Made by a program: the position numbers and the translations under genes. A stretch of DNA of 64,000 nucleotides from Anaeromicrobium sediminis (GTDB taxonomy: Bacteria; Bacillota; Clostridia; Peptostreptococcales; Thermotaleaceae): assembly GCF_002270055.1 (NCBI RefSeq), contig NZ_NIBG01000006.1, forward strand, positions 143,096-207,095, read 5' to 3'. Within the stretch, counting starts at the first letter, position 1. The number at the start of each line of letters is the position of its first letter. The notes under the pieces are model-generated. The model made no database searches and was not told where the DNA came from. It saw only the letters and a program-made list of their open reading frames with translations. Positions 1-64,000 of the stretch are shown piece by piece.

Positions 1-2
1 TG

Positions 3-77
3 CAAAGAATATTTGTAAGAGGTGGCAAAATTGAGAATGTTAATTCTATAATAAGAATCACAAAAGCCCTTGTATGA
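3..77 (+). CDS. C-terminal tail of an upstream gene (partial)
   Basis: An open frame enters from the left edge and stops at TGA 75-77. It gives 24 residues that end in IIRITKALV. Nothing in the tail identifies a family. It is kept as a possible gene end because the frame is open from the edge and the next gene starts about 95 bases later with its own ribosome binding site. It may equally be chance. Confidence 0.25.
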   Translation, partial: QRIFVRGGKIENVNSIIRITKALV

Positions 78-172
78 CAAAGAAAATATTAAGCATTGAA
101 ATCAACCTGTCAATAAGAACATTGAATGAATTTTGTTGGCAGTATGATAAAAAGAATAAGGGGGAGAATTTT

Positions 173-1480
173 ATGTTGACAAATCCAGTTGTAATATCAG
201 TATTTGTAATGACCATATTATGTCTAATGAAAATGAATGTAATTCTATCCCTAATAATCTCTGGTCTTATAGGAGGATTATTAGCGGGCATACCATTATC
301 TGAAGTAATGAGTATTTTAATTGGTGGTATGGGTGGTAATGCAGAAACTGCTTTAAGTTATATACTACTAGGAGCACTAGCAGTGGCAGTAAATAAAACT
401 GGTTTAGCTACGATTTTATCTAAAAAGATAGCTTCAGCAATTTCTGGAAGAGGAAAAATATTAGTTTTTATAATTGCCTTTATAAGTTGTTTTTCTCAAA
501 ACGTAATACCTGTTCATATTGCATTTATTCCAATATTAATACCTCCACTATTAGGAGTAATGAATAAATTAAAAATAGATAGAAGAGCAGTTGCATGTGC
601 TTTAACATTTGGACTTAAAACTCCATATATTGCTCTACCTATTGGATTTGGACTAATATTCCACGGAATAATCGCTGATGAAATGACTAACAATGGAATG
701 GCAATTGCAAAAACAGCCGTATGGAAAGGTATGTGGATGCCAGGTCTTGGAATGTTAGTAGGTTTATTAATAGCCGTACTTATAACTTATAGAAAGCCTA
801 GAACATATGAAGACATAAGTGCTGCTGATGAAGCGGCAGCTACTATGGAAAAGGAAATTGTATTTGGAAAGAATCATTTTGTAGCATTAATAGGAGCTGT
901 AGCTGCATTAGTGATACAGCTTACTATAGGATCATTACCTCTTGGAGCTTTAGTAGGACTAGTAATTATGATTGCTGGTGGAGCTATTAAATGGTCTGAG
1001 ATGGATGATATGATGAGCGGCGGTATAAAAATGATGGGTTTCATAGCCTTTGTTATGTTAGTAGCAGCAGGTTATGGTAGTGTCATAAGAGAAACAGGTG
1101 GTGTAGATAGTCTAGTAACTTCAACTGCTAGTATTATTGGTGGAAGTAAGTTATTAGGTGCAGTAGTAATGATTTTAATCGGTTTATTCATTACTATGGG
1201 AATAGGTACTTCATTTGGAACTATTCCAATTATAGCAACTATTTATGTACCTCTTTGTTTAAAATTAAACTTTAGCCCTCTTGCTACAGCTATACTAATA
1301 GGTACAGCAGCTGCATTAGGAGATGCAGGTTCACCAGCATCAGATAGTACATTAGGACCTACATCAGGATTAAGTGTAGATGGACAACATGATCATATTT
1401 GGGATACGTGTGTTCCAACTTTCCTTCACTTTAATATTCCACTTGTAATATTTGGTGTTATAGGAGCTCTTATGTTATAA
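173..1480 (+). CDS. YuiF/NhaC-like amino-acid permease, probable histidine transporter
   Basis: A 435-residue integral membrane protein with about 12 hydrophobic segments. It belongs to the Na+/H+ antiporter-like family that includes Bacillus YuiF, which is linked to histidine uptake. Glycine-rich loops GGMGGNAET (near residue 50), SCFSQNVIPVH and the late GDAGSPASDSTLGPTSGL segment are typical of the family. The start is ATG 173 because AGGGGGAG lies 7 bases upstream. A longer frame from 74 has no binding site and its first 33 residues look noncoding. Histidine as substrate is inferred from hisJ and the his operon just downstream. A generic sodium-coupled antiporter remains possible. A terminator follows. 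Confidence 0.75.
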   Translation: MLTNPVVISVFVMTILCLMKMNVILSLIISGLIGGLLAGIPLSEVMSILIGGMGGNAETALSYILLGALAVAVNKTGLATILSKKIASAISGRGKILVFIIAFISCFSQNVIPVHIAFIPILIPPLLGVMNKLKIDRRAVACALTFGLKTPYIALPIGFGLIFHGIIADEMTNNGMAIAKTAVWKGMWMPGLGMLVGLLIAVLITYRKPRTYEDISAADEAAATMEKEIVFGKNHFVALIGAVAALVIQLTIGSLPLGALVGLVIMIAGGAIKWSEMDDMMSGGIKMMGFIAFVMLVAAGYGSVIRETGGVDSLVTSTASIIGGSKLLGAVVMILIGLFITMGIGTSFGTIPIIATIYVPLCLKLNFSPLATAILIGTAAALGDAGSPASDSTLGPTSGLSVDGQHDHIWDTCVPTFLHFNIPLVIFGVIGALML

Positions 1481-1500
1481 AAAATATAGTTTATTATAAA

Positions 1501-1533
1501 AAGTAATTACCTCTTGGGGTAATTACTTTTTTT
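1501..1533 (+). terminator. Rho-independent terminator after the permease
   Basis: An 11-bp perfect stem AAGTAATTACC/GGTAATTACTT with a 7-base loop is followed by a T run. It separates the permease from hisJ. Confidence 0.85.
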
Positions 1534-1552
1534 AGTTTAGGAAATTTTAAAA

Positions 1553-1580
1553 TTGACTCTTAGAATTAATATGATACAAT
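1553..1580 (+). promoter_or_regulatory. Sigma-70-type promoter for hisJ
   Basis: TTGACT at 1553-1558 and TACAAT at 1575-1580 are separated by 16 bases, and the transcript would start about 25 bases before the hisJ ATG. This is a prediction from consensus only. Confidence 0.55.
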
Positions 1581-1611
1581 ATAGCTGATATTTTCAAAAG
1601 GAGGGGTAAGA

Positions 1612-2376
1612 ATGTTTGATACACATGTACATACTAGCATATCTGATGATTGCAAGATGCCCATAGAAGATGCTATAAAAAGAGCTAAAGGATTAGGTAT
1701 AGGAATGGTTGTAACAGATCATATGGATATAAATTATCCAAAAGATAATTTATTTGTGTTTGATGTGGATGATTTTTTTAATAGATATGAAAAATATAGA
1801 AGTGATAAAGTTTTATTGGGAATAGAAATGGGTTTGAGACCTGATGCCATAGACGAAAATAGAAATTTAGAAAAGAATTATGATTTCGATTATGTACTAG
1901 GCTCTATTCATGTGGTAAATAGTGTGGATATATATGAAGAAAGATTTTATTTAGAAAAAAGTAAAAAGGAAGCTTATGTAGAATACTTTAAAGCCATGTT
2001 AGATGGAGTTAGGGAAAATGAGTTCATAGATAGTCTAGCCCATATAGATTATATAGGAAGATATGCAAAGTATGATGATACGGAAATATATTATGATGAC
2101 TATAGGGAAGTAATAGATGAAATATTAAGAGAAGTGGCAATGAGGGAGAAATCTTTAGAAATAAATACGAGAAGACTTGGAAATAGAAGTACTTTAAATG
2201 AGTTATTTAATACTTATAAAAGATTCTATGAACTAGGTGGAAAAACTGTAACTATAGGCTCTGATGGACACACTACAGAAAGTATAGGTGTTAATTTTAA
2301 AGAGGCAATGGAATTGGCTAGTAGTTGTAATTTAAGACCCGTTTATTATAAAAGAAGAAAATGTGAATATATATAG
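1612..2376 (+). CDS. hisJ: Histidinol-phosphatase, PHP family
   Basis: Dephosphorylates L-histidinol phosphate to histidinol, the penultimate intermediate of histidine synthesis. The 254-residue product shows the PHP metal-site series: HVHTS near residue 5, TDHMD near 37, the Glu of GIEMG near 65, GSIHVV near 98, SLAHIDYIG near 144 and TIGSDGHT near 215. AGGAGGGG lies a few bases before ATG 1612. It has its own promoter and lies just upstream of the his operon, which otherwise has no phosphatase gene (hisB here is the dehydratase only). This supports HisJ over a generic PHP phosphoesterase. Confidence 0.88.
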   Translation: MFDTHVHTSISDDCKMPIEDAIKRAKGLGIGMVVTDHMDINYPKDNLFVFDVDDFFNRYEKYRSDKVLLGIEMGLRPDAIDENRNLEKNYDFDYVLGSIHVVNSVDIYEERFYLEKSKKEAYVEYFKAMLDGVRENEFIDSLAHIDYIGRYAKYDDTEIYYDDYREVIDEILREVAMREKSLEINTRRLGNRSTLNELFNTYKRFYELGGKTVTIGSDGHTTESIGVNFKEAMELASSCNLRPVYYKRRKCEYI

Positions 2377-2398
2377 ATAAAAAAATATAAAAAAACAC

Positions 2399-2428
2399 TT
2401 GACAGTTAACTCGTTTAACTGTTATTCT
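2399..2428 (+). promoter_or_regulatory. his operon promoter with overlapping palindromic operator
   Basis: TTGACA at 2399-2404 and a TATTCT-like -10 at 2423-2428 frame a perfect inverted repeat, ACAGTTAA (2402-2409) and TTAACTGT (2415-2422), with a 5-base centre. The palindrome fills the -35/-10 spacer, where a bound repressor would block polymerase. No T-box leader is visible before hisZ. A histidine-responsive repressor such as a TrpR-like HisR is a possible ligand (inference). Confidence 0.6.
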
Positions 2429-2500
2429 TTTCTATATCCACTTTAACGCTTTATCATAATAAAGTAAAAATAAAAAGAATAATGAAAGGAAATTATAGAT

Positions 2501-3742
2501 ATGAGGGTGACCACAGATGGAGTTAGGGATGTCTTATTCTCTGAGGCTAAGGAAAAAAAGAGAATAGAATCTACCATAAGAAATGTTTTTAAGAACAGGA
2601 GCTATGATGAGATCATATCTCCCACATTAGAATTTTATAATTTATTTAATCAAGGAGCTTGGCCTATAAATGAAGAGGTCATGTATAAGCTACTAGATAG
2701 GAAGGGAAATATATTGGTTTTAAGACCGGATATGACCCTTCCTATTGCGCGAATAATATCTTCAAGAATGAAGAGTATAATCACTCCTACAAAGGTTTTT
2801 TATACTTGTAATGTTTATAGGATCAATGAAAGCCTAAAGGGTAAATTAAATGAATTTACCCAAGGGGGAATTGAAATAATAGGTTCTTCAAGTATAAAGG
2901 CAGATGTGGAAGTAATAGTAACATCCATAAATGCACTGAAGGAACTTGGATTTAGTGAATTTAAAATAGAAATAGGTCATAGTGGCTTTTATAGGGCCAT
3001 AACTAGAAAATTAAATCTTAATAAGGAAAAGGAAAAAGAGTTAAAGGAACTTGTGGAGAATAAAAATTCTTTAGGAATTAAGAACTTTTTGAAAGATATT
3101 CATATGAATCTTGGAGATAAACACGTAAATTTACTGACTAAGCTTCCTAATCTATTTGGGAACATGGATATTATAGATGAAGTGGAAAGTCTAATTGAGG
3201 ATAAAGATGGAAAGGATGCATTAGAAGAAATTAAAAATATTTATGGTCTTGTAGATTCATTAGGATTATCTAAATACTTATCCATAGATTTAGGTATGAT
3301 ACAGGATATAAGTTATTATACAGGCCTTGTGTTAAAGGGGTATGTTAATAATTCAGGTGAAATAGTTTTAAGTGGTGGAAGATATGATAAACTATTTGAA
3401 ACCTTTGGAGAAAAAATTCCAGCAACGGGTATGGCTATAAATATAGATTCATTAGTGAAATTGGTAGATGTGGAAAATAAGGTTAAAAAGAAGAAAATAT
3501 TAATTTGGTACGAAAGTGATTTTATAAAGGAAGGGAATTATCTTTATGAGGAGTTAGGGGATACTTATAAAGTAGAATTGTGCCTATTAGATTCTAAAGA
3601 GGATTGTATTAAATATTTTAAAGAGAAATCATATGATTATTTAATAGAAATTGGCTCATTAGATAAAGTATATATAAGAGAAAATAAAGAAACTACAGAA
3701 ATTAATTATGATAAAGTAAGAAACTTTTTTGAGGGGGAGTAA
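2501..3742 (+). CDS. hisZ: ATP phosphoribosyltransferase regulatory subunit
   Basis: A histidyl-tRNA-synthetase-like paralogue that pairs with the short form of HisG to make the active, feedback-controlled first enzyme of histidine synthesis. The 413-residue product has class II synthetase motifs (VLRPDMTLPIARI near residue 74, and GGIEIIGS near 124) and the HisRS-like GGRYDKLFETFG near 296, but no anticodon-binding synthetase tail. It is the first gene of the his operon. hisG begins 2 bases after its stop, consistent with translational coupling of the two subunits. It is very unlikely to be a true hisS given this context and the short HisG beside it. Confidence 0.92.
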   Translation: MRVTTDGVRDVLFSEAKEKKRIESTIRNVFKNRSYDEIISPTLEFYNLFNQGAWPINEEVMYKLLDRKGNILVLRPDMTLPIARIISSRMKSIITPTKVFYTCNVYRINESLKGKLNEFTQGGIEIIGSSSIKADVEVIVTSINALKELGFSEFKIEIGHSGFYRAITRKLNLNKEKEKELKELVENKNSLGIKNFLKDIHMNLGDKHVNLLTKLPNLFGNMDIIDEVESLIEDKDGKDALEEIKNIYGLVDSLGLSKYLSIDLGMIQDISYYTGLVLKGYVNNSGEIVLSGGRYDKLFETFGEKIPATGMAINIDSLVKLVDVENKVKKKKILIWYESDFIKEGNYLYEELGDTYKVELCLLDSKEDCIKYFKEKSYDYLIEIGSLDKVYIRENKETTEINYDKVRNFFEGE

Positions 3743-3744
3743 AG

Positions 3745-4398
3745 TTGGCTGTAGTACGTGTGGCTTTAACTAAGGGAAGGCTTGAGAAGGAAAGCATTAA
3801 GATATTTAAAAGTATTGGTATAAATTCAAAGGAACTGGAAAATAAGGGTAGAAAAATAATTTTTAAAAGTGATGATAATACATTAGAGTTCATACTAGTA
3901 AAGGCTAAAGATGTACTTACTTATGTGGAACATGGGGCAGCAGATATGGGAATAGTAGGGAAAGATACTATATTAGAGGAAACACGAGATTTTTATGAAG
4001 TGTTAGATTTAAAAGTAGGGAAATGTAGATTTGCCTTAGCATCTACACCAGAATTTAAATTAGATGGTTCTTATAGACGAAAAAAGATAGCTACAAAATA
4101 TCCTAATGTGGCTAGGAAGTATTTTGTAGATAGAGGAGAAGATGTGGAAATAATTCGTATAGAAGGATCTGTGGAAATAGCTCCCATACTGGGATTGACA
4201 GATGCCGTTGTAGATATAGTGGAAACGGGTAGAACCTTAAAGGAAAACGGATTAATAATAGTAGATGAAATATGTGATGTAAGTGCCAGGATGATAGTTA
4301 ATAAGGCCAGTATGAAAATGAAAAAGGAGCACATATCTTCTATTATTAGAAGACTGGAAGACTACTTAAATAATTATGGAGAGGAGGCCCTAGCGTGA
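3745..4398 (+). CDS. hisG: ATP phosphoribosyltransferase catalytic subunit, short form
   Basis: Condenses ATP and PRPP to phosphoribosyl-ATP, the committed step of histidine synthesis. At 217 residues this is the HisZ-dependent short form without the C-terminal regulatory ACT-like domain. Recognisable segments are LTKGRLEKES at the start, GAADMGIVGKDT near residue 68, and the PRPP-binding VDIVETGRTLKENGL near 155. The start is TTG 3745, supported by GAGGGGGAG a few bases upstream. The last 4 bases overlap hisD. Confidence 0.95.
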   Translation: MAVVRVALTKGRLEKESIKIFKSIGINSKELENKGRKIIFKSDDNTLEFILVKAKDVLTYVEHGAADMGIVGKDTILEETRDFYEVLDLKVGKCRFALASTPEFKLDGSYRRKKIATKYPNVARKYFVDRGEDVEIIRIEGSVEIAPILGLTDAVVDIVETGRTLKENGLIIVDEICDVSARMIVNKASMKMKKEHISSIIRRLEDYLNNYGEEALA

Positions 4399-5678
4399 AG
4401 ATATTAAAAACAGAAATTGAAATAGAAAAATATATGAACAGTTTGAAGAAGAGAGATAATGAAGTACAAGAACATGTACTTCAGGATGTAGATAAAATAT
4501 TAATGGATGTGAAAAATAAGGGAGATGCGGCCCTTTTAGAATACACTTATAAGTTTGATAGGGTATTGTTAAATGATTTGAAAGTACCTAGAGAGGAAAT
4601 GGAAAGGGCCTATGAAAAAGCAGATAAATCCTATATAGATGCATTAAAAATTAGCATAGAAAACATTAAGGACTTTCATCAAAAGCAACTTAGAAATTCA
4701 TGGATTGATAATGGAAAAACGGGAATCATATTAGGTCAGCAAATTAGACCCTTAAAAAGAGTTGGAGTATATGTACCTGGTGGAAAGGCAGCCTATCCAT
4801 CCTCCGTACTAATGAATGTAATACCCGCAAAGGTAGCAGGTGTAGAAGAGGTCATTATGGTAACACCACCAGATAGGGACGGTGAAGTTAACGAAGCTGT
4901 ACTCGTAGCCGCCTATATGGCAGGGGTAGATCACATATACAAAATAGGTGGAGTTCAGGCAGTAGGAGCCTTAGCCTATGGGACAGAATCTATTGAGAAG
5001 GTAGATAAGATAGTAGGTCCTGGAAATATTTATGTGGCGTTAGCTAAAAAGCAAGTATTCGGAGATGTGGACATAGATATGATAGCAGGTCCTAGTGAAA
5101 TATTAGTTATAGGAGATGAAAGTGCAAATGAAAAGTTTGTAAGTGCCGATTTAATATCTCAAGCAGAGCATGATGAATTGGCATCATCCATATTAGTAAC
5201 TACTAGTGATGAGTTAGCTAAAAAGGTCCAAGTAGAATTAAAGAGACAGATTGAAGAAAGAAATAGAAAAGAGATTATAGAAAAATCTCTAAATGATTAT
5301 GGCGTAATAATTGTAGTGGAAAATATGGAAAAAGCCATAGAGGTAGCTAATAAAATAGGTCCAGAACATTTAGAGTTAATGGTAAAAGATCCCTTTGTAT
5401 ATTTGGGACAAATTAAAAATGCAGGTTCAGTATTTTTAGGGGCCTATTCACCAGAGCCCTTAGGTGATTATATGGCAGGTCCAAATCACGTACTACCTAC
5501 AAATGGAACGGCAAGATTTTTCTCTCCACTAGGTGTAGACGATTTTATAAAGAAATCTAGTTATATATATTATTCAAAGGAAGCTCTTGAGAGTATTGGG
5601 GAAAACATCATTAATTTTGCCAATGTAGAGGGATTAGATGGACACGGAAATTCTATTAAAGTGAGGTTGGAAGAATGA
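4395..5678 (+). CDS. hisD: Histidinol dehydrogenase
   Basis: Oxidises L-histidinol to histidine in two NAD-dependent steps with a zinc ion. The 427-residue length is typical. Motifs include VYVPGGKAAYPSSVLMN (near 126), IAGPSEILV, the zinc/substrate QAEHDELAS, GPEHLEL, the LPTNGTARF segment and the C-terminal EGLDGHGNS. The GTG start overlaps the hisG stop as GTGA, and the end overlaps hisC as ATGA, so the operon is tightly coupled here. Confidence 0.96.
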   Translation: MKILKTEIEIEKYMNSLKKRDNEVQEHVLQDVDKILMDVKNKGDAALLEYTYKFDRVLLNDLKVPREEMERAYEKADKSYIDALKISIENIKDFHQKQLRNSWIDNGKTGIILGQQIRPLKRVGVYVPGGKAAYPSSVLMNVIPAKVAGVEEVIMVTPPDRDGEVNEAVLVAAYMAGVDHIYKIGGVQAVGALAYGTESIEKVDKIVGPGNIYVALAKKQVFGDVDIDMIAGPSEILVIGDESANEKFVSADLISQAEHDELASSILVTTSDELAKKVQVELKRQIEERNRKEIIEKSLNDYGVIIVVENMEKAIEVANKIGPEHLELMVKDPFVYLGQIKNAGSVFLGAYSPEPLGDYMAGPNHVLPTNGTARFFSPLGVDDFIKKSSYIYYSKEALESIGENIINFANVEGLDGHGNSIKVRLEE

Positions 5679-6718
5679 GTAAGTTTGGAAGGGAAGACTT
5701 AAAAAATTTAAAGCCCTATGAAGTGGGAAAAGAAAAATATGAAATAAAGTTAGATTCCAATGAGAACTTCTTAGAATATGAAGAGAAAATAAAAGATGAA
5801 ATGGCACAGGTTATAAAAAATGTAAGTTTAAATAGATATCCAGATGGTTCTTGTGAAGACCTATGCAGGTTATATGGAGAGTATATAGGTGTAGATGAAG
5901 CTAATATAGTGGCTGGAAATGGTTCTGATGAACTTATCCAAGTTATTATTAATGCCTTTTTAAATAGGGGAGATACGTTAGGAACGGTTTTTCCTGACTT
6001 CTCCATGTACAAGGTCTATTCTCAATTATTAAGTGTAAACTTTAAGGAAATATATGACTATACAGTGGATGAAATATATGTGGATTCAATTATAGAAAAA
6101 ATAAATGATTCTAAATGTGACATGTTTATTTTATCCAATCCTAACAATCCAACAGGGAAGATAATTGCCCAGAATGACATAATAAGATTACTAAATAGCG
6201 TAGATTGTCTAGTAGTTATAGATGAAGCTTATATGGAATTTGCAGGTGAATCTGTGGTGGATTTGGTTAATGAATTTGAGAATCTAATAGTACTAAGAAC
6301 TTGTTCTAAGGCTCTAGGTTTAGCATTTTTAAGATTAGGATTTTGTATGTGTAACAAAGGGTTAAAAAGTGAAATTTTAAAGGCAAAGTCTCCCTTTAAT
6401 GTGAGTGGATTAAGTGGAGAATTGGGAAAAGTGGTTTTTAAAAATAGGGAAGTAATATATGAAAATATAGGTAGAGTTTTAAGGGAAAGGGATAAAGTAT
6501 ATGAAAAATTAAAGGATAATCCAAAGATAAAGTCTACAAAACCTAATGGAAACTTCATATTTATTAAAAGTGATTGTGCAGATTATATATATGAAAAACT
6601 TTTAGATAAGGGCATTAAGGTTCGCAATTTTAGTGGGAAATTGAAGGATTATTTTAGGATAACAATAGGTAGTGAGGAAGAGAATGAAAGGCTTTTAGAG
6701 GAAATTTTGAAAATTTAG
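5675..6718 (+). CDS. hisC: Histidinol-phosphate aminotransferase
   Basis: PLP-dependent transamination of imidazole-acetol phosphate with glutamate. The 347 residues show the fold-type I pattern: LDSNEN near 26, GNGSDELI near 81, SNPNNPTGK near 152, the VIDEAYMEF Asp/Tyr pair near 181, and the PLP lysine in RTCSKALGLA near 212. It overlaps hisD by 4 bases. A second HisC-family gene at 60857 probably serves catabolism, so this operon copy is the biosynthetic one. It is followed by repeat copy 1. Confidence 0.93.
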   Translation: MSKFGREDLKNLKPYEVGKEKYEIKLDSNENFLEYEEKIKDEMAQVIKNVSLNRYPDGSCEDLCRLYGEYIGVDEANIVAGNGSDELIQVIINAFLNRGDTLGTVFPDFSMYKVYSQLLSVNFKEIYDYTVDEIYVDSIIEKINDSKCDMFILSNPNNPTGKIIAQNDIIRLLNSVDCLVVIDEAYMEFAGESVVDLVNEFENLIVLRTCSKALGLAFLRLGFCMCNKGLKSEILKAKSPFNVSGLSGELGKVVFKNREVIYENIGRVLRERDKVYEKLKDNPKIKSTKPNGNFIFIKSDCADYIYEKLLDKGIKVRNFSGKLKDYFRITIGSEEENERLLEEILKI

Positions 6719-6754
6719 GAATGAAGTTATATTTAAGTGGTGTTTAAGCTAAAT

Positions 6755-6935
6755 GTATAGACACCTACTTCAGTTCAATAAATCAAAACGTTTCAAAGTC
6801 AAGTCACTATCAGACTAAATAGTGTGAATTTAATATATAGGGTAGAAGGTTCACAATTGTTTACATCGGAAGATGTTCTGATGTTCCGCCTTATGAAAAA
6901 TTTTTGATTCATTTCACTTCGTAGGTGAGCAGAGT
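6755..6935 (+). repeat. Structured dispersed repeat, copy 1
   Basis: Fills the 322-base gap between hisC and hisB. The core is 6762-6927. CACCTAC (6762-6768) can pair with GTAGGTG (6921-6927). Inside are CACTAT/ATAGTG around a CAGACT loop, and an AGAAGG stem enclosing ACATCGGAA/TTCTGATGT around a GATG loop. The segment AAGTCACTATCAGACTA is shared with the copies at 8955-9140 and 62035-62222. No convincing ORF is present. Outer boundaries are approximate. Confidence 0.8.
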
Positions 6936-7040
6936 TTATTGAGTTATGAAGGAGTATATCTATAGAAAAACTTTTCTAAACTAAAGGTGTGTGAATCCTA
7001 GTAGGTAGCTAGAGTTTTGAAGTGGTAAGGAGAGATTGAG

Positions 7041-7625
7041 ATGAGTAGGATTGGCAGGTTAGAGAGAAAGACGGAAGAAACTCAGATAAGTGTGGAGATA
7101 AATTTAGATGGGAGTGGGAAGTATTCGGTTGATACGGGGGTAGGATTTTTAGATCATATGCTGGAGTTGTTTGCTAAGCATGGGAGATTTAATTTAAATG
7201 TGAAGGCCGCAGGGGATTTAAATGTGGATTGTCATCATACAGTGGAAGATGTGGGAATTGTGCTAGGTTGTGCTATTAATGAAGGGTTGAAGGAAAATAT
7301 GAAGTTAAGACGATATGCCACTACCTATACGCCTATGGATGAGACTTTATCCTTTGTTTCCTTAGATGTGAGTGGAAGACCCTATTTAGTATTTAATGGT
7401 GAATTTACTGTGGAAAGGCTTGGAGATTTGGATACGGAAATGATAGAAGAGTTTTTTAGAAGTTTAGTATATAACAGTAAAATAACGGCCCACTTAAATA
7501 TATTATATGGGAAAAATAATCACCACAAGGTAGAAAGTTTGTTCAAAGGATTTGGAAGAGCCTTGAAAGAGGCAGTAACTATAGAAGATACTCTTCTTTC
7601 TACTAAGGGCTCAATTGAAATTTAA
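7041..7625 (+). CDS. hisB: Imidazoleglycerol-phosphate dehydratase
   Basis: Manganese-dependent dehydration of IGP to imidazole-acetol phosphate. The 194-residue monofunctional form carries the repeated metal ligands FLDHMLELFAKHG (near 37), DCHHTVEDVG (near 66), and the second half HLNILYGKNNHHKVES (near 150). The phosphatase half found in enteric HisB is absent, in line with the separate hisJ. The start is ATG 7041 with AAGGAGAG upstream. Translation must restart after repeat copy 1. Confidence 0.96.
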   Translation: MSRIGRLERKTEETQISVEINLDGSGKYSVDTGVGFLDHMLELFAKHGRFNLNVKAAGDLNVDCHHTVEDVGIVLGCAINEGLKENMKLRRYATTYTPMDETLSFVSLDVSGRPYLVFNGEFTVERLGDLDTEMIEEFFRSLVYNSKITAHLNILYGKNNHHKVESLFKGFGRALKEAVTIEDTLLSTKGSIEI

Positions 7626-7636
7626 GGGGTGAAAAT

Positions 7637-8233
7637 ATGATCAGTGTAATAGATTATGGAATGGGGAACTTGCAAAGTGTATCAAATGCTCTAAATTACT
7701 TAGATATTCCCTTTATGATAACTAATAATAAAGAAGAAATAAAAAAATCCAAGGCCATATTAATTCCAGGCGTAGGGGCCTTTTATGATGCCATGAAAAA
7801 TATGAGGGACATGGGTCTTGATAAGCTCATCAAGAAAGAAAGTACTAAAAAACCAATATTAGGAATTTGTTTGGGAATGCAAATATTATTTGAAAAGGGA
7901 GAAGAGGTAAAAGAAATAGAAGGTTTAGGTTTAATAGAGGGGACGGTAAAGAAAATGGAAGTAGATTATAAGGTGCCCCATATAGGTTGGAATAATATAA
8001 AAATAAATAATAAAAGTGACATATTAAAGGATATAGATGAGGATTATGTTTATTTTGTTCACTCCTATTATGCAGAGACACTAGTCGAGGTGGTAGATGC
8101 CTATTGTGAATATGGAATAAATATACCAGCCATAGTAAGTAAGGGAAACATATATGGTATGCAATTTCACCCTGAAAAAAGTGGAGTAGTGGGTATGAGA
8201 TTACTAAAGAATTTCTGGGAGGTTGTAAAATGA
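7637..8233 (+). CDS. hisH: Imidazole glycerol phosphate synthase, glutaminase subunit
   Basis: Class I glutamine amidotransferase that feeds ammonia to HisF. The 198 residues show the nucleophile elbow GICLGMQILFE with its Cys near 79, an oxyanion-strand segment IPGVGAF near 46, and the His/Glu pair in GMQFHPEKSG near 179. The stop overlaps the hisA start (ATGA), 11 bases after hisB. Confidence 0.95.
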   Translation: MISVIDYGMGNLQSVSNALNYLDIPFMITNNKEEIKKSKAILIPGVGAFYDAMKNMRDMGLDKLIKKESTKKPILGICLGMQILFEKGEEVKEIEGLGLIEGTVKKMEVDYKVPHIGWNNIKINNKSDILKDIDEDYVYFVHSYYAETLVEVVDAYCEYGINIPAIVSKGNIYGMQFHPEKSGVVGMRLLKNFWEVVK

Positions 8234-8943
8234 TCATATTTCCAGCTATAGATATAAAGGAAGGAAAGTGTGTAAGATTGTATCAAGGGGACTTTAATAG
8301 GGTGGAAGTTATGGGAAATGACCCATTAAAAGTTGCTAAAGAGTTTGAAATTTTAGGGGCAGAATTTTTACATATGGTAGATTTAGATGGAGCTCTAAAG
8401 GGTGAATCAGTAAATTTAGAGGTGATTGCAACCATAGTTGAAAGTATAAATATTCCCGTCCAAATAGGTGGGGGAATTAGGACTATGGATAAGGTGGAAA
8501 AATTAATAAATATGGGAGTTGCTCGTGTCATATTAGGAACTAGTGCCATTAAAGACAAGGACTTTTTAATAGAAGTGGTAGAGAAATATGGAGATAGGGT
8601 AGCCGTTGGGATAGATGCTAAAAATGGCTATGTGGCAGTGGATGGATGGACTGATGTGAGTTCTATAGATTATATAGACTTTTCTAAGGAGATGGAGAAG
8701 ATAGGAGTTAAGACTATCATATTCACAGACATTAGTAAGGATGGCACATTACAGGGGCCTAATGTGGAACAACTAGTTAAATTAAAGGAAAATATCAATA
8801 TGGATATAGTAGCATCAGGAGGAATAAGTTCTTTGGATGATTTAAAGACTTTGAGAGAAAAGGATTTTTGTGGTGCTATAGTAGGTAAGGCTATATATAA
8901 GGGGAATGTAAAGTTGGATGAGGCTATTTTGATTAGTAAATAA
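8230..8943 (+). CDS. hisA: ProFAR isomerase
   Basis: Amadori isomerisation of ProFAR to PRFAR. The 237-residue (beta/alpha)8 barrel starts IIFPAIDIKEGKCVR, with the catalytic Asp near residue 8, and has the HMVDLDGAL segment, the QIGGGIRT phosphate loop near 77 and the second-half pair FTDISKDGTLQGPN and ASGGISSLDDL. It overlaps hisH by 4 bases. Repeat copy 2 follows. Confidence 0.95.
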   Translation: MIIFPAIDIKEGKCVRLYQGDFNRVEVMGNDPLKVAKEFEILGAEFLHMVDLDGALKGESVNLEVIATIVESINIPVQIGGGIRTMDKVEKLINMGVARVILGTSAIKDKDFLIEVVEKYGDRVAVGIDAKNGYVAVDGWTDVSSIDYIDFSKEMEKIGVKTIIFTDISKDGTLQGPNVEQLVKLKENINMDIVASGGISSLDDLKTLREKDFCGAIVGKAIYKGNVKLDEAILISK

Positions 8944-8954
8944 ATTGTTCTAAA

Positions 8955-9140
8955 TTGAGGTATGTGAACTTACTTCGGTCATATAAATAAAAACGTTTAG
9001 AAGGTAAGTCACTATCAGACTATAGGATGTGAATATTATACTTACGGTAGAAGGTTCATAATTGTTTGCAGCAGAGGATGCTCTGATGCTCCACCTTCTA
9101 AAAATTTTTTATTCATATTCCCTTGTAAGTGATGGAGTTT
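8955..9140 (+). repeat. Structured dispersed repeat, copy 2
   Basis: Lies in the 256-base gap between hisA and hisF. The core is 8968-9130. The closing helix is ACTTAC (8968-8973) with GTAAGT (9125-9130), where copies 1 and 3 have ACCTAC with GTAGGT. This is a compensated base-pair change. The internal helix AGAAGGT/ACCTTCT encloses GCAGCAGAG/CTCTGATGC around a GATG loop. It is in the same orientation as copy 1 and as the surrounding genes. Confidence 0.8.
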
Positions 9141-9199
9141 GTATATGATGAATTGATTAAAAGATTGAAAAGAGTTATGAGAATGGAGAGGTGATGTAG

Positions 9200-9961
9200 G
9201 TGCTTACTAAGAGAATAATCCCCTGCTTGGATGTGAAGATGGGAAGAGTGGTTAAGGGGGTAAACTTTGTAGGGTTACAGGATGTGGGAGATCCTGTTGA
9301 GATTGCTAAGGTGTATAATATGCATAAGGCAGATGAAATTGTGTTTTTAGATATAACTGCATCTCAAGAAGGTAGAAATATTATGTTAGATGTGGTGAAA
9401 AATACAGCTAAGGAGGTATTTATTCCATTAACTGTAGGTGGTGGAATAAATACTGTGGAGGATATAAAAAATACCTTAAGGGCTGGTGCTGATAAGGTGT
9501 CTATAAATTCTAGTGCTGTTAAAAATCCTAAGTTGATAACAGAGGGTGCTAAAATATTTGGAAGTCAATGTATAGTAGTGGCTATAGATGGAAAAAAGAG
9601 AGAAGATAATATGGGTTGGAACGTATATGTAAAAGGTGGAAGTGTAGATACTGGCATGGATTTAGTTCAGTGGGCTAAGGAAGTAGAATCCCTTGGGGCT
9701 GGAGAAATACTTTTAACTAGTATGGATGGAGATGGAACAAAAAGTGGCTTTGACATAGAACTGACTAAGGCTGTCTGTGAAGCAGTTAATATACCTGTGA
9801 TAGCTTCTGGGGGATGTGGTAAAATAGAAGATTTTTATGAAGTGTTTGACTCATGTAATGTGGATGCAGCTTTAGCAGCTTCTATTTTTCATTATAGGGA
9901 ATCTACTGTAAAAAAAGTTAAAGAATATTTAGGTGAAAAAAATATTCCTGTAAGGTTGTGA
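9200..9961 (+). CDS. hisF: Imidazole glycerol phosphate synthase, cyclase subunit
   Basis: Uses HisH-derived ammonia to turn PRFAR into IGP and AICAR. The 253-residue barrel begins [19 protein letters not shown] with Asp near 11, and has [10 protein letters not shown], the [11 protein letters not shown] phosphate loop near 81, [15 protein letters not shown] (second Asp near 175) and [12 protein letters not shown]. The GTG start at 9200 follows GGAGAGGTGA. Translation restarts after repeat copy 2, and the gene overlaps the next start region. Confidence 0.96.
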
Positions 9962-9966
9962 TTAAT

Positions 9967-10284
9967 ATGAGCGAATATAATATAGATTTTTCAAAGGGGT
10001 TAGTTCCTACTATTATACAAGATTATGAAAGTGGTAAGGTTTTAATGTTAGCTTACATGAATGAAGAATCTTTTAGGAGGACCATGGATACTAAGAAAAC
10101 TTGGTTTTATAGTAGGTCTAGACAAAAGCTATGGAACAAGGGAGAATCATCTGGACATTTTCAACATGTGAAAGAAGTTTATATTGATTGTGATAGGGAT
10201 ACTATTTTAATAGGGGTAAAGCAAGATGGAGTAGCTTGCCATACAGGGGCAGAATCTTGTTTTTATACTAAAATATTAGGGTGA
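9967..10284 (+). CDS. hisI: Phosphoribosyl-AMP cyclohydrolase
   Basis: Hydrolyses the purine ring of PR-AMP, using zinc and magnesium. About 105 residues. Motifs are [11 protein letters not shown] near 26, [19 protein letters not shown] near 44-62, DCDRDTILI near 75, and the metal-binding [12 protein letters not shown] near 88. The start could also be GTG 9958, which overlaps the hisF stop. ATG 9967 gives the length usual for the family. hisE is a separate gene, whereas many bacteria fuse hisI and hisE. Confidence 0.93.
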
Positions 10285-10288
10285 TTAT

Positions 10289-10618
10289 ATGGAGAATAAT
10301 ATACTTAAAGGTCTATATGAGACCATAGAAAATAGAAGGGATAATCCTAAAGAGGGTTCATATACTTCCTATTTGTTTGAAAAGGGAATAGACAAAATAC
10401 TAAAAAAAGTTGGAGAAGAATGTACAGAAACCATAATAGAGGCTAGTAAAGGGCATAAGGAAAACTTGAAAGAAGAAATAGGAGATTTAGTATATCATCT
10501 CATGGTACTTATGGTTCAAATGGATGTAAGTTTAGATGATGTAGGTCATATACTAGCCAGTAGGCATAAGGTACAAAACAATAAGAAACCAGAGAGAAAA
10601 GAAATAGAAAAATGGTAA
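10289..10618 (+). CDS. hisE: Phosphoribosyl-ATP pyrophosphatase
   Basis: Removes pyrophosphate from PR-ATP. The 109-residue MazG-like helical protein has the signature KVGEECTETIIEASKG near 40 and the EEIGDLVYHLMVLM metal-binding helix near 61. ATG 10289 follows AGGGTGA directly after hisI. It is the last gene of the his operon, and a strong hairpin comes next. Confidence 0.93.
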   Translation: MENNILKGLYETIENRRDNPKEGSYTSYLFEKGIDKILKKVGEECTETIIEASKGHKENLKEEIGDLVYHLMVLMVQMDVSLDDVGHILASRHKVQNNKKPERKEIEKW

Positions 10619-10650
10619 AAAAGACATATAAAAAATATAATAATTATTAA

Positions 10651-10698
10651 ACATATAGAAAAAAATACTAATATAATATTAGTATTTTTTTTATATGT
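10651..10698 (+). terminator. Terminator at the end of the his operon
   Basis: A long A/T-rich inverted repeat, with AAAAATACTAATAT facing its complement and outer ACATATA/TATATGT arms, ends in a T-rich stretch. The A/T symmetry means it could act in both directions. Confidence 0.7.
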
Positions 10699-10850
10699 TT
10701 ATGAGTAGGTCCTTACAAACTGGAAAAGAGACAGTTTTTGTGATATATTTGTATAAATGGAATAAATACATGTGTCTTTCTAATACAATAAGTACTATTA
10801 GGCCGCATTATATAAAGATTATACTTGAACTTAAAAGGAGTTGTTAGACG

Positions 10851-12509
10851 ATGGAGAATAATCATGTTCCTTCAAATTTTATAAGGAATATAATTATTGA
10901 TGATTTAAAGTCAGGAAAACATAAAGAAATAGTGACACGTTTCCCACCAGAGCCAAATGGCTATTTACATATTGGGCACGCAAAAGCTATATGCTTAAAC
11001 TTTGAACTGGCAGATGAGTTTGAAGGTAAGACATATTTACGTTTTGATGATACTAACCCAGTAAAAGAAGATGTAGAATATGTTGAGTCTATTAAAAAAG
11101 ATGTACAGTGGTTAGGGTTTGACTGGGATGGATTATATTATGCATCAAACTACTTCCAAGAAATGTACAATAGAGCTGTAATATTAATTAAAAAGGATAA
11201 GGCTTTCGTATGTGATTTAACTGCTGAGGAAATTAGAGAGTATCGTGGATCTTTAACTGAACCAGGTAAGGAAAGTCCTTATAGAAATAGATCTGTAGAA
11301 GAAAACTTAGATTTGTTTGAGCGTATGAAGAAGGGTGAATTTAAAGATGGAGAAAAGGTATTAAGAGCTAAAATTGATATGACTTCTCCTAACTTAAATA
11401 TGAGAGATCCTGTAATTTATCGTACAGTTCATGCAACTCACCATAATACGGGAGATGAGTGGTGCATTTATCCTATGTATGATTATGCTCATCCTCTGGA
11501 AGATGCCATAGAAGGTGTAACTCATTCATTATGTTCATTAGAGTTTGAAGATCATAGACCACTTTATGATTGGGCTGTAAGAGAATGTGAAATGGAATGT
11601 GTACCAAATCAATATGAATTTGCAAGACTTAATATGACAAATACAGTTATGAGTAAGAGAAAATTAAAATTATTAGTAGATGAAGATGTGGTAGATGGTT
11701 GGGATGACCCAAGAATGCCTACTATATCGGGTCTTAGAAGAAGGGGATATACTCCTGAATCTATAAGAACATTTGCTAAGGAAATTGGAATTGCTAAAAA
11801 TAATTCTACTGTAGATTCTCAAATGCTTGAGCATTTCATAAGGGAAGACTTAAAGTTAAAGGCTCCTAGAACTATGGGGGTATTAAGACCTCTTAAGGTG
11901 GTTATAACAAACTATCCAGAGGATCAAGTAGAAATGCTTGAAGCAGAAGTTAATCCTGAAAACCCAGAGATGGGAACTAGAATGATTCCATTCTCAAGAG
12001 AAATTTATATAGAACAAGAAGACTTCATGGAAGAGCCTCCAAAGAAGTATCATAGATTATATCCTGGAAATGAAGTAAGATTAAAGCATGCATACTTCAT
12101 TAAATGCAATGATGTAGTTAAAGATGAAAATGGAAATGTAGTAGAAATTCATTGTACTTATGACCCTGAAACTAAGAGTGGTACTGGATTTACAGGAAGA
12201 AAAGTAAAGGGAACTCTTCACTGGGTAGATGCTAAGGGTGCAGTGCCAGCTGAATTTAGATTATATGAGCCTTTATTATTAGATGAAGCACAAGAACCAG
12301 GAAAAGATTTCTTAGATTGTATAAACCCAAATTCTATGGAAACATTAGAAGGATTCATTGAGCCAAATATGGCTGAATCGAAACCACAAGATAAGTTCCA
12401 ATTCTTTAGACATGGATACTTTAATGTGGATTCTAAATATAGTACTGATGAAAAATTAGTATTTAATAGAATCGTAGCTTTAAAAAGTTCTTTCAAATTA
12501 AATAAGTAG
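10851..12509 (+). CDS. glnS: Glutaminyl-tRNA synthetase
   Basis: Class I synthetase that charges tRNA-Gln directly. The 552-residue product has [19 protein letters not shown] (HIGH motif near 40), the glutamine-site segments DDTNPVKE and [19 protein letters not shown], and the KMSKS-like VMSKRKLK near 266. Two C-terminal beta-barrel anticodon-binding domains follow from about 335. It has full family length with its own RBS (AAAGGAG) and terminator. A decayed copy of its 3' end occurs at 41310-41480. Confidence 0.95.
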
Positions 12510-12518
12510 ATATGAAAA

Positions 12519-12549
12519 GATGTAACTAAAATTAGTTACATCTTTTTAA
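12519..12549 (+). terminator. glnS terminator
   Basis: GATGTAACTAA pairs with TAGTTACATC around a 3-base loop and is followed by TTTTTAAAA. The same hairpin with two compensated base pairs recurs at 41459-41488. Confidence 0.85.
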
Positions 12550-12929
12550 AATTCTATAATAACCTGTAACTGGGCTACTATATTTTCAATCAAGCATTCA
12601 TTGTAAAGAAATAACATATTATAAAAAAATTACAACTTACATGTGTAAAGTATGCTTATTCGACGAATAATTTTGTGTAGAATTTACATGAGTTATAAAA
12701 AACATTAGACTCTCACATATAACATAGAAAGCTATAGACGTGAAAAATCCAAAGAAGGATGTTAAAACTTTAACAGTTGAAAAACACTATTAAAACTATT
12801 TATAAAATTATTATAAAGGATTAACTCGTGATTATTTAGAAAATAATTATATGAAAATATAAAAAATTCAGAAATAAAAAGGTGGAGGTGACATAGTAAT
12901 TTAAATTAACAAATTTGGAGGTATGTCGA
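12550..12929 (+). promoter_or_regulatory. Upstream region of the xanthine permease
   Basis: A gene-free stretch of 380 bases. I see a palindrome TTACATGTGTAA (12637-12648), the 11-mer TAGAATTTACA (12678-12688) that recurs upstream of the formimidoyltransferase gene (17144-17154), and a possible promoter TTGAAA-N18-TATAAA (12777-12806). No purine-riboswitch consensus (such as the UAUGG...CCGUAA core) is recognisable. PucR control is an inference. Confidence 0.4.
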
Positions 12930-14264
12930 ATGGAAGGTAACAAGAAGGTTAGAGCTAGTTCAGAAATTATGTATAAGATTGATGACAAACCACCTATTCA
13001 GATTAGTATTCTTCTGGCATTTCAACATATTATGGCTGCATTTGGTGGTATTGTTGCGGTTCCATTAGTTGTTGGAGGGGTATTAGGTTTACCTGTAAAT
13101 GATTTGGCTTTTCTAGTTAGTGCTGCTTTATTTGCAGCGGGAATAGCTACTTTTATTCAAGCAAAGGGTATTGGTATAGTAGGAGCGAGGGTTGCATGTG
13201 TAATGGGAACTGATTTTACCTTTGTTGGACCATCAATAGCTGTTGGATCAACAATGGGATTGCCGGGCATATTTGGAGCTACAATACTAGGGTCCTTTGT
13301 AGAAATTATCCTTAGTCGTTTTATTAAACCTTTACGTAGGTTTTTTCCACCGATAGTAACTGGCACAGTGGTCATGTTAATCGGATTAACATTGCTTCCA
13401 GTATCTATTGATTGGGCTGCTGGAGGATATGGAGCTCCTGATTATGGAAGCTTAACTAATGTTTCTGTAGCAGTATCGGTTTTGGTTGTAATCATGTTAT
13501 TGAATAGATATGCTAAGGGAATATTTAGTTCAGCAGCAGTCATTTTAGGGTTGATCTTTGGTTATATAATATCTTATCCTTTAGGTCTTTTAGACTTTAC
13601 ACCAATTAAGGATGCAGGATGGGTGGCAATACCTACACCTTTTAAGTATGGAATTACCTTTAGCTTAACAGCTGTGATTCCATTTATAACAGCCTATCTA
13701 GTTACTACTATTGAAACAGTAGGGTGTTTAATGGCTATTGGCGAAGCCTCTGGAAAAGAGCTAAGTAGTGAAGAAATTTCATCAGGTATTTTAGCAGATG
13801 GAGTAGGAAGCTTTATTGCTGGCTTTTTTAATGCAGGACCTAATACATCCTTTAGTCAAAATGTTGGTTTAATTCCTTTAACAAAGGTGGCAAGTAGATT
13901 TGTAGTAATAATATCAGGTATAATACTTATTCTTTTAGGACTATTCCCTAAATTTGGAGCCCTCATAGCTATAATGCCTAATCCAGTGTTAGGTGGAGCA
14001 GGTATAATAATGTTTGGTATGGTAGCAGCAGCTGGTATAAAAACCATCAAAAATGTTCCGCTGAACAATAGAAATATGCTTATACTAGCCATATCTATAG
14101 GAATTGGCCTTGGTGTTACTGTAAGACCTGATTTTTTACAGCATTTACCGAATGTGTTAAAGAGTCTATTTTCTTCAGGGATAAGTGCTGGAACTATAAC
14201 TGCATTATTGCTTAATATAATTCTTAAGGAAGAATATATAGATGAAGAGGTAGCTGTAAAATAG
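12930..14264 (+). CDS. NCS2 family uracil/xanthine-type permease
   Basis: Membrane transporter of 444 residues that brings purine or pyrimidine bases into the cell with protons. The NCS2 signature is present: FQHIMAAFGGIVAVPLV in TM1, TTIETVGCLMAIGEASG with the substrate Glu near 270, and the TM10 segment GPNTSFSQNVGLIPLTKVASR near 305, which resembles xanthine/urate carriers (PbuX/PucJ) more than UraA. The start is ATG 12930, because TTGGAGG sits 8 bases upstream. It opens the purine region and is followed by the pucR-type regulator, so xanthine or urate is the likely cargo. Confidence 0.85.
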   Translation: MEGNKKVRASSEIMYKIDDKPPIQISILLAFQHIMAAFGGIVAVPLVVGGVLGLPVNDLAFLVSAALFAAGIATFIQAKGIGIVGARVACVMGTDFTFVGPSIAVGSTMGLPGIFGATILGSFVEIILSRFIKPLRRFFPPIVTGTVVMLIGLTLLPVSIDWAAGGYGAPDYGSLTNVSVAVSVLVVIMLLNRYAKGIFSSAAVILGLIFGYIISYPLGLLDFTPIKDAGWVAIPTPFKYGITFSLTAVIPFITAYLVTTIETVGCLMAIGEASGKELSSEEISSGILADGVGSFIAGFFNAGPNTSFSQNVGLIPLTKVASRFVVIISGIILILLGLFPKFGALIAIMPNPVLGGAGIIMFGMVAAAGIKTIKNVPLNNRNMLILAISIGIGLGVTVRPDFLQHLPNVLKSLFSSGISAGTITALLLNIILKEEYIDEEVAVK

Positions 14265-14276
14265 TAGTAGATAAAA

Positions 14277-14303
14277 GAGGTTCGATATTTCGAACCTCGT
14301 TTT
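14277..14303 (+). terminator. Terminator after the permease
   Basis: A 9-bp stem GAGGTTCGA/TCGAACCTC with a 4-base loop, followed by GTTTT. It isolates the permease transcript from the regulator gene. Confidence 0.75.
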
Positions 14304-14542
14304 AATTGATTTGTAAAATGTATACAAAAACTTCCCGAGAAATTTTCAATTATCAATGAGACAATGTGTTAAAAAAGAATCAATACTAAGTTTTGTTTGT
14401 ATAAAACATACAAATAAAAGCAGATAAATAGGTATATAAAGGAAATAACTTTGTTAAATATATTCAAAAGAGGAAGGTTTTTTCTTATTTTTTGAGAAAG
14501 AGTATATTATAGGTATTCAGCTTTAGTAAAGGGGGGGGAAGT

Positions 14543-16201
14543 TTGTTAAAAGAAACAGGGATTTCTATTAAGGAAGCGCTAGAAATGGATTGTTTAAAAA
14601 CTTGTAAGCTAATTGCTGGATTTGAAGGCTATAATAATGTTATTTATAGAGTCAATATTATGGCGGATTCTGAGATTCTAAATTGGGTTAGCGAGGATGA
14701 ATTGTTATTAACTACAGCCTATTTTTTTAAAGCTGTAGAAATTGAAAAACAACTTGAGTTCATAAGGTCCCTTAAAAAGAAAAAGTTAGCTGGGATAGCA
14801 ATAAAAATATATCCCTACTTAGATAGACTGCCAAAAGAGGTGCTAGAATTAGCAAATGAATTGAAGTTTCCAATTATTGAGTTAAATTATGCAATACCCT
14901 TTACTGATATAATGGGCCCCATATTTAAGAAGATATTTAATAAGCAGGCCCTGTTACTTCAAAAAGTTGAGGATTTACATGATAATTTAATGAATATTAT
15001 TTTGACAGGTGGAGAAGTGAAAGATATTGTCACTACTTTGTCTAAAACATTATGCAATCCCATATTAGTTTTAAATAACTATTTTGATGAGTTTATATAT
15101 GATGATAAATTCTATCCCTTCGATTACAACGAACTTACGATTAAAATTGAAAAACTCATAAACAAGAATGTATATAACCAAAGTCTATCAAAAACATACT
15201 CCTGTAATATAGAGATTCATGATAAAACCTATGAAATTGTAATGGTTCCAATAGTGTTGAAAAATAGTGTCTATGGACACATTATAGCTGTAGAGGCAGA
15301 AAAAAGTGTAACAAGTTTTGACGTTGTATCAATAGAGACGGCATCTACAATTATAGCTTTAGAATTTTTAAAGAGAATGTCAATTCAAGATGTAGAGAAC
15401 AGATATACAGCAGAGTTTTTTGAAGACATTATTTCATTAGATAAAAGAAGAAAAGAAAAAGCTATAAAAAGAGCAAAATATTACAAGTTTGATCCACAGG
15501 CATATTTTAATATTATAAATATTTATTTCAATCAAAAGACACCCTGTATAACCAATGAATATGACTTTAATCAATACAAAAATAAAGGCATTTATCTTAT
15601 AAATAAGATTTGCAAAGATGAGGGCATGAAACATTTAATTACAAGCAAAGGACAAAGTATAATTATCATGTTCATGTGGAACAAAAATAAAAATTTAAAG
15701 GAAAAGATAAACAATATAGTACAGAATATTGATAAGTCAATTAAGGAAAAAATGAGCTTTATTGAATATAGTATTGGAATAGGAAGAGTTTATAGGGGTT
15801 TAGAGAATGTTCACAAGAGCCTTAAGGATGCTGACAAGGCAATTGAAGCAAGAAAAACATTTATAAATGAAACTGTTATTGACTTCGATAATCTTGGCAT
15901 ATATAAAATATTTTGTCATGATAATTTAAGGGATGAGTTACAAAAATTTTTTCAAGCCACATTACTTCCATTATGCCAATATGATGAAAAGAGGGACACG
16001 GAGCTAGTGAAAACCCTTGAAGTATATTTTGAAATGAATGGAAATCTAAAAAAGATGTCAGAACATCTTTACACCCACTATAATACAATTTTATATAGAA
16101 TTAATAGGATAAGCGAAATTACTAAGATGAATTTAGATGATGAGGGAGATAGATTTAATTTAGAAACTGCCCTAAAGATAAAAAAAATTATGGGAATATA
16201 A
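14543..16201 (+). CDS. PucR family transcriptional regulator
   Basis: A 552-residue regulator with the PucR N-terminal sensor domain (about 8-125, with NWVSEDELLLTTAYFF and ELKFPIIEL), a middle GGDEF/CdaR-like region, and a C-terminal helix-turn-helix near 490-550 (NGNLKKMSEHLYTHYNTILYR, then a leucine-rich end). The start is TTG 14543 after a GGGGGGGG run. Family members control purine or allantoin catabolism in other Firmicutes, and here the gene lies between the permease and the purine-degradation operon. Both flanking regions carry a shared 11-mer that could be its site (inference). It ends at a symmetrical terminator shared with the convergent hydrolase gene. Confidence 0.85.
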   Translation: MLKETGISIKEALEMDCLKTCKLIAGFEGYNNVIYRVNIMADSEILNWVSEDELLLTTAYFFKAVEIEKQLEFIRSLKKKKLAGIAIKIYPYLDRLPKEVLELANELKFPIIELNYAIPFTDIMGPIFKKIFNKQALLLQKVEDLHDNLMNIILTGGEVKDIVTTLSKTLCNPILVLNNYFDEFIYDDKFYPFDYNELTIKIEKLINKNVYNQSLSKTYSCNIEIHDKTYEIVMVPIVLKNSVYGHIIAVEAEKSVTSFDVVSIETASTIIALEFLKRMSIQDVENRYTAEFFEDIISLDKRRKEKAIKRAKYYKFDPQAYFNIINIYFNQKTPCITNEYDFNQYKNKGIYLINKICKDEGMKHLITSKGQSIIIMFMWNKNKNLKEKINNIVQNIDKSIKEKMSFIEYSIGIGRVYRGLENVHKSLKDADKAIEARKTFINETVIDFDNLGIYKIFCHDNLRDELQKFFQATLLPLCQYDEKRDTELVKTLEVYFEMNGNLKKMSEHLYTHYNTILYRINRISEITKMNLDDEGDRFNLETALKIKKIMGI

Positions 16202-16243
16202 AATTTGTAGATAAATAATATATATTTTAAAGTAATTTAGAAA

Positions 16244-16279
16244 TAAAAAAAGATTAAGTCATATGACTTAATCTTTTTT
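16244..16279. terminator. Bidirectional terminator between convergent genes
   Basis: A perfect palindromic hairpin, AGATTAAGTCAT/ATGACTTAATCT, flanked by seven A and seven T. It serves the + strand regulator and the - strand hydrolase. Confidence 0.9.
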
Positions 16280-16323
16280 TGTTCATTCTTCAAGGAACAT
16301 TCCACAAAAACTATAGATATTTG

Positions 16324-17016
16324 TTAATCTTCTACTAAGGCTACGGCTCTAATAGGTGAACCTGAACCATCTCGAATCTTTAATGGAAGTCCTATATAAA
16401 GAAACCTTCTATTGACAACCTTATCTAGATTACAAAGATTTTCCGTGTTTGAAATATGGTATTCTCCACAGATTAAATGACCGGAAAAATCTAAATCATC
16501 AGGATGGTCAATTGCAGGTGCATCAACTCCTATATTAACGACTCCCATATCAGCTAGCCATTTTGCAGCCCCGTAGCTTAAACCTGTATATTCAGTCTGC
16601 CACTTATCAGTACCAAAATTTCGATCATGGTGACCCGTATAGAGTAGAACTATATCTCCCTTTAAAATTTCCTGTCCAGATTTTTTTAAAGCTTCTTCTA
16701 AATCCTGTGGCTCGATATATCTGCTTGCCGGTATATGAGATAAATCTATGCAGATTGCACTGCCCCAAAAATATTCTATAGGCATTTTATCTATGGTGGG
16801 GCCATTAGGATTATATTCCCATACTCCGTCACTATGGGTACCACCATGCTCACTAATAAGTAAATTTCTTGCAGAAAAACCTAATGTTTTACTTCCTGTT
16901 ACCTTCATATTTTCTTCATGGGTCATATTAACCATTATAAAGGTAGGTTGATGCATAGGGAAAACGGACATTCCTTGAAATATTTCCTGGGAAAGATCAA
17001 TTAAACTTAATCCCAT
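16324..17016 (-). CDS. Cyclase-family metal hydrolase (kynurenine formamidase / isatin hydrolase type); candidate 4-imidazolone hydrolase
   Basis: A 230-residue protein of the cyclase family (PF04199). The metal-binding H57-x-x-T-H61-x-D63 (HGGTHSD) is visible, with LLYTGHHD near 123 and NIGVDAPAIDHPDD near 161. Family members hydrolyse amides and small lactams; isatin hydrolase opens a five-membered cyclic amide. In the purine pathway the one ring-opening step without another candidate is 4-imidazolone to formiminoglycine, also a five-membered cyclic amide, so I propose that role (inference). The gene is divergent from the formimidoyltransferase that would use its product and shares a 237-base control region with it. 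AAGGAGGAG precedes the ATG. Confidence 0.8.
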   Translation of the reverse strand: MGLSLIDLSQEIFQGMSVFPMHQPTFIMVNMTHEENMKVTGSKTLGFSARNLLISEHGGTHSDGVWEYNPNGPTIDKMPIEYFWGSAICIDLSHIPASRYIEPQDLEEALKKSGQEILKGDIVLLYTGHHDRNFGTDKWQTEYTGLSYGAAKWLADMGVVNIGVDAPAIDHPDDLDFSGHLICGEYHISNTENLCNLDKVVNRRFLYIGLPLKIRDGSGSPIRAVALVED

Positions 17017-17253
17017 CTCTATTACTCCTCCTTATTAAAGTAAGTATATTTCTTAATTATATTTGATGTTTATATATAAAATTCCCTTATAAAAAATATA
17101 CAAAAATAGATGTAAAAAAATTCTGAAAATTAGCTGTTGTTCATAGAATTTACACAAAGGTTATTTAGCATATTTTATTGAATTTTGAATTAGATATTTA
17201 ATAGGGAAAAAAACAAGTAACAGCTGTGAATAGAAAAGGAGGAAATATATATT
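17017..17253. promoter_or_regulatory. Divergent control region of the purine-degradation operon
   Basis: An A/T-rich spacer between the - strand hydrolase and the + strand operon. It contains TAGAATTTACA at 17144-17154, identical to 12678-12688 before the permease. I cannot pick out a confident -35/-10 pair for either direction. Confidence 0.4.
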
Positions 17254-18159
17254 ATGGATGAAAGAAAGTACATCTTAGCAGTTCCAAACTTTAGTGAAGG
17301 AAGGAGAACAGAAGTAGTTGAAGCTATAGTTGATCAAGTTAAAAACATAGATGGGGTAAAACTTGTAAGCTATGAACCAGAACATGATTTCAATAGAACT
17401 GTAGTAACTTTAATAGGTGAACCTAAACCACTTAAGGGAGCACTTATTAATTTGGCAAGTAAAAGCTATGAACTGATTAATATGGAAGAACAATCTGGTA
17501 CCCATCCTAGAATAGGAGCTCAGGACACTATACCTATTTTCCCATTTAAGAACATTTCCATAGAAGAATGCAAAGACTTTATAGAAGACCTAGCTGTAGA
17601 ACTTTATGAAAAGTGTGAAGTACCATTATATTTCTCAGGGTTAAATGCAAGATGTGAGGAAAGAAAGGCTTTATCATTTATTAGAAAAGGACAATATGAA
17701 GGTTTAAAGGAAGTTGCACACACAGACGAAAGAAAACCTGATATGGGACCTGCTAAATTACATACAACTGCAGGAGCAACTATTCTAAGTGCTGACTTTG
17801 AAGGATTAACTGCATACAATGTTTTCTTAGATACGGAGAATGTGCAGATAGCTAAAAAGATAGCAAAGGCTGTAAGAGGTCCAAGTGGTGGATTCTCAAC
17901 AGTAAGAGCAGTAGGGATCAAATTCCCTGAAAGAGAAGGTGTAGTTGTATCAATGAATATGTTTGATTGTGGCAAGACACCTTTATATAGGACTTTCAAC
18001 TTTGTAAAACAAGAAGCAGTAAGATACGGTGTTGCAGTTACTGGCTCTGAGCTAGTTGGTCCAGTTAAATTAGATTATTTACTAAATTCTTTAGAGTATT
18101 TACTTGGTCTTGAAAACTTTACAAAGGAACAAATCTTAGAAACACACTTGATGGACTAA
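17254..18159 (+). CDS. Formimidoyltransferase (FtcD N-terminal type); candidate glycine formimidoyltransferase
   Basis: Transfers a formimino group to tetrahydrofolate. The 301-residue protein matches only the transferase half of FTCD: VPNFSEGRR at the start, SGTHPRIGAQDTIPI near 81-95 with H84 at the position of the catalytic His, and GPAKLHTTAGATILS near 165. The cyclodeaminase half is absent. Annotation by similarity would be glutamate formimidoyltransferase. In this locus the donor is more likely formiminoglycine (EC 2.1.2.4), the last intermediate of clostridial xanthine breakdown, giving glycine and formimino-THF. That substrate choice is inference. It is the first gene of the purine operon, with AAAGGAGG upstream. 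Confidence 0.85.
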   Translation: MDERKYILAVPNFSEGRRTEVVEAIVDQVKNIDGVKLVSYEPEHDFNRTVVTLIGEPKPLKGALINLASKSYELINMEEQSGTHPRIGAQDTIPIFPFKNISIEECKDFIEDLAVELYEKCEVPLYFSGLNARCEERKALSFIRKGQYEGLKEVAHTDERKPDMGPAKLHTTAGATILSADFEGLTAYNVFLDTENVQIAKKIAKAVRGPSGGFSTVRAVGIKFPEREGVVVSMNMFDCGKTPLYRTFNFVKQEAVRYGVAVTGSELVGPVKLDYLLNSLEYLLGLENFTKEQILETHLMD

Positions 18160-18294
18160 GAAGAAATAGTTTGATTATTTTAAAGGTATAAGCTTTAAAG
18201 TCTGACATAAATATAGATGACCCAAGATTTACTTTTAGAGTTTTACCATTAGCTATTAGGCAAATAAATATAAAAAAATAAGGGGGACTTACTC

Positions 18295-19710
18295 ATGAAT
18301 TACGATGTTATTGTAAAAAATGCACGCATACCACAGGGGAATGATACAGTTCTTACAAATATATTAGTGAAGGACGAAAAAATTGTAGGCTTTACATTAG
18401 ATTTAGATGGTATTCAAGGTAATAAGGTTATAGATGCAGAGGGACATCTTACTCTACCAGGATGCATAGATTCTCATACACATATAAATGACCCTGGATT
18501 TACCCATAGAGAAAACTTTTTAACTGGAACCTCTGCAGCAGCAAGTGGTGGAGTTACAACTATAGTTGATATGCCATGTTGCTCCGTACCATCAGTAAGA
18601 AGCGTAGAAAACTTAGAACACAAACTTAATGCTATAAAGAATAAGGCCATAGTTGATTATGGTATGTGGGGAGGAGTTACTGGCGAAGACGTTAGAAATG
18701 GATGGCTTCATAATGTTAAAGAACAAGCTGATTACGGTGTTTTAGCGTTTAAAGTTTATATGACTCCTTCAGTTCCAACATATCCAAGGGTTACTGATCC
18801 TGAAATGCTTGAAGCTTTCAAGGCTGTAGCAGAAACTGGGCTTCCAATAGGAATTCACGCTGAAAACTTTGCAATGTGCGATTTCTATGTTAAGAAGTTT
18901 GAAAAAGAAGGAAGAACTGATGGTCCTGCATGGGCTGAAGCGAGAATGACTTTAGCTGAAAAGGTTGCCATTGAGTTAGGTATTAGCTTTGCTGAAGAAG
19001 CAGGAGCTAGATTACATATAGTTCACATGAGTACTGGAGTCGGTGCAAAACTAGTTGGAGATGCAAAGAAAAGAGGATTAGATGTTACTGCTGAAACTTG
19101 CCCTCACTACTTAACTCTAAATTATAAAGATGCAATGACAGAATTCATGCAGTTTGCAAAAATTGCTCCTCCACTTAGAACTAAGTCAGATAATGAAGAA
19201 CATTGGAAGGCGCTACAAGATGGTAGAATCGACTTCGTAGCCACAGATCATGCTCCATATGAAATACCTACTGAGAAAGAAGCGGAAGGAATGCATATAT
19301 GGAATGCTTTTCCAGGAATTCCAGGAGTAGAGACTATGGTTCCAATGATAGTAAGTGAAGGATACAATAAGGGCAGATTGAGCTTGAGCAGATTAGTAGA
19401 GGTACTTTGCAGTAGTCCAGCAAAACACTATGGAATATATCCTAAGAAAGGTGCCATGTTCATTGGATCAGATGCCGACTTTACTATTATAGACTTGGAA
19501 AAAGAATGGACTATAGACAAGGACAAAATGTATACAATGGCTAAGTATACTCCTTTCCATGGCTATAAATTAAAGGGTAAGCCAGTTAAAACAGTAGTTA
19601 GAGGTAAATTAGTTTATGATGATGAATCTGGAATCGTTGGAGAAGAAGGATATGGAGAGTTCATAAGAAGACAAAATATTCAAAAGCTTGATAAGGCCAT
19701 TAAATACTAA
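18295..19710 (+). CDS. Allantoinase/dihydropyrimidinase-family cyclic amidohydrolase; candidate xanthine amidohydrolase
   Basis: A 471-residue binuclear metal amidohydrolase. Ligands can be seen in order: H61 and H63 (DSHTHIND), the carboxylated K153 (LAFKVYM), H188 (GIHAEN), H244 (IVHMS) and D318 (ATDHAPY). The family opens cyclic ureides by hydrolysing a ring amide. Xanthine's pyrimidine ring is a cyclic ureide, and its hydrolysis to 4-ureido-5-imidazolecarboxylate is the first committed step of the clostridial pathway. No other allantoin gene is present, so I favour that role over allantoinase (inference). It is followed 57 bases later by the isochorismatase-like gene. Confidence 0.85.
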   Translation: MNYDVIVKNARIPQGNDTVLTNILVKDEKIVGFTLDLDGIQGNKVIDAEGHLTLPGCIDSHTHINDPGFTHRENFLTGTSAAASGGVTTIVDMPCCSVPSVRSVENLEHKLNAIKNKAIVDYGMWGGVTGEDVRNGWLHNVKEQADYGVLAFKVYMTPSVPTYPRVTDPEMLEAFKAVAETGLPIGIHAENFAMCDFYVKKFEKEGRTDGPAWAEARMTLAEKVAIELGISFAEEAGARLHIVHMSTGVGAKLVGDAKKRGLDVTAETCPHYLTLNYKDAMTEFMQFAKIAPPLRTKSDNEEHWKALQDGRIDFVATDHAPYEIPTEKEAEGMHIWNAFPGIPGVETMVPMIVSEGYNKGRLSLSRLVEVLCSSPAKHYGIYPKKGAMFIGSDADFTIIDLEKEWTIDKDKMYTMAKYTPFHGYKLKGKPVKTVVRGKLVYDDESGIVGEEGYGEFIRRQNIQKLDKAIKY

Positions 19711-19767
19711 GTTACAGGTAAGTTAGATATTTATTGCTCAATAAAAATTAAATTTGGAGGGATTAAT

Positions 19768-20370
19768 ATGCCAAGACACGCCATAGTTGTAATAGATATG
19801 TTAAATGATTTTGTTGGAGAGAAGGCTCCACTGAGATGTCCGGGAGCTGATGATATTATACCTGATTTACAAAAATTATTTAAATGGGTTAGACAGAGAG
19901 AAAATGATGATATCCATCTAGTTCATATTCAAGAGGCTCATAGAAAGAATGATGCTGACTTTAGAGTTAGACCTGTTCACGCTGTTAAAGGTACATGGGG
20001 TTCTGACTTTATAGAGGAGCTTTACCCTGAGGGAGATGAGTATATAGTTCCTAAGAGAAGACATAGTGGATTTGCCCATACTGATCTTGACCTTTATTTG
20101 AGAGAAGAAAATATAGATACAGTAGTAGTTACAGGGGTTTGGACTAATGTGTGTGTAAGAAGTACTGCTTCTGATGCTTTATATAATGCTTATAAGGTTA
20201 TCACATTAAGTGATGGTTGTGCATCAAAAACTAAAGAAATGCATGAATATGGATTAAATGATTTAAGTATATTTACAAAGGTAATGAGTATTGATGAATA
20301 TATTGAATCATGGGAAAAGGGTCTTGATCCATGGATTGGTGGAGGAGACAAAGAAAACAAAGTTGAGTAA
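19768..20370 (+). CDS. Isochorismatase-family cysteine hydrolase; candidate 4-ureido-5-imidazolecarboxylate amidohydrolase
   Basis: A 200-residue cysteine hydrolase with a visible D10-K96-C129 triad (VVIDMLNDF, IVPKRRHSGF, TGVWTNVCVRSTA). Relatives include nicotinamidase, N-carbamoylsarcosine amidohydrolase and ureidoacrylate hydrolase, all of which cleave amide or ureido groups. In this operon the expected substrate is the ureido group of 4-ureido-5-imidazolecarboxylate, released as ammonia and CO2 (inference). GGAGGG precedes ATG 19768. The UbiX-like gene starts 15 bases after its stop. Confidence 0.87.
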   Translation: MPRHAIVVIDMLNDFVGEKAPLRCPGADDIIPDLQKLFKWVRQRENDDIHLVHIQEAHRKNDADFRVRPVHAVKGTWGSDFIEELYPEGDEYIVPKRRHSGFAHTDLDLYLREENIDTVVVTGVWTNVCVRSTASDALYNAYKVITLSDGCASKTKEMHEYGLNDLSIFTKVMSIDEYIESWEKGLDPWIGGGDKENKVE

Positions 20371-20384
20371 AGGGAGACAAAACT

Positions 20385-20936
20385 ATGAAGATAATAGTTG
20401 GGATGACAGGAGGAAGCTGCTCTTTATATGGAGTAGCCCTCCTTAAGGCTCTCGAACAGCTAGGTATCGAGACTCATTTAATTGTATCAAGGATGGGAGA
20501 GTATGTTACTAAGCATGAATGTGACATAGACATAAGTGAATTAAAGTCAATGGCAACCTATTTTCATGAAATTAATGACTTAGCAGCACCTGTTGCTAGT
20601 GGCTCCTTCAAAGCTGATGGAATGATAATAATACCTTGTTCCATGAATACCTTAGGAGCTATTGCGAGTGGCTTAAGTTTAAATTTGATTCATAGAGCAG
20701 CAGATGTAACTATTAAAGAAGGTAGAAAGCTGGTTATAGTACCTAGAGAAACACCTCTTAGTGTAATACATCTTGAAAATATGCTGAAGCTCGCTAGGAT
20801 AGGAGTGAAAATTGTCCCAGCGTCCCCAGGCTTTTACCATAACCCTCAAACAATAGGTGATTTAGTGAATATCATGGTGGGGAGAGTGTTAGATCAGTTA
20901 GGTATAGAAGCAAACCTTTTTGAAAGATGGAAGTAG
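20385..20936 (+). CDS. UbiX-family flavin prenyltransferase
   Basis: Makes prenylated FMN, the cofactor of UbiD-type decarboxylases. The 183-residue sequence is a close family match: GMTGGSCSLYG near 6, IIPCSMNTLGAIASGLS near 86, NLIHRAADVTIKEGRKLV near 105 and VPRETPLSVIHLENML near 124, with LFERWK at the end. It lies directly upstream of a UbiD-family gene, the usual partner arrangement. No EP-like extension is present, so it may act in the cytosol and supply the cofactor to an encapsulated UbiD (inference). Confidence 0.93.
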   Translation: MKIIVGMTGGSCSLYGVALLKALEQLGIETHLIVSRMGEYVTKHECDIDISELKSMATYFHEINDLAAPVASGSFKADGMIIIPCSMNTLGAIASGLSLNLIHRAADVTIKEGRKLVIVPRETPLSVIHLENMLKLARIGVKIVPASPGFYHNPQTIGDLVNIMVGRVLDQLGIEANLFERWK

Positions 20937-21044
20937 GCTGTCAAATGTGTTTTACACGCAATAAATAATTAATAATGTCTAGGTCATTCTAATAGGTCAA
21001 TTAAAAAATTTATTTAAAATACCTAAAAGGATGACCTTGACCCC

Positions 21045-21093
21045 CTAAGAACTGAGAGCTAGGAGCTAACAAAGTGTCAAAGGAACCTTTGTT
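21045..21093 (+). repeat. Repeated leader element, copy 1 (before ubiD)
   Basis: A 30-base segment beginning CTAAGAACTGAGAG and ending GCTAACAAAG recurs at 24772-24801 with three differences. It ends in AACAAAG (21068-21074), which can pair with CTTTGTT (21087-21093) just before the ribosome binding site of the UbiD gene. Either an intergenic repeat or a translation-control element. Confidence 0.55.
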
Positions 21094-21107
21094 ATAGGAG
21101 TGATCAA

Positions 21108-22463
21108 ATGGAAAGGCAAATGTTAAGAGCTGATTTAGAAAAATTAAGGAAAAATGAAAAACTTTTAGTATGTGACAAAGAAGTTGACCCCAAATATGAA
21201 TTGGGAGCTGTTCTTAAACACTTTAGCAATAAAAAACCAATATTATTTAACAATTTAAAGGGAAGTAAATTATCCATTATAGGAGGCATGTTTGGAGACC
21301 GACATATATTCTATGACATGCTAGGTACAAACCATGAAAAGCGAATTTTCAAGTTCATGGATACAATAGTCAATCCCCAAAGGACCAAACTACTTGATAA
21401 TGGTCCTATAAAAGAAAATATCATTACTAGAAATATAGATATATCAAATACTTTTCCAATACCAACATTCCATGAAAATGATTCGTCATCATTTATTACA
21501 GCAGGAATAGTAGTGATTAGAGATCCAGAAACTGGAAATCGATACACCTCTATTAGAAGGCTTCAGGTAAATGGTGGGGACAATCTCAGCATTTTAATTG
21601 CATCACCAATGTTCACAAATCAATTAAAGGAACTAAAAGGTAAGAAAAAAGACCTGGAGGTTGCAGTAATATTAGGTTATGATTACCCATTTCTTTTAGC
21701 ATCACAACTCAGTAGTGAACTTTATGGCGTGGATAAATATGAAGTAGATAGTGCTCTAAGGGGCGAGCCACTAGAACTAGTTAAATGCCATACAATCGAT
21801 TTAGAGGTTCCTGCCCATTGTGAGATAGTATTTGAAGGGGTTATACCCCATGACAGAGAGGTGCAAGAGGGTCCCTTTGGTGAGTTAATGGGATACTATG
21901 GAAAGGTAGCTAATCATCCTGTTATAGAGGTTAAAGCAGTTATGTTTAGAAATAATCCAATCTTTCAAGTTTCATTTCCTTGTAGGGAAGAGCATCTTTC
22001 AAATGGCTTGATAAGGGAAGTTGAACTGTATATGCATGTTAGGAAATTTGCCGACGTTAAGGATGTAAATGTGACCATCGGTGGTGGATGCAGATTCCAT
22101 GGAATTGTTTCAATCAACAAGAAGCAAGAGGGAGATGGCAAGGGTGTTATTTTAGGAGCACTTGGAAGCAATAAGGATTTAAAGCACGTGATTGTTGTGG
22201 ATGATGATATAGACATTTTTAACGGAGATGATATAGAGGGGGCTCTTGCAACAAGAGTTCAAGGATCAAGGGATGTAGTAATGATAAATGGAGCCCATGG
22301 TTCAGGGCTAGATCCTTCACATAATATGAGGGGGATTACTGATAAGATAGGGATTGATGCAACAAAGCCACTAGGAGAAAATGGAATGAAGTTTAATAAG
22401 GCAATAATTCCTGGATATGAAAAGATAGATATAGAAAAATATTTCCCCAATTTAAAGGATTAA
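21108..22463 (+). CDS. UbiD-family decarboxylase; candidate 4-amino-5-imidazolecarboxylate decarboxylase
   Basis: A 451-residue prFMN-dependent decarboxylase. The prFMN/metal region NRYTSIRRLQ (144-153, with R150) and the acidic pair E254/E259 in DREVQEGPFGELMGYYG match the R-E-E catalytic set of UbiD enzymes. The family decarboxylates aromatic and heteroaromatic acids, and the pathway requires removal of the carboxyl of 4-amino-5-imidazolecarboxylate to give 4-aminoimidazole. Position between UbiX and the shell genes supports this (inference). The preceding 171 bases carry a repeated leader element. The next gene, a shell protein, starts 12 bases after the stop. Confidence 0.9.
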   Translation: MERQMLRADLEKLRKNEKLLVCDKEVDPKYELGAVLKHFSNKKPILFNNLKGSKLSIIGGMFGDRHIFYDMLGTNHEKRIFKFMDTIVNPQRTKLLDNGPIKENIITRNIDISNTFPIPTFHENDSSSFITAGIVVIRDPETGNRYTSIRRLQVNGGDNLSILIASPMFTNQLKELKGKKKDLEVAVILGYDYPFLLASQLSSELYGVDKYEVDSALRGEPLELVKCHTIDLEVPAHCEIVFEGVIPHDREVQEGPFGELMGYYGKVANHPVIEVKAVMFRNNPIFQVSFPCREEHLSNGLIREVELYMHVRKFADVKDVNVTIGGGCRFHGIVSINKKQEGDGKGVILGALGSNKDLKHVIVVDDDIDIFNGDDIEGALATRVQGSRDVVMINGAHGSGLDPSHNMRGITDKIGIDATKPLGENGMKFNKAIIPGYEKIDIEKYFPNLKD

Positions 22464-22475
22464 GGGGGTTTGTAA

Positions 22476-22745
22476 ATGAGGCAAGCAATTGGATTCTTCG
22501 AGATTAGGAGCAAGGTAGCCGCAATACAGGCTGCAGATACTATGCTCAAGACCGCCGATGTAAGGATAAAGGATTTTAATTTAGTAGGTTCCGGAGTGAT
22601 TTCAGTTATTATTGAAGGGGATGTAGCCGCAGTAAGAGCTGCAATTGAGAATGCAAAGGCTACAGCTGGAAATATGGCTGAGGTAATATCCATTAATGTA
22701 ATACCTAGGCCTAATGAAGAAGTTGACAAATTATTTGGCGAGTAA
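22476..22745 (+). CDS. BMC-H hexameric shell protein 1
   Basis: An 89-residue single BMC domain (PF00936) that would form hexagonal shell tiles. It begins MRQAIGFFEIRSKVAAIQAAD, has the LVGSGVISVIIEGDVAAVRAAIE core and ends with the conserved VIPRPNEEVDKLF. The N-terminal IGFFEIRSK is a variant of the usual ALGLVETKG, which suggests a divergent pore role. It is packed between ubiD and a small unknown gene. Confidence 0.93.
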   Translation: MRQAIGFFEIRSKVAAIQAADTMLKTADVRIKDFNLVGSGVISVIIEGDVAAVRAAIENAKATAGNMAEVISINVIPRPNEEVDKLFGE

Positions 22746-22757
22746 TGGGGTGGTAGC

Positions 22758-23120
22758 ATGTCAAATGAATTAACTAGAGTAATTATGAAAAATATTGTTG
22801 ATAGGTGTTCAGATAATAAAAGAAATGATACATCTAAAATACATATTGGCAATAGAGACGTGAATATGCTAAGGAATATTATTCATAAGGAAAATAGTAT
22901 AAGTGTAAAAGTGGAAGCTAATACAAAACTTGAAGGCAGAGATTCAAGAAAGCGTATTACATTAGATGAGCTCATAAATAAAAGTGTAGGAGATAATAAA
23001 TCCTCAAAAGGCTCAGAAAATGAAAAAATTAAAGATTCCTATACAAAAGGAATTAATAAAGTAAGTTTAGAAGACATAGTTCCAAAGGTTTCTTTAACTT
23101 CCATTGGGAAGAAAAGATAG
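22758..23120 (+). CDS. Small low-complexity protein of the microcompartment locus
   Basis: A 120-residue basic, polar protein that I do not recognise. The first 17 residues (ELTRVIMKNIVDRC within them) could form a short amphipathic helix like an encapsulation peptide. The rest looks disordered, rich in Ser, Lys, Asn and Asp. Two related short motifs occur, RITLDELINKSV near 66 and KVSLEDIVPKVS near 101. Spaced helical motifs on a flexible chain, between two shell genes, suggest a scaffold that links cargo to shell (inference). ATG 22758 follows ATGGGGTGG. Confidence 0.75.
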   Translation: MSNELTRVIMKNIVDRCSDNKRNDTSKIHIGNRDVNMLRNIIHKENSISVKVEANTKLEGRDSRKRITLDELINKSVGDNKSSKGSENEKIKDSYTKGINKVSLEDIVPKVSLTSIGKKR

Positions 23121-23142
23121 AAGTTTGGAGGTGTAAGGCTTT

Positions 23143-23502
23143 ATGGGTATGGCACTAGGACTTATAGAGACCGTAGGACTATCGGCAGCAGCGGCAGCCT
23201 TGGATGCAGCAGCAGATACTGCTGATGTAAAGCTTGCTGGATATGAAAAGGTTATAGGTGTAGGTAAATCTGTAAGTGTAACCATAAATCTAGTTGGTGA
23301 AGTAGCATCAGTACAGGCTGCAGTTGAATATGGAGTTAAGGCTGCTGAAAAGGTGGGCACAGTCTTATCATCTAAAGTAATACCAAGACCCCACGAAGAT
23401 GTGGATAAACTAATAGACATGTTTAACAAAAATATCAAAAAAGATAAAAAGAAAGAAGTTGAGAAAAAACAAACTGATGAAAGAAATGAAAATGAAGAAT
23501 AA
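23143..23502 (+). CDS. BMC-H hexameric shell protein 2, with charged tail
   Basis: A 119-residue protein. Residues 3-90 are a BMC domain (ALGLIETVGLSAAAAALDAA at the start, SKVIPRPHEDVDKLI at the end), followed by about 28 mostly charged residues of Lys, Glu, Asp and Asn. An unusually Ala-rich first helix replaces the common GL(V)GAIEAAD pattern. The tail would project from the tile and could bind cargo or a partner tile (inference). Confidence 0.92.
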   Translation: MGMALGLIETVGLSAAAAALDAAADTADVKLAGYEKVIGVGKSVSVTINLVGEVASVQAAVEYGVKAAEKVGTVLSSKVIPRPHEDVDKLIDMFNKNIKKDKKKEVEKKQTDERNENEE

Positions 23503-23545
23503 AAGGAAAGTAACTTAAAAAAATAAAACTAAGGAGGTCATTTAT

Positions 23546-23821
23546 ATGAGTCAAGCATTAGGTTTAGTTGAAACTAAAGGTTTAGTAGGAGCTATAGAGG
23601 CAGCAGATGCCATGGTTAAAGCAGCCAATGTAACAATAGTAAGTTATGAGAAGATAGGTTTTGGACTAGTAACAGTTATGGTAAGAGGAGATGTAGGGGC
23701 GGTTAAAGCAGCTACAGATGCAGGAGCAGAAGCGGCTAGATCAGTAGGAGAACTTCATTCTATACACGTAATTCCACGTCCACACGCTGAAGTTGAAAGA
23801 GTTATATTAAATAAAGAATAG
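23546..23821 (+). CDS. BMC-H hexameric shell protein 3 (canonical)
   Basis: A 91-residue canonical BMC-H protein: [20 protein letters not shown] at the start, then [21 protein letters not shown] and [17 protein letters not shown]. It is the closest of the three paralogues to the bulk hexamers PduA/EutM and so the likely main facet tile (inference). AAGGAGG precedes ATG 23546. Confidence 0.95.
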
Positions 23822-23835
23822 GGATGTGTGAAGGG

Positions 23836-23886
23836 AAAATGTTGAAAGTTAAGGAAAGTTTTATTTTGATTAATGATCAACATTTT
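23836..23886 (+). other. Intergenic inverted repeat inside the shell operon
   Basis: AAAATGTTGA (23836-23845) is the exact complement of TCAACATTTT (23877-23886), with a 31-base loop. There is no T tract after it. It may adjust transcript stability between the shell gene and the flavoprotein gene. Confidence 0.35.
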
Positions 23887-23923
23887 ACCTATAACATTCA
23901 ACTTCTAAAAGGGAGATATTTTC

Positions 23924-24706
23924 ATGTCTAATAAAGAATTAATAATGAAGGTTCTTGGAGATATCACCACAAGAATAAATAGTCAAAGTATAGAACCAAG
24001 AAAAAACCTTAAAGTAGAAAAAGAAAAAATTTTAGTATTATTTACAGGGAGCAATTTCCAGATTAATAAGGCCCTTGATGGCCTAAAGAAGCTTAAAGAA
24101 AATGATTATTCATTGACTTTATGCTTCTCAAAGAATGGAGGAGAAATACTTGATATTCAAGGAATCTCAGATTTATTAAGGGTAGATAAACTTTACTTAG
24201 AAGAGGATAAGAATAATTATTTAGAGATAATAAAATCCTCAGATATGGTCATAGTACCTGTCCTAACGCAAAACACCTTGGCAAAGGTAGCTGTAGGAAT
24301 ACAGGATAGCTTCATATCGGGCCTATTATGGCAACTCTTATGGTCTGGAAAAAAGGTGTTTGTTAATCCAAATTCTGCATTAGATAAAAACAATATGCCC
24401 TGTGAAAATAAAAAAATGCTTAAGCTAATAAATAATCATGTGGAAAGATTAAGGGAATTTGGAGCAAAAATTATAAATGATTATAACTATATGTCATATA
24501 TGAATAAGGAACCAGAAAAATTAAGATATGACAATAGTAAGGAAGGAAAGAATGAAAGAGTAGGTTTTAAGAAGGTAGTAACCGAAAAAGACGTTTTGAA
24601 TTTAGTAGGTACATCGAATGAATTAGTTATTGATAAAAGGACGATTATAACTCCACTAGCTAAAGATGTAGCTAAAGAAAAGGAAGTAAAAATTTTACGG
24701 AAATAA
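23924..24706 (+). CDS. Microcompartment-associated flavoprotein
   Basis: A 260-residue protein. Residues 1-18 (SNKELIMKVLGDITTRI) resemble an amphipathic encapsulation peptide and are followed by a polar linker. Residues about 30-200 form a flavoprotein-like (PF02441/UbiX fold) domain with VLFTGSNFQINKALDGL, SDMVIVPVLTQNTLAKVAVGI and KKVFVNPNSALD. A C-terminal segment VVTEKDVLNLVGTSNELV then ITPLAKDVAKEKEV resembles a tail seen on several microcompartment proteins. Flavoproteins of this type occur in many BMC loci, with no agreed role. It differs from the neighbouring true UbiX by lacking its prenyltransferase motifs. Confidence 0.75.
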   Translation: MSNKELIMKVLGDITTRINSQSIEPRKNLKVEKEKILVLFTGSNFQINKALDGLKKLKENDYSLTLCFSKNGGEILDIQGISDLLRVDKLYLEEDKNNYLEIIKSSDMVIVPVLTQNTLAKVAVGIQDSFISGLLWQLLWSGKKVFVNPNSALDKNNMPCENKKMLKLINNHVERLREFGAKIINDYNYMSYMNKEPEKLRYDNSKEGKNERVGFKKVVTEKDVLNLVGTSNELVIDKRTIITPLAKDVAKEKEVKILRK

Positions 24707-24771
24707 ATTAGGAGTAAAATTTTTGGAGAAAGCCACTGCCTCTTATGACCTGAAAGAATGACTTTTACAAG

Positions 24772-24820
24772 CTAAGAGATGAGAGCTAGGCGCTAACAAA
24801 GCCTCGTCAGATGCTTTGTT
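24772..24820 (+). repeat. Repeated leader element, copy 2 (before the BMC-P gene)
   Basis: The 30-base segment CTAAGAGATGAGAG...GCTAACAAAG matches 21045-21074 with three differences. AACAAAGC (24795-24802) pairs with GCTTTGTT (24813-24820), one base pair longer than in copy 1, again just before the ribosome binding site. Confidence 0.55.
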
Positions 24821-24835
24821 TGAAGGAGAGATTCT

Positions 24836-25123
24836 ATGTATACAGGAGTAGTAATTGGAACGGTTGTAGCTACAAGAAAGGATGAAAGGCTCGTTGGTAG
24901 TAAATTGTTGATAACACAACCCCTAAATATTAACAAAAAACCTATTGGAGAGCCAATAATTACTGTAGATACAGTTGGAGCAGGTATTGGAGAATATGTA
25001 ATATTTACTAAGGGAACAGCAGCCCGTTATGCTGCTAGAAAGAATGATGCTCCCATAGATGCTGCAATTATTGGAATAATTGATAATGTTGATATATATT
25101 TGGATGTATTTGACAAGAAATAA
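24836..25123 (+). CDS. BMC-P pentameric vertex protein (EutN/CcmL family)
   Basis: A 95-residue vertex protein that closes the polyhedral shell. It shows the family pattern MYTGVVIGTVVATRKDE, LVGSKLLITQPL, VDTVGAGIGEYVIFTKGTAAR and DAAIIGIIDNVDI. It is the only pentamer gene in the window, so the shell has at least three hexamer types and one vertex type here. GAAGGAGAG precedes ATG 24836. Confidence 0.95.
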   Translation: MYTGVVIGTVVATRKDERLVGSKLLITQPLNINKKPIGEPIITVDTVGAGIGEYVIFTKGTAARYAARKNDAPIDAAIIGIIDNVDIYLDVFDKK

Positions 25124-25200
25124 ACATAGATAACTTAGGTTCAAAAATATATTTAAATACTTTTTTAAAATCTAGGAACTTTAGAAAGGCGGTGATGGGA

Positions 25201-27012
25201 ATGAAGCCAGATGTTATAAAAAAGGCTATGGAATATAGAGAGCTTATTGATGTACTCATGTCAGATTTTAATTATGCTGACATAGTTTTATACGGCGGAA
25301 ATGTAATTAATGTAATCACTAGAGAAGCTTATAAGGCTGATGTGGCCATAAAGGGTAAGCATATATTAGTGGTTGGAGAATCTGAAAAACTTATTGGCAA
25401 CGATACATTGGTTATAGATGTAAGTGGAAAATTCATATCACCAGGTTTTATAGATTCTCACATGCATTTTGAGAGTAGTATGCTAACCATATCTGAGTTT
25501 TCAAGGCTTTCTATACCTTCAGGGACTACAACTTTAGTGGCAGATCCCCATGAGATAGGAAATGCATTAGGACCTGTAGGCATGTTAGCCATGGCAGATG
25601 AAGCTAGTGTCACACCCAATCATGTGCACTTAGTAGTACCTGCCTTGACTCCAGATTGTCCTCAACTTGAAACTGCTGGAGTAGATGTTAGCTCCAAGGA
25701 CATGGCCATGCTTTTAAACTATAAGAATATAATTGGTATTGGAGAACTTCAAGGATTTAGTAATGCTAAACATGTATATAGAAATACTCCAGAAATAATA
25801 ACTGATTTAGTAGCTTCAACTACCTATGCTACAAGTATAGGTAAGGTTGTAGATGGAAATGCTCCTGAATTATTTGGAAGTGAGCTTGCAGCCCATATTA
25901 TTTCAACAGGTGGCAGATGTTCATGCCATGAGACTACAACTAAGGAAGAGTGTGTAGAAAAGCTTAGACAAGGGGTATATGTTTTCATGAGAGAAGGCTC
26001 TACCCAAAGGAATATGGCAGAATGTATAAGAGCCATAACGGAAGATGGTTTAGATTCAAGGAGAGCTATACTTGCTACGGATGATATGGTGGCGGAGGAT
26101 TTAGAAAATCTAGGTCATATGAATGAAATAGTAAAGAGGACTATAGCTGAGGGAGTGGACCCACTCGAGGCTATACAAATGGTAACAATAAATCCTGCAA
26201 CATATTTTGGTTTTGACGATAGAGGGGTTTTAGCTCCAGGAAAACTTGCAGATATTGCCATAATAAGTGACTTAAAGAATATGACCATTGATGCAGTATT
26301 TGTAGAAGGTAATTTAGTTGCAGCAAAGGGACAAATGGTAATAGATATACCAAAGTACGTATATCCAAATACGGTGAAAAATTCTGTTAAAAGAGGACCA
26401 ATTTCTAAGGATGATCTGGAAATAAATGCTTCTGGAAGTATGGCTACTGTAAGATGTATAGAGCTTATACCTGACCAAAATCTATCTGGAAGTCTTGAGT
26501 TTGATTTGAAGGTGAAAAATGGTGTAGTTTTACCTAATACTTCAGAGGATGTTCTTGGAATAGCCTGTGTTGAAAGATATGGAAGAAACGGTAATATTGG
26601 AAAGGCCTTTGTAAAGGGATTTGGTATGACTAGTGGGGCCTTTGCAGAAAGTGTTGCCCATGATACTCATAATATAATCGCTGTGGGTACAAATATGGAA
26701 GATATGACACTGGCAGTAAATAGAGTTATAGAAATGGGTGGAGGACTGGCTATTGCAGATAGAGGTAGAATATTAGATGAACTTAGATTGCCTGTAGGAG
26801 GACTAATAACAGATGAACTTACAGGTAGTGAAGTTAGTAGAAAAATTAAGGAATTAGAAAATACGGTAAAGACTAAGTTAGGATGTAAGGTTCATGCGCC
26901 ATTCATGCACTTGTCTTTCCTTGCCTTATCAACTAGCCCTAAATGGAAGATTACCGACAAAGGGCTTATAGATGTTAATAATTTTAGGATTTTAGATCCA
27001 ATAAAAGACTGA
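25201..27012 (+). CDS. Divergent adenine-deaminase-family amidohydrolase; candidate 4-aminoimidazole deaminase
   Basis: About 603 residues of the COG1001 adenine deaminase type: DSHMHFESSMLT near 95, DPHEIGNALGP near 123, a CSCHETTTKEEC segment, REGSTQRNMAECI and ILATDDMVAEDL, with the C-terminal SVAHDTHNIIAVG. It departs from the canonical paralogue at 33710 at substrate-region segments (VPALTPDCPQLETAG instead of LPSCVPSTAFENSGA, and GNAPELFG instead of GHGPGIDG). Since a canonical Ade is already present, I propose that this shell-linked copy deaminates 4-aminoimidazole (EC 3.5.4.8), an inference. The start ATG 25201 fits AAAGGCGGTGAT; GTG 25192 is possible. Confidence 0.85.
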   Translation: MKPDVIKKAMEYRELIDVLMSDFNYADIVLYGGNVINVITREAYKADVAIKGKHILVVGESEKLIGNDTLVIDVSGKFISPGFIDSHMHFESSMLTISEFSRLSIPSGTTTLVADPHEIGNALGPVGMLAMADEASVTPNHVHLVVPALTPDCPQLETAGVDVSSKDMAMLLNYKNIIGIGELQGFSNAKHVYRNTPEIITDLVASTTYATSIGKVVDGNAPELFGSELAAHIISTGGRCSCHETTTKEECVEKLRQGVYVFMREGSTQRNMAECIRAITEDGLDSRRAILATDDMVAEDLENLGHMNEIVKRTIAEGVDPLEAIQMVTINPATYFGFDDRGVLAPGKLADIAIISDLKNMTIDAVFVEGNLVAAKGQMVIDIPKYVYPNTVKNSVKRGPISKDDLEINASGSMATVRCIELIPDQNLSGSLEFDLKVKNGVVLPNTSEDVLGIACVERYGRNGNIGKAFVKGFGMTSGAFAESVAHDTHNIIAVGTNMEDMTLAVNRVIEMGGGLAIADRGRILDELRLPVGGLITDELTGSEVSRKIKELENTVKTKLGCKVHAPFMHLSFLALSTSPKWKITDKGLIDVNNFRILDPIKD

Positions 27013-27167
27013 GAATAGAGTATATAAGAAAATTAGTGTCATGATCCAAACCCAGATAACCATTAGCAGATAGTTGACTAAAAAGCACTGACTTACAAGT
27101 TTTTTAGAAAGGAGGTTTCATCTATAAATTCAGTCAGTAATTTATGAAAATAAAGGAGGGAAAACAA

Positions 27168-28514
27168 TTGTCAAGTTTCACAAAGAATGATGGATTTTTT
27201 GAAAGAAAATTTAAGCTTTCGGAGAATAATACAAATGTAAAAACAGAAATCATGGCAGGTATTACTACCTTTATGACCATGGCATATATCCTCATAGTCA
27301 ACCCATTAACATTATCTGCAACGGGAATGGATTTTGGAGCAGTATTTACAGCTACAGCTGTATCAGCAATATTTGCAACCTTAATAATGGCATTATATGC
27401 TAACCTACCTTTTGCATTGGCTCCAGGTATGGGTCTCAATGCTTTCTTTGCTTTTAGTGTTGTTTTAGGCATGGGTTATTCTTGGCAGTTCGCATTAACA
27501 GCAGTATTTATAGAAGGTATTATCTTCATTATCCTTACCTTCTTTAATGTTCGTGAAGCAATAATAAATAGTATACCATTAAATCTAAAAAGAGCTGTTT
27601 CAGTTGGTATTGGATTATTTATTGCATTAATAGGATTAGTAAATGCAGGCATTATAGTATCGGGTAAATTTCATGTAGGTGATGGAAAACTTGATGGACT
27701 TATAGTGAAGTTAGGTGATGTGACTTCTGGTGCACCATTGTTAGGTTTAATTGGATTACTAATTACAGGTGTATTACTTGCAAGAGGAGTTAAAGGAGCT
27801 TTATTAATTGGTATATTACTAAGCACAATTATTGGTATACCTATGGGAGTTACTAACGTAGAAGGTTTTAAGCTCATAAGTGCGCCTCCATCACTTACGC
27901 CAATTCTGTTTAAGCTTGATTTCTCAAACGTGTTTTCTATGGATATGCTAATTGTATTATTTACCTTCTTATTTGTAGATATGTTTGATACGGTAGGAAC
28001 GTTGGTTGGAGTAGCAACTAAGGCAGATATGCTCGATGAAAAGGGCACTTTGCCTAGAGCTAAGCAAGCTCTTTTTGCTGATGCTGTAGGAACAACATTA
28101 GGAGCCCTTTTAGGAACTAGTACAGTTACTACATATGTTGAAAGTGCTTCAGGTGTTGCAGAAGGTGGAAGAACAGGGTTAACAGCTTTATCAACAGCTG
28201 GCATGTTCGCCTTAGCTTTACTATTCTCTCCAGTATTTATTATGATACCAGGAGCAGCAACTGCTCCAGCATTAATTCTTGTTGGTTTGTTCATGATGAG
28301 TCCTATTCTTAAGATAGACTTTGATGATTTCACTGAGGCAATTCCAGCATTCTTAGCTATAATAATGATGCCCCTTGCATACAGTATTGCTGAAGGTATA
28401 GTATTCGGTATGGTTAGTTATGTGTTACTAAAAACATTAACAGGAAAATCTAAAGAAGTATCTCCATTGATGTATATAATTAGTATACTTTTCGTAATTA
28501 AATTCTTTATTTAA
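27168..28514 (+). CDS. AzgA/PbuG-type purine permease
   Basis: A 448-residue membrane protein of the AzgA branch (guanine, hypoxanthine, adenine uptake). Signatures are ITTFMTMAYILIVNP near residue 30, FALAPGMGLNAFFAF near 84, and LFVDMFDTVGTLVGVATKADM near 270. I place the start at TTG 27168, because AAAGGAGGG lies 7 bases upstream. ATG 27144 is far from the AAAGGAGGT at about 27109 and would add eight residues. The position between two deaminase genes suggests that it imports the bases they act on. It complements the NCS2 xanthine carrier at 12930. Confidence 0.88.
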   Translation: MSSFTKNDGFFERKFKLSENNTNVKTEIMAGITTFMTMAYILIVNPLTLSATGMDFGAVFTATAVSAIFATLIMALYANLPFALAPGMGLNAFFAFSVVLGMGYSWQFALTAVFIEGIIFIILTFFNVREAIINSIPLNLKRAVSVGIGLFIALIGLVNAGIIVSGKFHVGDGKLDGLIVKLGDVTSGAPLLGLIGLLITGVLLARGVKGALLIGILLSTIIGIPMGVTNVEGFKLISAPPSLTPILFKLDFSNVFSMDMLIVLFTFLFVDMFDTVGTLVGVATKADMLDEKGTLPRAKQALFADAVGTTLGALLGTSTVTTYVESASGVAEGGRTGLTALSTAGMFALALLFSPVFIMIPGAATAPALILVGLFMMSPILKIDFDDFTEAIPAFLAIIMMPLAYSIAEGIVFGMVSYVLLKTLTGKSKEVSPLMYIISILFVIKFFI

Positions 28515-28586
28515 ATACATAGTGTAAATTTAAAAACCCCTATCTTTTTAGTAAGGGACAGGGGTTTATTAAATTACACTATGTAT
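28515..28586 (+). terminator. Two-tier hairpin after the purine permease
   Basis: Outer arms ATACATAGTGTAA (28515-28527) and TTACACTATGTAT (28574-28586) are perfect complements. They enclose a second stem, AAACCCCT (28534-28541) with AGGGGTTT (28560-28567). The T run inside is weak, so an attenuator is as likely as a simple terminator. Confidence 0.6.
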
Positions 28587-28673
28587 ATAGATTTGTAAAT
28601 TGCAAACTAGGTTCATTTAAACCTAGTTCAGGAAAAATTTGAATAAACCTAGCTTGGAATTCATAAATCTATA
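28586..28673 (+). promoter_or_regulatory. Structured leader before the guanine-deaminase-like gene
   Basis: TATAGATTTGTAAATT (28586-28601) is nearly complementary to AATTCATAAATCTATA (28658-28673). Inside lies AACTAGGTT (28605-28613) with AACCTAGTT (28620-28628), plus a third TAAACCTAG that could compete. Mutually exclusive pairings suggest an attenuator. It does not match the purine riboswitch consensus that I know. Confidence 0.4.
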
Positions 28674-28700
28674 GACTTAATAATTTAAAGGGGGATATAT

Positions 28701-30032
28701 ATGTCAACGGTGAAGATTTCTAAAGGAACAATCGTAACTATGAATAAGGGACGAGAAATTTTTAAAGGTGATATCTTTATAAAGGATGATAGGATAGATG
28801 AAATTGCCCCATCTATTGAGAGAAATGCAGATATAGAGATAGATGCAGAGGGGAAAGTTATAATTCCTGGACTGATACAGACCCATATCCATCTGACTCA
28901 AACATTATTCAAGGGGATGGCAGATGACTTAGAGCTTCTTGATTGGCTAAGAAAAAGAATATGGCCACTAGAAGGAAACCATACTGAGGAAACAAATTAT
29001 ATTTCTGCAAAGCTTGGATTAGCAGAACTTATAAAAAGTGGTACCACATCAATAATAGATATGGAGACAGTAAATCATACTGAAGCTACCCTAAACTCCA
29101 TAGATGAAAGCGGATTTAGAGCAATAGTAGGTAAATGTATGATGGATTACGGGACAGGTGTTCCAAATAGTCTAATGGAGAATACTGAGGAATCCATAAG
29201 GGAGAGTGTTAGGATATTAAAGAAATGGCACAAAAGTAGAAATGGAAGAATTCAGTATGCATTTGCCCCAAGATTTGTTGTTTCGTGTACAGAGGAATTA
29301 CTGGTTAAGGTTAGGGATTTATCAAAAGAATACGGAGTTATGGTACATACCCATGCGTCAGAGAATAGAGGAGAGATAGAATTAGTTGAAAAGGATAGGG
29401 GTATGCGAAACATTAAATATTTGCATAAGCTTGGAATAACAGGAGAAGATCTTATATTAGCCCATTGTGTATGGCTTGATGATGAGGAAATGAGAATATT
29501 GGCGGATACGGGAACGAAGGTGGCCCACTGTCCAAATTCTAATTTGAAGTTGGCCTCAGGTATTGCAAAAATTCCAGAGTTACTTAACTTAGGAGCTAAT
29601 GTATCAATAGGGATTGACGGTGCACCTTGTAACAACAATTTGGATATATTTAGAGAAATGAGGAGTGCAGCACTAATTCAAAAGGCAAGACTTCTTAGTC
29701 CTACTGTAATGCCAGCGGAGAAAGTATTTGAGTTAGCCACATTAAATGGAGCTAAAGCAATGGGGATGGAAGATGACCTTGGAAGTTTAGAAGTAGGAAA
29801 AAAAGCTGATATTGTAATAATAGATCTTAACAAGATCAGTAATGCACCTAATGCAGGAGCTAATATCATATCACAATTAGTATACTCCGCATCGGCTTCT
29901 GATGTTGAAACAACAATTATAGATGGAAAAATTGTTATGAAGGATAGAGAACTTCTAACCTTAAATGAAAAATCAATTATGAGTGATGCAAACAGACTTA
30001 TTAAAGGACAGATGGATAAGCTTAAAATATGA
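28701..30032 (+). CDS. ATZ/TRZ-family amidohydrolase, probable guanine deaminase
   Basis: A 443-residue metal-dependent hydrolase with H62/H64 (QTHIHLTQTLFKG), a VHTHASEN segment near 215, ILAHCVWLDDEE near 253 and GIDGAPCNNN near 312 carrying the catalytic Asp. Family members deaminate guanine, 8-oxoguanine, 5'-methylthioadenosine or s-triazines, and sequence alone does not settle which. Between a guanine/hypoxanthine-type permease and xanthine dehydrogenase, guanine to xanthine is the natural reading (inference). A structured leader precedes it. GGGGGATAT lies before ATG 28701. Confidence 0.8.
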   Translation: MSTVKISKGTIVTMNKGREIFKGDIFIKDDRIDEIAPSIERNADIEIDAEGKVIIPGLIQTHIHLTQTLFKGMADDLELLDWLRKRIWPLEGNHTEETNYISAKLGLAELIKSGTTSIIDMETVNHTEATLNSIDESGFRAIVGKCMMDYGTGVPNSLMENTEESIRESVRILKKWHKSRNGRIQYAFAPRFVVSCTEELLVKVRDLSKEYGVMVHTHASENRGEIELVEKDRGMRNIKYLHKLGITGEDLILAHCVWLDDEEMRILADTGTKVAHCPNSNLKLASGIAKIPELLNLGANVSIGIDGAPCNNNLDIFREMRSAALIQKARLLSPTVMPAEKVFELATLNGAKAMGMEDDLGSLEVGKKADIVIIDLNKISNAPNAGANIISQLVYSASASDVETTIIDGKIVMKDRELLTLNEKSIMSDANRLIKGQMDKLKI

Positions 30033-30075
30033 GTTCATAGGGATTTTAAGAAACATAAAGTGGGGGCGATATTTT

Positions 30076-30951
30076 GTGGCAATTGAAAAGATTCATAAGG
30101 TATCAAATATAGGTGATGCTATAACTCTATTGGAAAAGTATAAAGAAAAGGCAGAACTTTTAGCAGGTGGTACAGATCTATTAGTTCACCTTAGAGAAGA
30201 AAAAAACAGAGGAAGCATAATTATAGATATTTCTAATATTAGGGAAATGAAAAAAATAGAGATTAAAGAAAAGGAAATAGTATTAGGGGCTTTAACTACT
30301 TTTTCAGAGATAGTCCAAAATGATTATATAAAAGAGAATGTTACAGGCCTTTGGAAGGCGGCAAAGTCAGTGGGATCACCTCAAATAAGAAATATGGGCA
30401 CCATTGGAGGGAATATTGGCAATGCTTCACCAGCAGCAGATACTGTTCCGCCATTATTAGCATTAGATGCTACTTTGAGGGTGATGAGTAATGATGGAGA
30501 AAGAAGTATAAAACTTTGTGAGTTCTATGGAGATAAAGGGGAAACTGCATTAAAACCCAATGAAATGATAATTAGCGTAGGATTCTCTCATCTTAAAAAT
30601 AGGAGGGAACATATTGGGTTTGAAAAACTTGGAGTAAGAAATGCTTTGGCCATATCAAAAATCAGCTGTGCTGTTTATTTAGAAGTTCAAGATAAATCAA
30701 TAAATAATATTAGAATTGCTTCGGGAGCATTAGGAGGCTATCCTATTAGGGAATATATTGTTGAAGATTTTATAAAGGGAAAAGTTTTAAGTGATGAATT
30801 TATAGAAGTTGCAGCAATGAAATATTCAGAAGCTTTAGAAAAAAGGCTCTCAGGCAGGAACTCCTGGCCATATAAAAAAGAAGCATCAAAGGGCGTTTTT
30901 AAGAAAGCAATATATAGTTTAGTTAATAGTTATGATCCTAATAACTCTTAA
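30076..30951 (+). CDS. Xanthine dehydrogenase, FAD-binding subunit
   Basis: A 291-residue medium subunit of a molybdenum hydroxylase that passes electrons from the Fe-S centres to NAD+ or ferredoxin. FAD-binding motifs AELLAGGTDLLVHLREE near 33 and the RNMGTIGGNIGNASPAADTVPPL stretch near 107-129 are clear. The start is GTG 30076 with GTGGGGGCG upstream. The longer frame from 29983 overlaps the previous gene and its first 31 residues have no family character. It is first of the four-gene hydroxylase cluster FAD, 2Fe-2S, Mo-a, Mo-b. Hypoxanthine to xanthine is the expected reaction given the neighbours. Confidence 0.88.
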   Translation: MAIEKIHKVSNIGDAITLLEKYKEKAELLAGGTDLLVHLREEKNRGSIIIDISNIREMKKIEIKEKEIVLGALTTFSEIVQNDYIKENVTGLWKAAKSVGSPQIRNMGTIGGNIGNASPAADTVPPLLALDATLRVMSNDGERSIKLCEFYGDKGETALKPNEMIISVGFSHLKNRREHIGFEKLGVRNALAISKISCAVYLEVQDKSINNIRIASGALGGYPIREYIVEDFIKGKVLSDEFIEVAAMKYSEALEKRLSGRNSWPYKKEASKGVFKKAIYSLVNSYDPNNS

Positions 30952-30972
30952 CTAAATAATGGAGGTGATTCC

Positions 30973-31461
30973 ATGATTAATATAGAGGTAAATATTAACG
31001 GTGAGGACTATAGGCTTGAAGTGGAGGACGATTTAAGACTGATAGATTTACTGAGGGATAAATTACATCTAACAGGAACAAAAGAAGGTTGTGGTGAGGG
31101 TGAATGTGGAGCTTGTACGGTAATACTAGATGGGAAAAGTGTTAACTCATGCTTACTTTTAGTAGCTCAGGTACATGGTAAAAGGATTACAACTATAGAA
31201 GGACTAGGAGATGAAAACAATTTACACCCTATACAAAGGGCATTTCTAGAGCAAGGTGCTGTACAGTGTGGGTATTGTATACCAGGAATGGTTTTATCGG
31301 CAAAGGCTTTTCTTGATACAAATAGCACACCTAAGAGGGAGGAAATAAGAGAGGCTATTTCAGGCAATTTATGTAGATGTACGGGATATGAAAAAATTAT
31401 AGATTCCATTGAAAGGGCTTCTGAGTTCATGCAAGAGGAAGGAAGTGAAGCCCGTGAGTGA
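30973..31461 (+). CDS. Xanthine dehydrogenase, 2Fe-2S subunit
   Basis: A 162-residue small subunit with two [2Fe-2S] sites. The plant-type cluster ligands are in GCGEGECGACTVILDG (near 40-55) with a further Cys in NSCLLL, and the second cluster ligands are in QCGYCIPGM (near 99) and GNLCRCTGYEKI (near 135). GGAGGTGAT precedes ATG 30973. Its 3' end overlaps the start of the next subunit by 8 bases. Confidence 0.93.
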   Translation: MINIEVNINGEDYRLEVEDDLRLIDLLRDKLHLTGTKEGCGEGECGACTVILDGKSVNSCLLLVAQVHGKRITTIEGLGDENNLHPIQRAFLEQGAVQCGYCIPGMVLSAKAFLDTNSTPKREEIREAISGNLCRCTGYEKIIDSIERASEFMQEEGSEARE

Positions 31462-32719
31462 TTTTAGGAATATAGGAAAGAATCTAGTCAGAGTAGATGG
31501 AAAACAAAAGATACTTGGAAAAGCAACATATCCAGGAGATTTATATATGGAGGATATGCTTTATGGAGTTACAGTTAGATCAACGGAGCCCCATGCATAT
31601 TTTTCATTAGACCTGAGTGAGGCACAAAATTTACATGGAGTAGTAAAGATATTGACCCATGAAGATATTACAGGAGAGAATCATCATGGAGTATATTTTA
31701 AAGACCATGAGGTATTTTGTAAGAATAAAGTGAGAAGAATCGGTGATCCTCTGGCCTTTATAATTGCCGAAAGTAAAAATATAGCCATCGAAGCAAAAAA
31801 ACGTATAAAAGTAGAGTATGAGAAGCTACCTACTGTATTTGACCCTAGGGAGGCTATGAAAGGAAATTCTCCTAAAATACATGGGGATAGTAATGTGATT
31901 TATCACTATAAATGTAGAAAGGGAGATATAGAGGATGGGTTTGAGAAATGTGATGTAATAGTAGAAAATGAATACAAAACCTCTATGGTAGACCATGTAT
32001 TTTTGCAAATTGAAAGCGGTTTAGCTTATTTAGAGGATGATGAAACCGTTGTAATATGTGCAGCTACTCAATATCCTCATTTTGATCAGATTGAAATAGC
32101 TGAAGCCTTAGGATTGCCTAAAGAAAAGATAAGGATAATAAACCCCGCTGTAGGTGGAGCCTTTGGTGGGCGAGAAGATATAACAATGCAGATACATATT
32201 GCTTTAGGAACCCTTCTTACCAAAAGACCAATTAAAGTTGACTATTCTAGAGAAGAATCTTTTTATGCTCATTCTAAAAGACATCCACTTTACATGAAAT
32301 TTAAAACTGGTGCTGATAACAAAGGAAAATTGGTAGCTATGGAGGCTGAAATAGTTGGCGATACAGGGGCATATGCTTCGTGGGCAGTTAATGTACTTAG
32401 AAAAGCGGGAGTTCATGCAACAGGCCCCTATGAAATTCCTAACGTTAAAATTGATAGCTATGCTGTTTATACAAATAATCCCTTTTGCGGAGCAATGAGG
32501 GGCTTTGGAGCTACACAGACTCCCGTAGCCTGTGAGCAGCAAATGGATATATTAGCAGAAAAACTAGGTATAAGTCCTATAGAAATGAGACTTAAGAATT
32601 GTTTTAGAAATAATAGTACAACTGCAACTGGACAGGTACTTATCGAGAGTGTTCCCCTTGAAAGATGTATAGAAACTGTTGCAAAACAAATGTCATTTAA
32701 CGAAAGCGAGATGGGGTAA
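31454..32719 (+). CDS. Xanthine dehydrogenase, molybdopterin subunit, N-terminal half
   Basis: About 421 residues that cover the first part of the large molybdenum subunit: DGKQKILGKATYPGDL near 14, the GGAFGGREDITMQ molybdopterin loop near 233 and the AMRGFGATQ loop near 352. It stops at 32719, and the rest of the subunit continues in another frame from 32721. Clostridial nicotinate dehydrogenase has just such a split into large and medium Mo subunits, so this may be natural rather than a frameshift. The GTG 31454 start follows GGAAGGAAG and overlaps the 2Fe-2S gene. Confidence 0.85.
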   Translation: MSDFRNIGKNLVRVDGKQKILGKATYPGDLYMEDMLYGVTVRSTEPHAYFSLDLSEAQNLHGVVKILTHEDITGENHHGVYFKDHEVFCKNKVRRIGDPLAFIIAESKNIAIEAKKRIKVEYEKLPTVFDPREAMKGNSPKIHGDSNVIYHYKCRKGDIEDGFEKCDVIVENEYKTSMVDHVFLQIESGLAYLEDDETVVICAATQYPHFDQIEIAEALGLPKEKIRIINPAVGGAFGGREDITMQIHIALGTLLTKRPIKVDYSREESFYAHSKRHPLYMKFKTGADNKGKLVAMEAEIVGDTGAYASWAVNVLRKAGVHATGPYEIPNVKIDSYAVYTNNPFCGAMRGFGATQTPVACEQQMDILAEKLGISPIEMRLKNCFRNNSTTATGQVLIESVPLERCIETVAKQMSFNESEMG

Positions 32720-32720
32720 T

Positions 32721-33707
32721 ATGAAGAAAAGGGGTAGAGGAATTGCAGCATCATTTTATGGCACAGGCTATGGCAACGGATTCCCAGATGTTTCAGTAGC
32801 TATAATTGGATTAGAAGATGATGGAAGAATATCTATTTCTGTTGGAGCTTCTGAAGTAGGGCAAGGAGTCAAAACGATTTTGTGTCAAATAGGAGCTGAG
32901 GTTTTAAATCTTAATATTAATGATATTATGCTTATTAATGAAGACAGTAGTAAAACTCCGGATTCTGGTACTGCTGCTGCTAGCAGACAAACCTACAATA
33001 CGGGAAATGCTGTGAAATTAGGAATGGAATCTTTTAAGAGTAAACTTTTTGAAATAGTTAAGAACGAGTTAAAGCTAAATTCACCTATAGGTTTAGAGGT
33101 TGAGGATAATGTTGTTTTTTTGAAAATGTTTCCTGAAAAGAGAATAAGCTTTAAGAAAATAGCTGAGAATCTTAAAAATAAGGGTAAAAAACTAAAAGTA
33201 ACAGAGCGTTTTGTTGCTCAAACAACTGAAATGGATGCTGAATCGGGACAGGGGGCGCCATATTGGCCCTATACTTTTAATTGTTACGGTGTGGAGGTAG
33301 AAGTTGATACAGAAACTGGAAAGGTTGATATTATCAAGGCAGTATGTGCTCATGATGTGGGAAAGGCAATAAATCCCTCCATGGTAGAAGGGCAGATAGA
33401 TGGGGGATTTGCCATGGGAGTGAGCTATGCTTTATTTGAAGATTTAGGTCTTAAGAATGGAAGGATTAAAAATAATAAGTTTTCAAGATATATTATACCT
33501 ACAAGCCTTGATATACCAGAGATAGAGAAAATTATTATTGAAGATCCCGAATCAACTGCCCCCTATGGGGCAAAAGGAATTGGAGAACCCGTTATCATAC
33601 CTGTAGCTCCAGCAATCTTAAATGGAATATATGATGCAGTTGGAGTTAGAATAAGAGATTTACCCGCTACTCCTGAGAAAATTTTAAAGGCTCTTAAAGA
33701 AAGGTAG
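32721..33707 (+). CDS. Xanthine dehydrogenase, molybdopterin subunit, C-terminal half
   Basis: About 328 residues with the second half of the Mo subunit: GASEVGQGVKTIL near 42, DSGTAAASRQTYNTGNA near 82, CAHDVGKAINPSMVEGQIDGG near 214 and the active-site Glu in YGAKGIGEP near 286. ATG 32721 lies one base after the upstream stop, which would allow re-initiation. In the frame of this gene the sequence stays open for 42 bases into the upstream gene, so a one-base change could fuse the two. The lengths resemble the L/M pair of nicotinate dehydrogenase. Confidence 0.82.
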   Translation: MKKRGRGIAASFYGTGYGNGFPDVSVAIIGLEDDGRISISVGASEVGQGVKTILCQIGAEVLNLNINDIMLINEDSSKTPDSGTAAASRQTYNTGNAVKLGMESFKSKLFEIVKNELKLNSPIGLEVEDNVVFLKMFPEKRISFKKIAENLKNKGKKLKVTERFVAQTTEMDAESGQGAPYWPYTFNCYGVEVEVDTETGKVDIIKAVCAHDVGKAINPSMVEGQIDGGFAMGVSYALFEDLGLKNGRIKNNKFSRYIIPTSLDIPEIEKIIIEDPESTAPYGAKGIGEPVIIPVAPAILNGIYDAVGVRIRDLPATPEKILKALKER

Positions 33708-33709
33708 TG

Positions 33710-35437
33710 ATGAATTTGACAGATGACATAAAAAAGAGAATAGATATTGCAGCTGGAAGGAGAGCGGCGGATTTAGTCTTAAAAAATGCGAAAATTGTGG
33801 ATGTGTTTTCTGAAAGAATAATTGAAGGTGATATAGCAATAAGTAATGAACGAATAGCAGCAATAGGAGAGTATTCTGGAAAAGAGGAAGTGGACCTAAA
33901 TGGTAAATATGTGGCTCCTGGCCTTATAGATGGACACGTTCATATTGAATCATCAATGGTAACACCTGGTCAATTTGCAAAAGCAATAGTTCCCCATGGA
34001 ACCACAAGCATAATAGCTGATCCCCATGAAATTGCTAATGTGTGTGGGTTAGATGGAATAGAGTATATTTTGGAGGAGAGCAAGGATATTCCTTTGGATG
34101 TATTTGTCATGCTTCCTTCATGTGTGCCATCTACTGCATTTGAAAATTCAGGTGCAAAGCTTTCGGCTAAAGAACTTGAGAAAATGATTCACATAGATAG
34201 AGTACTAGGTTTAGGGGAATTAATGGATTACCCTGCTATAATAGGCGGAAATGAAGAGGTTTTGCAAAAGATAAAAATAGCTGGAAATAAAATGAAGGAC
34301 GGACATGGCCCAGGTATTGATGGAAAAGATCTAAATGCTTATGTAACCTCAGGAATAAAAACAGAGCATGAGTGTACTACTATAGAAGAAATGGAAAATA
34401 GAATTAGATTAGGTATGTATGTCTTAGTCAGGGAAGGTTCTGCCGCAAGAAATCTAGAGGTATTAACAAAAGGAATAACTAAGGCTAACCTTAGAAGAAT
34501 ACTTTTTTGTACAGATGATAGGCATCCAGAAGATATATTAAATGACGGACATATTGATAATAACATTAGGTTAGCTATAAAGAATGGAATTGATCCAATT
34601 TCTGCAATTAAGGTTGCATCATTAAATGCAGCTGAATGTTATAGATTATATGATAGAGGAGCCGTTGCTCCAGGCTATATGGCAGACTTAATAGTTATAG
34701 ATGACATTAAAAAATTTAACATAGAAAAAGTTTTAAAAAATGGTAAGATAGTTGCTAAAAATGGTAAATCATTATTCAAGGTTAAATCTAAGAAGGATTC
34801 AAAAATAATGAATACTGTAAATCTAAAGCAGATAGATAAGGATATGTTAAAAATAAAACTTAGTAGTGGCATTGTCAATGTAATGAGATTGATTCCCCAC
34901 AGCCTAGTAACTCAGAAGGTTGTTAGAAAGGTAGATACAGAAGATAGTTACTTTAAATACAACCACATGCTTGATATTTTAAAGCTAGTAGTTGTTGAAA
35001 GACATAAGGGTACGGGTAATATTGGTCTTGGCCTTGTTGAGAACTTTAATCTTAAAGATGGCGCTATAGCTTCAACTGTTGCCCATGATTCACATAATCT
35101 TATTGTGGTTGGTGATAACGATGAGGATATTCTTTTGGCAATTAAAGAACTAGGAGAAATAGGTGGTGGAATTACAATTTGTTCCAAAGGAAAGGTCTTA
35201 AAATCATTACCTCTTCCTATAGGAGGCTTAATATCTGATAAAGCTTTGGACGAAGTAAGTCTCCAACTTAAGGAAATGTTAAAAATAGCCTATGGTATGG
35301 GTGTAAATAAAGATATTGATCCATTTATGACATTGGCATTTCTTGCACTTCCTGTAATTCCAGAGCTAAAGCTTACGGATGTGGGACTATTTGATGTGAC
35401 GAAATTTGATTTTATAGATATAAGTGTGAAGAATTAA
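33710..35437 (+). CDS. ade: Adenine deaminase (canonical)
   Basis: Deaminates adenine to hypoxanthine, which the xanthine dehydrogenase upstream would oxidise. The 575-residue protein has the standard motifs DGHVHIESSMVTPGQFA near 77, DPHEIANVCG near 105, PSCVPSTAFENSGA near 134, KDGHGPGIDGKDLNAY, REGSAARNLEVL and CTDDRHPED. ATG 33710 is preferred over GTG 33707, which overlaps the previous stop, because AGAAAGG is better spaced. It is the last gene of the purine region. Compared with the copy at 25201 it retains all canonical substrate-loop sequences. Confidence 0.92.
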   Translation: MNLTDDIKKRIDIAAGRRAADLVLKNAKIVDVFSERIIEGDIAISNERIAAIGEYSGKEEVDLNGKYVAPGLIDGHVHIESSMVTPGQFAKAIVPHGTTSIIADPHEIANVCGLDGIEYILEESKDIPLDVFVMLPSCVPSTAFENSGAKLSAKELEKMIHIDRVLGLGELMDYPAIIGGNEEVLQKIKIAGNKMKDGHGPGIDGKDLNAYVTSGIKTEHECTTIEEMENRIRLGMYVLVREGSAARNLEVLTKGITKANLRRILFCTDDRHPEDILNDGHIDNNIRLAIKNGIDPISAIKVASLNAAECYRLYDRGAVAPGYMADLIVIDDIKKFNIEKVLKNGKIVAKNGKSLFKVKSKKDSKIMNTVNLKQIDKDMLKIKLSSGIVNVMRLIPHSLVTQKVVRKVDTEDSYFKYNHMLDILKLVVVERHKGTGNIGLGLVENFNLKDGAIASTVAHDSHNLIVVGDNDEDILLAIKELGEIGGGITICSKGKVLKSLPLPIGGLISDKALDEVSLQLKEMLKIAYGMGVNKDIDPFMTLAFLALPVIPELKLTDVGLFDVTKFDFIDISVKN

Positions 35438-35463
35438 AAAAATGACCTATAGGTCATTTTTTT
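35436..35463. terminator. Bidirectional terminator after ade
   Basis: AATGACCTATAGGTCATT is a perfect palindrome flanked by an A run and a T run. It separates the purine region from the convergent regulator remnant. Confidence 0.88.
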
Positions 35464-35491
35464 AATTTCATATTTTAAATACATCGATTAT

Positions 35492-36862
35492 TTATTCTTT
35501 AATATATCTTCTAATTAATCTGTATGCTTTAGATTGACTAATTCCAATATTTTTTGAAACGGAGACGGAAGTTTTATATTTTGAATATGCAGATTTTATT
35601 AATTTCTCCTCATACTCTTCCAAATACTCTTTAAAATTTTTATTTTTAAAATCAAATTCTGTTTCGTCCTTTTTTAAAACAGGAGTTATGGAAAAAAGAG
35701 TCTTTGGTAAATGTTCCACGTCTATTATGAAAACATCTACTATTACTACAAGTCTTTCTATAACATGTTTAAGTTCCCTAACATTTCCCTTCCAAGGATA
35801 TTTGCATAGAATATCTAGGGCCTCTTTAGAAAAATCATGTTCCAATCCATATTTATTATTTTATTCATGTAAAAAATGATATATTAAAGCTTCTATATCA
35901 TTACCTCTTTCTCGCAAAGGAGGAATAGAAACTTCAAAAACATTTAATCTATAATATAAATCCTCTCTAAACCTTCCAATCTCCACCATTTTCTTTAAAT
36001 CAATATTTGTAGCGGTTATTATTCTTACATCAACTTTTTCAGGAGAGCTTGCCCCAATTGGAGTAAATTCTTTACTTTGAAGTACGTGAAGTAACTTTGC
36101 TTGGGAACCATAGGATAACTCACTTATTTCATCTAAAAAAATTGTACCCTTGTGAGCTTGTTTAAAAAGTCCTGTTTTTCCTGTGGCTACCGCCCCGGTA
36201 AAAGCCCCTTTTGTATAACCGAACAATTGACTTTCAATTAAATTCTCTGGAAGGCTTGCGCAATTAATGCTAACAAAATTTTCAGATTTTCTTTCGCTTA
36301 TATTATGTATATATTTTGCAAGCATAGTTTTTCCTGTACCACTTTCTCCTGTTATAAGTACAGTTGCATCAATTCTACAAATTTTTTGAACTAGCTTCAT
36401 CATATTAGACATGGAAGTGCTATTAAAAAAAATAGAATCAGATACATTTGTATCCACGTCATTAAGTTCTATAGCATTACTTGAAGGAATGTGAAAATCA
36501 GAATTATCAAGGAGGTGACGAACATTTAAAATTACATACTTTATATTATTATAAATATCAAATATGGGAGTTGCTATTTGTATAGTTGAATTTGTAGGAG
36601 TATTTTGTCTTGAAATATATGTAGATTTATTTTTATAAACAAGGGGAAGAAGTCTTGGATCCCAGTCTTTTTCATAAAATTCTTCTAAATCATTTTTTCC
36701 AATATAACTTTTTGCTAACTTACCAAAATTTCGCTCAGTAGCACTATTTGTATAAATTATTGTATAATTATTATCGTATATCCAAACTGCTTCATAAAAA
36801 TTGTCTACTAAATTCAAAAATTCGTCATAATTTATTCCGTAAATATTTTCCAAATAATTCAT
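35492..36862 (-). pseudogene. Sigma-54-dependent activator interrupted by an in-frame stop
   Basis: Reading from 36862, a PAS-like sensor (about 1-110) is followed by an AAA+ domain with Walker A GESGTGKT, the sigma-54 loop GAFTGA, Walker B TIFLDEI and the arginine-finger region RFREDLYYRLNVF. Translation ends at TAA (35863-35861, - strand) after HFLHE. The same frame continues for about 120 residues with NNKYGLEHDFSKEAL, PWKGNVRELKH and a C-terminal helix-turn-helix (SVSKNIGISQSKAYRLIRRY). A single CAA to TAA change would explain it. A sequencing error or readthrough cannot be excluded. It is divergent from the BCCT transporter with the sigma-54 promoter that it would activate. Confidence 0.85.
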
Positions 36863-36919
36863 ATTATTCCAACCCTCCTCTTGTTGAAATTATAACTTAT
36901 ACTTATAATTAAGTCAAAA

Positions 36920-36957
36920 TTGAATACACAATTTATTCAAAAATGACTAAATAGTCA
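36920..36957 (+). promoter_or_regulatory. Candidate enhancer sites for the sigma-54 activator
   Basis: Two perfect inverted repeats, TTGAATA-N7-TATTCAA (36920-36940) and TGACTA-AA-TAGTCA (36944-36957), lie 50-90 bases upstream of the sigma-54 promoter and just upstream of the activator gene. This is the usual place for an upstream activating sequence. Confidence 0.55.
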
Positions 36958-37006
36958 AAATAGAATAAAATAATATTCTTTTTCTTGAATTTTCCAAAGA
37001 ACTTTA

Positions 37007-37025
37007 TTGGCATATATTTTGCAAT
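37007..37025 (+). promoter_or_regulatory. Sigma-54 (-24/-12) promoter of the BCCT/CoA-transferase operon
   Basis: TTGGCATATATTTTGCAAT has the GG and GC doublets at 37009-37010 and 37021-37022, with the required ten bases between. It faces the BCCT gene, 120 bases downstream. Confidence 0.8.
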
Positions 37026-37143
37026 ATTAATAGTCATAAAAAGGAGTTTAAAAAACTAAAAAAGGAGTGATATATGTAAAAAAATTATTTTAGGAATAGA
37101 GAAAATGGTTGTCACAGTTTTAATAGTAAAGGGGGATCAACTT

Positions 37144-38718
37144 ATGAGTGAAAAGGTAAAAAAAGAAATGAATTCTAATTTAGAGGGGAAATTAGATAAA
37201 CACATATTTTTTGGTGCATTAGCAATTTTATTATTAATTGCAATTCCAATAATAGTAAATCCAGATAAAAGTGCTGAGATTGTAAATTCTATTCATGCTT
37301 ACATAACTTACAATTATGGTTTTTATTTTCTGTGGTTTGGATTAGCCAGTATTACTTTTGTTCTGTATATTTCTTTTAGTAGATACGGAGATATTATTCT
37401 TGGGGATAAAGACTCAAAACCTGAATTTAGAACTTTTTCGTGGGTTGCCATGCTTTTTTGTGCTGGTGTTGGTGGCGGAGTAGTTTATTGGGGAATTATT
37501 GAGTGGGCTAGTTATTATGCTGCGCCACCTTTAGGTGCTGAATTTGGAACTTGGCAAGCAGCAGAAATTGCAGCATCTTATGGACCTTTTCATTGGGGAC
37601 CTTCTGCGTGGGCAATTTATGCAGTTACAAGTTGTGCTGTTGGATACATTCTTTATGTGCGAAAAGGAAATGTTCTTAAATTAAGTGAAGCTTGTAGAGG
37701 TGCAATTGGTAATAAAGCTGATGGAATTTTAGGAAAAGTTATAGATATAGCTTTTATTTTTGGATTAATTGGTGGTGTTGCAACTTCTTTGGGACTTGGA
37801 ACCCCTTTAGTAACAGCTTGTCTTCATAGTGTTTTTGGAATTGAAGAAACTTTATTTGTTAAAATTGCAGTTTTATTTTGTGTAACGGCGATTTTTGGAG
37901 TAAGCGCTTACTTAGGTTTGAAAAAAGGGATAAAAGTTCTTAGTGATATCAATGTAATTTTAACTTTTGTTCTTTTATTATTTGTTTTATTCGTTGGAGA
38001 TACGTTTTTCCTTATAAATATGGGCACAACTGTTATAGGATATGTTGCACAAAATTTCATGAGAATGAGTACTTGGCTTGACCCTGTAGGAAATAGTGGA
38101 TTTCCTCAAGGCTGGACAGTCTTTTATTGGGCTTGGTGGATGTCTTTTGCCCCTTTCCAAGGCATGTTTTTTGCTAGAATTTCTAGAGGAAGAACTATTA
38201 GACAAATGCTTCTAGGAACTATATTGTGGGGAAGTTTAGGTTGCTTTATGTTTTTTACAATCTTAGGGAATTATGGATTATCTTTACAGGTAACCGGAAA
38301 ATTAGATGTAATGGCATCTTTGGCAAATGAAGGTACTCCTACAACTATTGTGGCAATAATGGAAAGTCTCCCTGTTGGAAAATTAATTGTATTTATTGTA
38401 GGTTTACTTACAACTATATTTTTAGCAACAACATATGACTCTACTTCATACATTTTAGCCTCTTGTTCCCAACTGAAATTAGATAAAGATGGGGAGCCTT
38501 TAAGATGGTTAAGACTTTTTTGGGCATTTTCACTGGGACTAATACCTTTAGGGTTTATAATGATTGGTTCACCATTACAACCTCTTCAAACTTTATCAAT
38601 AGCATTAGGATTACCTGTAAGTTTTGTAATTATATTAGCGGCAATATCATTTATAAAAATGGTAAAAGCTGACCAAGAAAAAGGAATTATAAACTTAAGA
38701 GAAAAAAATAGATTTTAA
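37144..38718 (+). CDS. BCCT-family transporter, operon partner of the tandem CoA-transferase
   Basis: A 524-residue betaine/choline/carnitine-type secondary transporter with 12 hydrophobic segments. The family signature FYWAWWMSFAPFQGMFFARISRGRT near 330-354 includes the aromatic box used for trimethylammonium or dimethylsulfonium groups. Helix 3 reads LFCAGVGGGVVYWGIIEW near 103. ATG 37144 follows AAAGGGGGATC; an earlier frame from 37105 lacks a binding site. A sigma-54 promoter lies upstream and a CoA-transferase gene follows 58 bases later, so the cargo is probably a compound to be fermented rather than an osmolyte (inference). Confidence 0.85.
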   Translation: MSEKVKKEMNSNLEGKLDKHIFFGALAILLLIAIPIIVNPDKSAEIVNSIHAYITYNYGFYFLWFGLASITFVLYISFSRYGDIILGDKDSKPEFRTFSWVAMLFCAGVGGGVVYWGIIEWASYYAAPPLGAEFGTWQAAEIAASYGPFHWGPSAWAIYAVTSCAVGYILYVRKGNVLKLSEACRGAIGNKADGILGKVIDIAFIFGLIGGVATSLGLGTPLVTACLHSVFGIEETLFVKIAVLFCVTAIFGVSAYLGLKKGIKVLSDINVILTFVLLLFVLFVGDTFFLINMGTTVIGYVAQNFMRMSTWLDPVGNSGFPQGWTVFYWAWWMSFAPFQGMFFARISRGRTIRQMLLGTILWGSLGCFMFFTILGNYGLSLQVTGKLDVMASLANEGTPTTIVAIMESLPVGKLIVFIVGLLTTIFLATTYDSTSYILASCSQLKLDKDGEPLRWLRLFWAFSLGLIPLGFIMIGSPLQPLQTLSIALGLPVSFVIILAAISFIKMVKADQEKGIINLREKNRF

Positions 38719-38776
38719 AAAATGAAAACTTAGAATCAAAATAGTTTCTTGAAAAGTTGAGAAGGAGGAATTTGAT

Positions 38777-41293
38777 ATGAATAAAAGTTTACAGGAAAAA
38801 GCTCCTTTTGAAGGACTTAGAGTTCTTGATTTTGGACAATATGTGGCGGGACCTACAGCGGCAATGATGTTGGGAGATCAAGGAGCAGAGGTTATACGAA
38901 TTGATTATAAAACAGGCAACAAATGGGATAATCCAATAATTGATGCATTAAATAGAAGGAAAAAAAGTATTGCACTTAATTTAAAAGATGAAAGTGATTT
39001 GGAAATAGCAAAAAAATTAATAATGACGGCGGATGTATTAATAGAAAATTTTGGATTAGGAGTTATGGAAAGACTAGGCCTTTCTTACGAAGAAACAAAA
39101 AAATTAAATGACAAATTAATATATGTGTCTATTCCTGGATTTTCTTCAAAGGATGAGGAATTTATAAATTTAAAAGCATGGGAAGAAGTTATTGCAGCAG
39201 TATCGGGACAATTTACAGATATGGGACTTAATAGAGTTCTAATGGGAATAAATCCTTCCTTTACTTCACTTACACTTTCTTCTGCATATGCAAGTGTATT
39301 TGCGGCTATGGCAGCTTCAGGGGCTTTATTTGCAAGAGAAGCCCACGAAATAGGAGATTATATAGAGGTTCCTATTGCAACAGCCCTAACAGAAGGCCTA
39401 GCTTACAATTCTATGCTAGTAGAAAACTATCCAGATAGATATTGTTCACCTAGAGAATTAGAAATTAATAAAAGGCGAGCAGAAGGTAGACCTATGGATA
39501 TGGAATTCGATGATTTACAAGAATTTTTAGATCCATTTTACAGATCATATTTTTGTAAAGATGGTAGACCAGTATATCTTGTTTGTGCATCTCAAATAAC
39601 ACATTCTCATACAGCCTTAAAACTATTATCTTTATATGATGAAGCTATGGAAGCTGGATTTCCAGAATTAGGTGATTGGTATTTACCAACAAATGAGTGG
39701 CCAAAAGGAGTAGATTGTGCGTTAGGATTATATCCTTTATCAAGGAAATGGGCTGAATGGATAGCACCAAAGATGAAAGAAAAATTTTCGGAAAAAACTA
39801 GCCTTGAATGGGAAAAGATTTTTGGGGAAGCTGGTTGTCCATTGGGGGCTCACAGAACAACTAAAGAATGGATAAATTCTGAACATGCGATAAAATCAGG
39901 ATTAATACATGAAGTTAATCATCCTGAACGGGGATTAGTAAGACAAATTGGACCAATTGGATGGGTAGACAGTAGTAAAGAACTTTGTGGAACAGGAGAA
40001 TTGCCGCCAAAATTAGATGGCAATAGAGATGAAATTTTAAAAAGTTTAGAAGATGTAAAACCTATACAAAGTAATAAAAATCATCCTAAGGAAGGTTGGT
40101 TAGAAGGTTTAAATGTTTTAGATATGACAAATGTTATAGCGGGACCTATGGTTGCAGGAACTTTAGTGAGATTTGGAGCGGAAGTAATAAAACTTGATGC
40201 TGTGAAGCCAACTTTTGACCCTTGGAATACAATTGCTATAGGAATTCTTACTCAGCAAAGTAAAAAAAGTATGCTTACAAATGTAAAAACTGAAAAAGGT
40301 CAAGAGATTTTAGATAAACTTATAAAAAGGGCAGATGTAATAACTTATAACGGAAGAGATGAACAATTTGAAAAACTAGGAATAGATTTTGAAACTGTAA
40401 AAAGGATTAATCCAAAAACAATTTTAGTAAAAGTAGATGCTTATAGTGGACCAATGGAAGGTCCTAAAACCCATTATCCTGGATATGACGATTTATTACA
40501 AGCGTCAACAGGAGTTATGTCTAGATTTGGTGGTGGAATGGATACTCCAGAAGAACATGCACATATGGGAACTATAGATGTACTTTGTGGACATTGTGCT
40601 GCTTTTGCTACAATGGTTGCCCTTTACAAATTAAGAAAAACAGGTGTAGCGGAAATGGCTCATGCATCTTTAGCAAGTGCAGGACAGTTAATACAAGTAC
40701 CTTTTATGTATGATTATGAAGGACGAGAACCTTTCAATGAGCCAAGTGGAAGAGAAGTTAAAGGTTGGAATTCTCTAATAAGATGTTATGAAGCTGAGGA
40801 CAAATGGTTTTTTTTACGCTGCGGAGAAGATAAGATTCATGAACTGGAAAAAATTGAAGAAATTAAAGGCGTTAAAAGAATGAATGAAGAAGAAAGAATA
40901 GAATTTTTATCAAATATCTTTAAATCTCAAAGGGTTGATTATTGGGTAGGAAAACTTTCAGAAGTTGGCATTGGTGCTGGTCGGTTAGGGTCTTTAACAG
41001 AATTAAGAAGGGATTATTCCTTTGATGAAAATGGTATTGCATATTATGAAGAGCCTACGTATCAGTTTGTAAAATATAACAATCATCCATGTGGAAGTAG
41101 AGTATATTTATCAGCTCCATGTGCAGTAAGGCCGAAAGAAGCTACAATAAATCCTATGGTTCCATCTCAAAAATATGGGCAAAGTACAGTGGAAATTTTA
41201 AAAAGATTAGGATATATAGAAAAAGAAATAGATGAAATGGTGGAAGACAAAGTTATTGGATTGAAATGGAGTGAAGATTATCTTCCAGAATAA
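38777..41293 (+). CDS. Tandem class III (CaiB/BaiF) CoA-transferase, DddD-like
   Basis: An 838-residue protein made of two class III CoA-transferase domains: residues about 10-430, starting GLRVLDFGQYVAGPTAAMML, and about 442-835, starting GLNVLDMTNVIAGPMVAG. The second domain keeps the catalytic-Asp region PGYDDLLQASTG (D571/D572), while domain 1 has KAWEEVIAAVSG and appears to have lost the Asp. This fused architecture, size and loss pattern, and the BCCT neighbour, resemble DddD, the DMSP CoA-transferase/lyase, which often sits beside the BCCT carrier DddT. A carnitine or other betaine substrate is also possible. No dddB/C-like gene follows. Confidence 0.8.
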   Translation: MNKSLQEKAPFEGLRVLDFGQYVAGPTAAMMLGDQGAEVIRIDYKTGNKWDNPIIDALNRRKKSIALNLKDESDLEIAKKLIMTADVLIENFGLGVMERLGLSYEETKKLNDKLIYVSIPGFSSKDEEFINLKAWEEVIAAVSGQFTDMGLNRVLMGINPSFTSLTLSSAYASVFAAMAASGALFAREAHEIGDYIEVPIATALTEGLAYNSMLVENYPDRYCSPRELEINKRRAEGRPMDMEFDDLQEFLDPFYRSYFCKDGRPVYLVCASQITHSHTALKLLSLYDEAMEAGFPELGDWYLPTNEWPKGVDCALGLYPLSRKWAEWIAPKMKEKFSEKTSLEWEKIFGEAGCPLGAHRTTKEWINSEHAIKSGLIHEVNHPERGLVRQIGPIGWVDSSKELCGTGELPPKLDGNRDEILKSLEDVKPIQSNKNHPKEGWLEGLNVLDMTNVIAGPMVAGTLVRFGAEVIKLDAVKPTFDPWNTIAIGILTQQSKKSMLTNVKTEKGQEILDKLIKRADVITYNGRDEQFEKLGIDFETVKRINPKTILVKVDAYSGPMEGPKTHYPGYDDLLQASTGVMSRFGGGMDTPEEHAHMGTIDVLCGHCAAFATMVALYKLRKTGVAEMAHASLASAGQLIQVPFMYDYEGREPFNEPSGREVKGWNSLIRCYEAEDKWFFLRCGEDKIHELEKIEEIKGVKRMNEEERIEFLSNIFKSQRVDYWVGKLSEVGIGAGRLGSLTELRRDYSFDENGIAYYEEPTYQFVKYNNHPCGSRVYLSAPCAVRPKEATINPMVPSQKYGQSTVEILKRLGYIEKEIDEMVEDKVIGLKWSEDYLPE

Positions 41294-41309
41294 TGCCAGT
41301 CAGAGTATA

Positions 41310-41447
41310 TGCTAAAGCTAAGGCCAAAGATAAGTTTCAATTCTTTTGAAATGGATACTTTAATGTGGACTATAAATATAGTACTGATGAAAAATTAGTA
41401 TTTATTAGAATAGTAGCTTTAAAGAGTTCTTTTAAATTAAAGAAATA
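41310..41447 (+). pseudogene. Relic of a second glnS 3' end
   Basis: About 138 bases align with glnS 12368-12509, including GATAAGTT-CAATTCTTT, GGATACTTTAATGTGGA, AAATATAGTACTGATG and the TTAAATTAA-GAA end. An in-frame TGA replaces the Arg codon after Phe-Phe, and there is no upstream synthetase sequence. The adjoining terminator is also related to that of glnS. Confidence 0.85.
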
Positions 41448-41458
41448 GATGTTAAAAG

Positions 41459-41488
41459 ATGTGGCTAAAATTAGCCACATTTTTTTAT
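41459..41488 (+). terminator. Terminator of the glnS relic
   Basis: ATGTGGCTAA pairs with TTAGCCACAT, followed by seven T. Compared with the glnS terminator at 12519 two base pairs have changed on both sides of the stem (AA/TT to GG/CC). Confidence 0.85.
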
Positions 41489-42159
41489 ATTATATAGTGG
41501 GAAATGGAAATAGAGTATGAACTACACGTGAAGAAACACAATTAGCACGTAGCTATACCAAAATAGCTAATGAAAGTCTAGTTGGTTTAAATTATTATGG
41601 TGATGTGGAAGAAACAGCTAAAACTGTGCAATAAATTAGGAGGGATATAATTTTTGAATAATTAAGTAAAATGATTGTATACTTGCGAAGTATGCCAATA
41701 TGTGCTATGATTATATCTAAATACAAATGAGAGAAGTAAAAATTTCTAGTAGCCTGTGAATAAGGCAAGATATGCTAAAATTTCTTAAGTTATGCAGATT
41801 TTGTACAAATTCACATATATAGGCAAAAGTAATTTTGAAAATCAGTAAATTAAAGAACTGGGGCTTGTTCAGGATCTATTTTATAGGTAATGAACTATAC
41901 TATATTAATGGTATAATGTGAGTATTTTATGCGAAACTTAAGCACTCTAACTCTTATCTTTATGATATGAGTTAGAGTGCTATTTTAATTTTCAAAGAAT
42001 ATTCATGATCTAGTATTGGCAATAAGGAGATTTATATCCTTATACTAAGAATGAGTGTCAGTTGTATATAAAGAATGTGGCGGTTTAATATAGGTGAATA
42101 AACAACATACTCACAGGTTGTTTATACATATATTAAAATAGTTACAATAAGGAGGCAAA
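41489..42159 (+). other. Decayed intergenic stretch
   Basis: About 670 bases without a whole gene. 41521-41634 is open for 37 codons (ending DVEETAKTVQ) but follows a stop and has no start, so it looks like a gene fragment of unknown family. 41941-41981 is a perfect 13-bp hairpin, AGCACTCTAACTC/GAGTTAGAGTGCT, followed by ATTTTAATTTT, a probable orphan terminator. ATAAACAAC (42098-42106) faces GTTGTTTAT (42117-42125) just before the next gene and may be an operator. Confidence 0.5.
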
Positions 42160-43788
42160 ATGAATAATATTGATTTAAGTAAAAAGTTACACAACAGAAA
42201 TTTCACAAAATATGGATTAGATATGAATTTATTCGTATCTATTGTATCTGCAGTGTTGGTTTTAGGGTTTATTGTATTTACTATAGCTAAGCCAAATGAA
42301 TCGGCAGAGGTGTTTAATGGAATTAAAGACTATATAAACACTAAATATAATTGGTTCTTTGTATTTACAATTAATTTTGCATTAATATTTACTATATATT
42401 TGTCCTTTTCTAAATTTGGTAAGGTTAAATTGGGGGGACCAAAGGCTAAACCTGAGTTTTCTAATTTTGCATGGTACTCTATGCTATTTAGTGCAGGGAT
42501 TGGAATTGGAATCTTTTTCTTTGGTGTTGCAGAACCTATTTATCATATGCAGTCACTACCAAAGGCTCTTTCAGGAGATAATCCAATTACAGATGCTTTT
42601 AAGATTATGTATTTACATTGGGGATTTAATGCGTGGGCTGTATATAGTATAGTTGCCATTGCCCTAGGATATTTTGCATATAATAAAAACTTACCCCTTT
42701 CTCTAAGAAGTTTGTTTTATCCTATTTTAAAGGAAAAAATATTTGGAATATGGGGAGATATTGTTGATACATTAGCAGTACTATCAGTTTTGTTTGGGTT
42801 GGCAACCTCTTTAGGTCTAGGAGCTCAGCAAATTAATTCAGGACTAAATTATATTTTTGGAATACCTATAAGTTACCAAGTGCAAATTATATTGATTGTT
42901 TGTATTACATTTATTGCAACTTTATCTGTAGTGAGCGGTATTTCAAAGGGAGTTAAATTACTTAGTGAAGCTAACTTTTATATAACAGGTATATTTTTAT
43001 TTGGAATTCTAGTATTAGGGCCTACCTCTTTTATATTATCAACATACTCTAATAGTCTTGGCTCTTATATATCGGATTTTGTTAATATTTCACTTTTTAT
43101 AGGAATGGATAAGGCTGATATAGCATGGCAAGGTGGTTGGACTATATTTTACTGGGCTTGGTGGATTGCATGGACTCCATTTGTAGGTATGTTTATTGCA
43201 AGGATATCTAAAGGTAGAACCATTAGAGAAATAGGAATAGGAACTATTTTCTGTTCTTCCCTTGTTATCTTCTTTGCTATGACAATTTTAGGCGCTACAG
43301 CTGTTTTTCTTAATGGTGTAAATGATGGTGTCATAGTGAAAGCAGTTAATACAAATATTTCTACGGCCTTATTTGAAATGATTGCAAATTTTGTAAGCTC
43401 AAAGGCTTTACAAGGAATCATATCATTTGTAGGAATGGTTGCTATTATACTTTTCTTTGTTACAAGTAGTGATTCAGGTTCTTTAGTGGTAGATAATTTA
43501 ACTAGTGGAGGAAAATTAGATTCTCCTAAAACACAAAGAGTATTTTGGGCAGTAATGGAAGGTCTTATTGCAGCTTCCGTTTTAGTACTAGGTGGAACGA
43601 AAGCATTGAATACATTACAAGGGGCCGTTATAATTACTGGGTTACCCTTTGGTGTTCTAGTATTAATTATGTGCTATTCACTGTTTATATCATTAAAAGA
43701 AGAAATGAAGTATTATGAGAAATATGAATTGAAAAAATTAAAAACAAGACTAAATAAGGCGGAATTAAGCAATGCAGAACAGAGTTAA
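42160..43788 (+). CDS. BCCT-family transporter, OpuD/BetP-like
   Basis: A 542-residue betaine/choline/carnitine transporter. YSMLFSAGIGIGIFFFGVAEPIYH near 104 and the signature IFYWAWWIAWTPFVGMFIARISKGRTIRE near 327-355 are the classical glycine-betaine form. It is more canonical than the copy at 37144 (AEPIYH in place of IEWASY), which suggests osmolyte uptake rather than the specialised cargo of the other (inference). AAGGAGG precedes ATG 42160. It stands alone between a decayed stretch and a strong terminator. Confidence 0.9.
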   Translation: MNNIDLSKKLHNRNFTKYGLDMNLFVSIVSAVLVLGFIVFTIAKPNESAEVFNGIKDYINTKYNWFFVFTINFALIFTIYLSFSKFGKVKLGGPKAKPEFSNFAWYSMLFSAGIGIGIFFFGVAEPIYHMQSLPKALSGDNPITDAFKIMYLHWGFNAWAVYSIVAIALGYFAYNKNLPLSLRSLFYPILKEKIFGIWGDIVDTLAVLSVLFGLATSLGLGAQQINSGLNYIFGIPISYQVQIILIVCITFIATLSVVSGISKGVKLLSEANFYITGIFLFGILVLGPTSFILSTYSNSLGSYISDFVNISLFIGMDKADIAWQGGWTIFYWAWWIAWTPFVGMFIARISKGRTIREIGIGTIFCSSLVIFFAMTILGATAVFLNGVNDGVIVKAVNTNISTALFEMIANFVSSKALQGIISFVGMVAIILFFVTSSDSGSLVVDNLTSGGKLDSPKTQRVFWAVMEGLIAASVLVLGGTKALNTLQGAVIITGLPFGVLVLIMCYSLFISLKEEMKYYEKYELKKLKTRLNKAELSNAEQS

Positions 43789-43841
43789 AAAGGCAAGAAA
43801 GCAATGAAAAGTTATACTGACACATAAATAATTATGAAAGT

Positions 43842-43886
43842 AAAAATACTACTTCTAATCTTAGAGAGAGAGGAAGTAGTATTTTT
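43842..43886. terminator. Bidirectional terminator between BCCT and bioC
   Basis: AAAAATACTACTTC (43842-43855) pairs with GAAGTAGTATTTTT (43873-43886). The symmetrical A/T ends fit the convergent gene pair. Confidence 0.88.
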
Positions 43887-43899
43887 ATTAATATACATA

Positions 43900-44673
43900 T
43901 TACTTATTTAACTTAGCCCATATAACATGATATGTGGTCTTTACTTTATCATCTACTCGATAGTCTTCGTTATATATGTCCATAACCTTCTGTATAAAAG
44001 TAGGGTTAGGCTTTTTTCTATTAGAAGAGCTATTATTGGCTCCAATCTTTTTTATGGACAAGAAAAATTCATTACAATCATTAAAATATTCCACTTCATT
44101 GGACTCTACTATTTGTAGATTTCTATTTAGTTCCTTTTCTAATCCCTCTTTAGAAAAGAAGCTCTGACTTGGTAATATGGGGTCTATTTTTAATTCAGTA
44201 CTAGCCTTTAAGAAAGTTTCCTTTAATTCAAAGAAGGTTTCTTCTCCAAAGGTAGAAAATAGTATTATTCCATGGGGAGTTAATAGGTCATGTAATTTAT
44301 CTACCGTTTCTTTTAAATTATTAAACCATTGAAAGGTGGCATTAGAGATTATTAAATCGTATTTACCTTCTAAATCCATAGACTCAATATCACCGCATAT
44401 GAAATTTACTTTATTAGAGTTTACTCTTTCCTGTGCATATTCTATCATGCCAGGAGCTAAATCTAGGGCTGTAATAGATCCATTAGGAAAATCATTAACT
44501 AGCTTTTTAGTAACATATCCAGTACCACAGCCAATTTCTAAAATAGAGTGAACCTTCTTGTTATCTATTAGATTTACTAATTTATCGCCCATGATCTTTT
44601 GTACATTTGCATATTTGTCGTATTCCCTAGCTCCTCTAGAAAATCTTCTCTTTAATTTATCCTTATTAATCAT
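43900..44673 (-). CDS. bioC: Malonyl-ACP O-methyltransferase
   Basis: SAM-dependent methyltransferase that caps malonyl-ACP so that fatty acid synthase can elongate it toward pimelate for biotin. About 257 residues. Motifs: RRFSRGAREYDKYANVQ at the start, SILEIGCGTGYVTKKL (SAM motif I) near 45, ITALDLAPGMI near 71, NFICGDIESMD near 94 and SNATFQWFNN near 113, all typical of BioC. ATG at 44673 has GAGGAAG 6 bases upstream; ATG at 44679 is too close. It overlaps the upstream hydrolase gene by 8 bases. Confidence 0.9.
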   Translation of the reverse strand: MINKDKLKRRFSRGAREYDKYANVQKIMGDKLVNLIDNKKVHSILEIGCGTGYVTKKLVNDFPNGSITALDLAPGMIEYAQERVNSNKVNFICGDIESMDLEGKYDLIISNATFQWFNNLKETVDKLHDLLTPHGIILFSTFGEETFFELKETFLKASTELKIDPILPSQSFFSKEGLEKELNRNLQIVESNEVEYFNDCNEFFLSIKKIGANNSSSNRKKPNPTFIQKVMDIYNEDYRVDDKVKTTYHVIWAKLNK

Positions 44674-45379
44674 TGTCATCTTCCTCTTTAATTATTTTAA
44701 AAACTTCCACTGGATTTGTATAAAAGGGTGCGTGCCCTGCATTTTTTAAGGCGTATAGGGTGGAACATTTTATATGGTCATTTAGGTAAAACGAAGAAGT
44801 AATAGGCGCTATTAAATCATCAGTACCGTGAATTAAAGTCACATGATGCTTTATTTTACTTAAACCTTCTCTAAAATCCCTATCCATCAAATATTCTAAT
44901 CCTAAATGTAGAGATTCCCTATGAAAATTTAAAATATTTATATTTTTTAAGAATATATTATAAAATTCATGTTCACTAGGAGAAAACATATTTTCATAAA
45001 ACTGCTTCAATATAATGGTGTGATCATTGTCCATTTCCTTTATCATGTTCTTTACGATACGTTTGCTCCAACCTATTTTATAATCTGTAGAAGATGTAAA
45101 TCTACTAAAACCGCTAATAAGTGTGAACTTATCTATTTTATTAGGACTACACATTAATAGCTTTAGAGCCACTAAACTTCCTAAAGACCAACCTATTATA
45201 TGTACTTTATCCTTAGCCTTAAAAAAATCCATAGCTGACTTTTCTATAAAAGATATATCTTTTATATGATTCCAGTCCATTAAGGTTACATTGTAGTCCT
45301 TACTAAGTAAATGAATTAAATTATGAAATAGTATTTCATTAGATGCCCAGCCAGATAATATTAATAAATCTTTTTTCAT
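44666..45379 (-). CDS. Alpha/beta hydrolase, BioH-type pimeloyl-ACP methyl esterase
   Basis: A 237-residue alpha/beta hydrolase that would remove the methyl cap from pimeloyl-ACP methyl ester. The opening LLILSGWASNEILFHNLI, the nucleophile elbow IIGWSLGSLVAL (Ser near 82), the acid in LIHGTDDLIAP near 190 and the His in NAGHAPFY near 217 complete the triad. The sequence is divergent from E. coli BioH, and one of the non-orthologous esterases (BioG, BioK, BioV type) is an alternative. Its place between bioF and bioC makes the role nearly certain. Confidence 0.85.
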   Translation of the reverse strand: MKKDLLILSGWASNEILFHNLIHLLSKDYNVTLMDWNHIKDISFIEKSAMDFFKAKDKVHIIGWSLGSLVALKLLMCSPNKIDKFTLISGFSRFTSSTDYKIGWSKRIVKNMIKEMDNDHTIILKQFYENMFSPSEHEFYNIFLKNINILNFHRESLHLGLEYLMDRDFREGLSKIKHHVTLIHGTDDLIAPITSSFYLNDHIKCSTLYALKNAGHAPFYTNPVEVFKIIKEEDDND

Positions 45380-45387
45380 AGATTCTC

Positions 45388-46551
45388 CTAAATTATATTT
45401 AATTTATTTCCATAATATTTTAATTTATCAATAACATATTCTAAATCTTCATAAGTATGAGTTGCCATTAGAGATATTCTAAGTCTACTAGTGTTTTTTG
45501 GTACTGTAGGCGGGCGGATGGCATTTACGTATATGCCTTCTTCTAATAAATACTCACTAAATTTAGTACATATATTTGGATCACCGATTATTATGGGGAT
45601 AATAGGTGTACATGTATTTGGAACTTGAAATCCTAACTGGATTAAGTTTTCTTTGAACCAAGAAACTAGGTTTAAAAGATGTTTTCGCTTTTCATCTGAA
45701 TTTTTTACTATATCTATAGATTCTAAGGCTGTGGCTAAATTCACTGGAGGAAGACCCGTTGAAAATATAAAGCTTCTTGCTGAGTTCTTTATATAATCAA
45801 TAATATGTTTTTTTCCAGCCACATATCCTCCTATGGATGGGATGGCCTTACTCAAGGTACCCACATGAATATCTATTTCACTAGATACATTAAAGTGAGA
45901 TGGAGTCCCACTACCGTTTTTACCTAATACTCCTAATCCATGGGCATCATCTACCATGGTTAATATATTATGTTCTTTACCTATAGATGCAATTTCATCA
46001 AGTGGTGCTAAATCTCCATCCATGCTAAAGACTCCATCTGTAACAATAAGATTATATTCACCCTTATGAATCTCTATTTTATTTCTTAAATCATCCATAT
46101 GACAATGCTTATATCTTACAAGCTTTGCACCACTTAAGGTACAACCATCTATAATGCTTGCATGATTTAATTTGTCAGAGAATATTACCCATTTTCTATC
46201 ACAAAGGGAAGATATTACTCCCGCATTTGCCATATACCCCGTGCTAAAAGTTAGGGCTGATTCTGTATTTTTAAATGAAGCTATTTTTTCTTCTAATTTT
46301 TTGTTTAAATCATAAGTACCTGTGGTGAGACGAGAGCCACCTGCTCCTAAGCCATATTTATCTATGGCATTTTTAGAAGCTTCCTTTAAAAGAAGATTAT
46401 CTGATAGACCTAAGTAATTGTTAGAACCTAATAATAATATTTCGCTTCCATCTATGGTAACTCTACTCTTCTGGCAAGACTGGAGATATTTAAAATTTCG
46501 ATATAATCCTTTAGATTTGATATTTTCTAGTTTTTCTTTTATTTTATCCAT
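45388..46551 (-). CDS. bioF: 8-Amino-7-oxononanoate synthase
   Basis: PLP enzyme that joins pimeloyl thioester and alanine with loss of CO2. The 387 residues have LLLGSNNYLGLS near 36, TGTYDLNKKLEEKIASF near 81, VDDAHGLGVLGKNGSG near 199, the PLP lysine in HVGTLSKAIPSIGGY near 234 and the LRISLMATHT C-terminus. AGGAGTTGGA precedes the ATG. It is the first gene of the leftward biotin operon, under the operator at 46607. bioA, bioD and bioB are not in the window. Confidence 0.9.
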   Translation of the reverse strand: MDKIKEKLENIKSKGLYRNFKYLQSCQKSRVTIDGSEILLLGSNNYLGLSDNLLLKEASKNAIDKYGLGAGGSRLTTGTYDLNKKLEEKIASFKNTESALTFSTGYMANAGVISSLCDRKWVIFSDKLNHASIIDGCTLSGAKLVRYKHCHMDDLRNKIEIHKGEYNLIVTDGVFSMDGDLAPLDEIASIGKEHNILTMVDDAHGLGVLGKNGSGTPSHFNVSSEIDIHVGTLSKAIPSIGGYVAGKKHIIDYIKNSARSFIFSTGLPPVNLATALESIDIVKNSDEKRKHLLNLVSWFKENLIQLGFQVPNTCTPIIPIIIGDPNICTKFSEYLLEEGIYVNAIRPPTVPKNTSRLRISLMATHTYEDLEYVIDKLKYYGNKLNII

Positions 46552-46606
46552 ACTCCAACTCCTAATTTTGATAAGTTAAATGTTATCTATATAGTTATAT
46601 TATATT

Positions 46607-46642
46607 AATTGTAAACTTATTTCAACTGACAAGTTTACAATT
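46607..46642. promoter_or_regulatory. BirA-type biotin operator between divergent operons
   Basis: AATTGTAAACTT (46607-46618) and AAGTTTACAATT (46631-46642) are perfect complements separated by 12 bases. The TTGTAAAC-N16-GTTTACAA core is the Gram-positive BirA operator pattern. It lies in the gap between bioF (leftward) and acpP/fabF (rightward), so both would be repressed by biotin. Confidence 0.85.
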
Positions 46643-46694
46643 GTCTCAAAATAATATATAATTCAAATAAAATACATAAATTTTGGAGGTCATT

Positions 46695-46925
46695 ATGGTT
46701 TTTGAAGAACTTAAGAAAATAATAAATGAAATAATGGATATACCAATGAATGAAATAGAGTTAGGTTCACATCTATATGATGAAATGGATGCGGATTCAT
46801 TAGATATGTCACAAATAGTGTTGGCCTTAGAAAATAAATATTCTATAGAGATAGATGATGAGGTCTTTGAGGAATTTGATACGGTTGGAAATATTGTAGA
46901 ATATGTTGAAAAACTAGCAGCATAG
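46695..46925 (+). CDS. Acyl carrier protein, biotin-linked
   Basis: A 76-residue acidic carrier protein with the phosphopantetheine Ser at 35 (MDADSLDMSQ). ATG 46695 follows TTGGAGGT; an upstream TTG at 46683 lies within that binding site. Its location beside the BirA-type operator and fabF, divergent from bioF, bioH-like and bioC, suggests an ACP dedicated to carrying malonyl-methyl to pimeloyl chains (inference). Housekeeping ACP genes normally lie in the fab cluster, which is not here. Confidence 0.9.
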   Translation: MVFEELKKIINEIMDIPMNEIELGSHLYDEMDADSLDMSQIVLALENKYSIEIDDEVFEEFDTVGNIVEYVEKLAA

Positions 46926-46933
46926 GAGGAACT

Positions 46934-48172
46934 ATGAATAAAAGAGTAGTTATTACGGGACTTGGGGCTATAACTCCCATAGGAAATAATGTTGAAGAAT
47001 TTTGGAAAAGTTGCAAAGATGGAATTTGCGGTATTGATCATATAAAATCCTTTGATCCTTCTAACTTTAAAGTAAAGGTAGCAGCAGAAATTAAAAATTT
47101 AAATGAAACAGATCATTTTAAGAGAAAAATAAGTAGAAGATTAGATAGATATTCTAAATTAGGCATTATAGCAGCAAGGGAAGCTTATAGGGACTCAGGT
47201 CTAAATGACGAAAATGTGGATAAAAGTAGAATGGGAATTATGGTTGGCACAGGTGTAGGGGGGATGAATACCATATTAGAAGAACACGAAAACTTCTTAA
47301 ATGGCGGAAGTAATATGATATCTCCTCTGTTAGTTCCTAAATTTATTCCAAATATATTATCGGGAAACCTGGCTATCGAATTTGGGATTAATGGTATGGT
47401 AAATACAGTCATAACAGCCTGTGCAGCATCTGCTAATGCCATAGGAGATGCTTATAGGATCATAAAGCATGGATATATGGATGTAGTTATGGCCGGAGGA
47501 AGTGAGAGTTGTATAAATCCCCTTATGATGGGTGGTTTTACTAATTTAAATGCCCTATCTTTAAGTAATGACCCAAAACGTGCTTCCATTCCCTTTGATA
47601 AAGAGAGAGAAGGTTTTGTAATGGGAGAAGGAGCAGGAATGCTCATTATGGAAAACCTTGATCATGCCATAAGCCGTGGTGCTCATATATATGGAGAAGT
47701 GGTAGGGTACGGAACTACTTGTGATGCTCATCATTTAACGGCTCCTGAAAAAAGCGGAAAAGAAATCATTAGAAGTATGGAACTAGCCTTGATAGATGGT
47801 AATATAAGTCCAGAGCAAATTGATTATATTAATGCCCATGGAACTTCTACTCCATATAATGATAAGATAGAAACCCACTCCATAAAGGAAGTATTTAAAG
47901 AAAATTCATCTAACATTCCTATAAGTTCTACAAAATCTATGATAGGCCATTTATTAGGAGGAGCAGGAGCTGTTGAGGTTATAGCTTCCATTAAAGGAAT
48001 GGAGGAAGGGTGTATACATCCTACTGTTGGGCATGAAGTTTATGATGAAGAATGTGATTTAGATTATGTAAAAAATGAAAGTAGAAAAAAATATATGGAT
48101 TATGTCATGTGTAATTCCTTTGGATTTGGAGGACATAACACGGTACTAATATTGAAGAAGTTTAATGGTTAA
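46934..48172 (+). CDS. Beta-ketoacyl-ACP synthase II type, biotin-linked
   Basis: A 412-residue FabF-type condensing enzyme. The Cys-His-His triad is visible: TACAASANAIG near 162, NAHGTSTPYND near 297 and KSMIGHLLGGAGAVE near 331, with NSFGFGGHN at the end. It starts 9 bases after the ACP stop with AGGAGG. As a probable BirA-controlled copy it is expected to elongate the BioC-methylated primer to pimeloyl length, freeing biotin synthesis from the general fatty-acid enzymes (inference). Confidence 0.92.
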   Translation: MNKRVVITGLGAITPIGNNVEEFWKSCKDGICGIDHIKSFDPSNFKVKVAAEIKNLNETDHFKRKISRRLDRYSKLGIIAAREAYRDSGLNDENVDKSRMGIMVGTGVGGMNTILEEHENFLNGGSNMISPLLVPKFIPNILSGNLAIEFGINGMVNTVITACAASANAIGDAYRIIKHGYMDVVMAGGSESCINPLMMGGFTNLNALSLSNDPKRASIPFDKEREGFVMGEGAGMLIMENLDHAISRGAHIYGEVVGYGTTCDAHHLTAPEKSGKEIIRSMELALIDGNISPEQIDYINAHGTSTPYNDKIETHSIKEVFKENSSNIPISSTKSMIGHLLGGAGAVEVIASIKGMEEGCIHPTVGHEVYDEECDLDYVKNESRKKYMDYVMCNSFGFGGHNTVLILKKFNG

Positions 48173-48194
48173 GATAATCTCTTAACCATTTTTT
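48164..48194 (+). terminator. Terminator overlapping the end of fabF
   Basis: AATGGTTAAGA (48164-48174) pairs with TCTTAACCATT (48180-48190) and is followed by a T run. The stem contains the fabF stop codon. Confidence 0.85.
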
Positions 48195-48329
48195 ATATGC
48201 AAGAAAATTATAATATTTTAACCTATAAATAATGGGAAGTTTTCTAATAAATACACATAGAAAACTAAGAAATGACATAGTTAACAAGAAAATGTTTACA
48301 AATATTAGATAATATGGTAAATTATAGAT

Positions 48330-48348
48330 GATAATGATAATCATTATC
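48330..48348. promoter_or_regulatory. Fur box, perfect match
   Basis: GATAATGATAATCATTATC is identical to the 19-bp Fur consensus. It stands just before a flavodoxin relic and the chemoreceptor gene. Confidence 0.9.
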
Positions 48349-48368
48349 AAAAAGAAGGGGAGGGGCCC

Positions 48369-48430
48369 ATGAAAAAACAGTTATAATATATTAAGTGGAA
48401 CAGGAAATACAAAAGCTATGGCTCAATTAG
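48369..48430 (+). pseudogene. Flavodoxin 5' relic
   Basis: ATG 48369 follows a strong GGGGAGGGG. Allowing two one-base shifts, the sequence reads M-K-K-T-V-I-I-Y then SGTGNTKAMAQL, the FMN phosphate loop of a flavodoxin. It breaks off after about 20 codons at the binding site of the next gene. A Fur-controlled flavodoxin gene was probably deleted here. Confidence 0.75.
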
Positions 48431-48442
48431 GGGGGACCACAT

Positions 48443-50431
48443 ATGAAGCTGGGAATTAAAACTAAATTGGTAGGGATGTTTATAATATTAATATCTATTC
48501 CCTTGTTATTTTTAGGATTTACTTCTTATAACAGAACTATAAAAATAATAGAAGGGGATTTAAATGAATTATGTACTAGTACAATAGATGGGATTGAAAT
48601 ATCTATTGATAATTATTTAAATAACTTTAGTGAAAGTTTAAATATGATTTCTAAGAATACAGATGTTAAAGAAATTATAGAACATCCTGAATATGAAGTA
48701 TATATGATTGGAATGTTCAAAAACTTCATAGATTCTCATGAAGATTGTATATCTATATACTTAGGCCTTAAAGATAAAACTATGCATACATATCCTTATA
48801 CAGAATTTGAAGAAGGGTTTGATCCGTTAACAAGACCTTGGTATAAAAGTGCATATGAAAAAAATACCATATCATGGACTGAGCCTTATATAGATGTTAC
48901 TACTAATAAATTAGTAGTAACAGCATCAACTCCTGTATATAATAGCAAGGATGAATTTATAGGAGTTATTGGAATTGATATTGATTTAGATACATTATCC
49001 CAAAAAATAAATAAGATGAAAATAGGTAAAGATGGATATGCTGCCTTGATTTCTTCAGAAAAAATAATGATAACACATGTAGAAAAAGAAAAAATAGGGA
49101 AATATGTAGATAGTAAAGAGATATTAGATGCACTAGATAATAATAAAAAAAGTGTATCATATAAATATGAACAAAATGGAGAATTAAAATCTAAATTAGC
49201 AATATTTAAAACTATAAAATCAACTGGATGGACATTAATAGGAAGTTTATATACTAATGAAGTATTTCATAGAGCTAATACAATGTTGTATAGGATTATA
49301 ATAATAGGAGTAATATTTCTAATAGTATCTATAGGATTAGCATATATATTTTCAAATTATATAACTAAGCAAATAAAGAATATAGTAAATAATACTGAGA
49401 AAATGAAACAGGGAGATTTATCTATAAAATCTCATATTAAAACGGGTGATGAATTTGAAAAACTTTCCAATATATTTAATGATACAGTAAGGACTTTAGG
49501 TAACTTAATAAGCAATATACAAGATGCATCTAGTGAAGTTAGAAACTCATCTGAGAATTTAGCAGCTATAGCTGAGGAGACTAGTGCAACTTCAGAACAA
49601 GTAGGAGCAACAGTTGAAGAAATAGCAAGGGGCGCATTATCTCAGGCGAAAGAGGCAGAAAAAGGATATGAATTAGTTAATGGTTTGTCTAATAAATTTG
49701 ATGAACTTATGAACAATACAAAAGATATGATTGAATCAACTGAAAATGTAGTTAATTCTAATCTTCAAGGATTTGAAGCTGTTAAAGATTTAGTACAAAA
49801 GACTGATAGAAATGCTCAAGCTACTCATAAAATAGAAGAAGCTATAATTGAACTTAGTAGAAAATCAAAAAATATCGAAGATATATTAAATACAATTACA
49901 TCAATTGCAGAGCAAACAAATTTGCTTGCACTTAATGCATCTATAGAAGCAGCAAGAGCAGGAGAACATGGTAAAGGATTTGCCGTTGTGGCAGATGAGA
50001 TAAGAAAGCTTGCAGAAGGATCAAAGGCGGCCACTGATAATATAAAAGATATAATAGACAATATTCAAAATGATAGTGAAAATACTGTTAATATAATGAA
50101 TGAAGTAAAAGTGTTATCTAAAGAACAAGGATTATCTGTTTCTAAAGTTAATGATTCCTTTGAGGTAATATCAAAATCTGTTAGTGATATAACATATAAA
50201 ACCAATAGGATAAGTGATTTTGTAAACAGTATAAATAAAGAAAAAGATTTAATAGTAGAATCCATACAGAATATAGCAGAAGTATCAGAAGAAAGTGCAT
50301 CTTCATCTCAAGAAGTAAATGCTTCTATGCAACAACAATTAATGGCAACTGAAGAAGTGGCAAAACTTGCAGATGAAATGAACAATCTTTCTAAGGAACT
50401 TGCAGGTCAAATAAAAGTATTCAAAATATAA
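48443..50431 (+). CDS. Methyl-accepting chemotaxis protein with Cache sensor
   Basis: A 662-residue chemoreceptor. TM1 is near residues 11-31, and an extracellular dCache-like domain runs to about 275, with [22 protein letters not shown] near 131 and [11 protein letters not shown] near 174. TM2 is near 282-304, followed by HAMP to about 355. The cytoplasmic signalling coiled coil has the hairpin tip [42 protein letters not shown] near 475-515. The Cache domain binds small ligands such as amino or carboxylic acids, with specificity unknown. It lies directly behind a Fur box and a flavodoxin relic, so iron may now influence it. Confidence 0.93.
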
Positions 50432-50529
50432 GCAGTCAATTGGCTGCTTTTTATTTTGAATATAAATTACATGTATTCATATAAGGATTTAGGAAATCCT
50501 AATAGTAATGACAAATAAGGAGGTAGAAA

Positions 50530-50775
50530 ATGGATAATAACAACAAAGCAGATGTTATATATATAGAAGATAAAGATGGAGATGATCTTCCCTGTGAGAT
50601 ATTAGCTCAATTTGAAATGGAAGGGAAGAGTTATGTGGCCCTATTGCCACAAGGACAAGAAGAAGAAGTATATTTATTTGGATATAAGGAAACTGGTGAT
50701 AGAGCAGAGCTCTCAGAGATAAAATCAAATGACGAATATGAATCTGTATCAGAAGCTTTCTTTACTTTATATTAA
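50530..50775 (+). CDS. DUF1292 family protein
   Basis: An 81-residue acidic protein of the DUF1292 (YrzB-like) family, widespread in Firmicutes and of unknown function. The pattern is IYIEDKDGDDLPCEILAQF near 11, then YVALLP and the acidic EEEVYLFGY. AAGGAGG precedes ATG 50530. It is followed 49 bases later by the dUTPase-like gene. Confidence 0.85.
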   Translation: MDNNNKADVIYIEDKDGDDLPCEILAQFEMEGKSYVALLPQGQEEEVYLFGYKETGDRAELSEIKSNDEYESVSEAFFTLY

Positions 50776-50824
50776 AAATATTATATATTATATTTTAAAA
50801 TATAAAGTAAGTGGAGGTCTAGAT

Positions 50825-51337
50825 ATGGAATTAAATGAACTATTTAAAGTACAAGAAATTATGGAAAATCACATTAAGAAACTTTCTAATATTGATGAAG
50901 AGATTAAGGGAAAAGAAAATTTATTTGATTTAAAATTTTTGGCTCTTCAGGTTAAAACTGGAGAAATAGCTAATACTACTAAATGCTATAAATACTATAA
51001 GGTAAAGAAAATTATATCTAAAGAAAAACTATTAATAAGGTATATTGATGCTTTGAAATTTCTGTTATCTATTGGTAACGACCATAACTTTAACATTATA
51101 AATGAAGAGGTTATAGATAAATCAAAATATGAGGATAATATAATAAAATTATTTTCATACATATATGATGATATAACTGATCTTAAGAAATCAGCTAAAA
51201 AAGATGATTATTTCCATGCTTTAAATACCTATGTAAGATTGTTTACTAGATACTTAAATCTAGCAGAATTAATAGGACTTAACTTCAGTGAAATTTATAG
51301 CTATTATATGGAAAATATAGCTATAGAACTAGAATAA
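50825..51337 (+). CDS. dUTPase_2-like protein (all-alpha NTP pyrophosphatase)
   Basis: A 170-residue helical protein that I assign with moderate confidence to the dimeric dUTP pyrophosphatase group. It starts LNELFKVQEIMENHIKK, and has LALQVKTGEIANTTKCYKYY near 38-57, where the family has Glu and Asn metal ligands, and LIRYIDALKFLLSIGNDHNF near 73, similar to the D-x-x-HF segment. If right, it removes dUTP and supplies dUMP. GTGGAGGTC precedes ATG 50825; a longer frame from 50729 overlaps the previous gene. Confidence 0.65.
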   Translation: MELNELFKVQEIMENHIKKLSNIDEEIKGKENLFDLKFLALQVKTGEIANTTKCYKYYKVKKIISKEKLLIRYIDALKFLLSIGNDHNFNIINEEVIDKSKYEDNIIKLFSYIYDDITDLKKSAKKDDYFHALNTYVRLFTRYLNLAELIGLNFSEIYSYYMENIAIELE

Positions 51338-51354
51338 ATTTCAAATGGAAAAAT

Positions 51355-51388
51355 TAAAAAACTGTGTTTTAAACACAGTTTTTTTTCT
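51355..51388 (+). terminator. Terminator (copy A of an identical pair)
   Basis: ACTGTGTTTTAAACACAGT (51361-51379) flanked by A and T runs. The same 19 bases occur at 53263-53281 on the other side of the YfcC-type gene. Confidence 0.88.
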
Positions 51389-51669
51389 TAAATAACCAAT
51401 CATTATTTACATTGGTATGAGCTAGCTTTATTCGGTGTAAACAAAAGGATTTTTTTATAAAATCATGGTTACCAATTAATGGATAATGAGAATTGTGTTT
51501 GCTATTCGAACGAATGGTTGGTTACAATATACACTCAAATGAAAAAAACGATATTTTTTAGAGAAAACTAATCTTTTAGGATAGAAAGTGTTGACTATTT
51601 ATACTTGTAGCATGTATGATAATACAGGAAATCGATTTTACAATATAAAATTTGACAGGAGGAGAATAT
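51389..51669 (+). promoter_or_regulatory. Upstream region of the YfcC-type transporter
   Basis: Contains a promoter TTGACT (51591-51596), N18, TATGAT (51615-51620). Further upstream are nested inverted repeats: AACCAATCATT (51394-51404) with AATGGTTGGTT (51513-51523, one G-T pair), and ATTGGTA (51411-51417) with TACCAAT (51470-51476). They precede the promoter, so they are more likely operator or looping sites than an RNA leader. Confidence 0.45.
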
Positions 51670-53178
51670 ATGGGAAATAAAAAAAGATTTGCAGTACCAG
51701 ATACATATGTAATCATATTTTTTGTTATTTTATTGGCAGCGGCATTAACATATATTGTACCGGTAGGCCAGTTTGATACCCATGATATTAGTTTTACAAA
51801 GGCGGATGGAACTGAAAAAACTAAGACAGTTCTTATTCCAGAAAGCTTTAGAATTGTCCAAGATGAAAACGGTGAATCCGTAAAAAATGGGATAAAATTA
51901 TTTGAACCCTATGGTGGAGTAGGAGTTACAAACTACATGTTTGAAGGTCTTGTAAGTGGAGATAAATGGGGTTCAGCCGTTGGGGTTGTTGCATTTATCT
52001 TAGTTATTGGAGGAGCCTTTGGAATTATTTTAAAAACAGGAGCCGTAGAAGCGGGAATGTTTGCAATGATTAAGAGAACAAAAGGCTTCGACGTTGCAAT
52101 TATTCCTATACTGTTTATTTTATTTTCATTAGGAGGCGCAGTATTTGGAATGGGGGAGGAAGCTATTCCCTTTGTAATGATTCTAGTTCCTATTATTGTT
52201 GCTATGGGTTATGATGCAGTTACGTGTATATTAATCACATATGTGGCAACACAAATAGGTTTTGCAACTTCTTGGATGAATCCTTTTAGTGTTGCTATAG
52301 CACAAGGAGTTTCAGGAATCCCTGTTTTATCAGGGGCTGGATTTAGAGTATCTATGTGGATATTCTTTACACTTCTTGGTATAGGATATACTATGATCCA
52401 TGCTAAAAAGGTAAAAAAAGACCCAACAATATCTATTTCTTATGAGCAAGATGAAGTTTATAGAAATGAACTTAAATCTGATGAAGATATAAGTTCAGAT
52501 TTTGGACTAGGGCATACATTAGTTATTTTAACTCTTGTGTTAGGTATGGCTTGGGTTATATGGGGTGTAATGAAGTATGGTTATTATATTCCAGAGATTG
52601 CAACACAATTCTTTATTATGGGTATTGTATCAGGAATCATTGGTATCATATTTAAATTAAATGATATGACAATGAATGGTATGGCACAAGCCTTTAAAGA
52701 GGGTTCAAAAGATTTATTAGGTGCAGCATTAGTAGTAGGTATGGCAAAAGGAATTATCCTAGTTTTAGGAGGTTCTGACCCAACTACACCAACAGTACTT
52801 AATACTGTACTTCACTATACGGGAAATATTGTAGGAAAATTACCACCAGCAGTTGCTGCATGGTTTATGTATATATTCCAATCAGTATTTAACTTCTTTG
52901 TTGTATCAGGTTCAGGACAAGCAGCTCTTACTATGCCGCTAATGGCACCACTTGCTGACCTTGTAGGAGTAAGTAGACAAGTAGGAGTTTTAGCATTCCA
53001 ATTAGGAGATGGATTTACAAACTTAATAGTTCCAACTTCAGGAATTCTAATTGCTGTTTTAGGAATTACTAAAATAGAATGGATGACATGGGCAAAATGG
53101 CAATTCAAATTCCAAATGATATTATTTGCATGTGCATCTGCATTTGTCATGATAGCTACTGTAATTGGATTTAACTAA
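51670..53178 (+). CDS. YfcC/DcuC-like membrane transporter
   Basis: A 502-residue membrane protein of the YfcC family (arginine/ornithine or C4-dicarboxylate type carriers). It begins RFAVPDTYVIIFFVIL, has an early TYIVPVGQFD segment, the GGAVFGMGEEAIPFV motif near 157 and SGSGQAALTMPLMAPLADLVGVSRQV near 416. About 12 hydrophobic helices. The start is ATG 51670 with AGGAGGAG upstream. Peptide or amino-acid exchange is the common guess for fermentative clostridia, and the sequence does not fix the substrate. It is monocistronic between two identical terminators. Confidence 0.82.
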   Translation: MGNKKRFAVPDTYVIIFFVILLAAALTYIVPVGQFDTHDISFTKADGTEKTKTVLIPESFRIVQDENGESVKNGIKLFEPYGGVGVTNYMFEGLVSGDKWGSAVGVVAFILVIGGAFGIILKTGAVEAGMFAMIKRTKGFDVAIIPILFILFSLGGAVFGMGEEAIPFVMILVPIIVAMGYDAVTCILITYVATQIGFATSWMNPFSVAIAQGVSGIPVLSGAGFRVSMWIFFTLLGIGYTMIHAKKVKKDPTISISYEQDEVYRNELKSDEDISSDFGLGHTLVILTLVLGMAWVIWGVMKYGYYIPEIATQFFIMGIVSGIIGIIFKLNDMTMNGMAQAFKEGSKDLLGAALVVGMAKGIILVLGGSDPTTPTVLNTVLHYTGNIVGKLPPAVAAWFMYIFQSVFNFFVVSGSGQAALTMPLMAPLADLVGVSRQVGVLAFQLGDGFTNLIVPTSGILIAVLGITKIEWMTWAKWQFKFQMILFACASAFVMIATVIGFN

Positions 53179-53256
53179 AAAAATACCATATATTTTTATG
53201 TATAACTTAATAAATGAAAGCTAGTTGTTAAGGTATAACATGAGGTGAAAAAATTA

Positions 53257-53290
53257 GAAAAAACTGTGTTTTAAACACAGTTTTTTTTAA
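53257..53290 (+). terminator. Terminator (copy B of an identical pair)
   Basis: ACTGTGTTTTAAACACAGT at 53263-53281 with flanking A and T runs, identical to 51361-51379. Confidence 0.88.
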
Positions 53291-53342
53291 TTGTTAAAAG
53301 GGAAAAATAGAATATTATAATAGATTAGGGAGTGTTAAAGTT

Positions 53343-54197
53343 TTGTACTATAAATCTTTATATGATAAATCGTTGGAATTATTAAAAGAAAGAAAAAAGA
53401 ATTTAAAGGATAAATGGAATTTTGTAGTGGTTGGAGATACTCATTTGTTTCATAAGGGTTCTGATTGTAGAAATGGATTAGACAAGGTGGTTAATTTATT
53501 TAAAGAAAAAAAATTAGATCCATTATTTATAATCCATGTGGGAGATACGATTCACAAAAGATCTGAAGATAGAATGAAAGATTTTGTGAAAATTATAAAT
53601 GATGATGAAACACTAAATAAAATTCCCATATTTTGTGCCACCGGAAATCATGATAGAATAGGCTCTTTTGAGGTTGTAGGAGACACAGATGCTTTTAATA
53701 AACATATTGCTCCTTCTGATTACTTTATAGACGTGGATGGAAGTAGATTCATATGGCTTAATAATACAGGGCATGTGGAGAATGGGAAAGAATACATGGG
53801 ATTTTCTAAAGAGTATCTTGAAAAAAATTTAATAGGTCCTATGGAAAATGCAATTAAAAATAATATATCAAACTTTTTTATAAGCATGCATATTCCACCT
53901 AATTGGGGCAGTTGGACTGATGGAGGAAAAACTGATAACCACACCTTTAAACATGGTGTAGAAGAGTTTATACACATAATTAAAACCTATAAAAAATATA
54001 TAAAAGTTGTCTTTTGTGGTCACATTCATGCCTATGGATTGCAGACTATAGATAATGTACCCATAATAGTTACTGGAGGCGGTGGTGGATTATTGTGTAA
54101 AAACTTTAATGAAACTATAGACCATCACTTTATAAATGTGGAAGTAGTTAAAGACAAGGAAGATAGGAATGTGGCCTTTACAATTTATGAAATTTAA
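53343..54197 (+). CDS. Calcineurin-like metallophosphoesterase
   Basis: A 284-residue phosphoesterase with the five metal motifs: VVVGDTHLFH near 29, HVGDTIHK near 66, TGNHDRIG near 100, the SMHIPP His near 180 and CGHIHAYG near 222. The substrate is unknown; the family hydrolyses phosphomonoesters, phosphodiesters or nucleotides. There is no signal peptide, so it acts in the cytosol. The start is taken as TTG 53343, with GGGAGTG about 10 bases upstream, and no better ATG fits the conserved N-terminus. Confidence 0.82.
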   Translation: MYYKSLYDKSLELLKERKKNLKDKWNFVVVGDTHLFHKGSDCRNGLDKVVNLFKEKKLDPLFIIHVGDTIHKRSEDRMKDFVKIINDDETLNKIPIFCATGNHDRIGSFEVVGDTDAFNKHIAPSDYFIDVDGSRFIWLNNTGHVENGKEYMGFSKEYLEKNLIGPMENAIKNNISNFFISMHIPPNWGSWTDGGKTDNHTFKHGVEEFIHIIKTYKKYIKVVFCGHIHAYGLQTIDNVPIIVTGGGGGLLCKNFNETIDHHFINVEVVKDKEDRNVAFTIYEI

Positions 54198-54272
54198 CTT
54201 GTGTATATAAAATGATATAATTGAAGATAGAAAAAGTTAACAAGATTTGTGGGAGCAAAGAGGTGGGCAACT

Positions 54273-56282
54273 TTGGAAAAGAAATTGTATATATTAAACT
54301 TTAATTATGAGGACGGAAAAAACATAAAAAAGCAATTGGACAATCTATTTGAAGATAATATAGATATTAGGTGTATAGAATCAGAGGAATTAAGTGCTCC
54401 TAAAGGGGAGTGCTTAATTTTAGTTCCTGATAATAGGACTTTTATAGGTATTAAAGAAAAATTAGGACAAGGATGTAATGTAATAGAGGCCAAGTTAACT
54501 TTGTCTAAAGAATCCATAGATAAGATTAAAAGCTTAGACAATGATAAGAAGGTTAGTCTTTTTCATGAAAATATTGAAATAATGAATAAAATAGTATGTG
54601 TAATATATAATCTCACAGGAAAAAAGCTACATACCTGCGAATGTGAAAATTCACATATATATCTAGATTTAAATGATGAAAAAAAAGAAGATTTTATTGG
54701 AAGAGTATTATTAGATTTAAGTACAATAATAGAAATTGCAGTAAGGTTTAATATAGATTACATAATAAAAAACGAAAATATAATGGAAAAATACAAAGAA
54801 ATGATTACTAATGAAGCTGGATTTCTTAATATGCTTGGAAGGGTTAATAAATTTGAAAGCCAGCTGGATATACTATTTAAAGTCATTGATGAAGGGGTTA
54901 TAATAGCAGATAAAAATGGAATGATAAATATTTGTACGGATAATTGTTGTAACATAATTGGATATAAGAAAAAAGATGTGATTAATAAGAGTTTAATAGA
55001 ATTATTTCCACAAATATATTTTAATCCAGTTTTAGAAGATTATATATATATAAAGGAGCAACTTATAAAGATAAACGGAGATGACATTATAGTATCAATA
55101 TATCCTATATTTCATTCAAATAGAATGTACGGAATGGTAGGCTTGTTTAAAAAGTTTAGTGACTTGGAGCGAAAGCAGCATAAAATAAGGGCCAAATTAA
55201 TAGGTAAAGGACATAGGGCAAAATATAAATTTTCCAATATTGTTGGAAAGAGTGAAAAAATAGAAAAGTGTAAGGAGATGGCTAGGAGAATGGCCAAATC
55301 TAATTCTTCTGTTCTTATAACTGGAGAAAGTGGAACTGGGAAGGAGTTATTTGCCCATGCCATGCATAATAGTTCTGATAGAAGAGAGTACCAATTTGTG
55401 GCTATTAATTGTGGAGCGCTGCCTGAGAGTCTTCTTGAAAGTGAACTCTTTGGATATGAAGAAGGAGCCTTTACAGGAGCTAAAAAGGGTGGAAAACCGG
55501 GACTATTAGAATTGGCCCATAGGGGAACCTTGTTTTTAGATGAAATAGGTGAAATGCCACTTAAGTTGCAATTAAGATTGCTTAGAGTATTGCAAGAAAA
55601 AGAAGTTATGAGAATAGGCGGAGATACCTTAATAAAAGTAGATATTAGAATTATAGCTGCAACAAACAGAAATTTAAAGGAAATGGTCTTAAGTGGACAA
55701 TTTAGGGAAGATCTATATTTTAGATTAAATGTATTACCCTTAAGAATACCTCCCCTTAGAACTAGAACGGAGGATATTATTCCACTTATAGAAAAAATGA
55801 AAGATGAATTTAATAGTGAGTTTTATTTCATGCCTAATGCCATTGACGCCCTTTTAACCCATAATTGGAGAGGGAATGTGAGGGAACTTAGAAATTATGT
55901 AGAATACTTTACTAATATTGGCTTAACGAAAGTTGGAGTAAAGGATCTACCCTTTGATGATATAGGTATATATGAAGAAGGATTGGAAGAAGAAGATTTG
56001 GCTTTTATAGATAAATTAAAAAAGCAAGTGGGAAAGGGCATAAGGAAGTATGTATTTGTATTAGAACAATTAGAAAAGAGTCAAATAATTAGTAAAAGAA
56101 TGGGAAGGCGCAGTTTGTACCAGTTGGCAAAGGAAGAAGGCTTGTATATAAGTGAGAATGAAGTTAGAAGTATCCTTGTTACATTGGAAAAATTTTTAAT
56201 GGTAGAAATATATAAGGGGAGAAGTGGTACGGTTATAACAGACTTTGGTAAAAGGTCATTATCTTATATGAAAAAGGGTTAA
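54273..56282 (+). CDS. Sigma-54-dependent activator of the ior operon
   Basis: About 669 residues: an N-terminal region without clear family (1-195), a PAS domain (about 205-300, LDILFKVIDEGVIIADKNG), then a AAA+ domain with GESGTGKE, GAFTGA (in YEEGAFTGAKKG), LFLDEIGE and RGNVREL. The C-terminus is not the usual Fis helix but a winged-helix-like segment (SLYQLAKEEGLYISENEVRS). The start is taken as TTG 54273 because AAAGAGGTG is 7 bases upstream; GTG 54249 is possible. The sigma-54 promoter of iorA lies just downstream, so it is the probable activator. The PAS domain may sense an arylpyruvate or related ligand (inference). Confidence 0.9.
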   Translation: MEKKLYILNFNYEDGKNIKKQLDNLFEDNIDIRCIESEELSAPKGECLILVPDNRTFIGIKEKLGQGCNVIEAKLTLSKESIDKIKSLDNDKKVSLFHENIEIMNKIVCVIYNLTGKKLHTCECENSHIYLDLNDEKKEDFIGRVLLDLSTIIEIAVRFNIDYIIKNENIMEKYKEMITNEAGFLNMLGRVNKFESQLDILFKVIDEGVIIADKNGMINICTDNCCNIIGYKKKDVINKSLIELFPQIYFNPVLEDYIYIKEQLIKINGDDIIVSIYPIFHSNRMYGMVGLFKKFSDLERKQHKIRAKLIGKGHRAKYKFSNIVGKSEKIEKCKEMARRMAKSNSSVLITGESGTGKELFAHAMHNSSDRREYQFVAINCGALPESLLESELFGYEEGAFTGAKKGGKPGLLELAHRGTLFLDEIGEMPLKLQLRLLRVLQEKEVMRIGGDTLIKVDIRIIAATNRNLKEMVLSGQFREDLYFRLNVLPLRIPPLRTRTEDIIPLIEKMKDEFNSEFYFMPNAIDALLTHNWRGNVRELRNYVEYFTNIGLTKVGVKDLPFDDIGIYEEGLEEEDLAFIDKLKKQVGKGIRKYVFVLEQLEKSQIISKRMGRRSLYQLAKEEGLYISENEVRSILVTLEKFLMVEIYKGRSGTVITDFGKRSLSYMKKG

Positions 56283-56314
56283 ATGGGGAAGTAGCTTACA
56301 CCATTTAACCCTTT
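56273..56314 (+). terminator. Hairpin at the end of the activator gene
   Basis: AAAGGGTTAAATGG (56273-56286) and CCATTTAACCCTTT (56301-56314) are perfect 14-base complements. The stem includes the stop codon, and the T run after it is short. Confidence 0.7.
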
Positions 56315-56373
56315 CTTTGTATGTGGAATTTTCTGAAAAAGGCAAAAACACTGAAAATGTCATGCAAAAAAAG

Positions 56374-56391
56374 TTGGTACGAACTTTGCTA
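56374..56391 (+). promoter_or_regulatory. Sigma-54 (-24/-12) promoter of iorA
   Basis: TTGGTACGAACTTTGCTA has GG at 56376-56377 and GC at 56388-56389, exactly ten bases apart. It is close to the TGGCACG-N4-TTGCW consensus and 123 bases upstream of iorA. Confidence 0.88.
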
Positions 56392-56513
56392 TTAAGTATA
56401 TAGGGAAATGAATTGAGAAAATTATAGGTGTAAAAGCTAAAAAAATTTATTTGTCTAAAAATGTTTTGTCTACCTATATAAATTACTAAAATGGGACTAA
56501 GGAGGAAGGTTAT

Positions 56514-58274
56514 ATGAAAAAAATCATGTCAGGCAATGAGGCCATTGCTAGAGGTGCCTATGAAGCAGGATGTACTGTAGCAGCGGCTTATCCAGGAACA
56601 CCAAGTACAGAAATACTTGAAAATGTGGCTAACTACAAGGAAATTAACTCAGAGTGGTCACCTAATGAAAAGGTAGCTCTAGAGGTTGGATGTGGAGCAG
56701 CTATAGGTGGAGCTAGAACATTAGTAGCTATGAAACATGTAGGACTTAATGTGGCAGCAGATCCATTTTTCACTATAGCATACGAAGGTGTAAATGGAGG
56801 ATTAGTAGTAATAAGTGCAGATGAACCTGGAATGCATAGTTCACAAAATGAGCAGGATAATAGATTATATGCACCCCACGCTAAAGTCTGTATGATAGAA
56901 CCATCCGATAGCATGGAATGTTTAGATTATATAAAAGAATCCTTTAAAATCAGTGAAGAATTTGATGTGCCCGTTATGTTTAGAGTAACTACAAGAATTT
57001 GTCATTCTAAGGGATTAGTTACTTTATCAGACAGAGAAGAAGTTGGCGTTAAAAAATATGAGAAAAATGTGCAAAAATATGCTATGATGCCAGCCCACGC
57101 TAGAGCGAGGCACGTAGTATTAGAAGAAAATTTAGATAGACTAAGAGCATATTCAAATAAATGTTCTTTAAATAGAATGGAAATGAATGATACTAAGATA
57201 GGAATCATAACAAGTGGTGTTTCGTATCAACATGCTAAGGAAGTATTTGGAGAAGAAGCATCTTATTTAAAATTAGGGCTTACTTTCCCTATGCCAGACA
57301 AATTAATAAAGGAATTTGCAGATAAAGTTGATGAAATTTATGTAATAGAGGAAAATGAGCCATATATTGAAAATTTTGTGAAAGCCATGGGGATTAAGTG
57401 TACAGGTAAAGAAGTACTATCCGTATGTGGAGAGTTAAATCCTCATATACTAAGAAAGGCCTTTAAGAAGGAAGATGAAGGTGCAGGATATGATGTGGAT
57501 GTTAGCTTACCAAAACGTCCTCCTATGCTATGTGCTGGATGTCCTCATAGGGGTATATTCTATGCCATGAGCAAATATAAGGACTTAGTTGTATCTGGAG
57601 ATATTGGATGTTATACTCTAGGATTAATTCCACCTCTTAATGTAACGGATACGGTAATATGTATGGGAGCTGGTTTCTCTGCAGCTATAGGTCTTAAAAA
57701 GGCTTTCCAAATGGGAAATGTGGATAAGAAGGTATTTGGAGTTGTAGGAGATTCTACTTTCTTCCACTCTGGAATAACGGGTCTTATTGATGCAGTTTAT
57801 AATAAAACTCCAATAACATTAGTTATATTAGACAACTCTATAACAGCCATGACTGGTCATCAAGAAAATCCTGGAACAGGAAAAACTTTAATGGGTGAAA
57901 TAACAGAAGTTATTGATATAGAAGCAGTAGTAAAGGCCTGTGGAATAAAAGAGGAAAACGTAGTAGTGGTAGATCCGTATGACTTAGAGAAGACTAGAGA
58001 AGGTGTTGAAAAGGCATACAATGCAACGGAGCCATTTGTATTAATCACAAAGAGACCTTGTGCTTTAATTAAGGAAGTTAGAAAAGAAAGAGCTCATCTA
58101 AATTGTGAAGTAGTTCAAGAAAAATGTAAAAAGTGTAGAATGTGTTTAAAGATAGGATGTCCAGCTATTACTTTAAAGGATGGAGATATTTTAATAGATA
58201 AGGCTATGTGTAATGGTTGTGAACTATGTAAACAAGTATGTAAATTTGATTCAATTGTAAAGGTGGGTGAATAA
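56514..58274 (+). CDS. iorA: Indolepyruvate:ferredoxin oxidoreductase, alpha subunit
   Basis: Oxidatively decarboxylates arylpyruvates to arylacetyl-CoA with reduction of ferredoxin. The 586-residue subunit has AAAYPGTPSTEILENV near 22, a thiamine diphosphate-binding GDIGCYTLG near 362 with VVGDSTFFHSGITG near 407, and two C-terminal [4Fe-4S] clusters (CKKCRMCLKIGCP and CNGCELCKQVC near 538-580). It is the first gene of the sigma-54 operon. The beta subunit start overlaps or lies 1 base after its end. Confidence 0.93.
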   Translation: MKKIMSGNEAIARGAYEAGCTVAAAYPGTPSTEILENVANYKEINSEWSPNEKVALEVGCGAAIGGARTLVAMKHVGLNVAADPFFTIAYEGVNGGLVVISADEPGMHSSQNEQDNRLYAPHAKVCMIEPSDSMECLDYIKESFKISEEFDVPVMFRVTTRICHSKGLVTLSDREEVGVKKYEKNVQKYAMMPAHARARHVVLEENLDRLRAYSNKCSLNRMEMNDTKIGIITSGVSYQHAKEVFGEEASYLKLGLTFPMPDKLIKEFADKVDEIYVIEENEPYIENFVKAMGIKCTGKEVLSVCGELNPHILRKAFKKEDEGAGYDVDVSLPKRPPMLCAGCPHRGIFYAMSKYKDLVVSGDIGCYTLGLIPPLNVTDTVICMGAGFSAAIGLKKAFQMGNVDKKVFGVVGDSTFFHSGITGLIDAVYNKTPITLVILDNSITAMTGHQENPGTGKTLMGEITEVIDIEAVVKACGIKEENVVVVDPYDLEKTREGVEKAYNATEPFVLITKRPCALIKEVRKERAHLNCEVVQEKCKKCRMCLKIGCPAITLKDGDILIDKAMCNGCELCKQVCKFDSIVKVGE

Positions 58275-58275
58275 T

Positions 58276-58845
58276 ATGACTAAGAGTTTATTATTAGTAG
58301 GTGTTGGCGGACAAGGGATTATCCTTGCATCTAAAATATTAGTAAGTGGTCTTATGAAAATAGGATATGATGTTAAAATGTCAGAGATTCACGGTATGGC
58401 TCAAAGGGGTGGAAGTGTAACTACTCAAATTAGGTTTGGAGAAAAGGTATATTCACCATGTATTGTGGAGAATAGTGCAGATTTAGTAATTGCCTTTGAA
58501 AAAATAGAAGCCGTAAGATGGTTAGACAAATTGAAAAAAGGTGGTACACTATTAGTAAATGATTATGAAATATATTCCCTTCCTGTTTTAATAGGAAAAG
58601 AAGAATATCCAAAGGGTGTAATAGAGAAACTAAAGGAAGTAGTGGAGCATTGTAAGGTTTTTGATGCCTTTTCTGTGGCAGAGGAAGTTGGAAATGTCCT
58701 TACTCAAAATATAGTAATATTAGGAGCTTTAATAAAGGCCTTAGGAATAGATACTATAGATTGGGTAGAAGTATTAAAGGAAAATATTCCAGAAAAATTA
58801 CATGATATAAATATCAAAGCATTGAAAAAGGGAATGGAATTGTAA
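58276..58845 (+). CDS. iorB: Indolepyruvate:ferredoxin oxidoreductase, beta subunit
   Basis: The 189-residue gamma-type partner of IorA: LLVGVGGQGIILASKIL near 6, SEIHGMAQRGGSVTTQIRFG near 38, ADLVIAFEKIEAVRW near 74. ATG 58276 is used because AAAGGTGGGTGA ends 5 bases upstream; GTG 58267 overlaps iorA. Confidence 0.92.
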   Translation: MTKSLLLVGVGGQGIILASKILVSGLMKIGYDVKMSEIHGMAQRGGSVTTQIRFGEKVYSPCIVENSADLVIAFEKIEAVRWLDKLKKGGTLLVNDYEIYSLPVLIGKEEYPKGVIEKLKEVVEHCKVFDAFSVAEEVGNVLTQNIVILGALIKALGIDTIDWVEVLKENIPEKLHDINIKALKKGMEL

Positions 58846-58859
58846 AAGTGAGGGATAAT

Positions 58860-59771
58860 ATGGTTTTTGAAAATTTCAACAAACTTATAAATAAAGTTAA
58901 AAATAATCAAGAAAAAAAGAGAGTGGCTGTAGTGTGTGCTGGAGATGAGCACACACTAGAGGCCGTATTCTTAGCTAAACGTGATGGAATAGTAAATCCT
59001 ATATTAATAGGAGATAGTGAGAAAATAAAAGGAATATTAAGTAATCAAAAGAATGAGATAGACCATGAAAACATAATCCATGCTGACTCTATGGAAGAGG
59101 CAGCTAAATGTGGAGTGGATTTAATCCGTGAGAACAAAGCAGATTATTTAATGAAGGGTAAAATTGATACTTCAAAACTTCTTAAGGCCGTAGTAAGTAA
59201 AGAATCAGGATTAAGAACAGGTAGTGTCATGTCCCATGTGGCATTTTTAGAAATACCTACTTATAAAAAGTTACTAGTAGTAACTGATGGCGGAATGGTA
59301 ATGTATCCCACATTAGAAGAAAAAAAGGGTATTGTGGAAAATGCAGTGAGAACTTTAAAGCTAATAGGCTATGAAAAGCCTAAAGTGGCAGCACTTTGTG
59401 CTGTCGAGAAAGTAAATCCTAAGATGGAAGAAACAGTTCATGCTAAAGAATTAAAGGATATGAGTTTAAATGGTAAGATAGAGGACTGCATAATAGAGGG
59501 TCCTATTTCATACGATTTAGTTATGAGTAAAAAATCTGCAAGAATTAAAGGATTTGAGAGTCCTATTGTAGAAGAAGCAGATATACTTTTAATGCCAAAC
59601 ATAGCAACTGGAAACATAGTTTCAAAATCACTTATATATTCAGCCAATGCCAAAATGGCTGGAATAGTGGTAGGTGCCAAAGTTCCTATAGTACTTACAT
59701 CAAGGGGTTCTTCTACAGAAGAAAAATATTTATCTTTAGTACTATCTTCAGCTATGGATAAGGGGGAGTAA
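58860..59771 (+). CDS. ptb: Phosphate butyryltransferase-type phosphotransacylase
   Basis: Converts acyl-CoA and phosphate to acyl phosphate. About 303 residues, with RVAVVCAGDEHTLEAV near 21, ADYLMKGKIDTSKLLKAV near 96, and LLMPNIATGNIVSKSL near 241. ATG 58860 follows GTGAGGG; a GTG at 58848 lies inside that site. In this operon the acyl group is probably arylacetyl rather than butyryl (inference), because it follows iorAB and no butyryl-CoA genes are near. Confidence 0.9.
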   Translation: MVFENFNKLINKVKNNQEKKRVAVVCAGDEHTLEAVFLAKRDGIVNPILIGDSEKIKGILSNQKNEIDHENIIHADSMEEAAKCGVDLIRENKADYLMKGKIDTSKLLKAVVSKESGLRTGSVMSHVAFLEIPTYKKLLVVTDGGMVMYPTLEEKKGIVENAVRTLKLIGYEKPKVAALCAVEKVNPKMEETVHAKELKDMSLNGKIEDCIIEGPISYDLVMSKKSARIKGFESPIVEEADILLMPNIATGNIVSKSLIYSANAKMAGIVVGAKVPIVLTSRGSSTEEKYLSLVLSSAMDKGE

Positions 59772-59772
59772 T

Positions 59773-60843
59773 ATGAAACATTATGTATTATCAATAAACC
59801 CAGGGTCCACATCTACTAAGGTGGCCATATATGAAAATGAATTAGAAATTCATAAAACTACCATAGACCATTCAAGTGAAGAACTTAAAAAGTATGACAA
59901 GACCATAGAGCAATGTTCTATGAGAAAGGATGCCATACTAAAGTTTTTAGAAGAAGTTGGGTTTGATGTTAAAGAATTGTCTGGAGTAGTAGGTAGAGGT
60001 GGCATGTTGCCGCCAGTAAAGTCAGGTGCCTATAGGGTAAATGAGAGTATGATTGACAGACTTACTAATAGGCCTGTAGTAGAGCATGCATCTAACTTAG
60101 GAGGTATTATTGCCTATGAAATAGCTAATCCATTAGGGATTAATGCATATGTATATGATTCTGTGGCTGTAGATGAACTAATGCCTATAGCTAGAATATC
60201 TGGTATGAAAGAAATTGAGAGAAAGAGTTTCTCTCACGCACTGAACATGAGAGCTATGGCCATAAAAACTGCTAAGAAGATTGAGAAATCCTATTATGAT
60301 TGTAACTTTATAGTTGCTCACTTAGGTGGCGGAATTTCCATAAGTGTTCACAATAAGGGGAAAATGGTTGACATAGTATCTGATGATGAAGGACCTTTCT
60401 CTCCAGAGAGGGCAGGAAGAGTGCCTTGTAGAGAATTAATCAATCTTTGTTTTTCAGGCAAATATGACAAGAAAACTATGAGTAAAATGTTAAGAGGTAA
60501 AGGTGGATTAATATCTTACTTAGACACTAACAGTGCACTTGATGTACAAAAAATGATTGATGAAGGAAATGAAGAAGCTAAGCTTGTTTATGAAGCCATG
60601 GCATATCAAGTAGCAAAGGGTATTGGAGAACTTGCCACAGTTGTAGATGGAAAGGTAGATAGAGTTATAATCACAGGTGGAATAGCTCATTCTAAATTAA
60701 TAAGTGAATGGATTAAAAGTAGAGTTGAATTTATAGCACCCGTTGAAATAGTTCCAGGAGAAAATGAATTGGAAGCTTTAGCCTTAGGTGGACTAAGGGT
60801 ATTAAATGGTGAGGAGACGGCTTACGAATATGATTTAGGATAA
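59773..60843 (+). CDS. buk: Butyrate kinase-type acyl kinase
   Basis: Makes ATP from an acyl phosphate. The 356-residue ASKHA-fold kinase begins [18 protein letters not shown], and has [20 protein letters not shown] near 178 and [16 protein letters not shown] near 293. It starts one base after ptb, with GGGGGAG as binding site. With ptb it gives substrate-level phosphorylation from the CoA ester made by IorAB, probably releasing phenylacetate, indoleacetate or related acids (inference). Confidence 0.92.
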
Positions 60844-60856
60844 GGGGGCAATATCT

Positions 60857-61942
60857 ATGAGTAAGTTTAGAAAAGAATTATTAACTTTAGGCTGTTACGT
60901 TCCAGGAAAGCCTATTGAAGAAGTTAAAAAGGAATATGGCTTAGATAAAATCATTAAGCTCGCTTCTAATGAGAATCCATTAGGACCATCAAAATTAGCA
61001 GTTGAAGCTATTAAGAATGAAGCGGAGAATGTATTTGTATACCCAGATGCTGCAAGTATGGATTTGAGAGCCGATATAGCTAAAGACTTAGGAATAGAGG
61101 CAGATAATATTATACTTGGAAATGGTGGAGAGGATGTTATAAGGATTATAGCTCAGACCTTTGTTGAAAAGGATGATGAGGTTATAATGGCAACTCCTTC
61201 GTTTATATTATATAAAAACTGGTCTATGCACATGGGCGGAGTAGCAGTAGAGATTCCACTAAAGGATTACAAGCATGACTTTGAAAAGTTTATTGCTAGT
61301 ATTAATGATAAGACTAAAGCCATATTTGTATGTAACCCAAATAACCCATTAGGAAATATTATGACTAAGGAAGAGGTTAAGTATTTAGTTGACAATATTC
61401 CTAAGGATTTAATTTTAGTTTTAGATGAAGCATATTATGATTATGCTATTATGAATGAAGATTATCCAGATAGTTTAAGCATATTAAAAGAAAGACCAAA
61501 CACAGTAATTATAAGAACTTTCTCTAAATCTTCTGGTATTGCAGGATTGAGAGTGGGCTATGCAATCTCAAGTGAAGAAATCATAAGTGAAATGACTAAG
61601 AGTAAGACCGTATTTAATGTGAACAAAATAGCTCAAGCAGCAGCTAGGGCAGCTCTACAAGATAAGGAGCATATTGAAAATACTGTTAAGTTAAATTATG
61701 AGTCATTAAAGATGATTACAGATTATTGTAATGAAAATAACCTTGAATATGTAGAATCTAATGCAAACTTTATCTTTATGAATGTGGGTAAAGATTCTAG
61801 GGTTGTATTTGAAGAATTACTTAAAAAGGGTATTATCATAAGACCAGGATTCCTATGGAAATATGATGATTGGTTAAGAGTAAGTACAGGCACATTAGAA
61901 CAAACTAAAGAATTTATAGATGCATTAGATAGCATACTATAG
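60857..61942 (+). CDS. HisC-family aminotransferase, probable aromatic aminotransferase
   Basis: A 361-residue PLP aminotransferase of the HisC type: [13 protein letters not shown] near 32, [12 protein letters not shown] near 86, [10 protein letters not shown] near 156, [10 protein letters not shown] near 186 and the PLP lysine in [17 protein letters not shown] near 219. A HisC gene already exists in the his operon, and this one ends the ior-ptb-buk operon. The likely job is transamination of Phe, Tyr or Trp to the arylpyruvates used by IorAB (inference). It is followed by a terminator and then by repeat copy 3. Confidence 0.87.
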
Positions 61943-61947
61943 AATTA

Positions 61948-61979
61948 AAACTCCTTCTATTTTTAGAAGGAGTTTTTCT
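61948..61979 (+). terminator. Terminator of the ior operon
   Basis: AAACTCCTTCTA (61948-61959) pairs with TAGAAGGAGTTT (61964-61975) around a 4-base loop and ends in TTTTTC. Confidence 0.9.
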
Positions 61980-62034
61980 TATGAAAAGGACAATTAATGA
62001 TTAAAATAGAAAATATAGATATGTTATATTTAAT

Positions 62035-62222
62035 CTGAAGTTGTGTGAACCTACTTGGCCACAATAAATTTAAAGTTTTTTCAAAGGAAGTCACTATCAG
62101 ACTATAGAGTGTAAATTTTATAATTAAGGTAGAAGATTCATAATTGTTTGCAGCAAAAGATATTCTGATGTTCCACCTTTTCAAAAATTGTTAAACGTAT
62201 TGTGCCTCGTAGGTGCTAAGGG
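62035..62222 (+). repeat. Structured dispersed repeat, copy 3
   Basis: The core is 62049-62214. ACCTAC (62049-62054) pairs with GTAGGT (62209-62214). It shares AAGTCACTATCAGACTA and the ATAATTGTTTGCAGCA segment with copy 2, and CTGATGTTCC with copy 1. It is 53 kb from the other two, again intergenic and in + orientation, before a small membrane-protein gene. Confidence 0.8.
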
Positions 62223-62268
62223 ATTATGAGTATTAAAAAGAGAAAAATAATTCAACAGGGAGATGATC

Positions 62269-62454
62269 ATGTTGGAGAAAAAGAGATTTAGTATTTCTAC
62301 TATAATTGCCATTTTAATGGGAGTGGGGGCTATAGTAGTATTTACGCCTGTATTGTTGTTTGTACTTATTCCCATAGGTGTAATATGTTTAGAACAATTT
62401 TGGGATGACATACTTTTGTGGGGAGCGAGCCTATATGATAAAAGACGGAAATAA
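62269..62454 (+). CDS. Small membrane protein, unknown function
   Basis: A 61-residue protein with a basic start (MLEKKRFSIS), a hydrophobic stretch of about 30 residues (TIIAILMGVGAIVVFTPVLL then FVLIPIGVICL) long enough for one helix or a hairpin, and a basic end (YDKRRK). I do not recognise a family. AGGGAG lies 6 bases before ATG 62269; ATG 62263 is possible. It follows repeat copy 3. Confidence 0.6.
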   Translation: MLEKKRFSISTIIAILMGVGAIVVFTPVLLFVLIPIGVICLEQFWDDILLWGASLYDKRRK

Positions 62455-62490
62455 TCATTAAATTCCAGTTTAAATATGAGAGTAATCTTG

Positions 62491-62499
62491 TGGTATAAT
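62491..62499 (+). promoter_or_regulatory. Extended -10 promoter of the exonuclease gene
   Basis: TGGTATAAT carries the TG extension and a consensus TATAAT 42 bases before the ATG. No clear -35 is seen. Confidence 0.5.
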
Positions 62500-62540
62500 A
62501 GTATAATTACAATAGATAAAAGACAGATGAGGAGATTAAT

Positions 62541-63071
62541 ATGGAATTTGTAATTATAGATTTTGAGACTACAGGCTTATCTAACCAAGATAAGATTATA
62601 GAAATAGGATATGCCCATGTGAAAGGGAATGACATAGTGAGAACTGGAGGAAAAATAATTAATCCAGGAATAAAGTGGCTAAGCTCTAGAATAACGGCTA
62701 TTACAGGTATAACTACAGATATGGTAAAAAAAGCAGACAAGATAGAGGATATATTCCCTAAATTTCATAAATTTCTGAAAAATAAATTAATAGTGGCCCA
62801 TAATGCTTCCTTTGATATGAGATTTTTAAATAATCAATTAGAAGCTATGGGAGAAGAGAGAATTAATAATTATCTTTGTACAAAGAAGCTATTTAAGGAA
62901 TATAAAAAGCTAAATGGAATAGGGTCAAAGGGAGAAAAGTTAGAAGATTTAGTAAGACACTTTAACCTTACTAATGAAAGGGCCCATAGAGCTGAAAGTG
63001 ATGCCTATGTTACAGCCAAGGCCTTTATAAAAATGATAGAACATATAGATTATAAATTATATATAAAATAG
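62541..63071 (+). CDS. DnaQ-like 3'-5' exonuclease
   Basis: A 176-residue DEDDh exonuclease with FVIIDFETTGLSNQ (Asp7 and Glu9), LIVAHNASFDMRFLNNQL (motif II, near 94) and AHRAESDAYVTAKAF (motif III, His and Asp near 148). It resembles the exonuclease domain of PolC and stand-alone DnaQ proteins. It may proofread or trim DNA or RNA, and the substrate cannot be told. GAGGAG lies upstream of ATG 62541. A terminator follows. Confidence 0.88.
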   Translation: MEFVIIDFETTGLSNQDKIIEIGYAHVKGNDIVRTGGKIINPGIKWLSSRITAITGITTDMVKKADKIEDIFPKFHKFLKNKLIVAHNASFDMRFLNNQLEAMGEERINNYLCTKKLFKEYKKLNGIGSKGEKLEDLVRHFNLTNERAHRAESDAYVTAKAFIKMIEHIDYKLYIK

Positions 63072-63074
63072 ATA

Positions 63075-63098
63075 AATACAGCCAGTGTTGGCTGTATT
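63075..63098 (+). terminator. Terminator after the exonuclease gene
   Basis: AATACAGCCA (63075-63084) pairs with TGGCTGTATT (63089-63098) around GTGT and is followed by TTAATTTTATT. Confidence 0.85.
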
Positions 63099-63206
63099 TT
63101 AATTTTATTGAGAATTTTACTTTAAGATAATAAGGGTGCCTTTTATGCAAATCATGCATTAGTTAACTATTAATGGAAAAGCTAATAGTATGGAGGGAAT
63201 AAGTAC

Positions 63207-64000
63207 ATGAAAGAATCTCTTACAAATAGACAAATTGCTTTTTGTATTTTCGGATTAGTAGTAGGATATGGTGTTTTAAGTCTGCCTAAAAATGTTGCAG
63301 AAAATGCAGGTACAGGAGGATGGTTTACCTTATTAATTGCTACAGCAATAACAATGATTTCTACATATATAATTACATATCTTGGATATGTCCATGAAAA
63401 CAAAACAATATATGAGTACAGTAACATATTAGTTGGAAAATATATTACATATATATTCATACTTATATATAGTATATATTTTTTTACAATTTTTACTATG
63501 CTCATAAGACTGGCCTGTGAAGCTATTAAGCTTACCATATTAATAAAGACTCCTGTATGGGCATTAAGTTTACTATTTCTTTCAGTGGCATATTACGCTG
63601 TAGTAAAAAGACTAGGAGTAATCGCAAGGATTTGTGAAATATATGGTCTTATCATTATTATAGGGTATATAACTATACAATTAACAGTATTAACTCAAGG
63701 AGAATTAATGAATTTAAAACCCTTTTTCGTTGTAGGACAAATACAATCATATATAAAAGCCACTCTAGTTACAATACTTCCATTTATAGGGATAGAAATA
63801 CTTATAATCATACCTTTTAATAAAAAGAATAATAAACGAATATTTAAATATACAGCCTTTATGGTAGGAGTTATAGGAATTCTTTATATACTCATTGTAG
63901 AATCGTGCATTTCTGTCATGGGTGTAGATAGTATTATTCATTACAAAGACGCTTTATTTGCCACTATAAGAAGGATTGATATTAAAAGTCTTGAGTTTTT
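63207..64000 (+). CDS. Spore germination permease, GerAB family (partial, cut by the window end)
   Basis: An open frame from ATG 63207 (GGAGGGA upstream) to the right edge gives 264 residues without a stop. The start ESLTNRQIAFCIFGLVVGYGVLSLPK and the following ENAGTGGWFTLLI are typical of GerAB (PF03845), the permease-like subunit of nutrient germinant receptors. About seven hydrophobic helices are seen so far, and full members have about ten. gerAA and gerAC partners would lie beyond the window. This is the best evidence that the organism forms endospores. Confidence 0.85.
   Translation, partial: MKESLTNRQIAFCIFGLVVGYGVLSLPKNVAENAGTGGWFTLLIATAITMISTYIITYLGYVHENKTIYEYSNILVGKYITYIFILIYSIYFFTIFTMLIRLACEAIKLTILIKTPVWALSLLFLSVAYYAVVKRLGVIARICEIYGLIIIIGYITIQLTVLTQGELMNLKPFFVVGQIQSYIKATLVTILPFIGIEILIIIPFNKKNNKRIFKYTAFMVGVIGILYILIVESCISVMGVDSIIHYKDALFATIRRIDIKSLEF

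Follow-up and report, generated by a model that had tools for sequence, protein, structure and literature searches.

A BUF1/XAU-type microcompartment gene cluster of Anaeromicrobium sediminis with a predicted anaerobic xanthinase pathway

The cluster described here is a microcompartment gene cluster of the BUF1/XAU type, which is already in print. Judged from gene families and gene order, the locus is with high probability best explained as a BUF1/XAU cluster with enzymes for a predicted anaerobic xanthinase pathway and with a shell that likely holds, as a minimum, a UbiD-type decarboxylase and a paralogue of adenine deaminase (Ade2). It lies within a stretch of 64,000 nucleotides of contig NZ_NIBG01000006.1 (the window), in which no Rfam families were found. 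According to excerpts of PMC6620236, a role of BUF1 as a compartment for xanthine utilization (Xau) was put forward in 2019 by Ravcheev et al., citing Axen 2014; BUF1 also appears in excerpts of PMC8156839 and PMC8217296, and was later listed under the name XAU (PMC11346464, excerpts). The initial annotation had cautioned that published surveys may list this locus type, rightly so, and novelty of the association between pathway and shell was rejected, as it is already given in PMC6620236, PMC8156839 and PMC11346464.

Gene content and predicted pathway

Genes, families and gene order are read directly from the window, and the substrates named below are all predictions:

12915..14264, +, PbuX-type xanthine permease (NCBIfam TIGR03173, 506 bits, cut-off 414)
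14543..16201, +, PucR/CdaR-like protein, predicted cluster regulator (NCBIfam AdeR/CdaR far below cut-off; recognised in 38 of the 59 loci surveyed below)
16324..17016, -, cyclase-family hydrolase, predicted 4-imidazolone ring opening (PF04199, 120 bits)
17254..18159, +, FtcD-type formiminotransferase, predicted substrate formiminoglycine (PF07837 and PF02971, FTCD_N and FTCD)
18295..19710, +, hydantoinase/allantoinase-like amidohydrolase, predicted xanthinase (PF01979, Amidohydro_1)
19768..20370, +, isochorismatase-family hydrolase, predicted ureido cleavage (PF00857)
20385..20936, +, UbiX-type flavin prenyltransferase, predicted prFMN supply for UbiD (PF02441; TIGR00421, 237 bits)
21108..22463, +, UbiD-type decarboxylase, predicted 4-aminoimidazole maker (PF01977, PF20695, PF20696)
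22476..22745, +, BMC-H shell protein 1 (PF00936, 79.8 bits)
22758..23120, +, 120-aa protein, predicted core-shell linker (no match in Pfam or NCBIfam)
23143..23502, +, BMC-H shell protein 2, charged C-terminal tail (PF00936, 68.3 bits)
23546..23821, +, BMC-H shell protein 3 (PF00936, 103.5 bits)
23924..24706, +, flavoprotein-domain protein with PduM/TIGR02536-like tail, predicted assembly protein (PF02441, 46 bits)
24836..25123, +, BMC-P shell vertex protein (EutN_CcmL, PF03319, 108.8 bits)
25201..27012 (start also 25192), +, Ade2, predicted 4-aminoimidazole deaminase (PF13382 and PF01979)
27144..28514, +, purine permease (Xan_ur_permease, PF00860, 139.8 bits)
28701..30032, +, amidohydrolase-family deaminase, putative purine feed-in (NCBIfam 5'-deoxyadenosine deaminase)
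29983..30951, +, XDH FAD subunit (PF00941, PF03450; XdhB model 241 bits, below cut-off)
30973..31461, +, XDH 2Fe-2S subunit (PF01799, PF00111)
31409..32719, +, XDH molybdopterin subunit, first half (PF02738, PF01315)
32679..33707, +, XDH molybdopterin subunit, second half (PF20256)
33707..35437, +, canonical adenine deaminase (TIGR01178, 650.9 bits, cut-off 472.5)

All genes and families named in the initial annotation were recovered in place with matches above the Pfam cut-offs, including the shell genes at 22476, 23143 and 23546 (PF00936) and 24836 (PF03319). The ORFs at 22758-23120 and 23924-24706 had not been listed there. The 20 ORFs scanned from 16324 to 35437 combine BMC-H and BMC-P genes (three PF00936, one PF03319) and include no aldehyde or alcohol dehydrogenase, PTAC, PduL, radical enzyme or signature enzyme of an EUT, PDU or GRM aldehyde metabolosome, so that the earlier statement that this is not a usual aldehyde metabolosome holds. 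As in the published BUF1/Xau description (PMC6620236, excerpts), two ring-opening hydrolases, amidohydrolases, a decarboxylase and a formimidoyltransferase are found beside the shell genes, with XDH nearby.

The two permeases would take up purines, which the deaminases and XDH could convert to xanthine. The hydantoinase-like enzyme 18295 is predicted to open the six-membered ring of xanthine, and 19768 would then cleave the ureido group. Using prFMN supplied by UbiX, UbiD could decarboxylate the product to 4-aminoimidazole, which Ade2 would deaminate to 4-imidazolone. The cyclase-family enzyme would open the ring of the latter to give formiminoglycine, from which the FtcD-type enzyme would pass the formimino group on to tetrahydrofolate, with glycine as the remaining product. 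A candidate gene is present for each step to 5-formimino-THF, as well as for the cyclodeaminase (FTCD_C, twice elsewhere in the genome), and the genome carries three GRDB-family genes (glycine, sarcosine or betaine reductase). The feed-in role proposed earlier for XDH and the canonical adenine deaminase is kept as a prediction. The earlier reading of 28701 as guanine-deaminase-like calls for a small correction: it scores 258 bits with the guanine deaminase model (cut-off 375) and 706 bits with that of 5'-deoxyadenosine deaminase (cut-off 522). The XDH molybdopterin subunit is broken into two ORFs, and the same break occurs in seven of the ten shell-bait loci (see below) that hold the gene.

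Flanks of the shell, its predicted contents and candidate linkers

With a xanthinase alignment as bait, the loci of the best 80 of 98 relatives were scanned, and shell genes were present in 63 of these 80. Leaving out the 17 loci without a shell gene, many of which are cut by contig ends, and four without BMC-H2 or BMC-P gives 59 loci from the best 80 of 98, in which isochorismatase occurs in 59, UbiX, UbiD and Ade2 in 58 each, cyclase in 53 and FtcD in 36, FtcD being absent from the stretch in the other 23. Counting recognised genes only and ignoring other intervening ORFs, UbiD precedes and Ade2 follows the shell in 58 of 58 uncut loci, with one locus cut by a contig edge on each side. Using BMC-H3 as bait in 391 genomes, a gap between 149 and 138 bits separates this compartment type: all 12 other genomes that reach 149 bits carry the locus (two are cut upstream by a contig edge), and none of three checked just below the gap holds it. 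At least five of these 12 seem to coincide with xanthinase-bait loci (L149, L150, L154, L155 and L156 with L055, L024, L063, L074 and L022), which means that these samples are not independent of each other. The frequencies of 63/80 and 12/12 indicate that the association is not due to chance.

Since UbiD before the shell and Ade2 after it would make and consume 4-aminoimidazole, this compound is the predicted confined intermediate; the argument for encapsulation is an indirect one from adjacency, in 59 loci that all come from the xanthinase bait. The initial annotation had suggested a shell holding both labile intermediates; the 4-aminoimidazole part is consistent with these flanks, and the imidazolone part is weaker, because in 47 of the 52 listed positions the cyclase gene runs opposite to the direction of the shell genes. 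In two loci (L070, L071) gene order equals reaction order, namely xanthinase, ureidohydrolase, UbiX/UbiD, shell, Ade2 and cyclase. No clear terminal extension distinguished enzymes of shell loci from those of shell-less loci in the termini compared; of the 63 shell loci, 48 have an isochorismatase tail, DPWxGGGD, and 15 are without it, as are all three Thermosyntropha copies.

Alternatively, the shell could serve the slow first step, concentrating xanthine around the xanthinase, with confinement of 4-aminoimidazole being secondary. A xanthinase turnover quoted as 0.1 per second means that crowding might help, and in 56 of the 59 loci (from the best 80 of 98) UbiX and the shell block come directly after the isochorismatase that follows the xanthinase. 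However, the direct shell neighbours in all uncut loci are UbiD and Ade2 rather than the xanthinase, and in L040, L076 and L080 Ade2 remains beside the shell although the xanthinase and isochorismatase genes are inverted or relocated as a pair and are not continued by UbiX. We consider this alternative rather unlikely, and prefer confinement of 4-aminoimidazole between UbiD and Ade2.

The proteins 22758 and 23924 look like links between the enzyme core and the shell. The former matches 14 database proteins, itself included. A small ORF fills its slot in 53 of 59 loci, counted as any same-strand ORF of at least 50 aa in the gap among loci with the first BMC-H and BMC-H2 (L076 left out; in L030 a longer neighbour was taken, the homologous ORF having 83 aa), and phmmer recognises a homologue of 22758 in seven of 59, both from the best 80 of 98. 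AlphaFold2 gives three helices on linkers (pTM 0.19, mean pLDDT 66.9), with a free N-terminal helix at residues 4-18 followed by a linker, as a PduB-type signal sequence requires. Such signal sequences share 25% identity or less with one another (PMC12108088, excerpts); the N-terminus of 22758 reaches at best 4/17 identities with two PduB N-termini, where unrelated N-termini give 2-6. The hydrophobic moment of the small-ORF N-termini has a mean z of 0.76, against 0.96-1.19 for those of isochorismatase, UbiD and cyclase. Pfam finds no tandem BMC domains in 22758, as a PduB-type shell protein would have. In L032 and L033 the slot is occupied by a tandem-BMC protein, that of L033 being PduB/EtuB-like with a PduB-like N-terminus. 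For 23924, the TIGR02536 and PduM models match the C-terminus below cut-off, and a homologue is recognised in 53 of the 59 loci (from the best 80 of 98). A search of the genome found three BMC domains in total and no tandem-BMC protein. We tentatively propose, as a possible rather than a probable reading, that the XAU shell of this genome is trimer-free (BMC-H/BMC-P only) and traps only 4-aminoimidazole between UbiD and Ade2, and that 22758 acts as a stand-alone disordered linker tying core to shell, its signal helix being still fused to a PduB-like tandem-BMC protein in Carboxydothermus-type loci and a separate small protein in most clostridial loci.

Substrates of the ring-opening enzymes and FtcD

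In the 2019 assignment, the six-membered xanthine ring is opened by the cyclase-family enzyme and 4-imidazolone by the hydantoinase-like one; this is a published prediction for Amet_4587 and Amet_4584, the family of each tag being read from gene order (PMC6620236, excerpts). Against it, the isochorismatase follows the xanthinase in 59 of 59 loci (from the best 80 of 98), toward the shell in 57 and on the other strand in L040 and L076. Further against it stands Thermosyntropha lipolytica, in whose genome no BMC domain was found: its enzymes fall into two groups, with the hydantoinase-like gene beside isochorismatase (the ureidohydrolase) and UbiD, and the cyclase beside Ade2. A glycine riboswitch (RF00504, 55.4 bits) precedes one of the two Ade2-cyclase copies; the second Ade2 copy has no riboswitch match, and a cyclase beside Ade2 is cut by a contig end. 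Of the 17 loci without shell genes, 16 (all except L039) come from 15 genomes; BMC domains occur somewhere in 10 of these genomes and nowhere in the other five, two of which are small (1.0 and 1.6 Mb) and possibly incomplete. PDB relatives of the cyclase 16324 include isatin hydrolases, enzymes that open a five-membered lactam, and the ground on which the cyclase was excluded in 2019 therefore fails. Glu67 of 16324 is conserved in all 62 sequences, among them that of the window; the corresponding residue of kynurenine formamidase is His. The 2019 assignment is thus very improbable, and the two ring-opening assignments of the initial annotation fit better.

A cluster for another cyclic ureide (allantoin, hydantoin or pyrimidine) is hardly credible: 18295, whose nearest NCBIfam models are allantoinase/hydantoinase, does pass the cut-offs for allantoinase (TIGR03178, 369 bits against 357.85) and dihydroorotase (TIGR00857, 328 against 279), and public records name its relatives after these enzymes, but such a substrate leaves UbiD/UbiX, the Ade paralogue, XDH and adenine deaminase in the series unexplained, and Tong et al. 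(2023) identified the xanthinase gene cluster in Clostridia and Bacilli, as quoted in excerpts of PMC12507026. Xanthine is the substrate favoured here. The top one of 91 PDB relatives of 18295 is an L-hydantoinase, and 19768 matches the solved structure 3hb7 with 392 bits, with RutB, biuret hydrolase and N-carbamoylsarcosine amidase among its relatives. Ade2 passes the adenine deaminase model (487 bits, cut-off 472.5) and the FtcD 17254 that of glutamate formimidoyltransferase (TIGR02024, 304 bits, cut-off 221), so that the models alone would name other substrates for these two enzymes and the xanthinase candidate.

Elsewhere in the genome, contig C8 carries FtcD, FTCD_C and urocanase within 5 kb, this FtcD being 42% identical to that of the window. 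Histidine degradation therefore does not need the window FtcD, and a requirement for it in that pathway was rejected. For loci without FtcD, a formiminoglycine deiminase role of a distant upstream deaminase was also rejected, as its N-terminal stretch, judged by its motif, resembles canonical guanine deaminase. Family, gene order, the T. lipolytica split, the kinship with isatin hydrolases and the separate FtcD all favour the six proposed step assignments and the pathway reading, which stay predictions from sequence.

Comparison with known systems

The match to the xanthinase pathway genes of Tong et al. draws partly on what their abstract reportedly states, beside the papers citing it. Our predicted chemistry and enzyme set agree with the xanthinase pathway known from purinolytic clostridia (Rabinowitz 1956; gene identification in Tong et al. 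2023; excerpts of PMC12507026 and PMC12990295). According to excerpts of the C. acidurici genome paper (PMC3519856), the pathway genes were not found there, and the term microcompartment is absent. Published BUF1/Xau loci share with ours the shell genes, ring-opening hydrolases, formimidoyltransferase, amidohydrolases, decarboxylase and XDH, as well as the proposed substrate (PMC6620236, excerpts), and differ in the two ring-opening assignments, which are swapped here. Maledivibacter halophilus (L001), whose xanthinase is 92% identical to 18295, is listed with BUF1 in excerpts of PMC8217296. Excerpts of the main texts of the BUF1/XAU papers make no mention of the 120-aa gene, the UbiD-shell-Ade2 flanks or the shell-less split version, and those of the literature located on this type report no experiments on XAU cargo.

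As in the Pdu system (PduB, PduM; PMC12108088, excerpts), a helix-plus-linker protein, 22758, lies in the shell block, along with a protein with a PduM-like tail, 23924; unlike PduB, 22758 has no shell domain, and its N-terminal identity is no higher than among unrelated N-termini. The ARO microcompartment resembles XAU in that no usual aldehyde substrate is proposed and the shell is very simple (PMC10470539, excerpts), which means that the XAU type is not alone in having a reduced shell; ARO differs in being actinobacterial and in its 2-aminophenol meta-cleavage pathway. In the view of Ravcheev et al., XAU represents a third functional paradigm for microcompartments, since it has enzymes that differ from those of metabolosomes (PMC6620236, excerpts). 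Our comparison argues against one published gene-to-step assignment and yields a short list (UbiD, Ade2, 22758 and 23924) together with one specific molecule predicted to be confined, 4-aminoimidazole; with T. lipolytica, whose genome yielded no shell gene, as a natural control, the purpose of the shell is thereby open to direct test.

The locus and its published type

The 4.71-Mb source genome (55 contigs) carries a single gene series spanning about 12.9–35.4 kb of the window, in which all the gene families named by the initial annotation were confirmed by Pfam and NCBIfam. The interpretation of this series as a putative anaerobic xanthine pathway is supported by its enzyme set and gene order. 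By themselves, curated models would point to other substrates: the predicted xanthinase (hydantoinase-like, 18295) scored above the cut-offs of both the allantoinase and the dihydroorotase models, Ade2 (25201) reached 487 bits with the adenine deaminase model (cut-off, 472.5), and FtcD (17254) exceeded the cut-off of the glutamate formimidoyltransferase model. Xanthine is proposed as the substrate because of the whole enzyme set and its order, not because of single models. Tong and co-workers reportedly name four hydrolases, each from a different family, together with a decarboxylase that depends on prFMN. The molybdopterin subunit of xanthine dehydrogenase occupies two overlapping ORFs (window 31409–33707); among the ten loci that were retrieved with the shell protein BMC-H3 and hold this gene, seven had the same split and three had one ORF of 743–763 aa, so the split looks natural. 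The whole-genome search with PF00936 found no tandem-BMC shell protein, since there were just three matches and the open frames holding them were 89–121 aa long. Elsewhere, the genome encodes a separate urocanase, FtcD and FTCD_C (contig C8), a second FtcD-FTCD_C pair (contig C44) and three GRDB-family genes.

The locus type is already described, and the earlier caveat that surveys may list it was well founded. Ravcheev et al. (2019) proposed anaerobic xanthine utilization (Xau) for a BMC of unknown function in an earlier catalogue (PMC6620236); the Xau compartment was equated with BUF1 in a 2021 survey (PMC8156839), and the type is listed as XAU in a 2024 review (PMC11346464). Maledivibacter halophilus, whose xanthinase (locus L001) is 92% identical to that of the window, is listed with BUF1 in a 2021 catalogue (PMC8217296). 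A passage of a 2023 paper terms the compartment type functionally uncharacterized (PMC10470539), and Tong et al. (2023) are cited in PMC12507026 and PMC12990295 for identifying the xanthinase gene cluster. None of the literature matches listed reported later experiments on the XAU compartment. The remaining gain is a cargo list that can be tested, together with a natural control that lacks the shell.

Histidine biosynthesis genes lie upstream of the locus, and a sigma-54 activator lies just past it (35492–36862, minus strand):

2501–9961: histidine biosynthesis set (histidyl-tRNA-synthetase-like, HisG, HisD, aminotransferase, HisB, glutamine amidotransferase and two His_biosynth families)
35861–36862, minus strand: sigma-54 activator part with PAS and Sigma54 domains
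35492–35845, minus strand: sigma-54 activator part with AAA lid and HTH

Because the activator is in two ORFs, its gene looks interrupted. The region that follows (37105–43788) contains BCCT transporters at 37105 and 42160 and, at 38777, an 838-aa protein that by eye looks like a doubled CoA-transferase. Further on (54249–61942), consecutive genes for a sigma-54 activator, 2-oxoacid:ferredoxin oxidoreductase subunits, a phosphate acetyl/butyryltransferase, an acetate-kinase-family protein and an aminotransferase look like an amino-acid fermentation cluster.

Genes flanking the shell and the predicted cargo

Eighty related loci were found with the xanthinase alignment, of which 63 contained any shell gene and 59 contained both BMC-H2 and BMC-P in the stretch. 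Among these 59, counting recognised genes only, the shell block was preceded by UbiD in 58 and followed by Ade2 in 58, with one locus cut on each side. Isochorismatase was present in all 59, UbiX in 58, the cyclase in 53 and FtcD in 36. Where the xanthinase pair was reversed or moved, as in L040 (Paenibacillus), L076 (Brenneria) and L080 (Rhodospirillales), the shell and Ade2 were still joined. When the shell protein served as bait for 391 genomes, the compartment type was set apart by a gap in the scores (149 versus 138 bits). Above this gap, Ade2 followed the shell in 12 of 12 other genomes and UbiD preceded it in all ten that were not cut upstream, at least five of the shell-bait genomes being repeats of records in the first sample; below it, none of the three genomes checked had this flanking. 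From this gene order, we infer that the shell holds both the enzyme predicted to make 4-aminoimidazole (UbiD) and the one predicted to use it up (Ade2).

No clear shell-specific terminal extension was found in the enzyme termini compared. A possible cargo mark, with mixed evidence, is the DPWxGGGD tail of the isochorismatase: it was found in 48 of the 63 shell loci and was missing from 15, and it also occurred in four of nine loci that had no shell genes in the stretch and in none of three Thermosyntropha copies.

The cluster was also found in records named outside Firmicutes, including L076 (Brenneria sp.), L080 (a Rhodospirillales MAG) and L063 (Calditrichales), the naming being taken from the records. 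Twelve of the 23 loci lacking FtcD had a distant upstream deaminase with a start like that of canonical guanine deaminase (e.g., L014:6024–7307 and L053:2602–3885), as did one locus with FtcD.

A shell-less version and the ring-opening steps

In Thermosyntropha lipolytica, xanthinase, isochorismatase and UbiD occur together (L037), a second xanthinase–isochorismatase pair is present (L048), and Ade2 (60% identical) and a cyclase running off the contig end are found on L106. An Rfam glycine riboswitch (RF00504; L106:2488–2655, minus strand; 55.4 bits, gathering score 32) precedes this Ade2–cyclase pair and is followed by a second aptamer-like repeat. The other, near-identical copy of the pair (L111/L162; 2,054 bases, 99.95%) has different upstream DNA, without a riboswitch match. 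Glycine control of Ade2–cyclase is consistent with the lower half of the pathway. BMC domains were found neither in T. lipolytica (G002) nor in a Thermosyntropha MAG (G003) or three further genomes with a xanthinase match, and among these five an Ade2-like match was found in T. lipolytica only. This suggests that the pathway chemistry is possible without a shell, while the T. lipolytica assembly may be incomplete.

The 2019 paper assigned opening of the six-membered ring to Amet_4587 and that of the five-membered ring to Amet_4584 (PMC6620236); the gene order suggests that the former is the cyclase and the latter the hydantoinase-like gene. The present evidence favours the opposite assignment, proposed in the initial annotation, in which the hydantoinase-like 18295 would open the xanthine ring and the cyclase (16324) the imidazolone ring; gene order, the T. 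lipolytica split and the isatin hydrolase relatives all argue for it. The isochorismatase follows the hydantoinase-like gene in 59 of 59 loci, with 57 running toward the shell and the two genes on the other strand in L040 and L076. In L070 and L071, both Bacillus loci, the genes stand in the same sequence as the predicted reactions, the cyclase coming after Ade2. Isatin hydrolases, enzymes that open a five-membered lactam, are among the relatives of the cyclase with solved structures. Position 67 is Glu in all 62 aligned XAU-type cyclases, in place of His in the aligned motif of kynurenine formamidases, and thus their metal site probably differs. The predicted ureidohydrolase (window 19768–20370) matched PDB 3hb7, deposited under the name 'isochorismatase hydrolase' only, with 392 bits over 199 of 200 residues; given this closeness, a structure for the enzyme of the predicted ureidohydrolase step seems to be already available.

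Two further shell-block genes and their possible Pdu counterparts

The shell block contains two genes unmentioned in the initial annotation:

22758–23120: 120-aa protein without any family match in Pfam or NCBIfam
23924–24706: protein with a Flavoprotein domain and with C-terminal matches to TIGR02536 and PduM models, scoring below the model cut-offs

The slot between the first and second BMC-H held an ORF of 71–162 aa in 53 of 59 loci, one of more than 300 aa in five and none in one, a count that leaves out L076. Phmmer with the window protein 22758 recognised the slot protein in just seven of 59 loci. Lys and Asn are abundant in the small slot proteins, which have in common an N-terminal pattern close to MANPLARVIMNNI, an EE..L..II.K motif in the middle and a TLDEL motif. 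The AlphaFold2 model of 22758 has helices at 4–18, 32–44 and 69–80 on linkers, with no fold (pTM 0.19, mean pLDDT 66.9). The N-terminus of 22758 was no more like PduB than expected by chance, and the N-termini of the small ORFs were not more amphipathic than those of control enzymes; both results count against reading 22758 as a PduB-type signal. The long slot version has two BMC domains in L032 and L033 and no Pfam match in L070, L071 and L040. The L033 protein matches EtuB and PduB structures, and its N-terminus has 8 of 17 residues in common with each of two PduB proteins, compared with at most seven in 683 unrelated comparisons made with Ilyobacter PduB only.

In Pdu compartments, core and shell are joined by N-terminal signals on both PduB and PduM (PMC12108088). 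By its position and shape, 22758 looks like a PduB-type signal set free of the shell domain, and 23924 looks like the counterpart of PduM.
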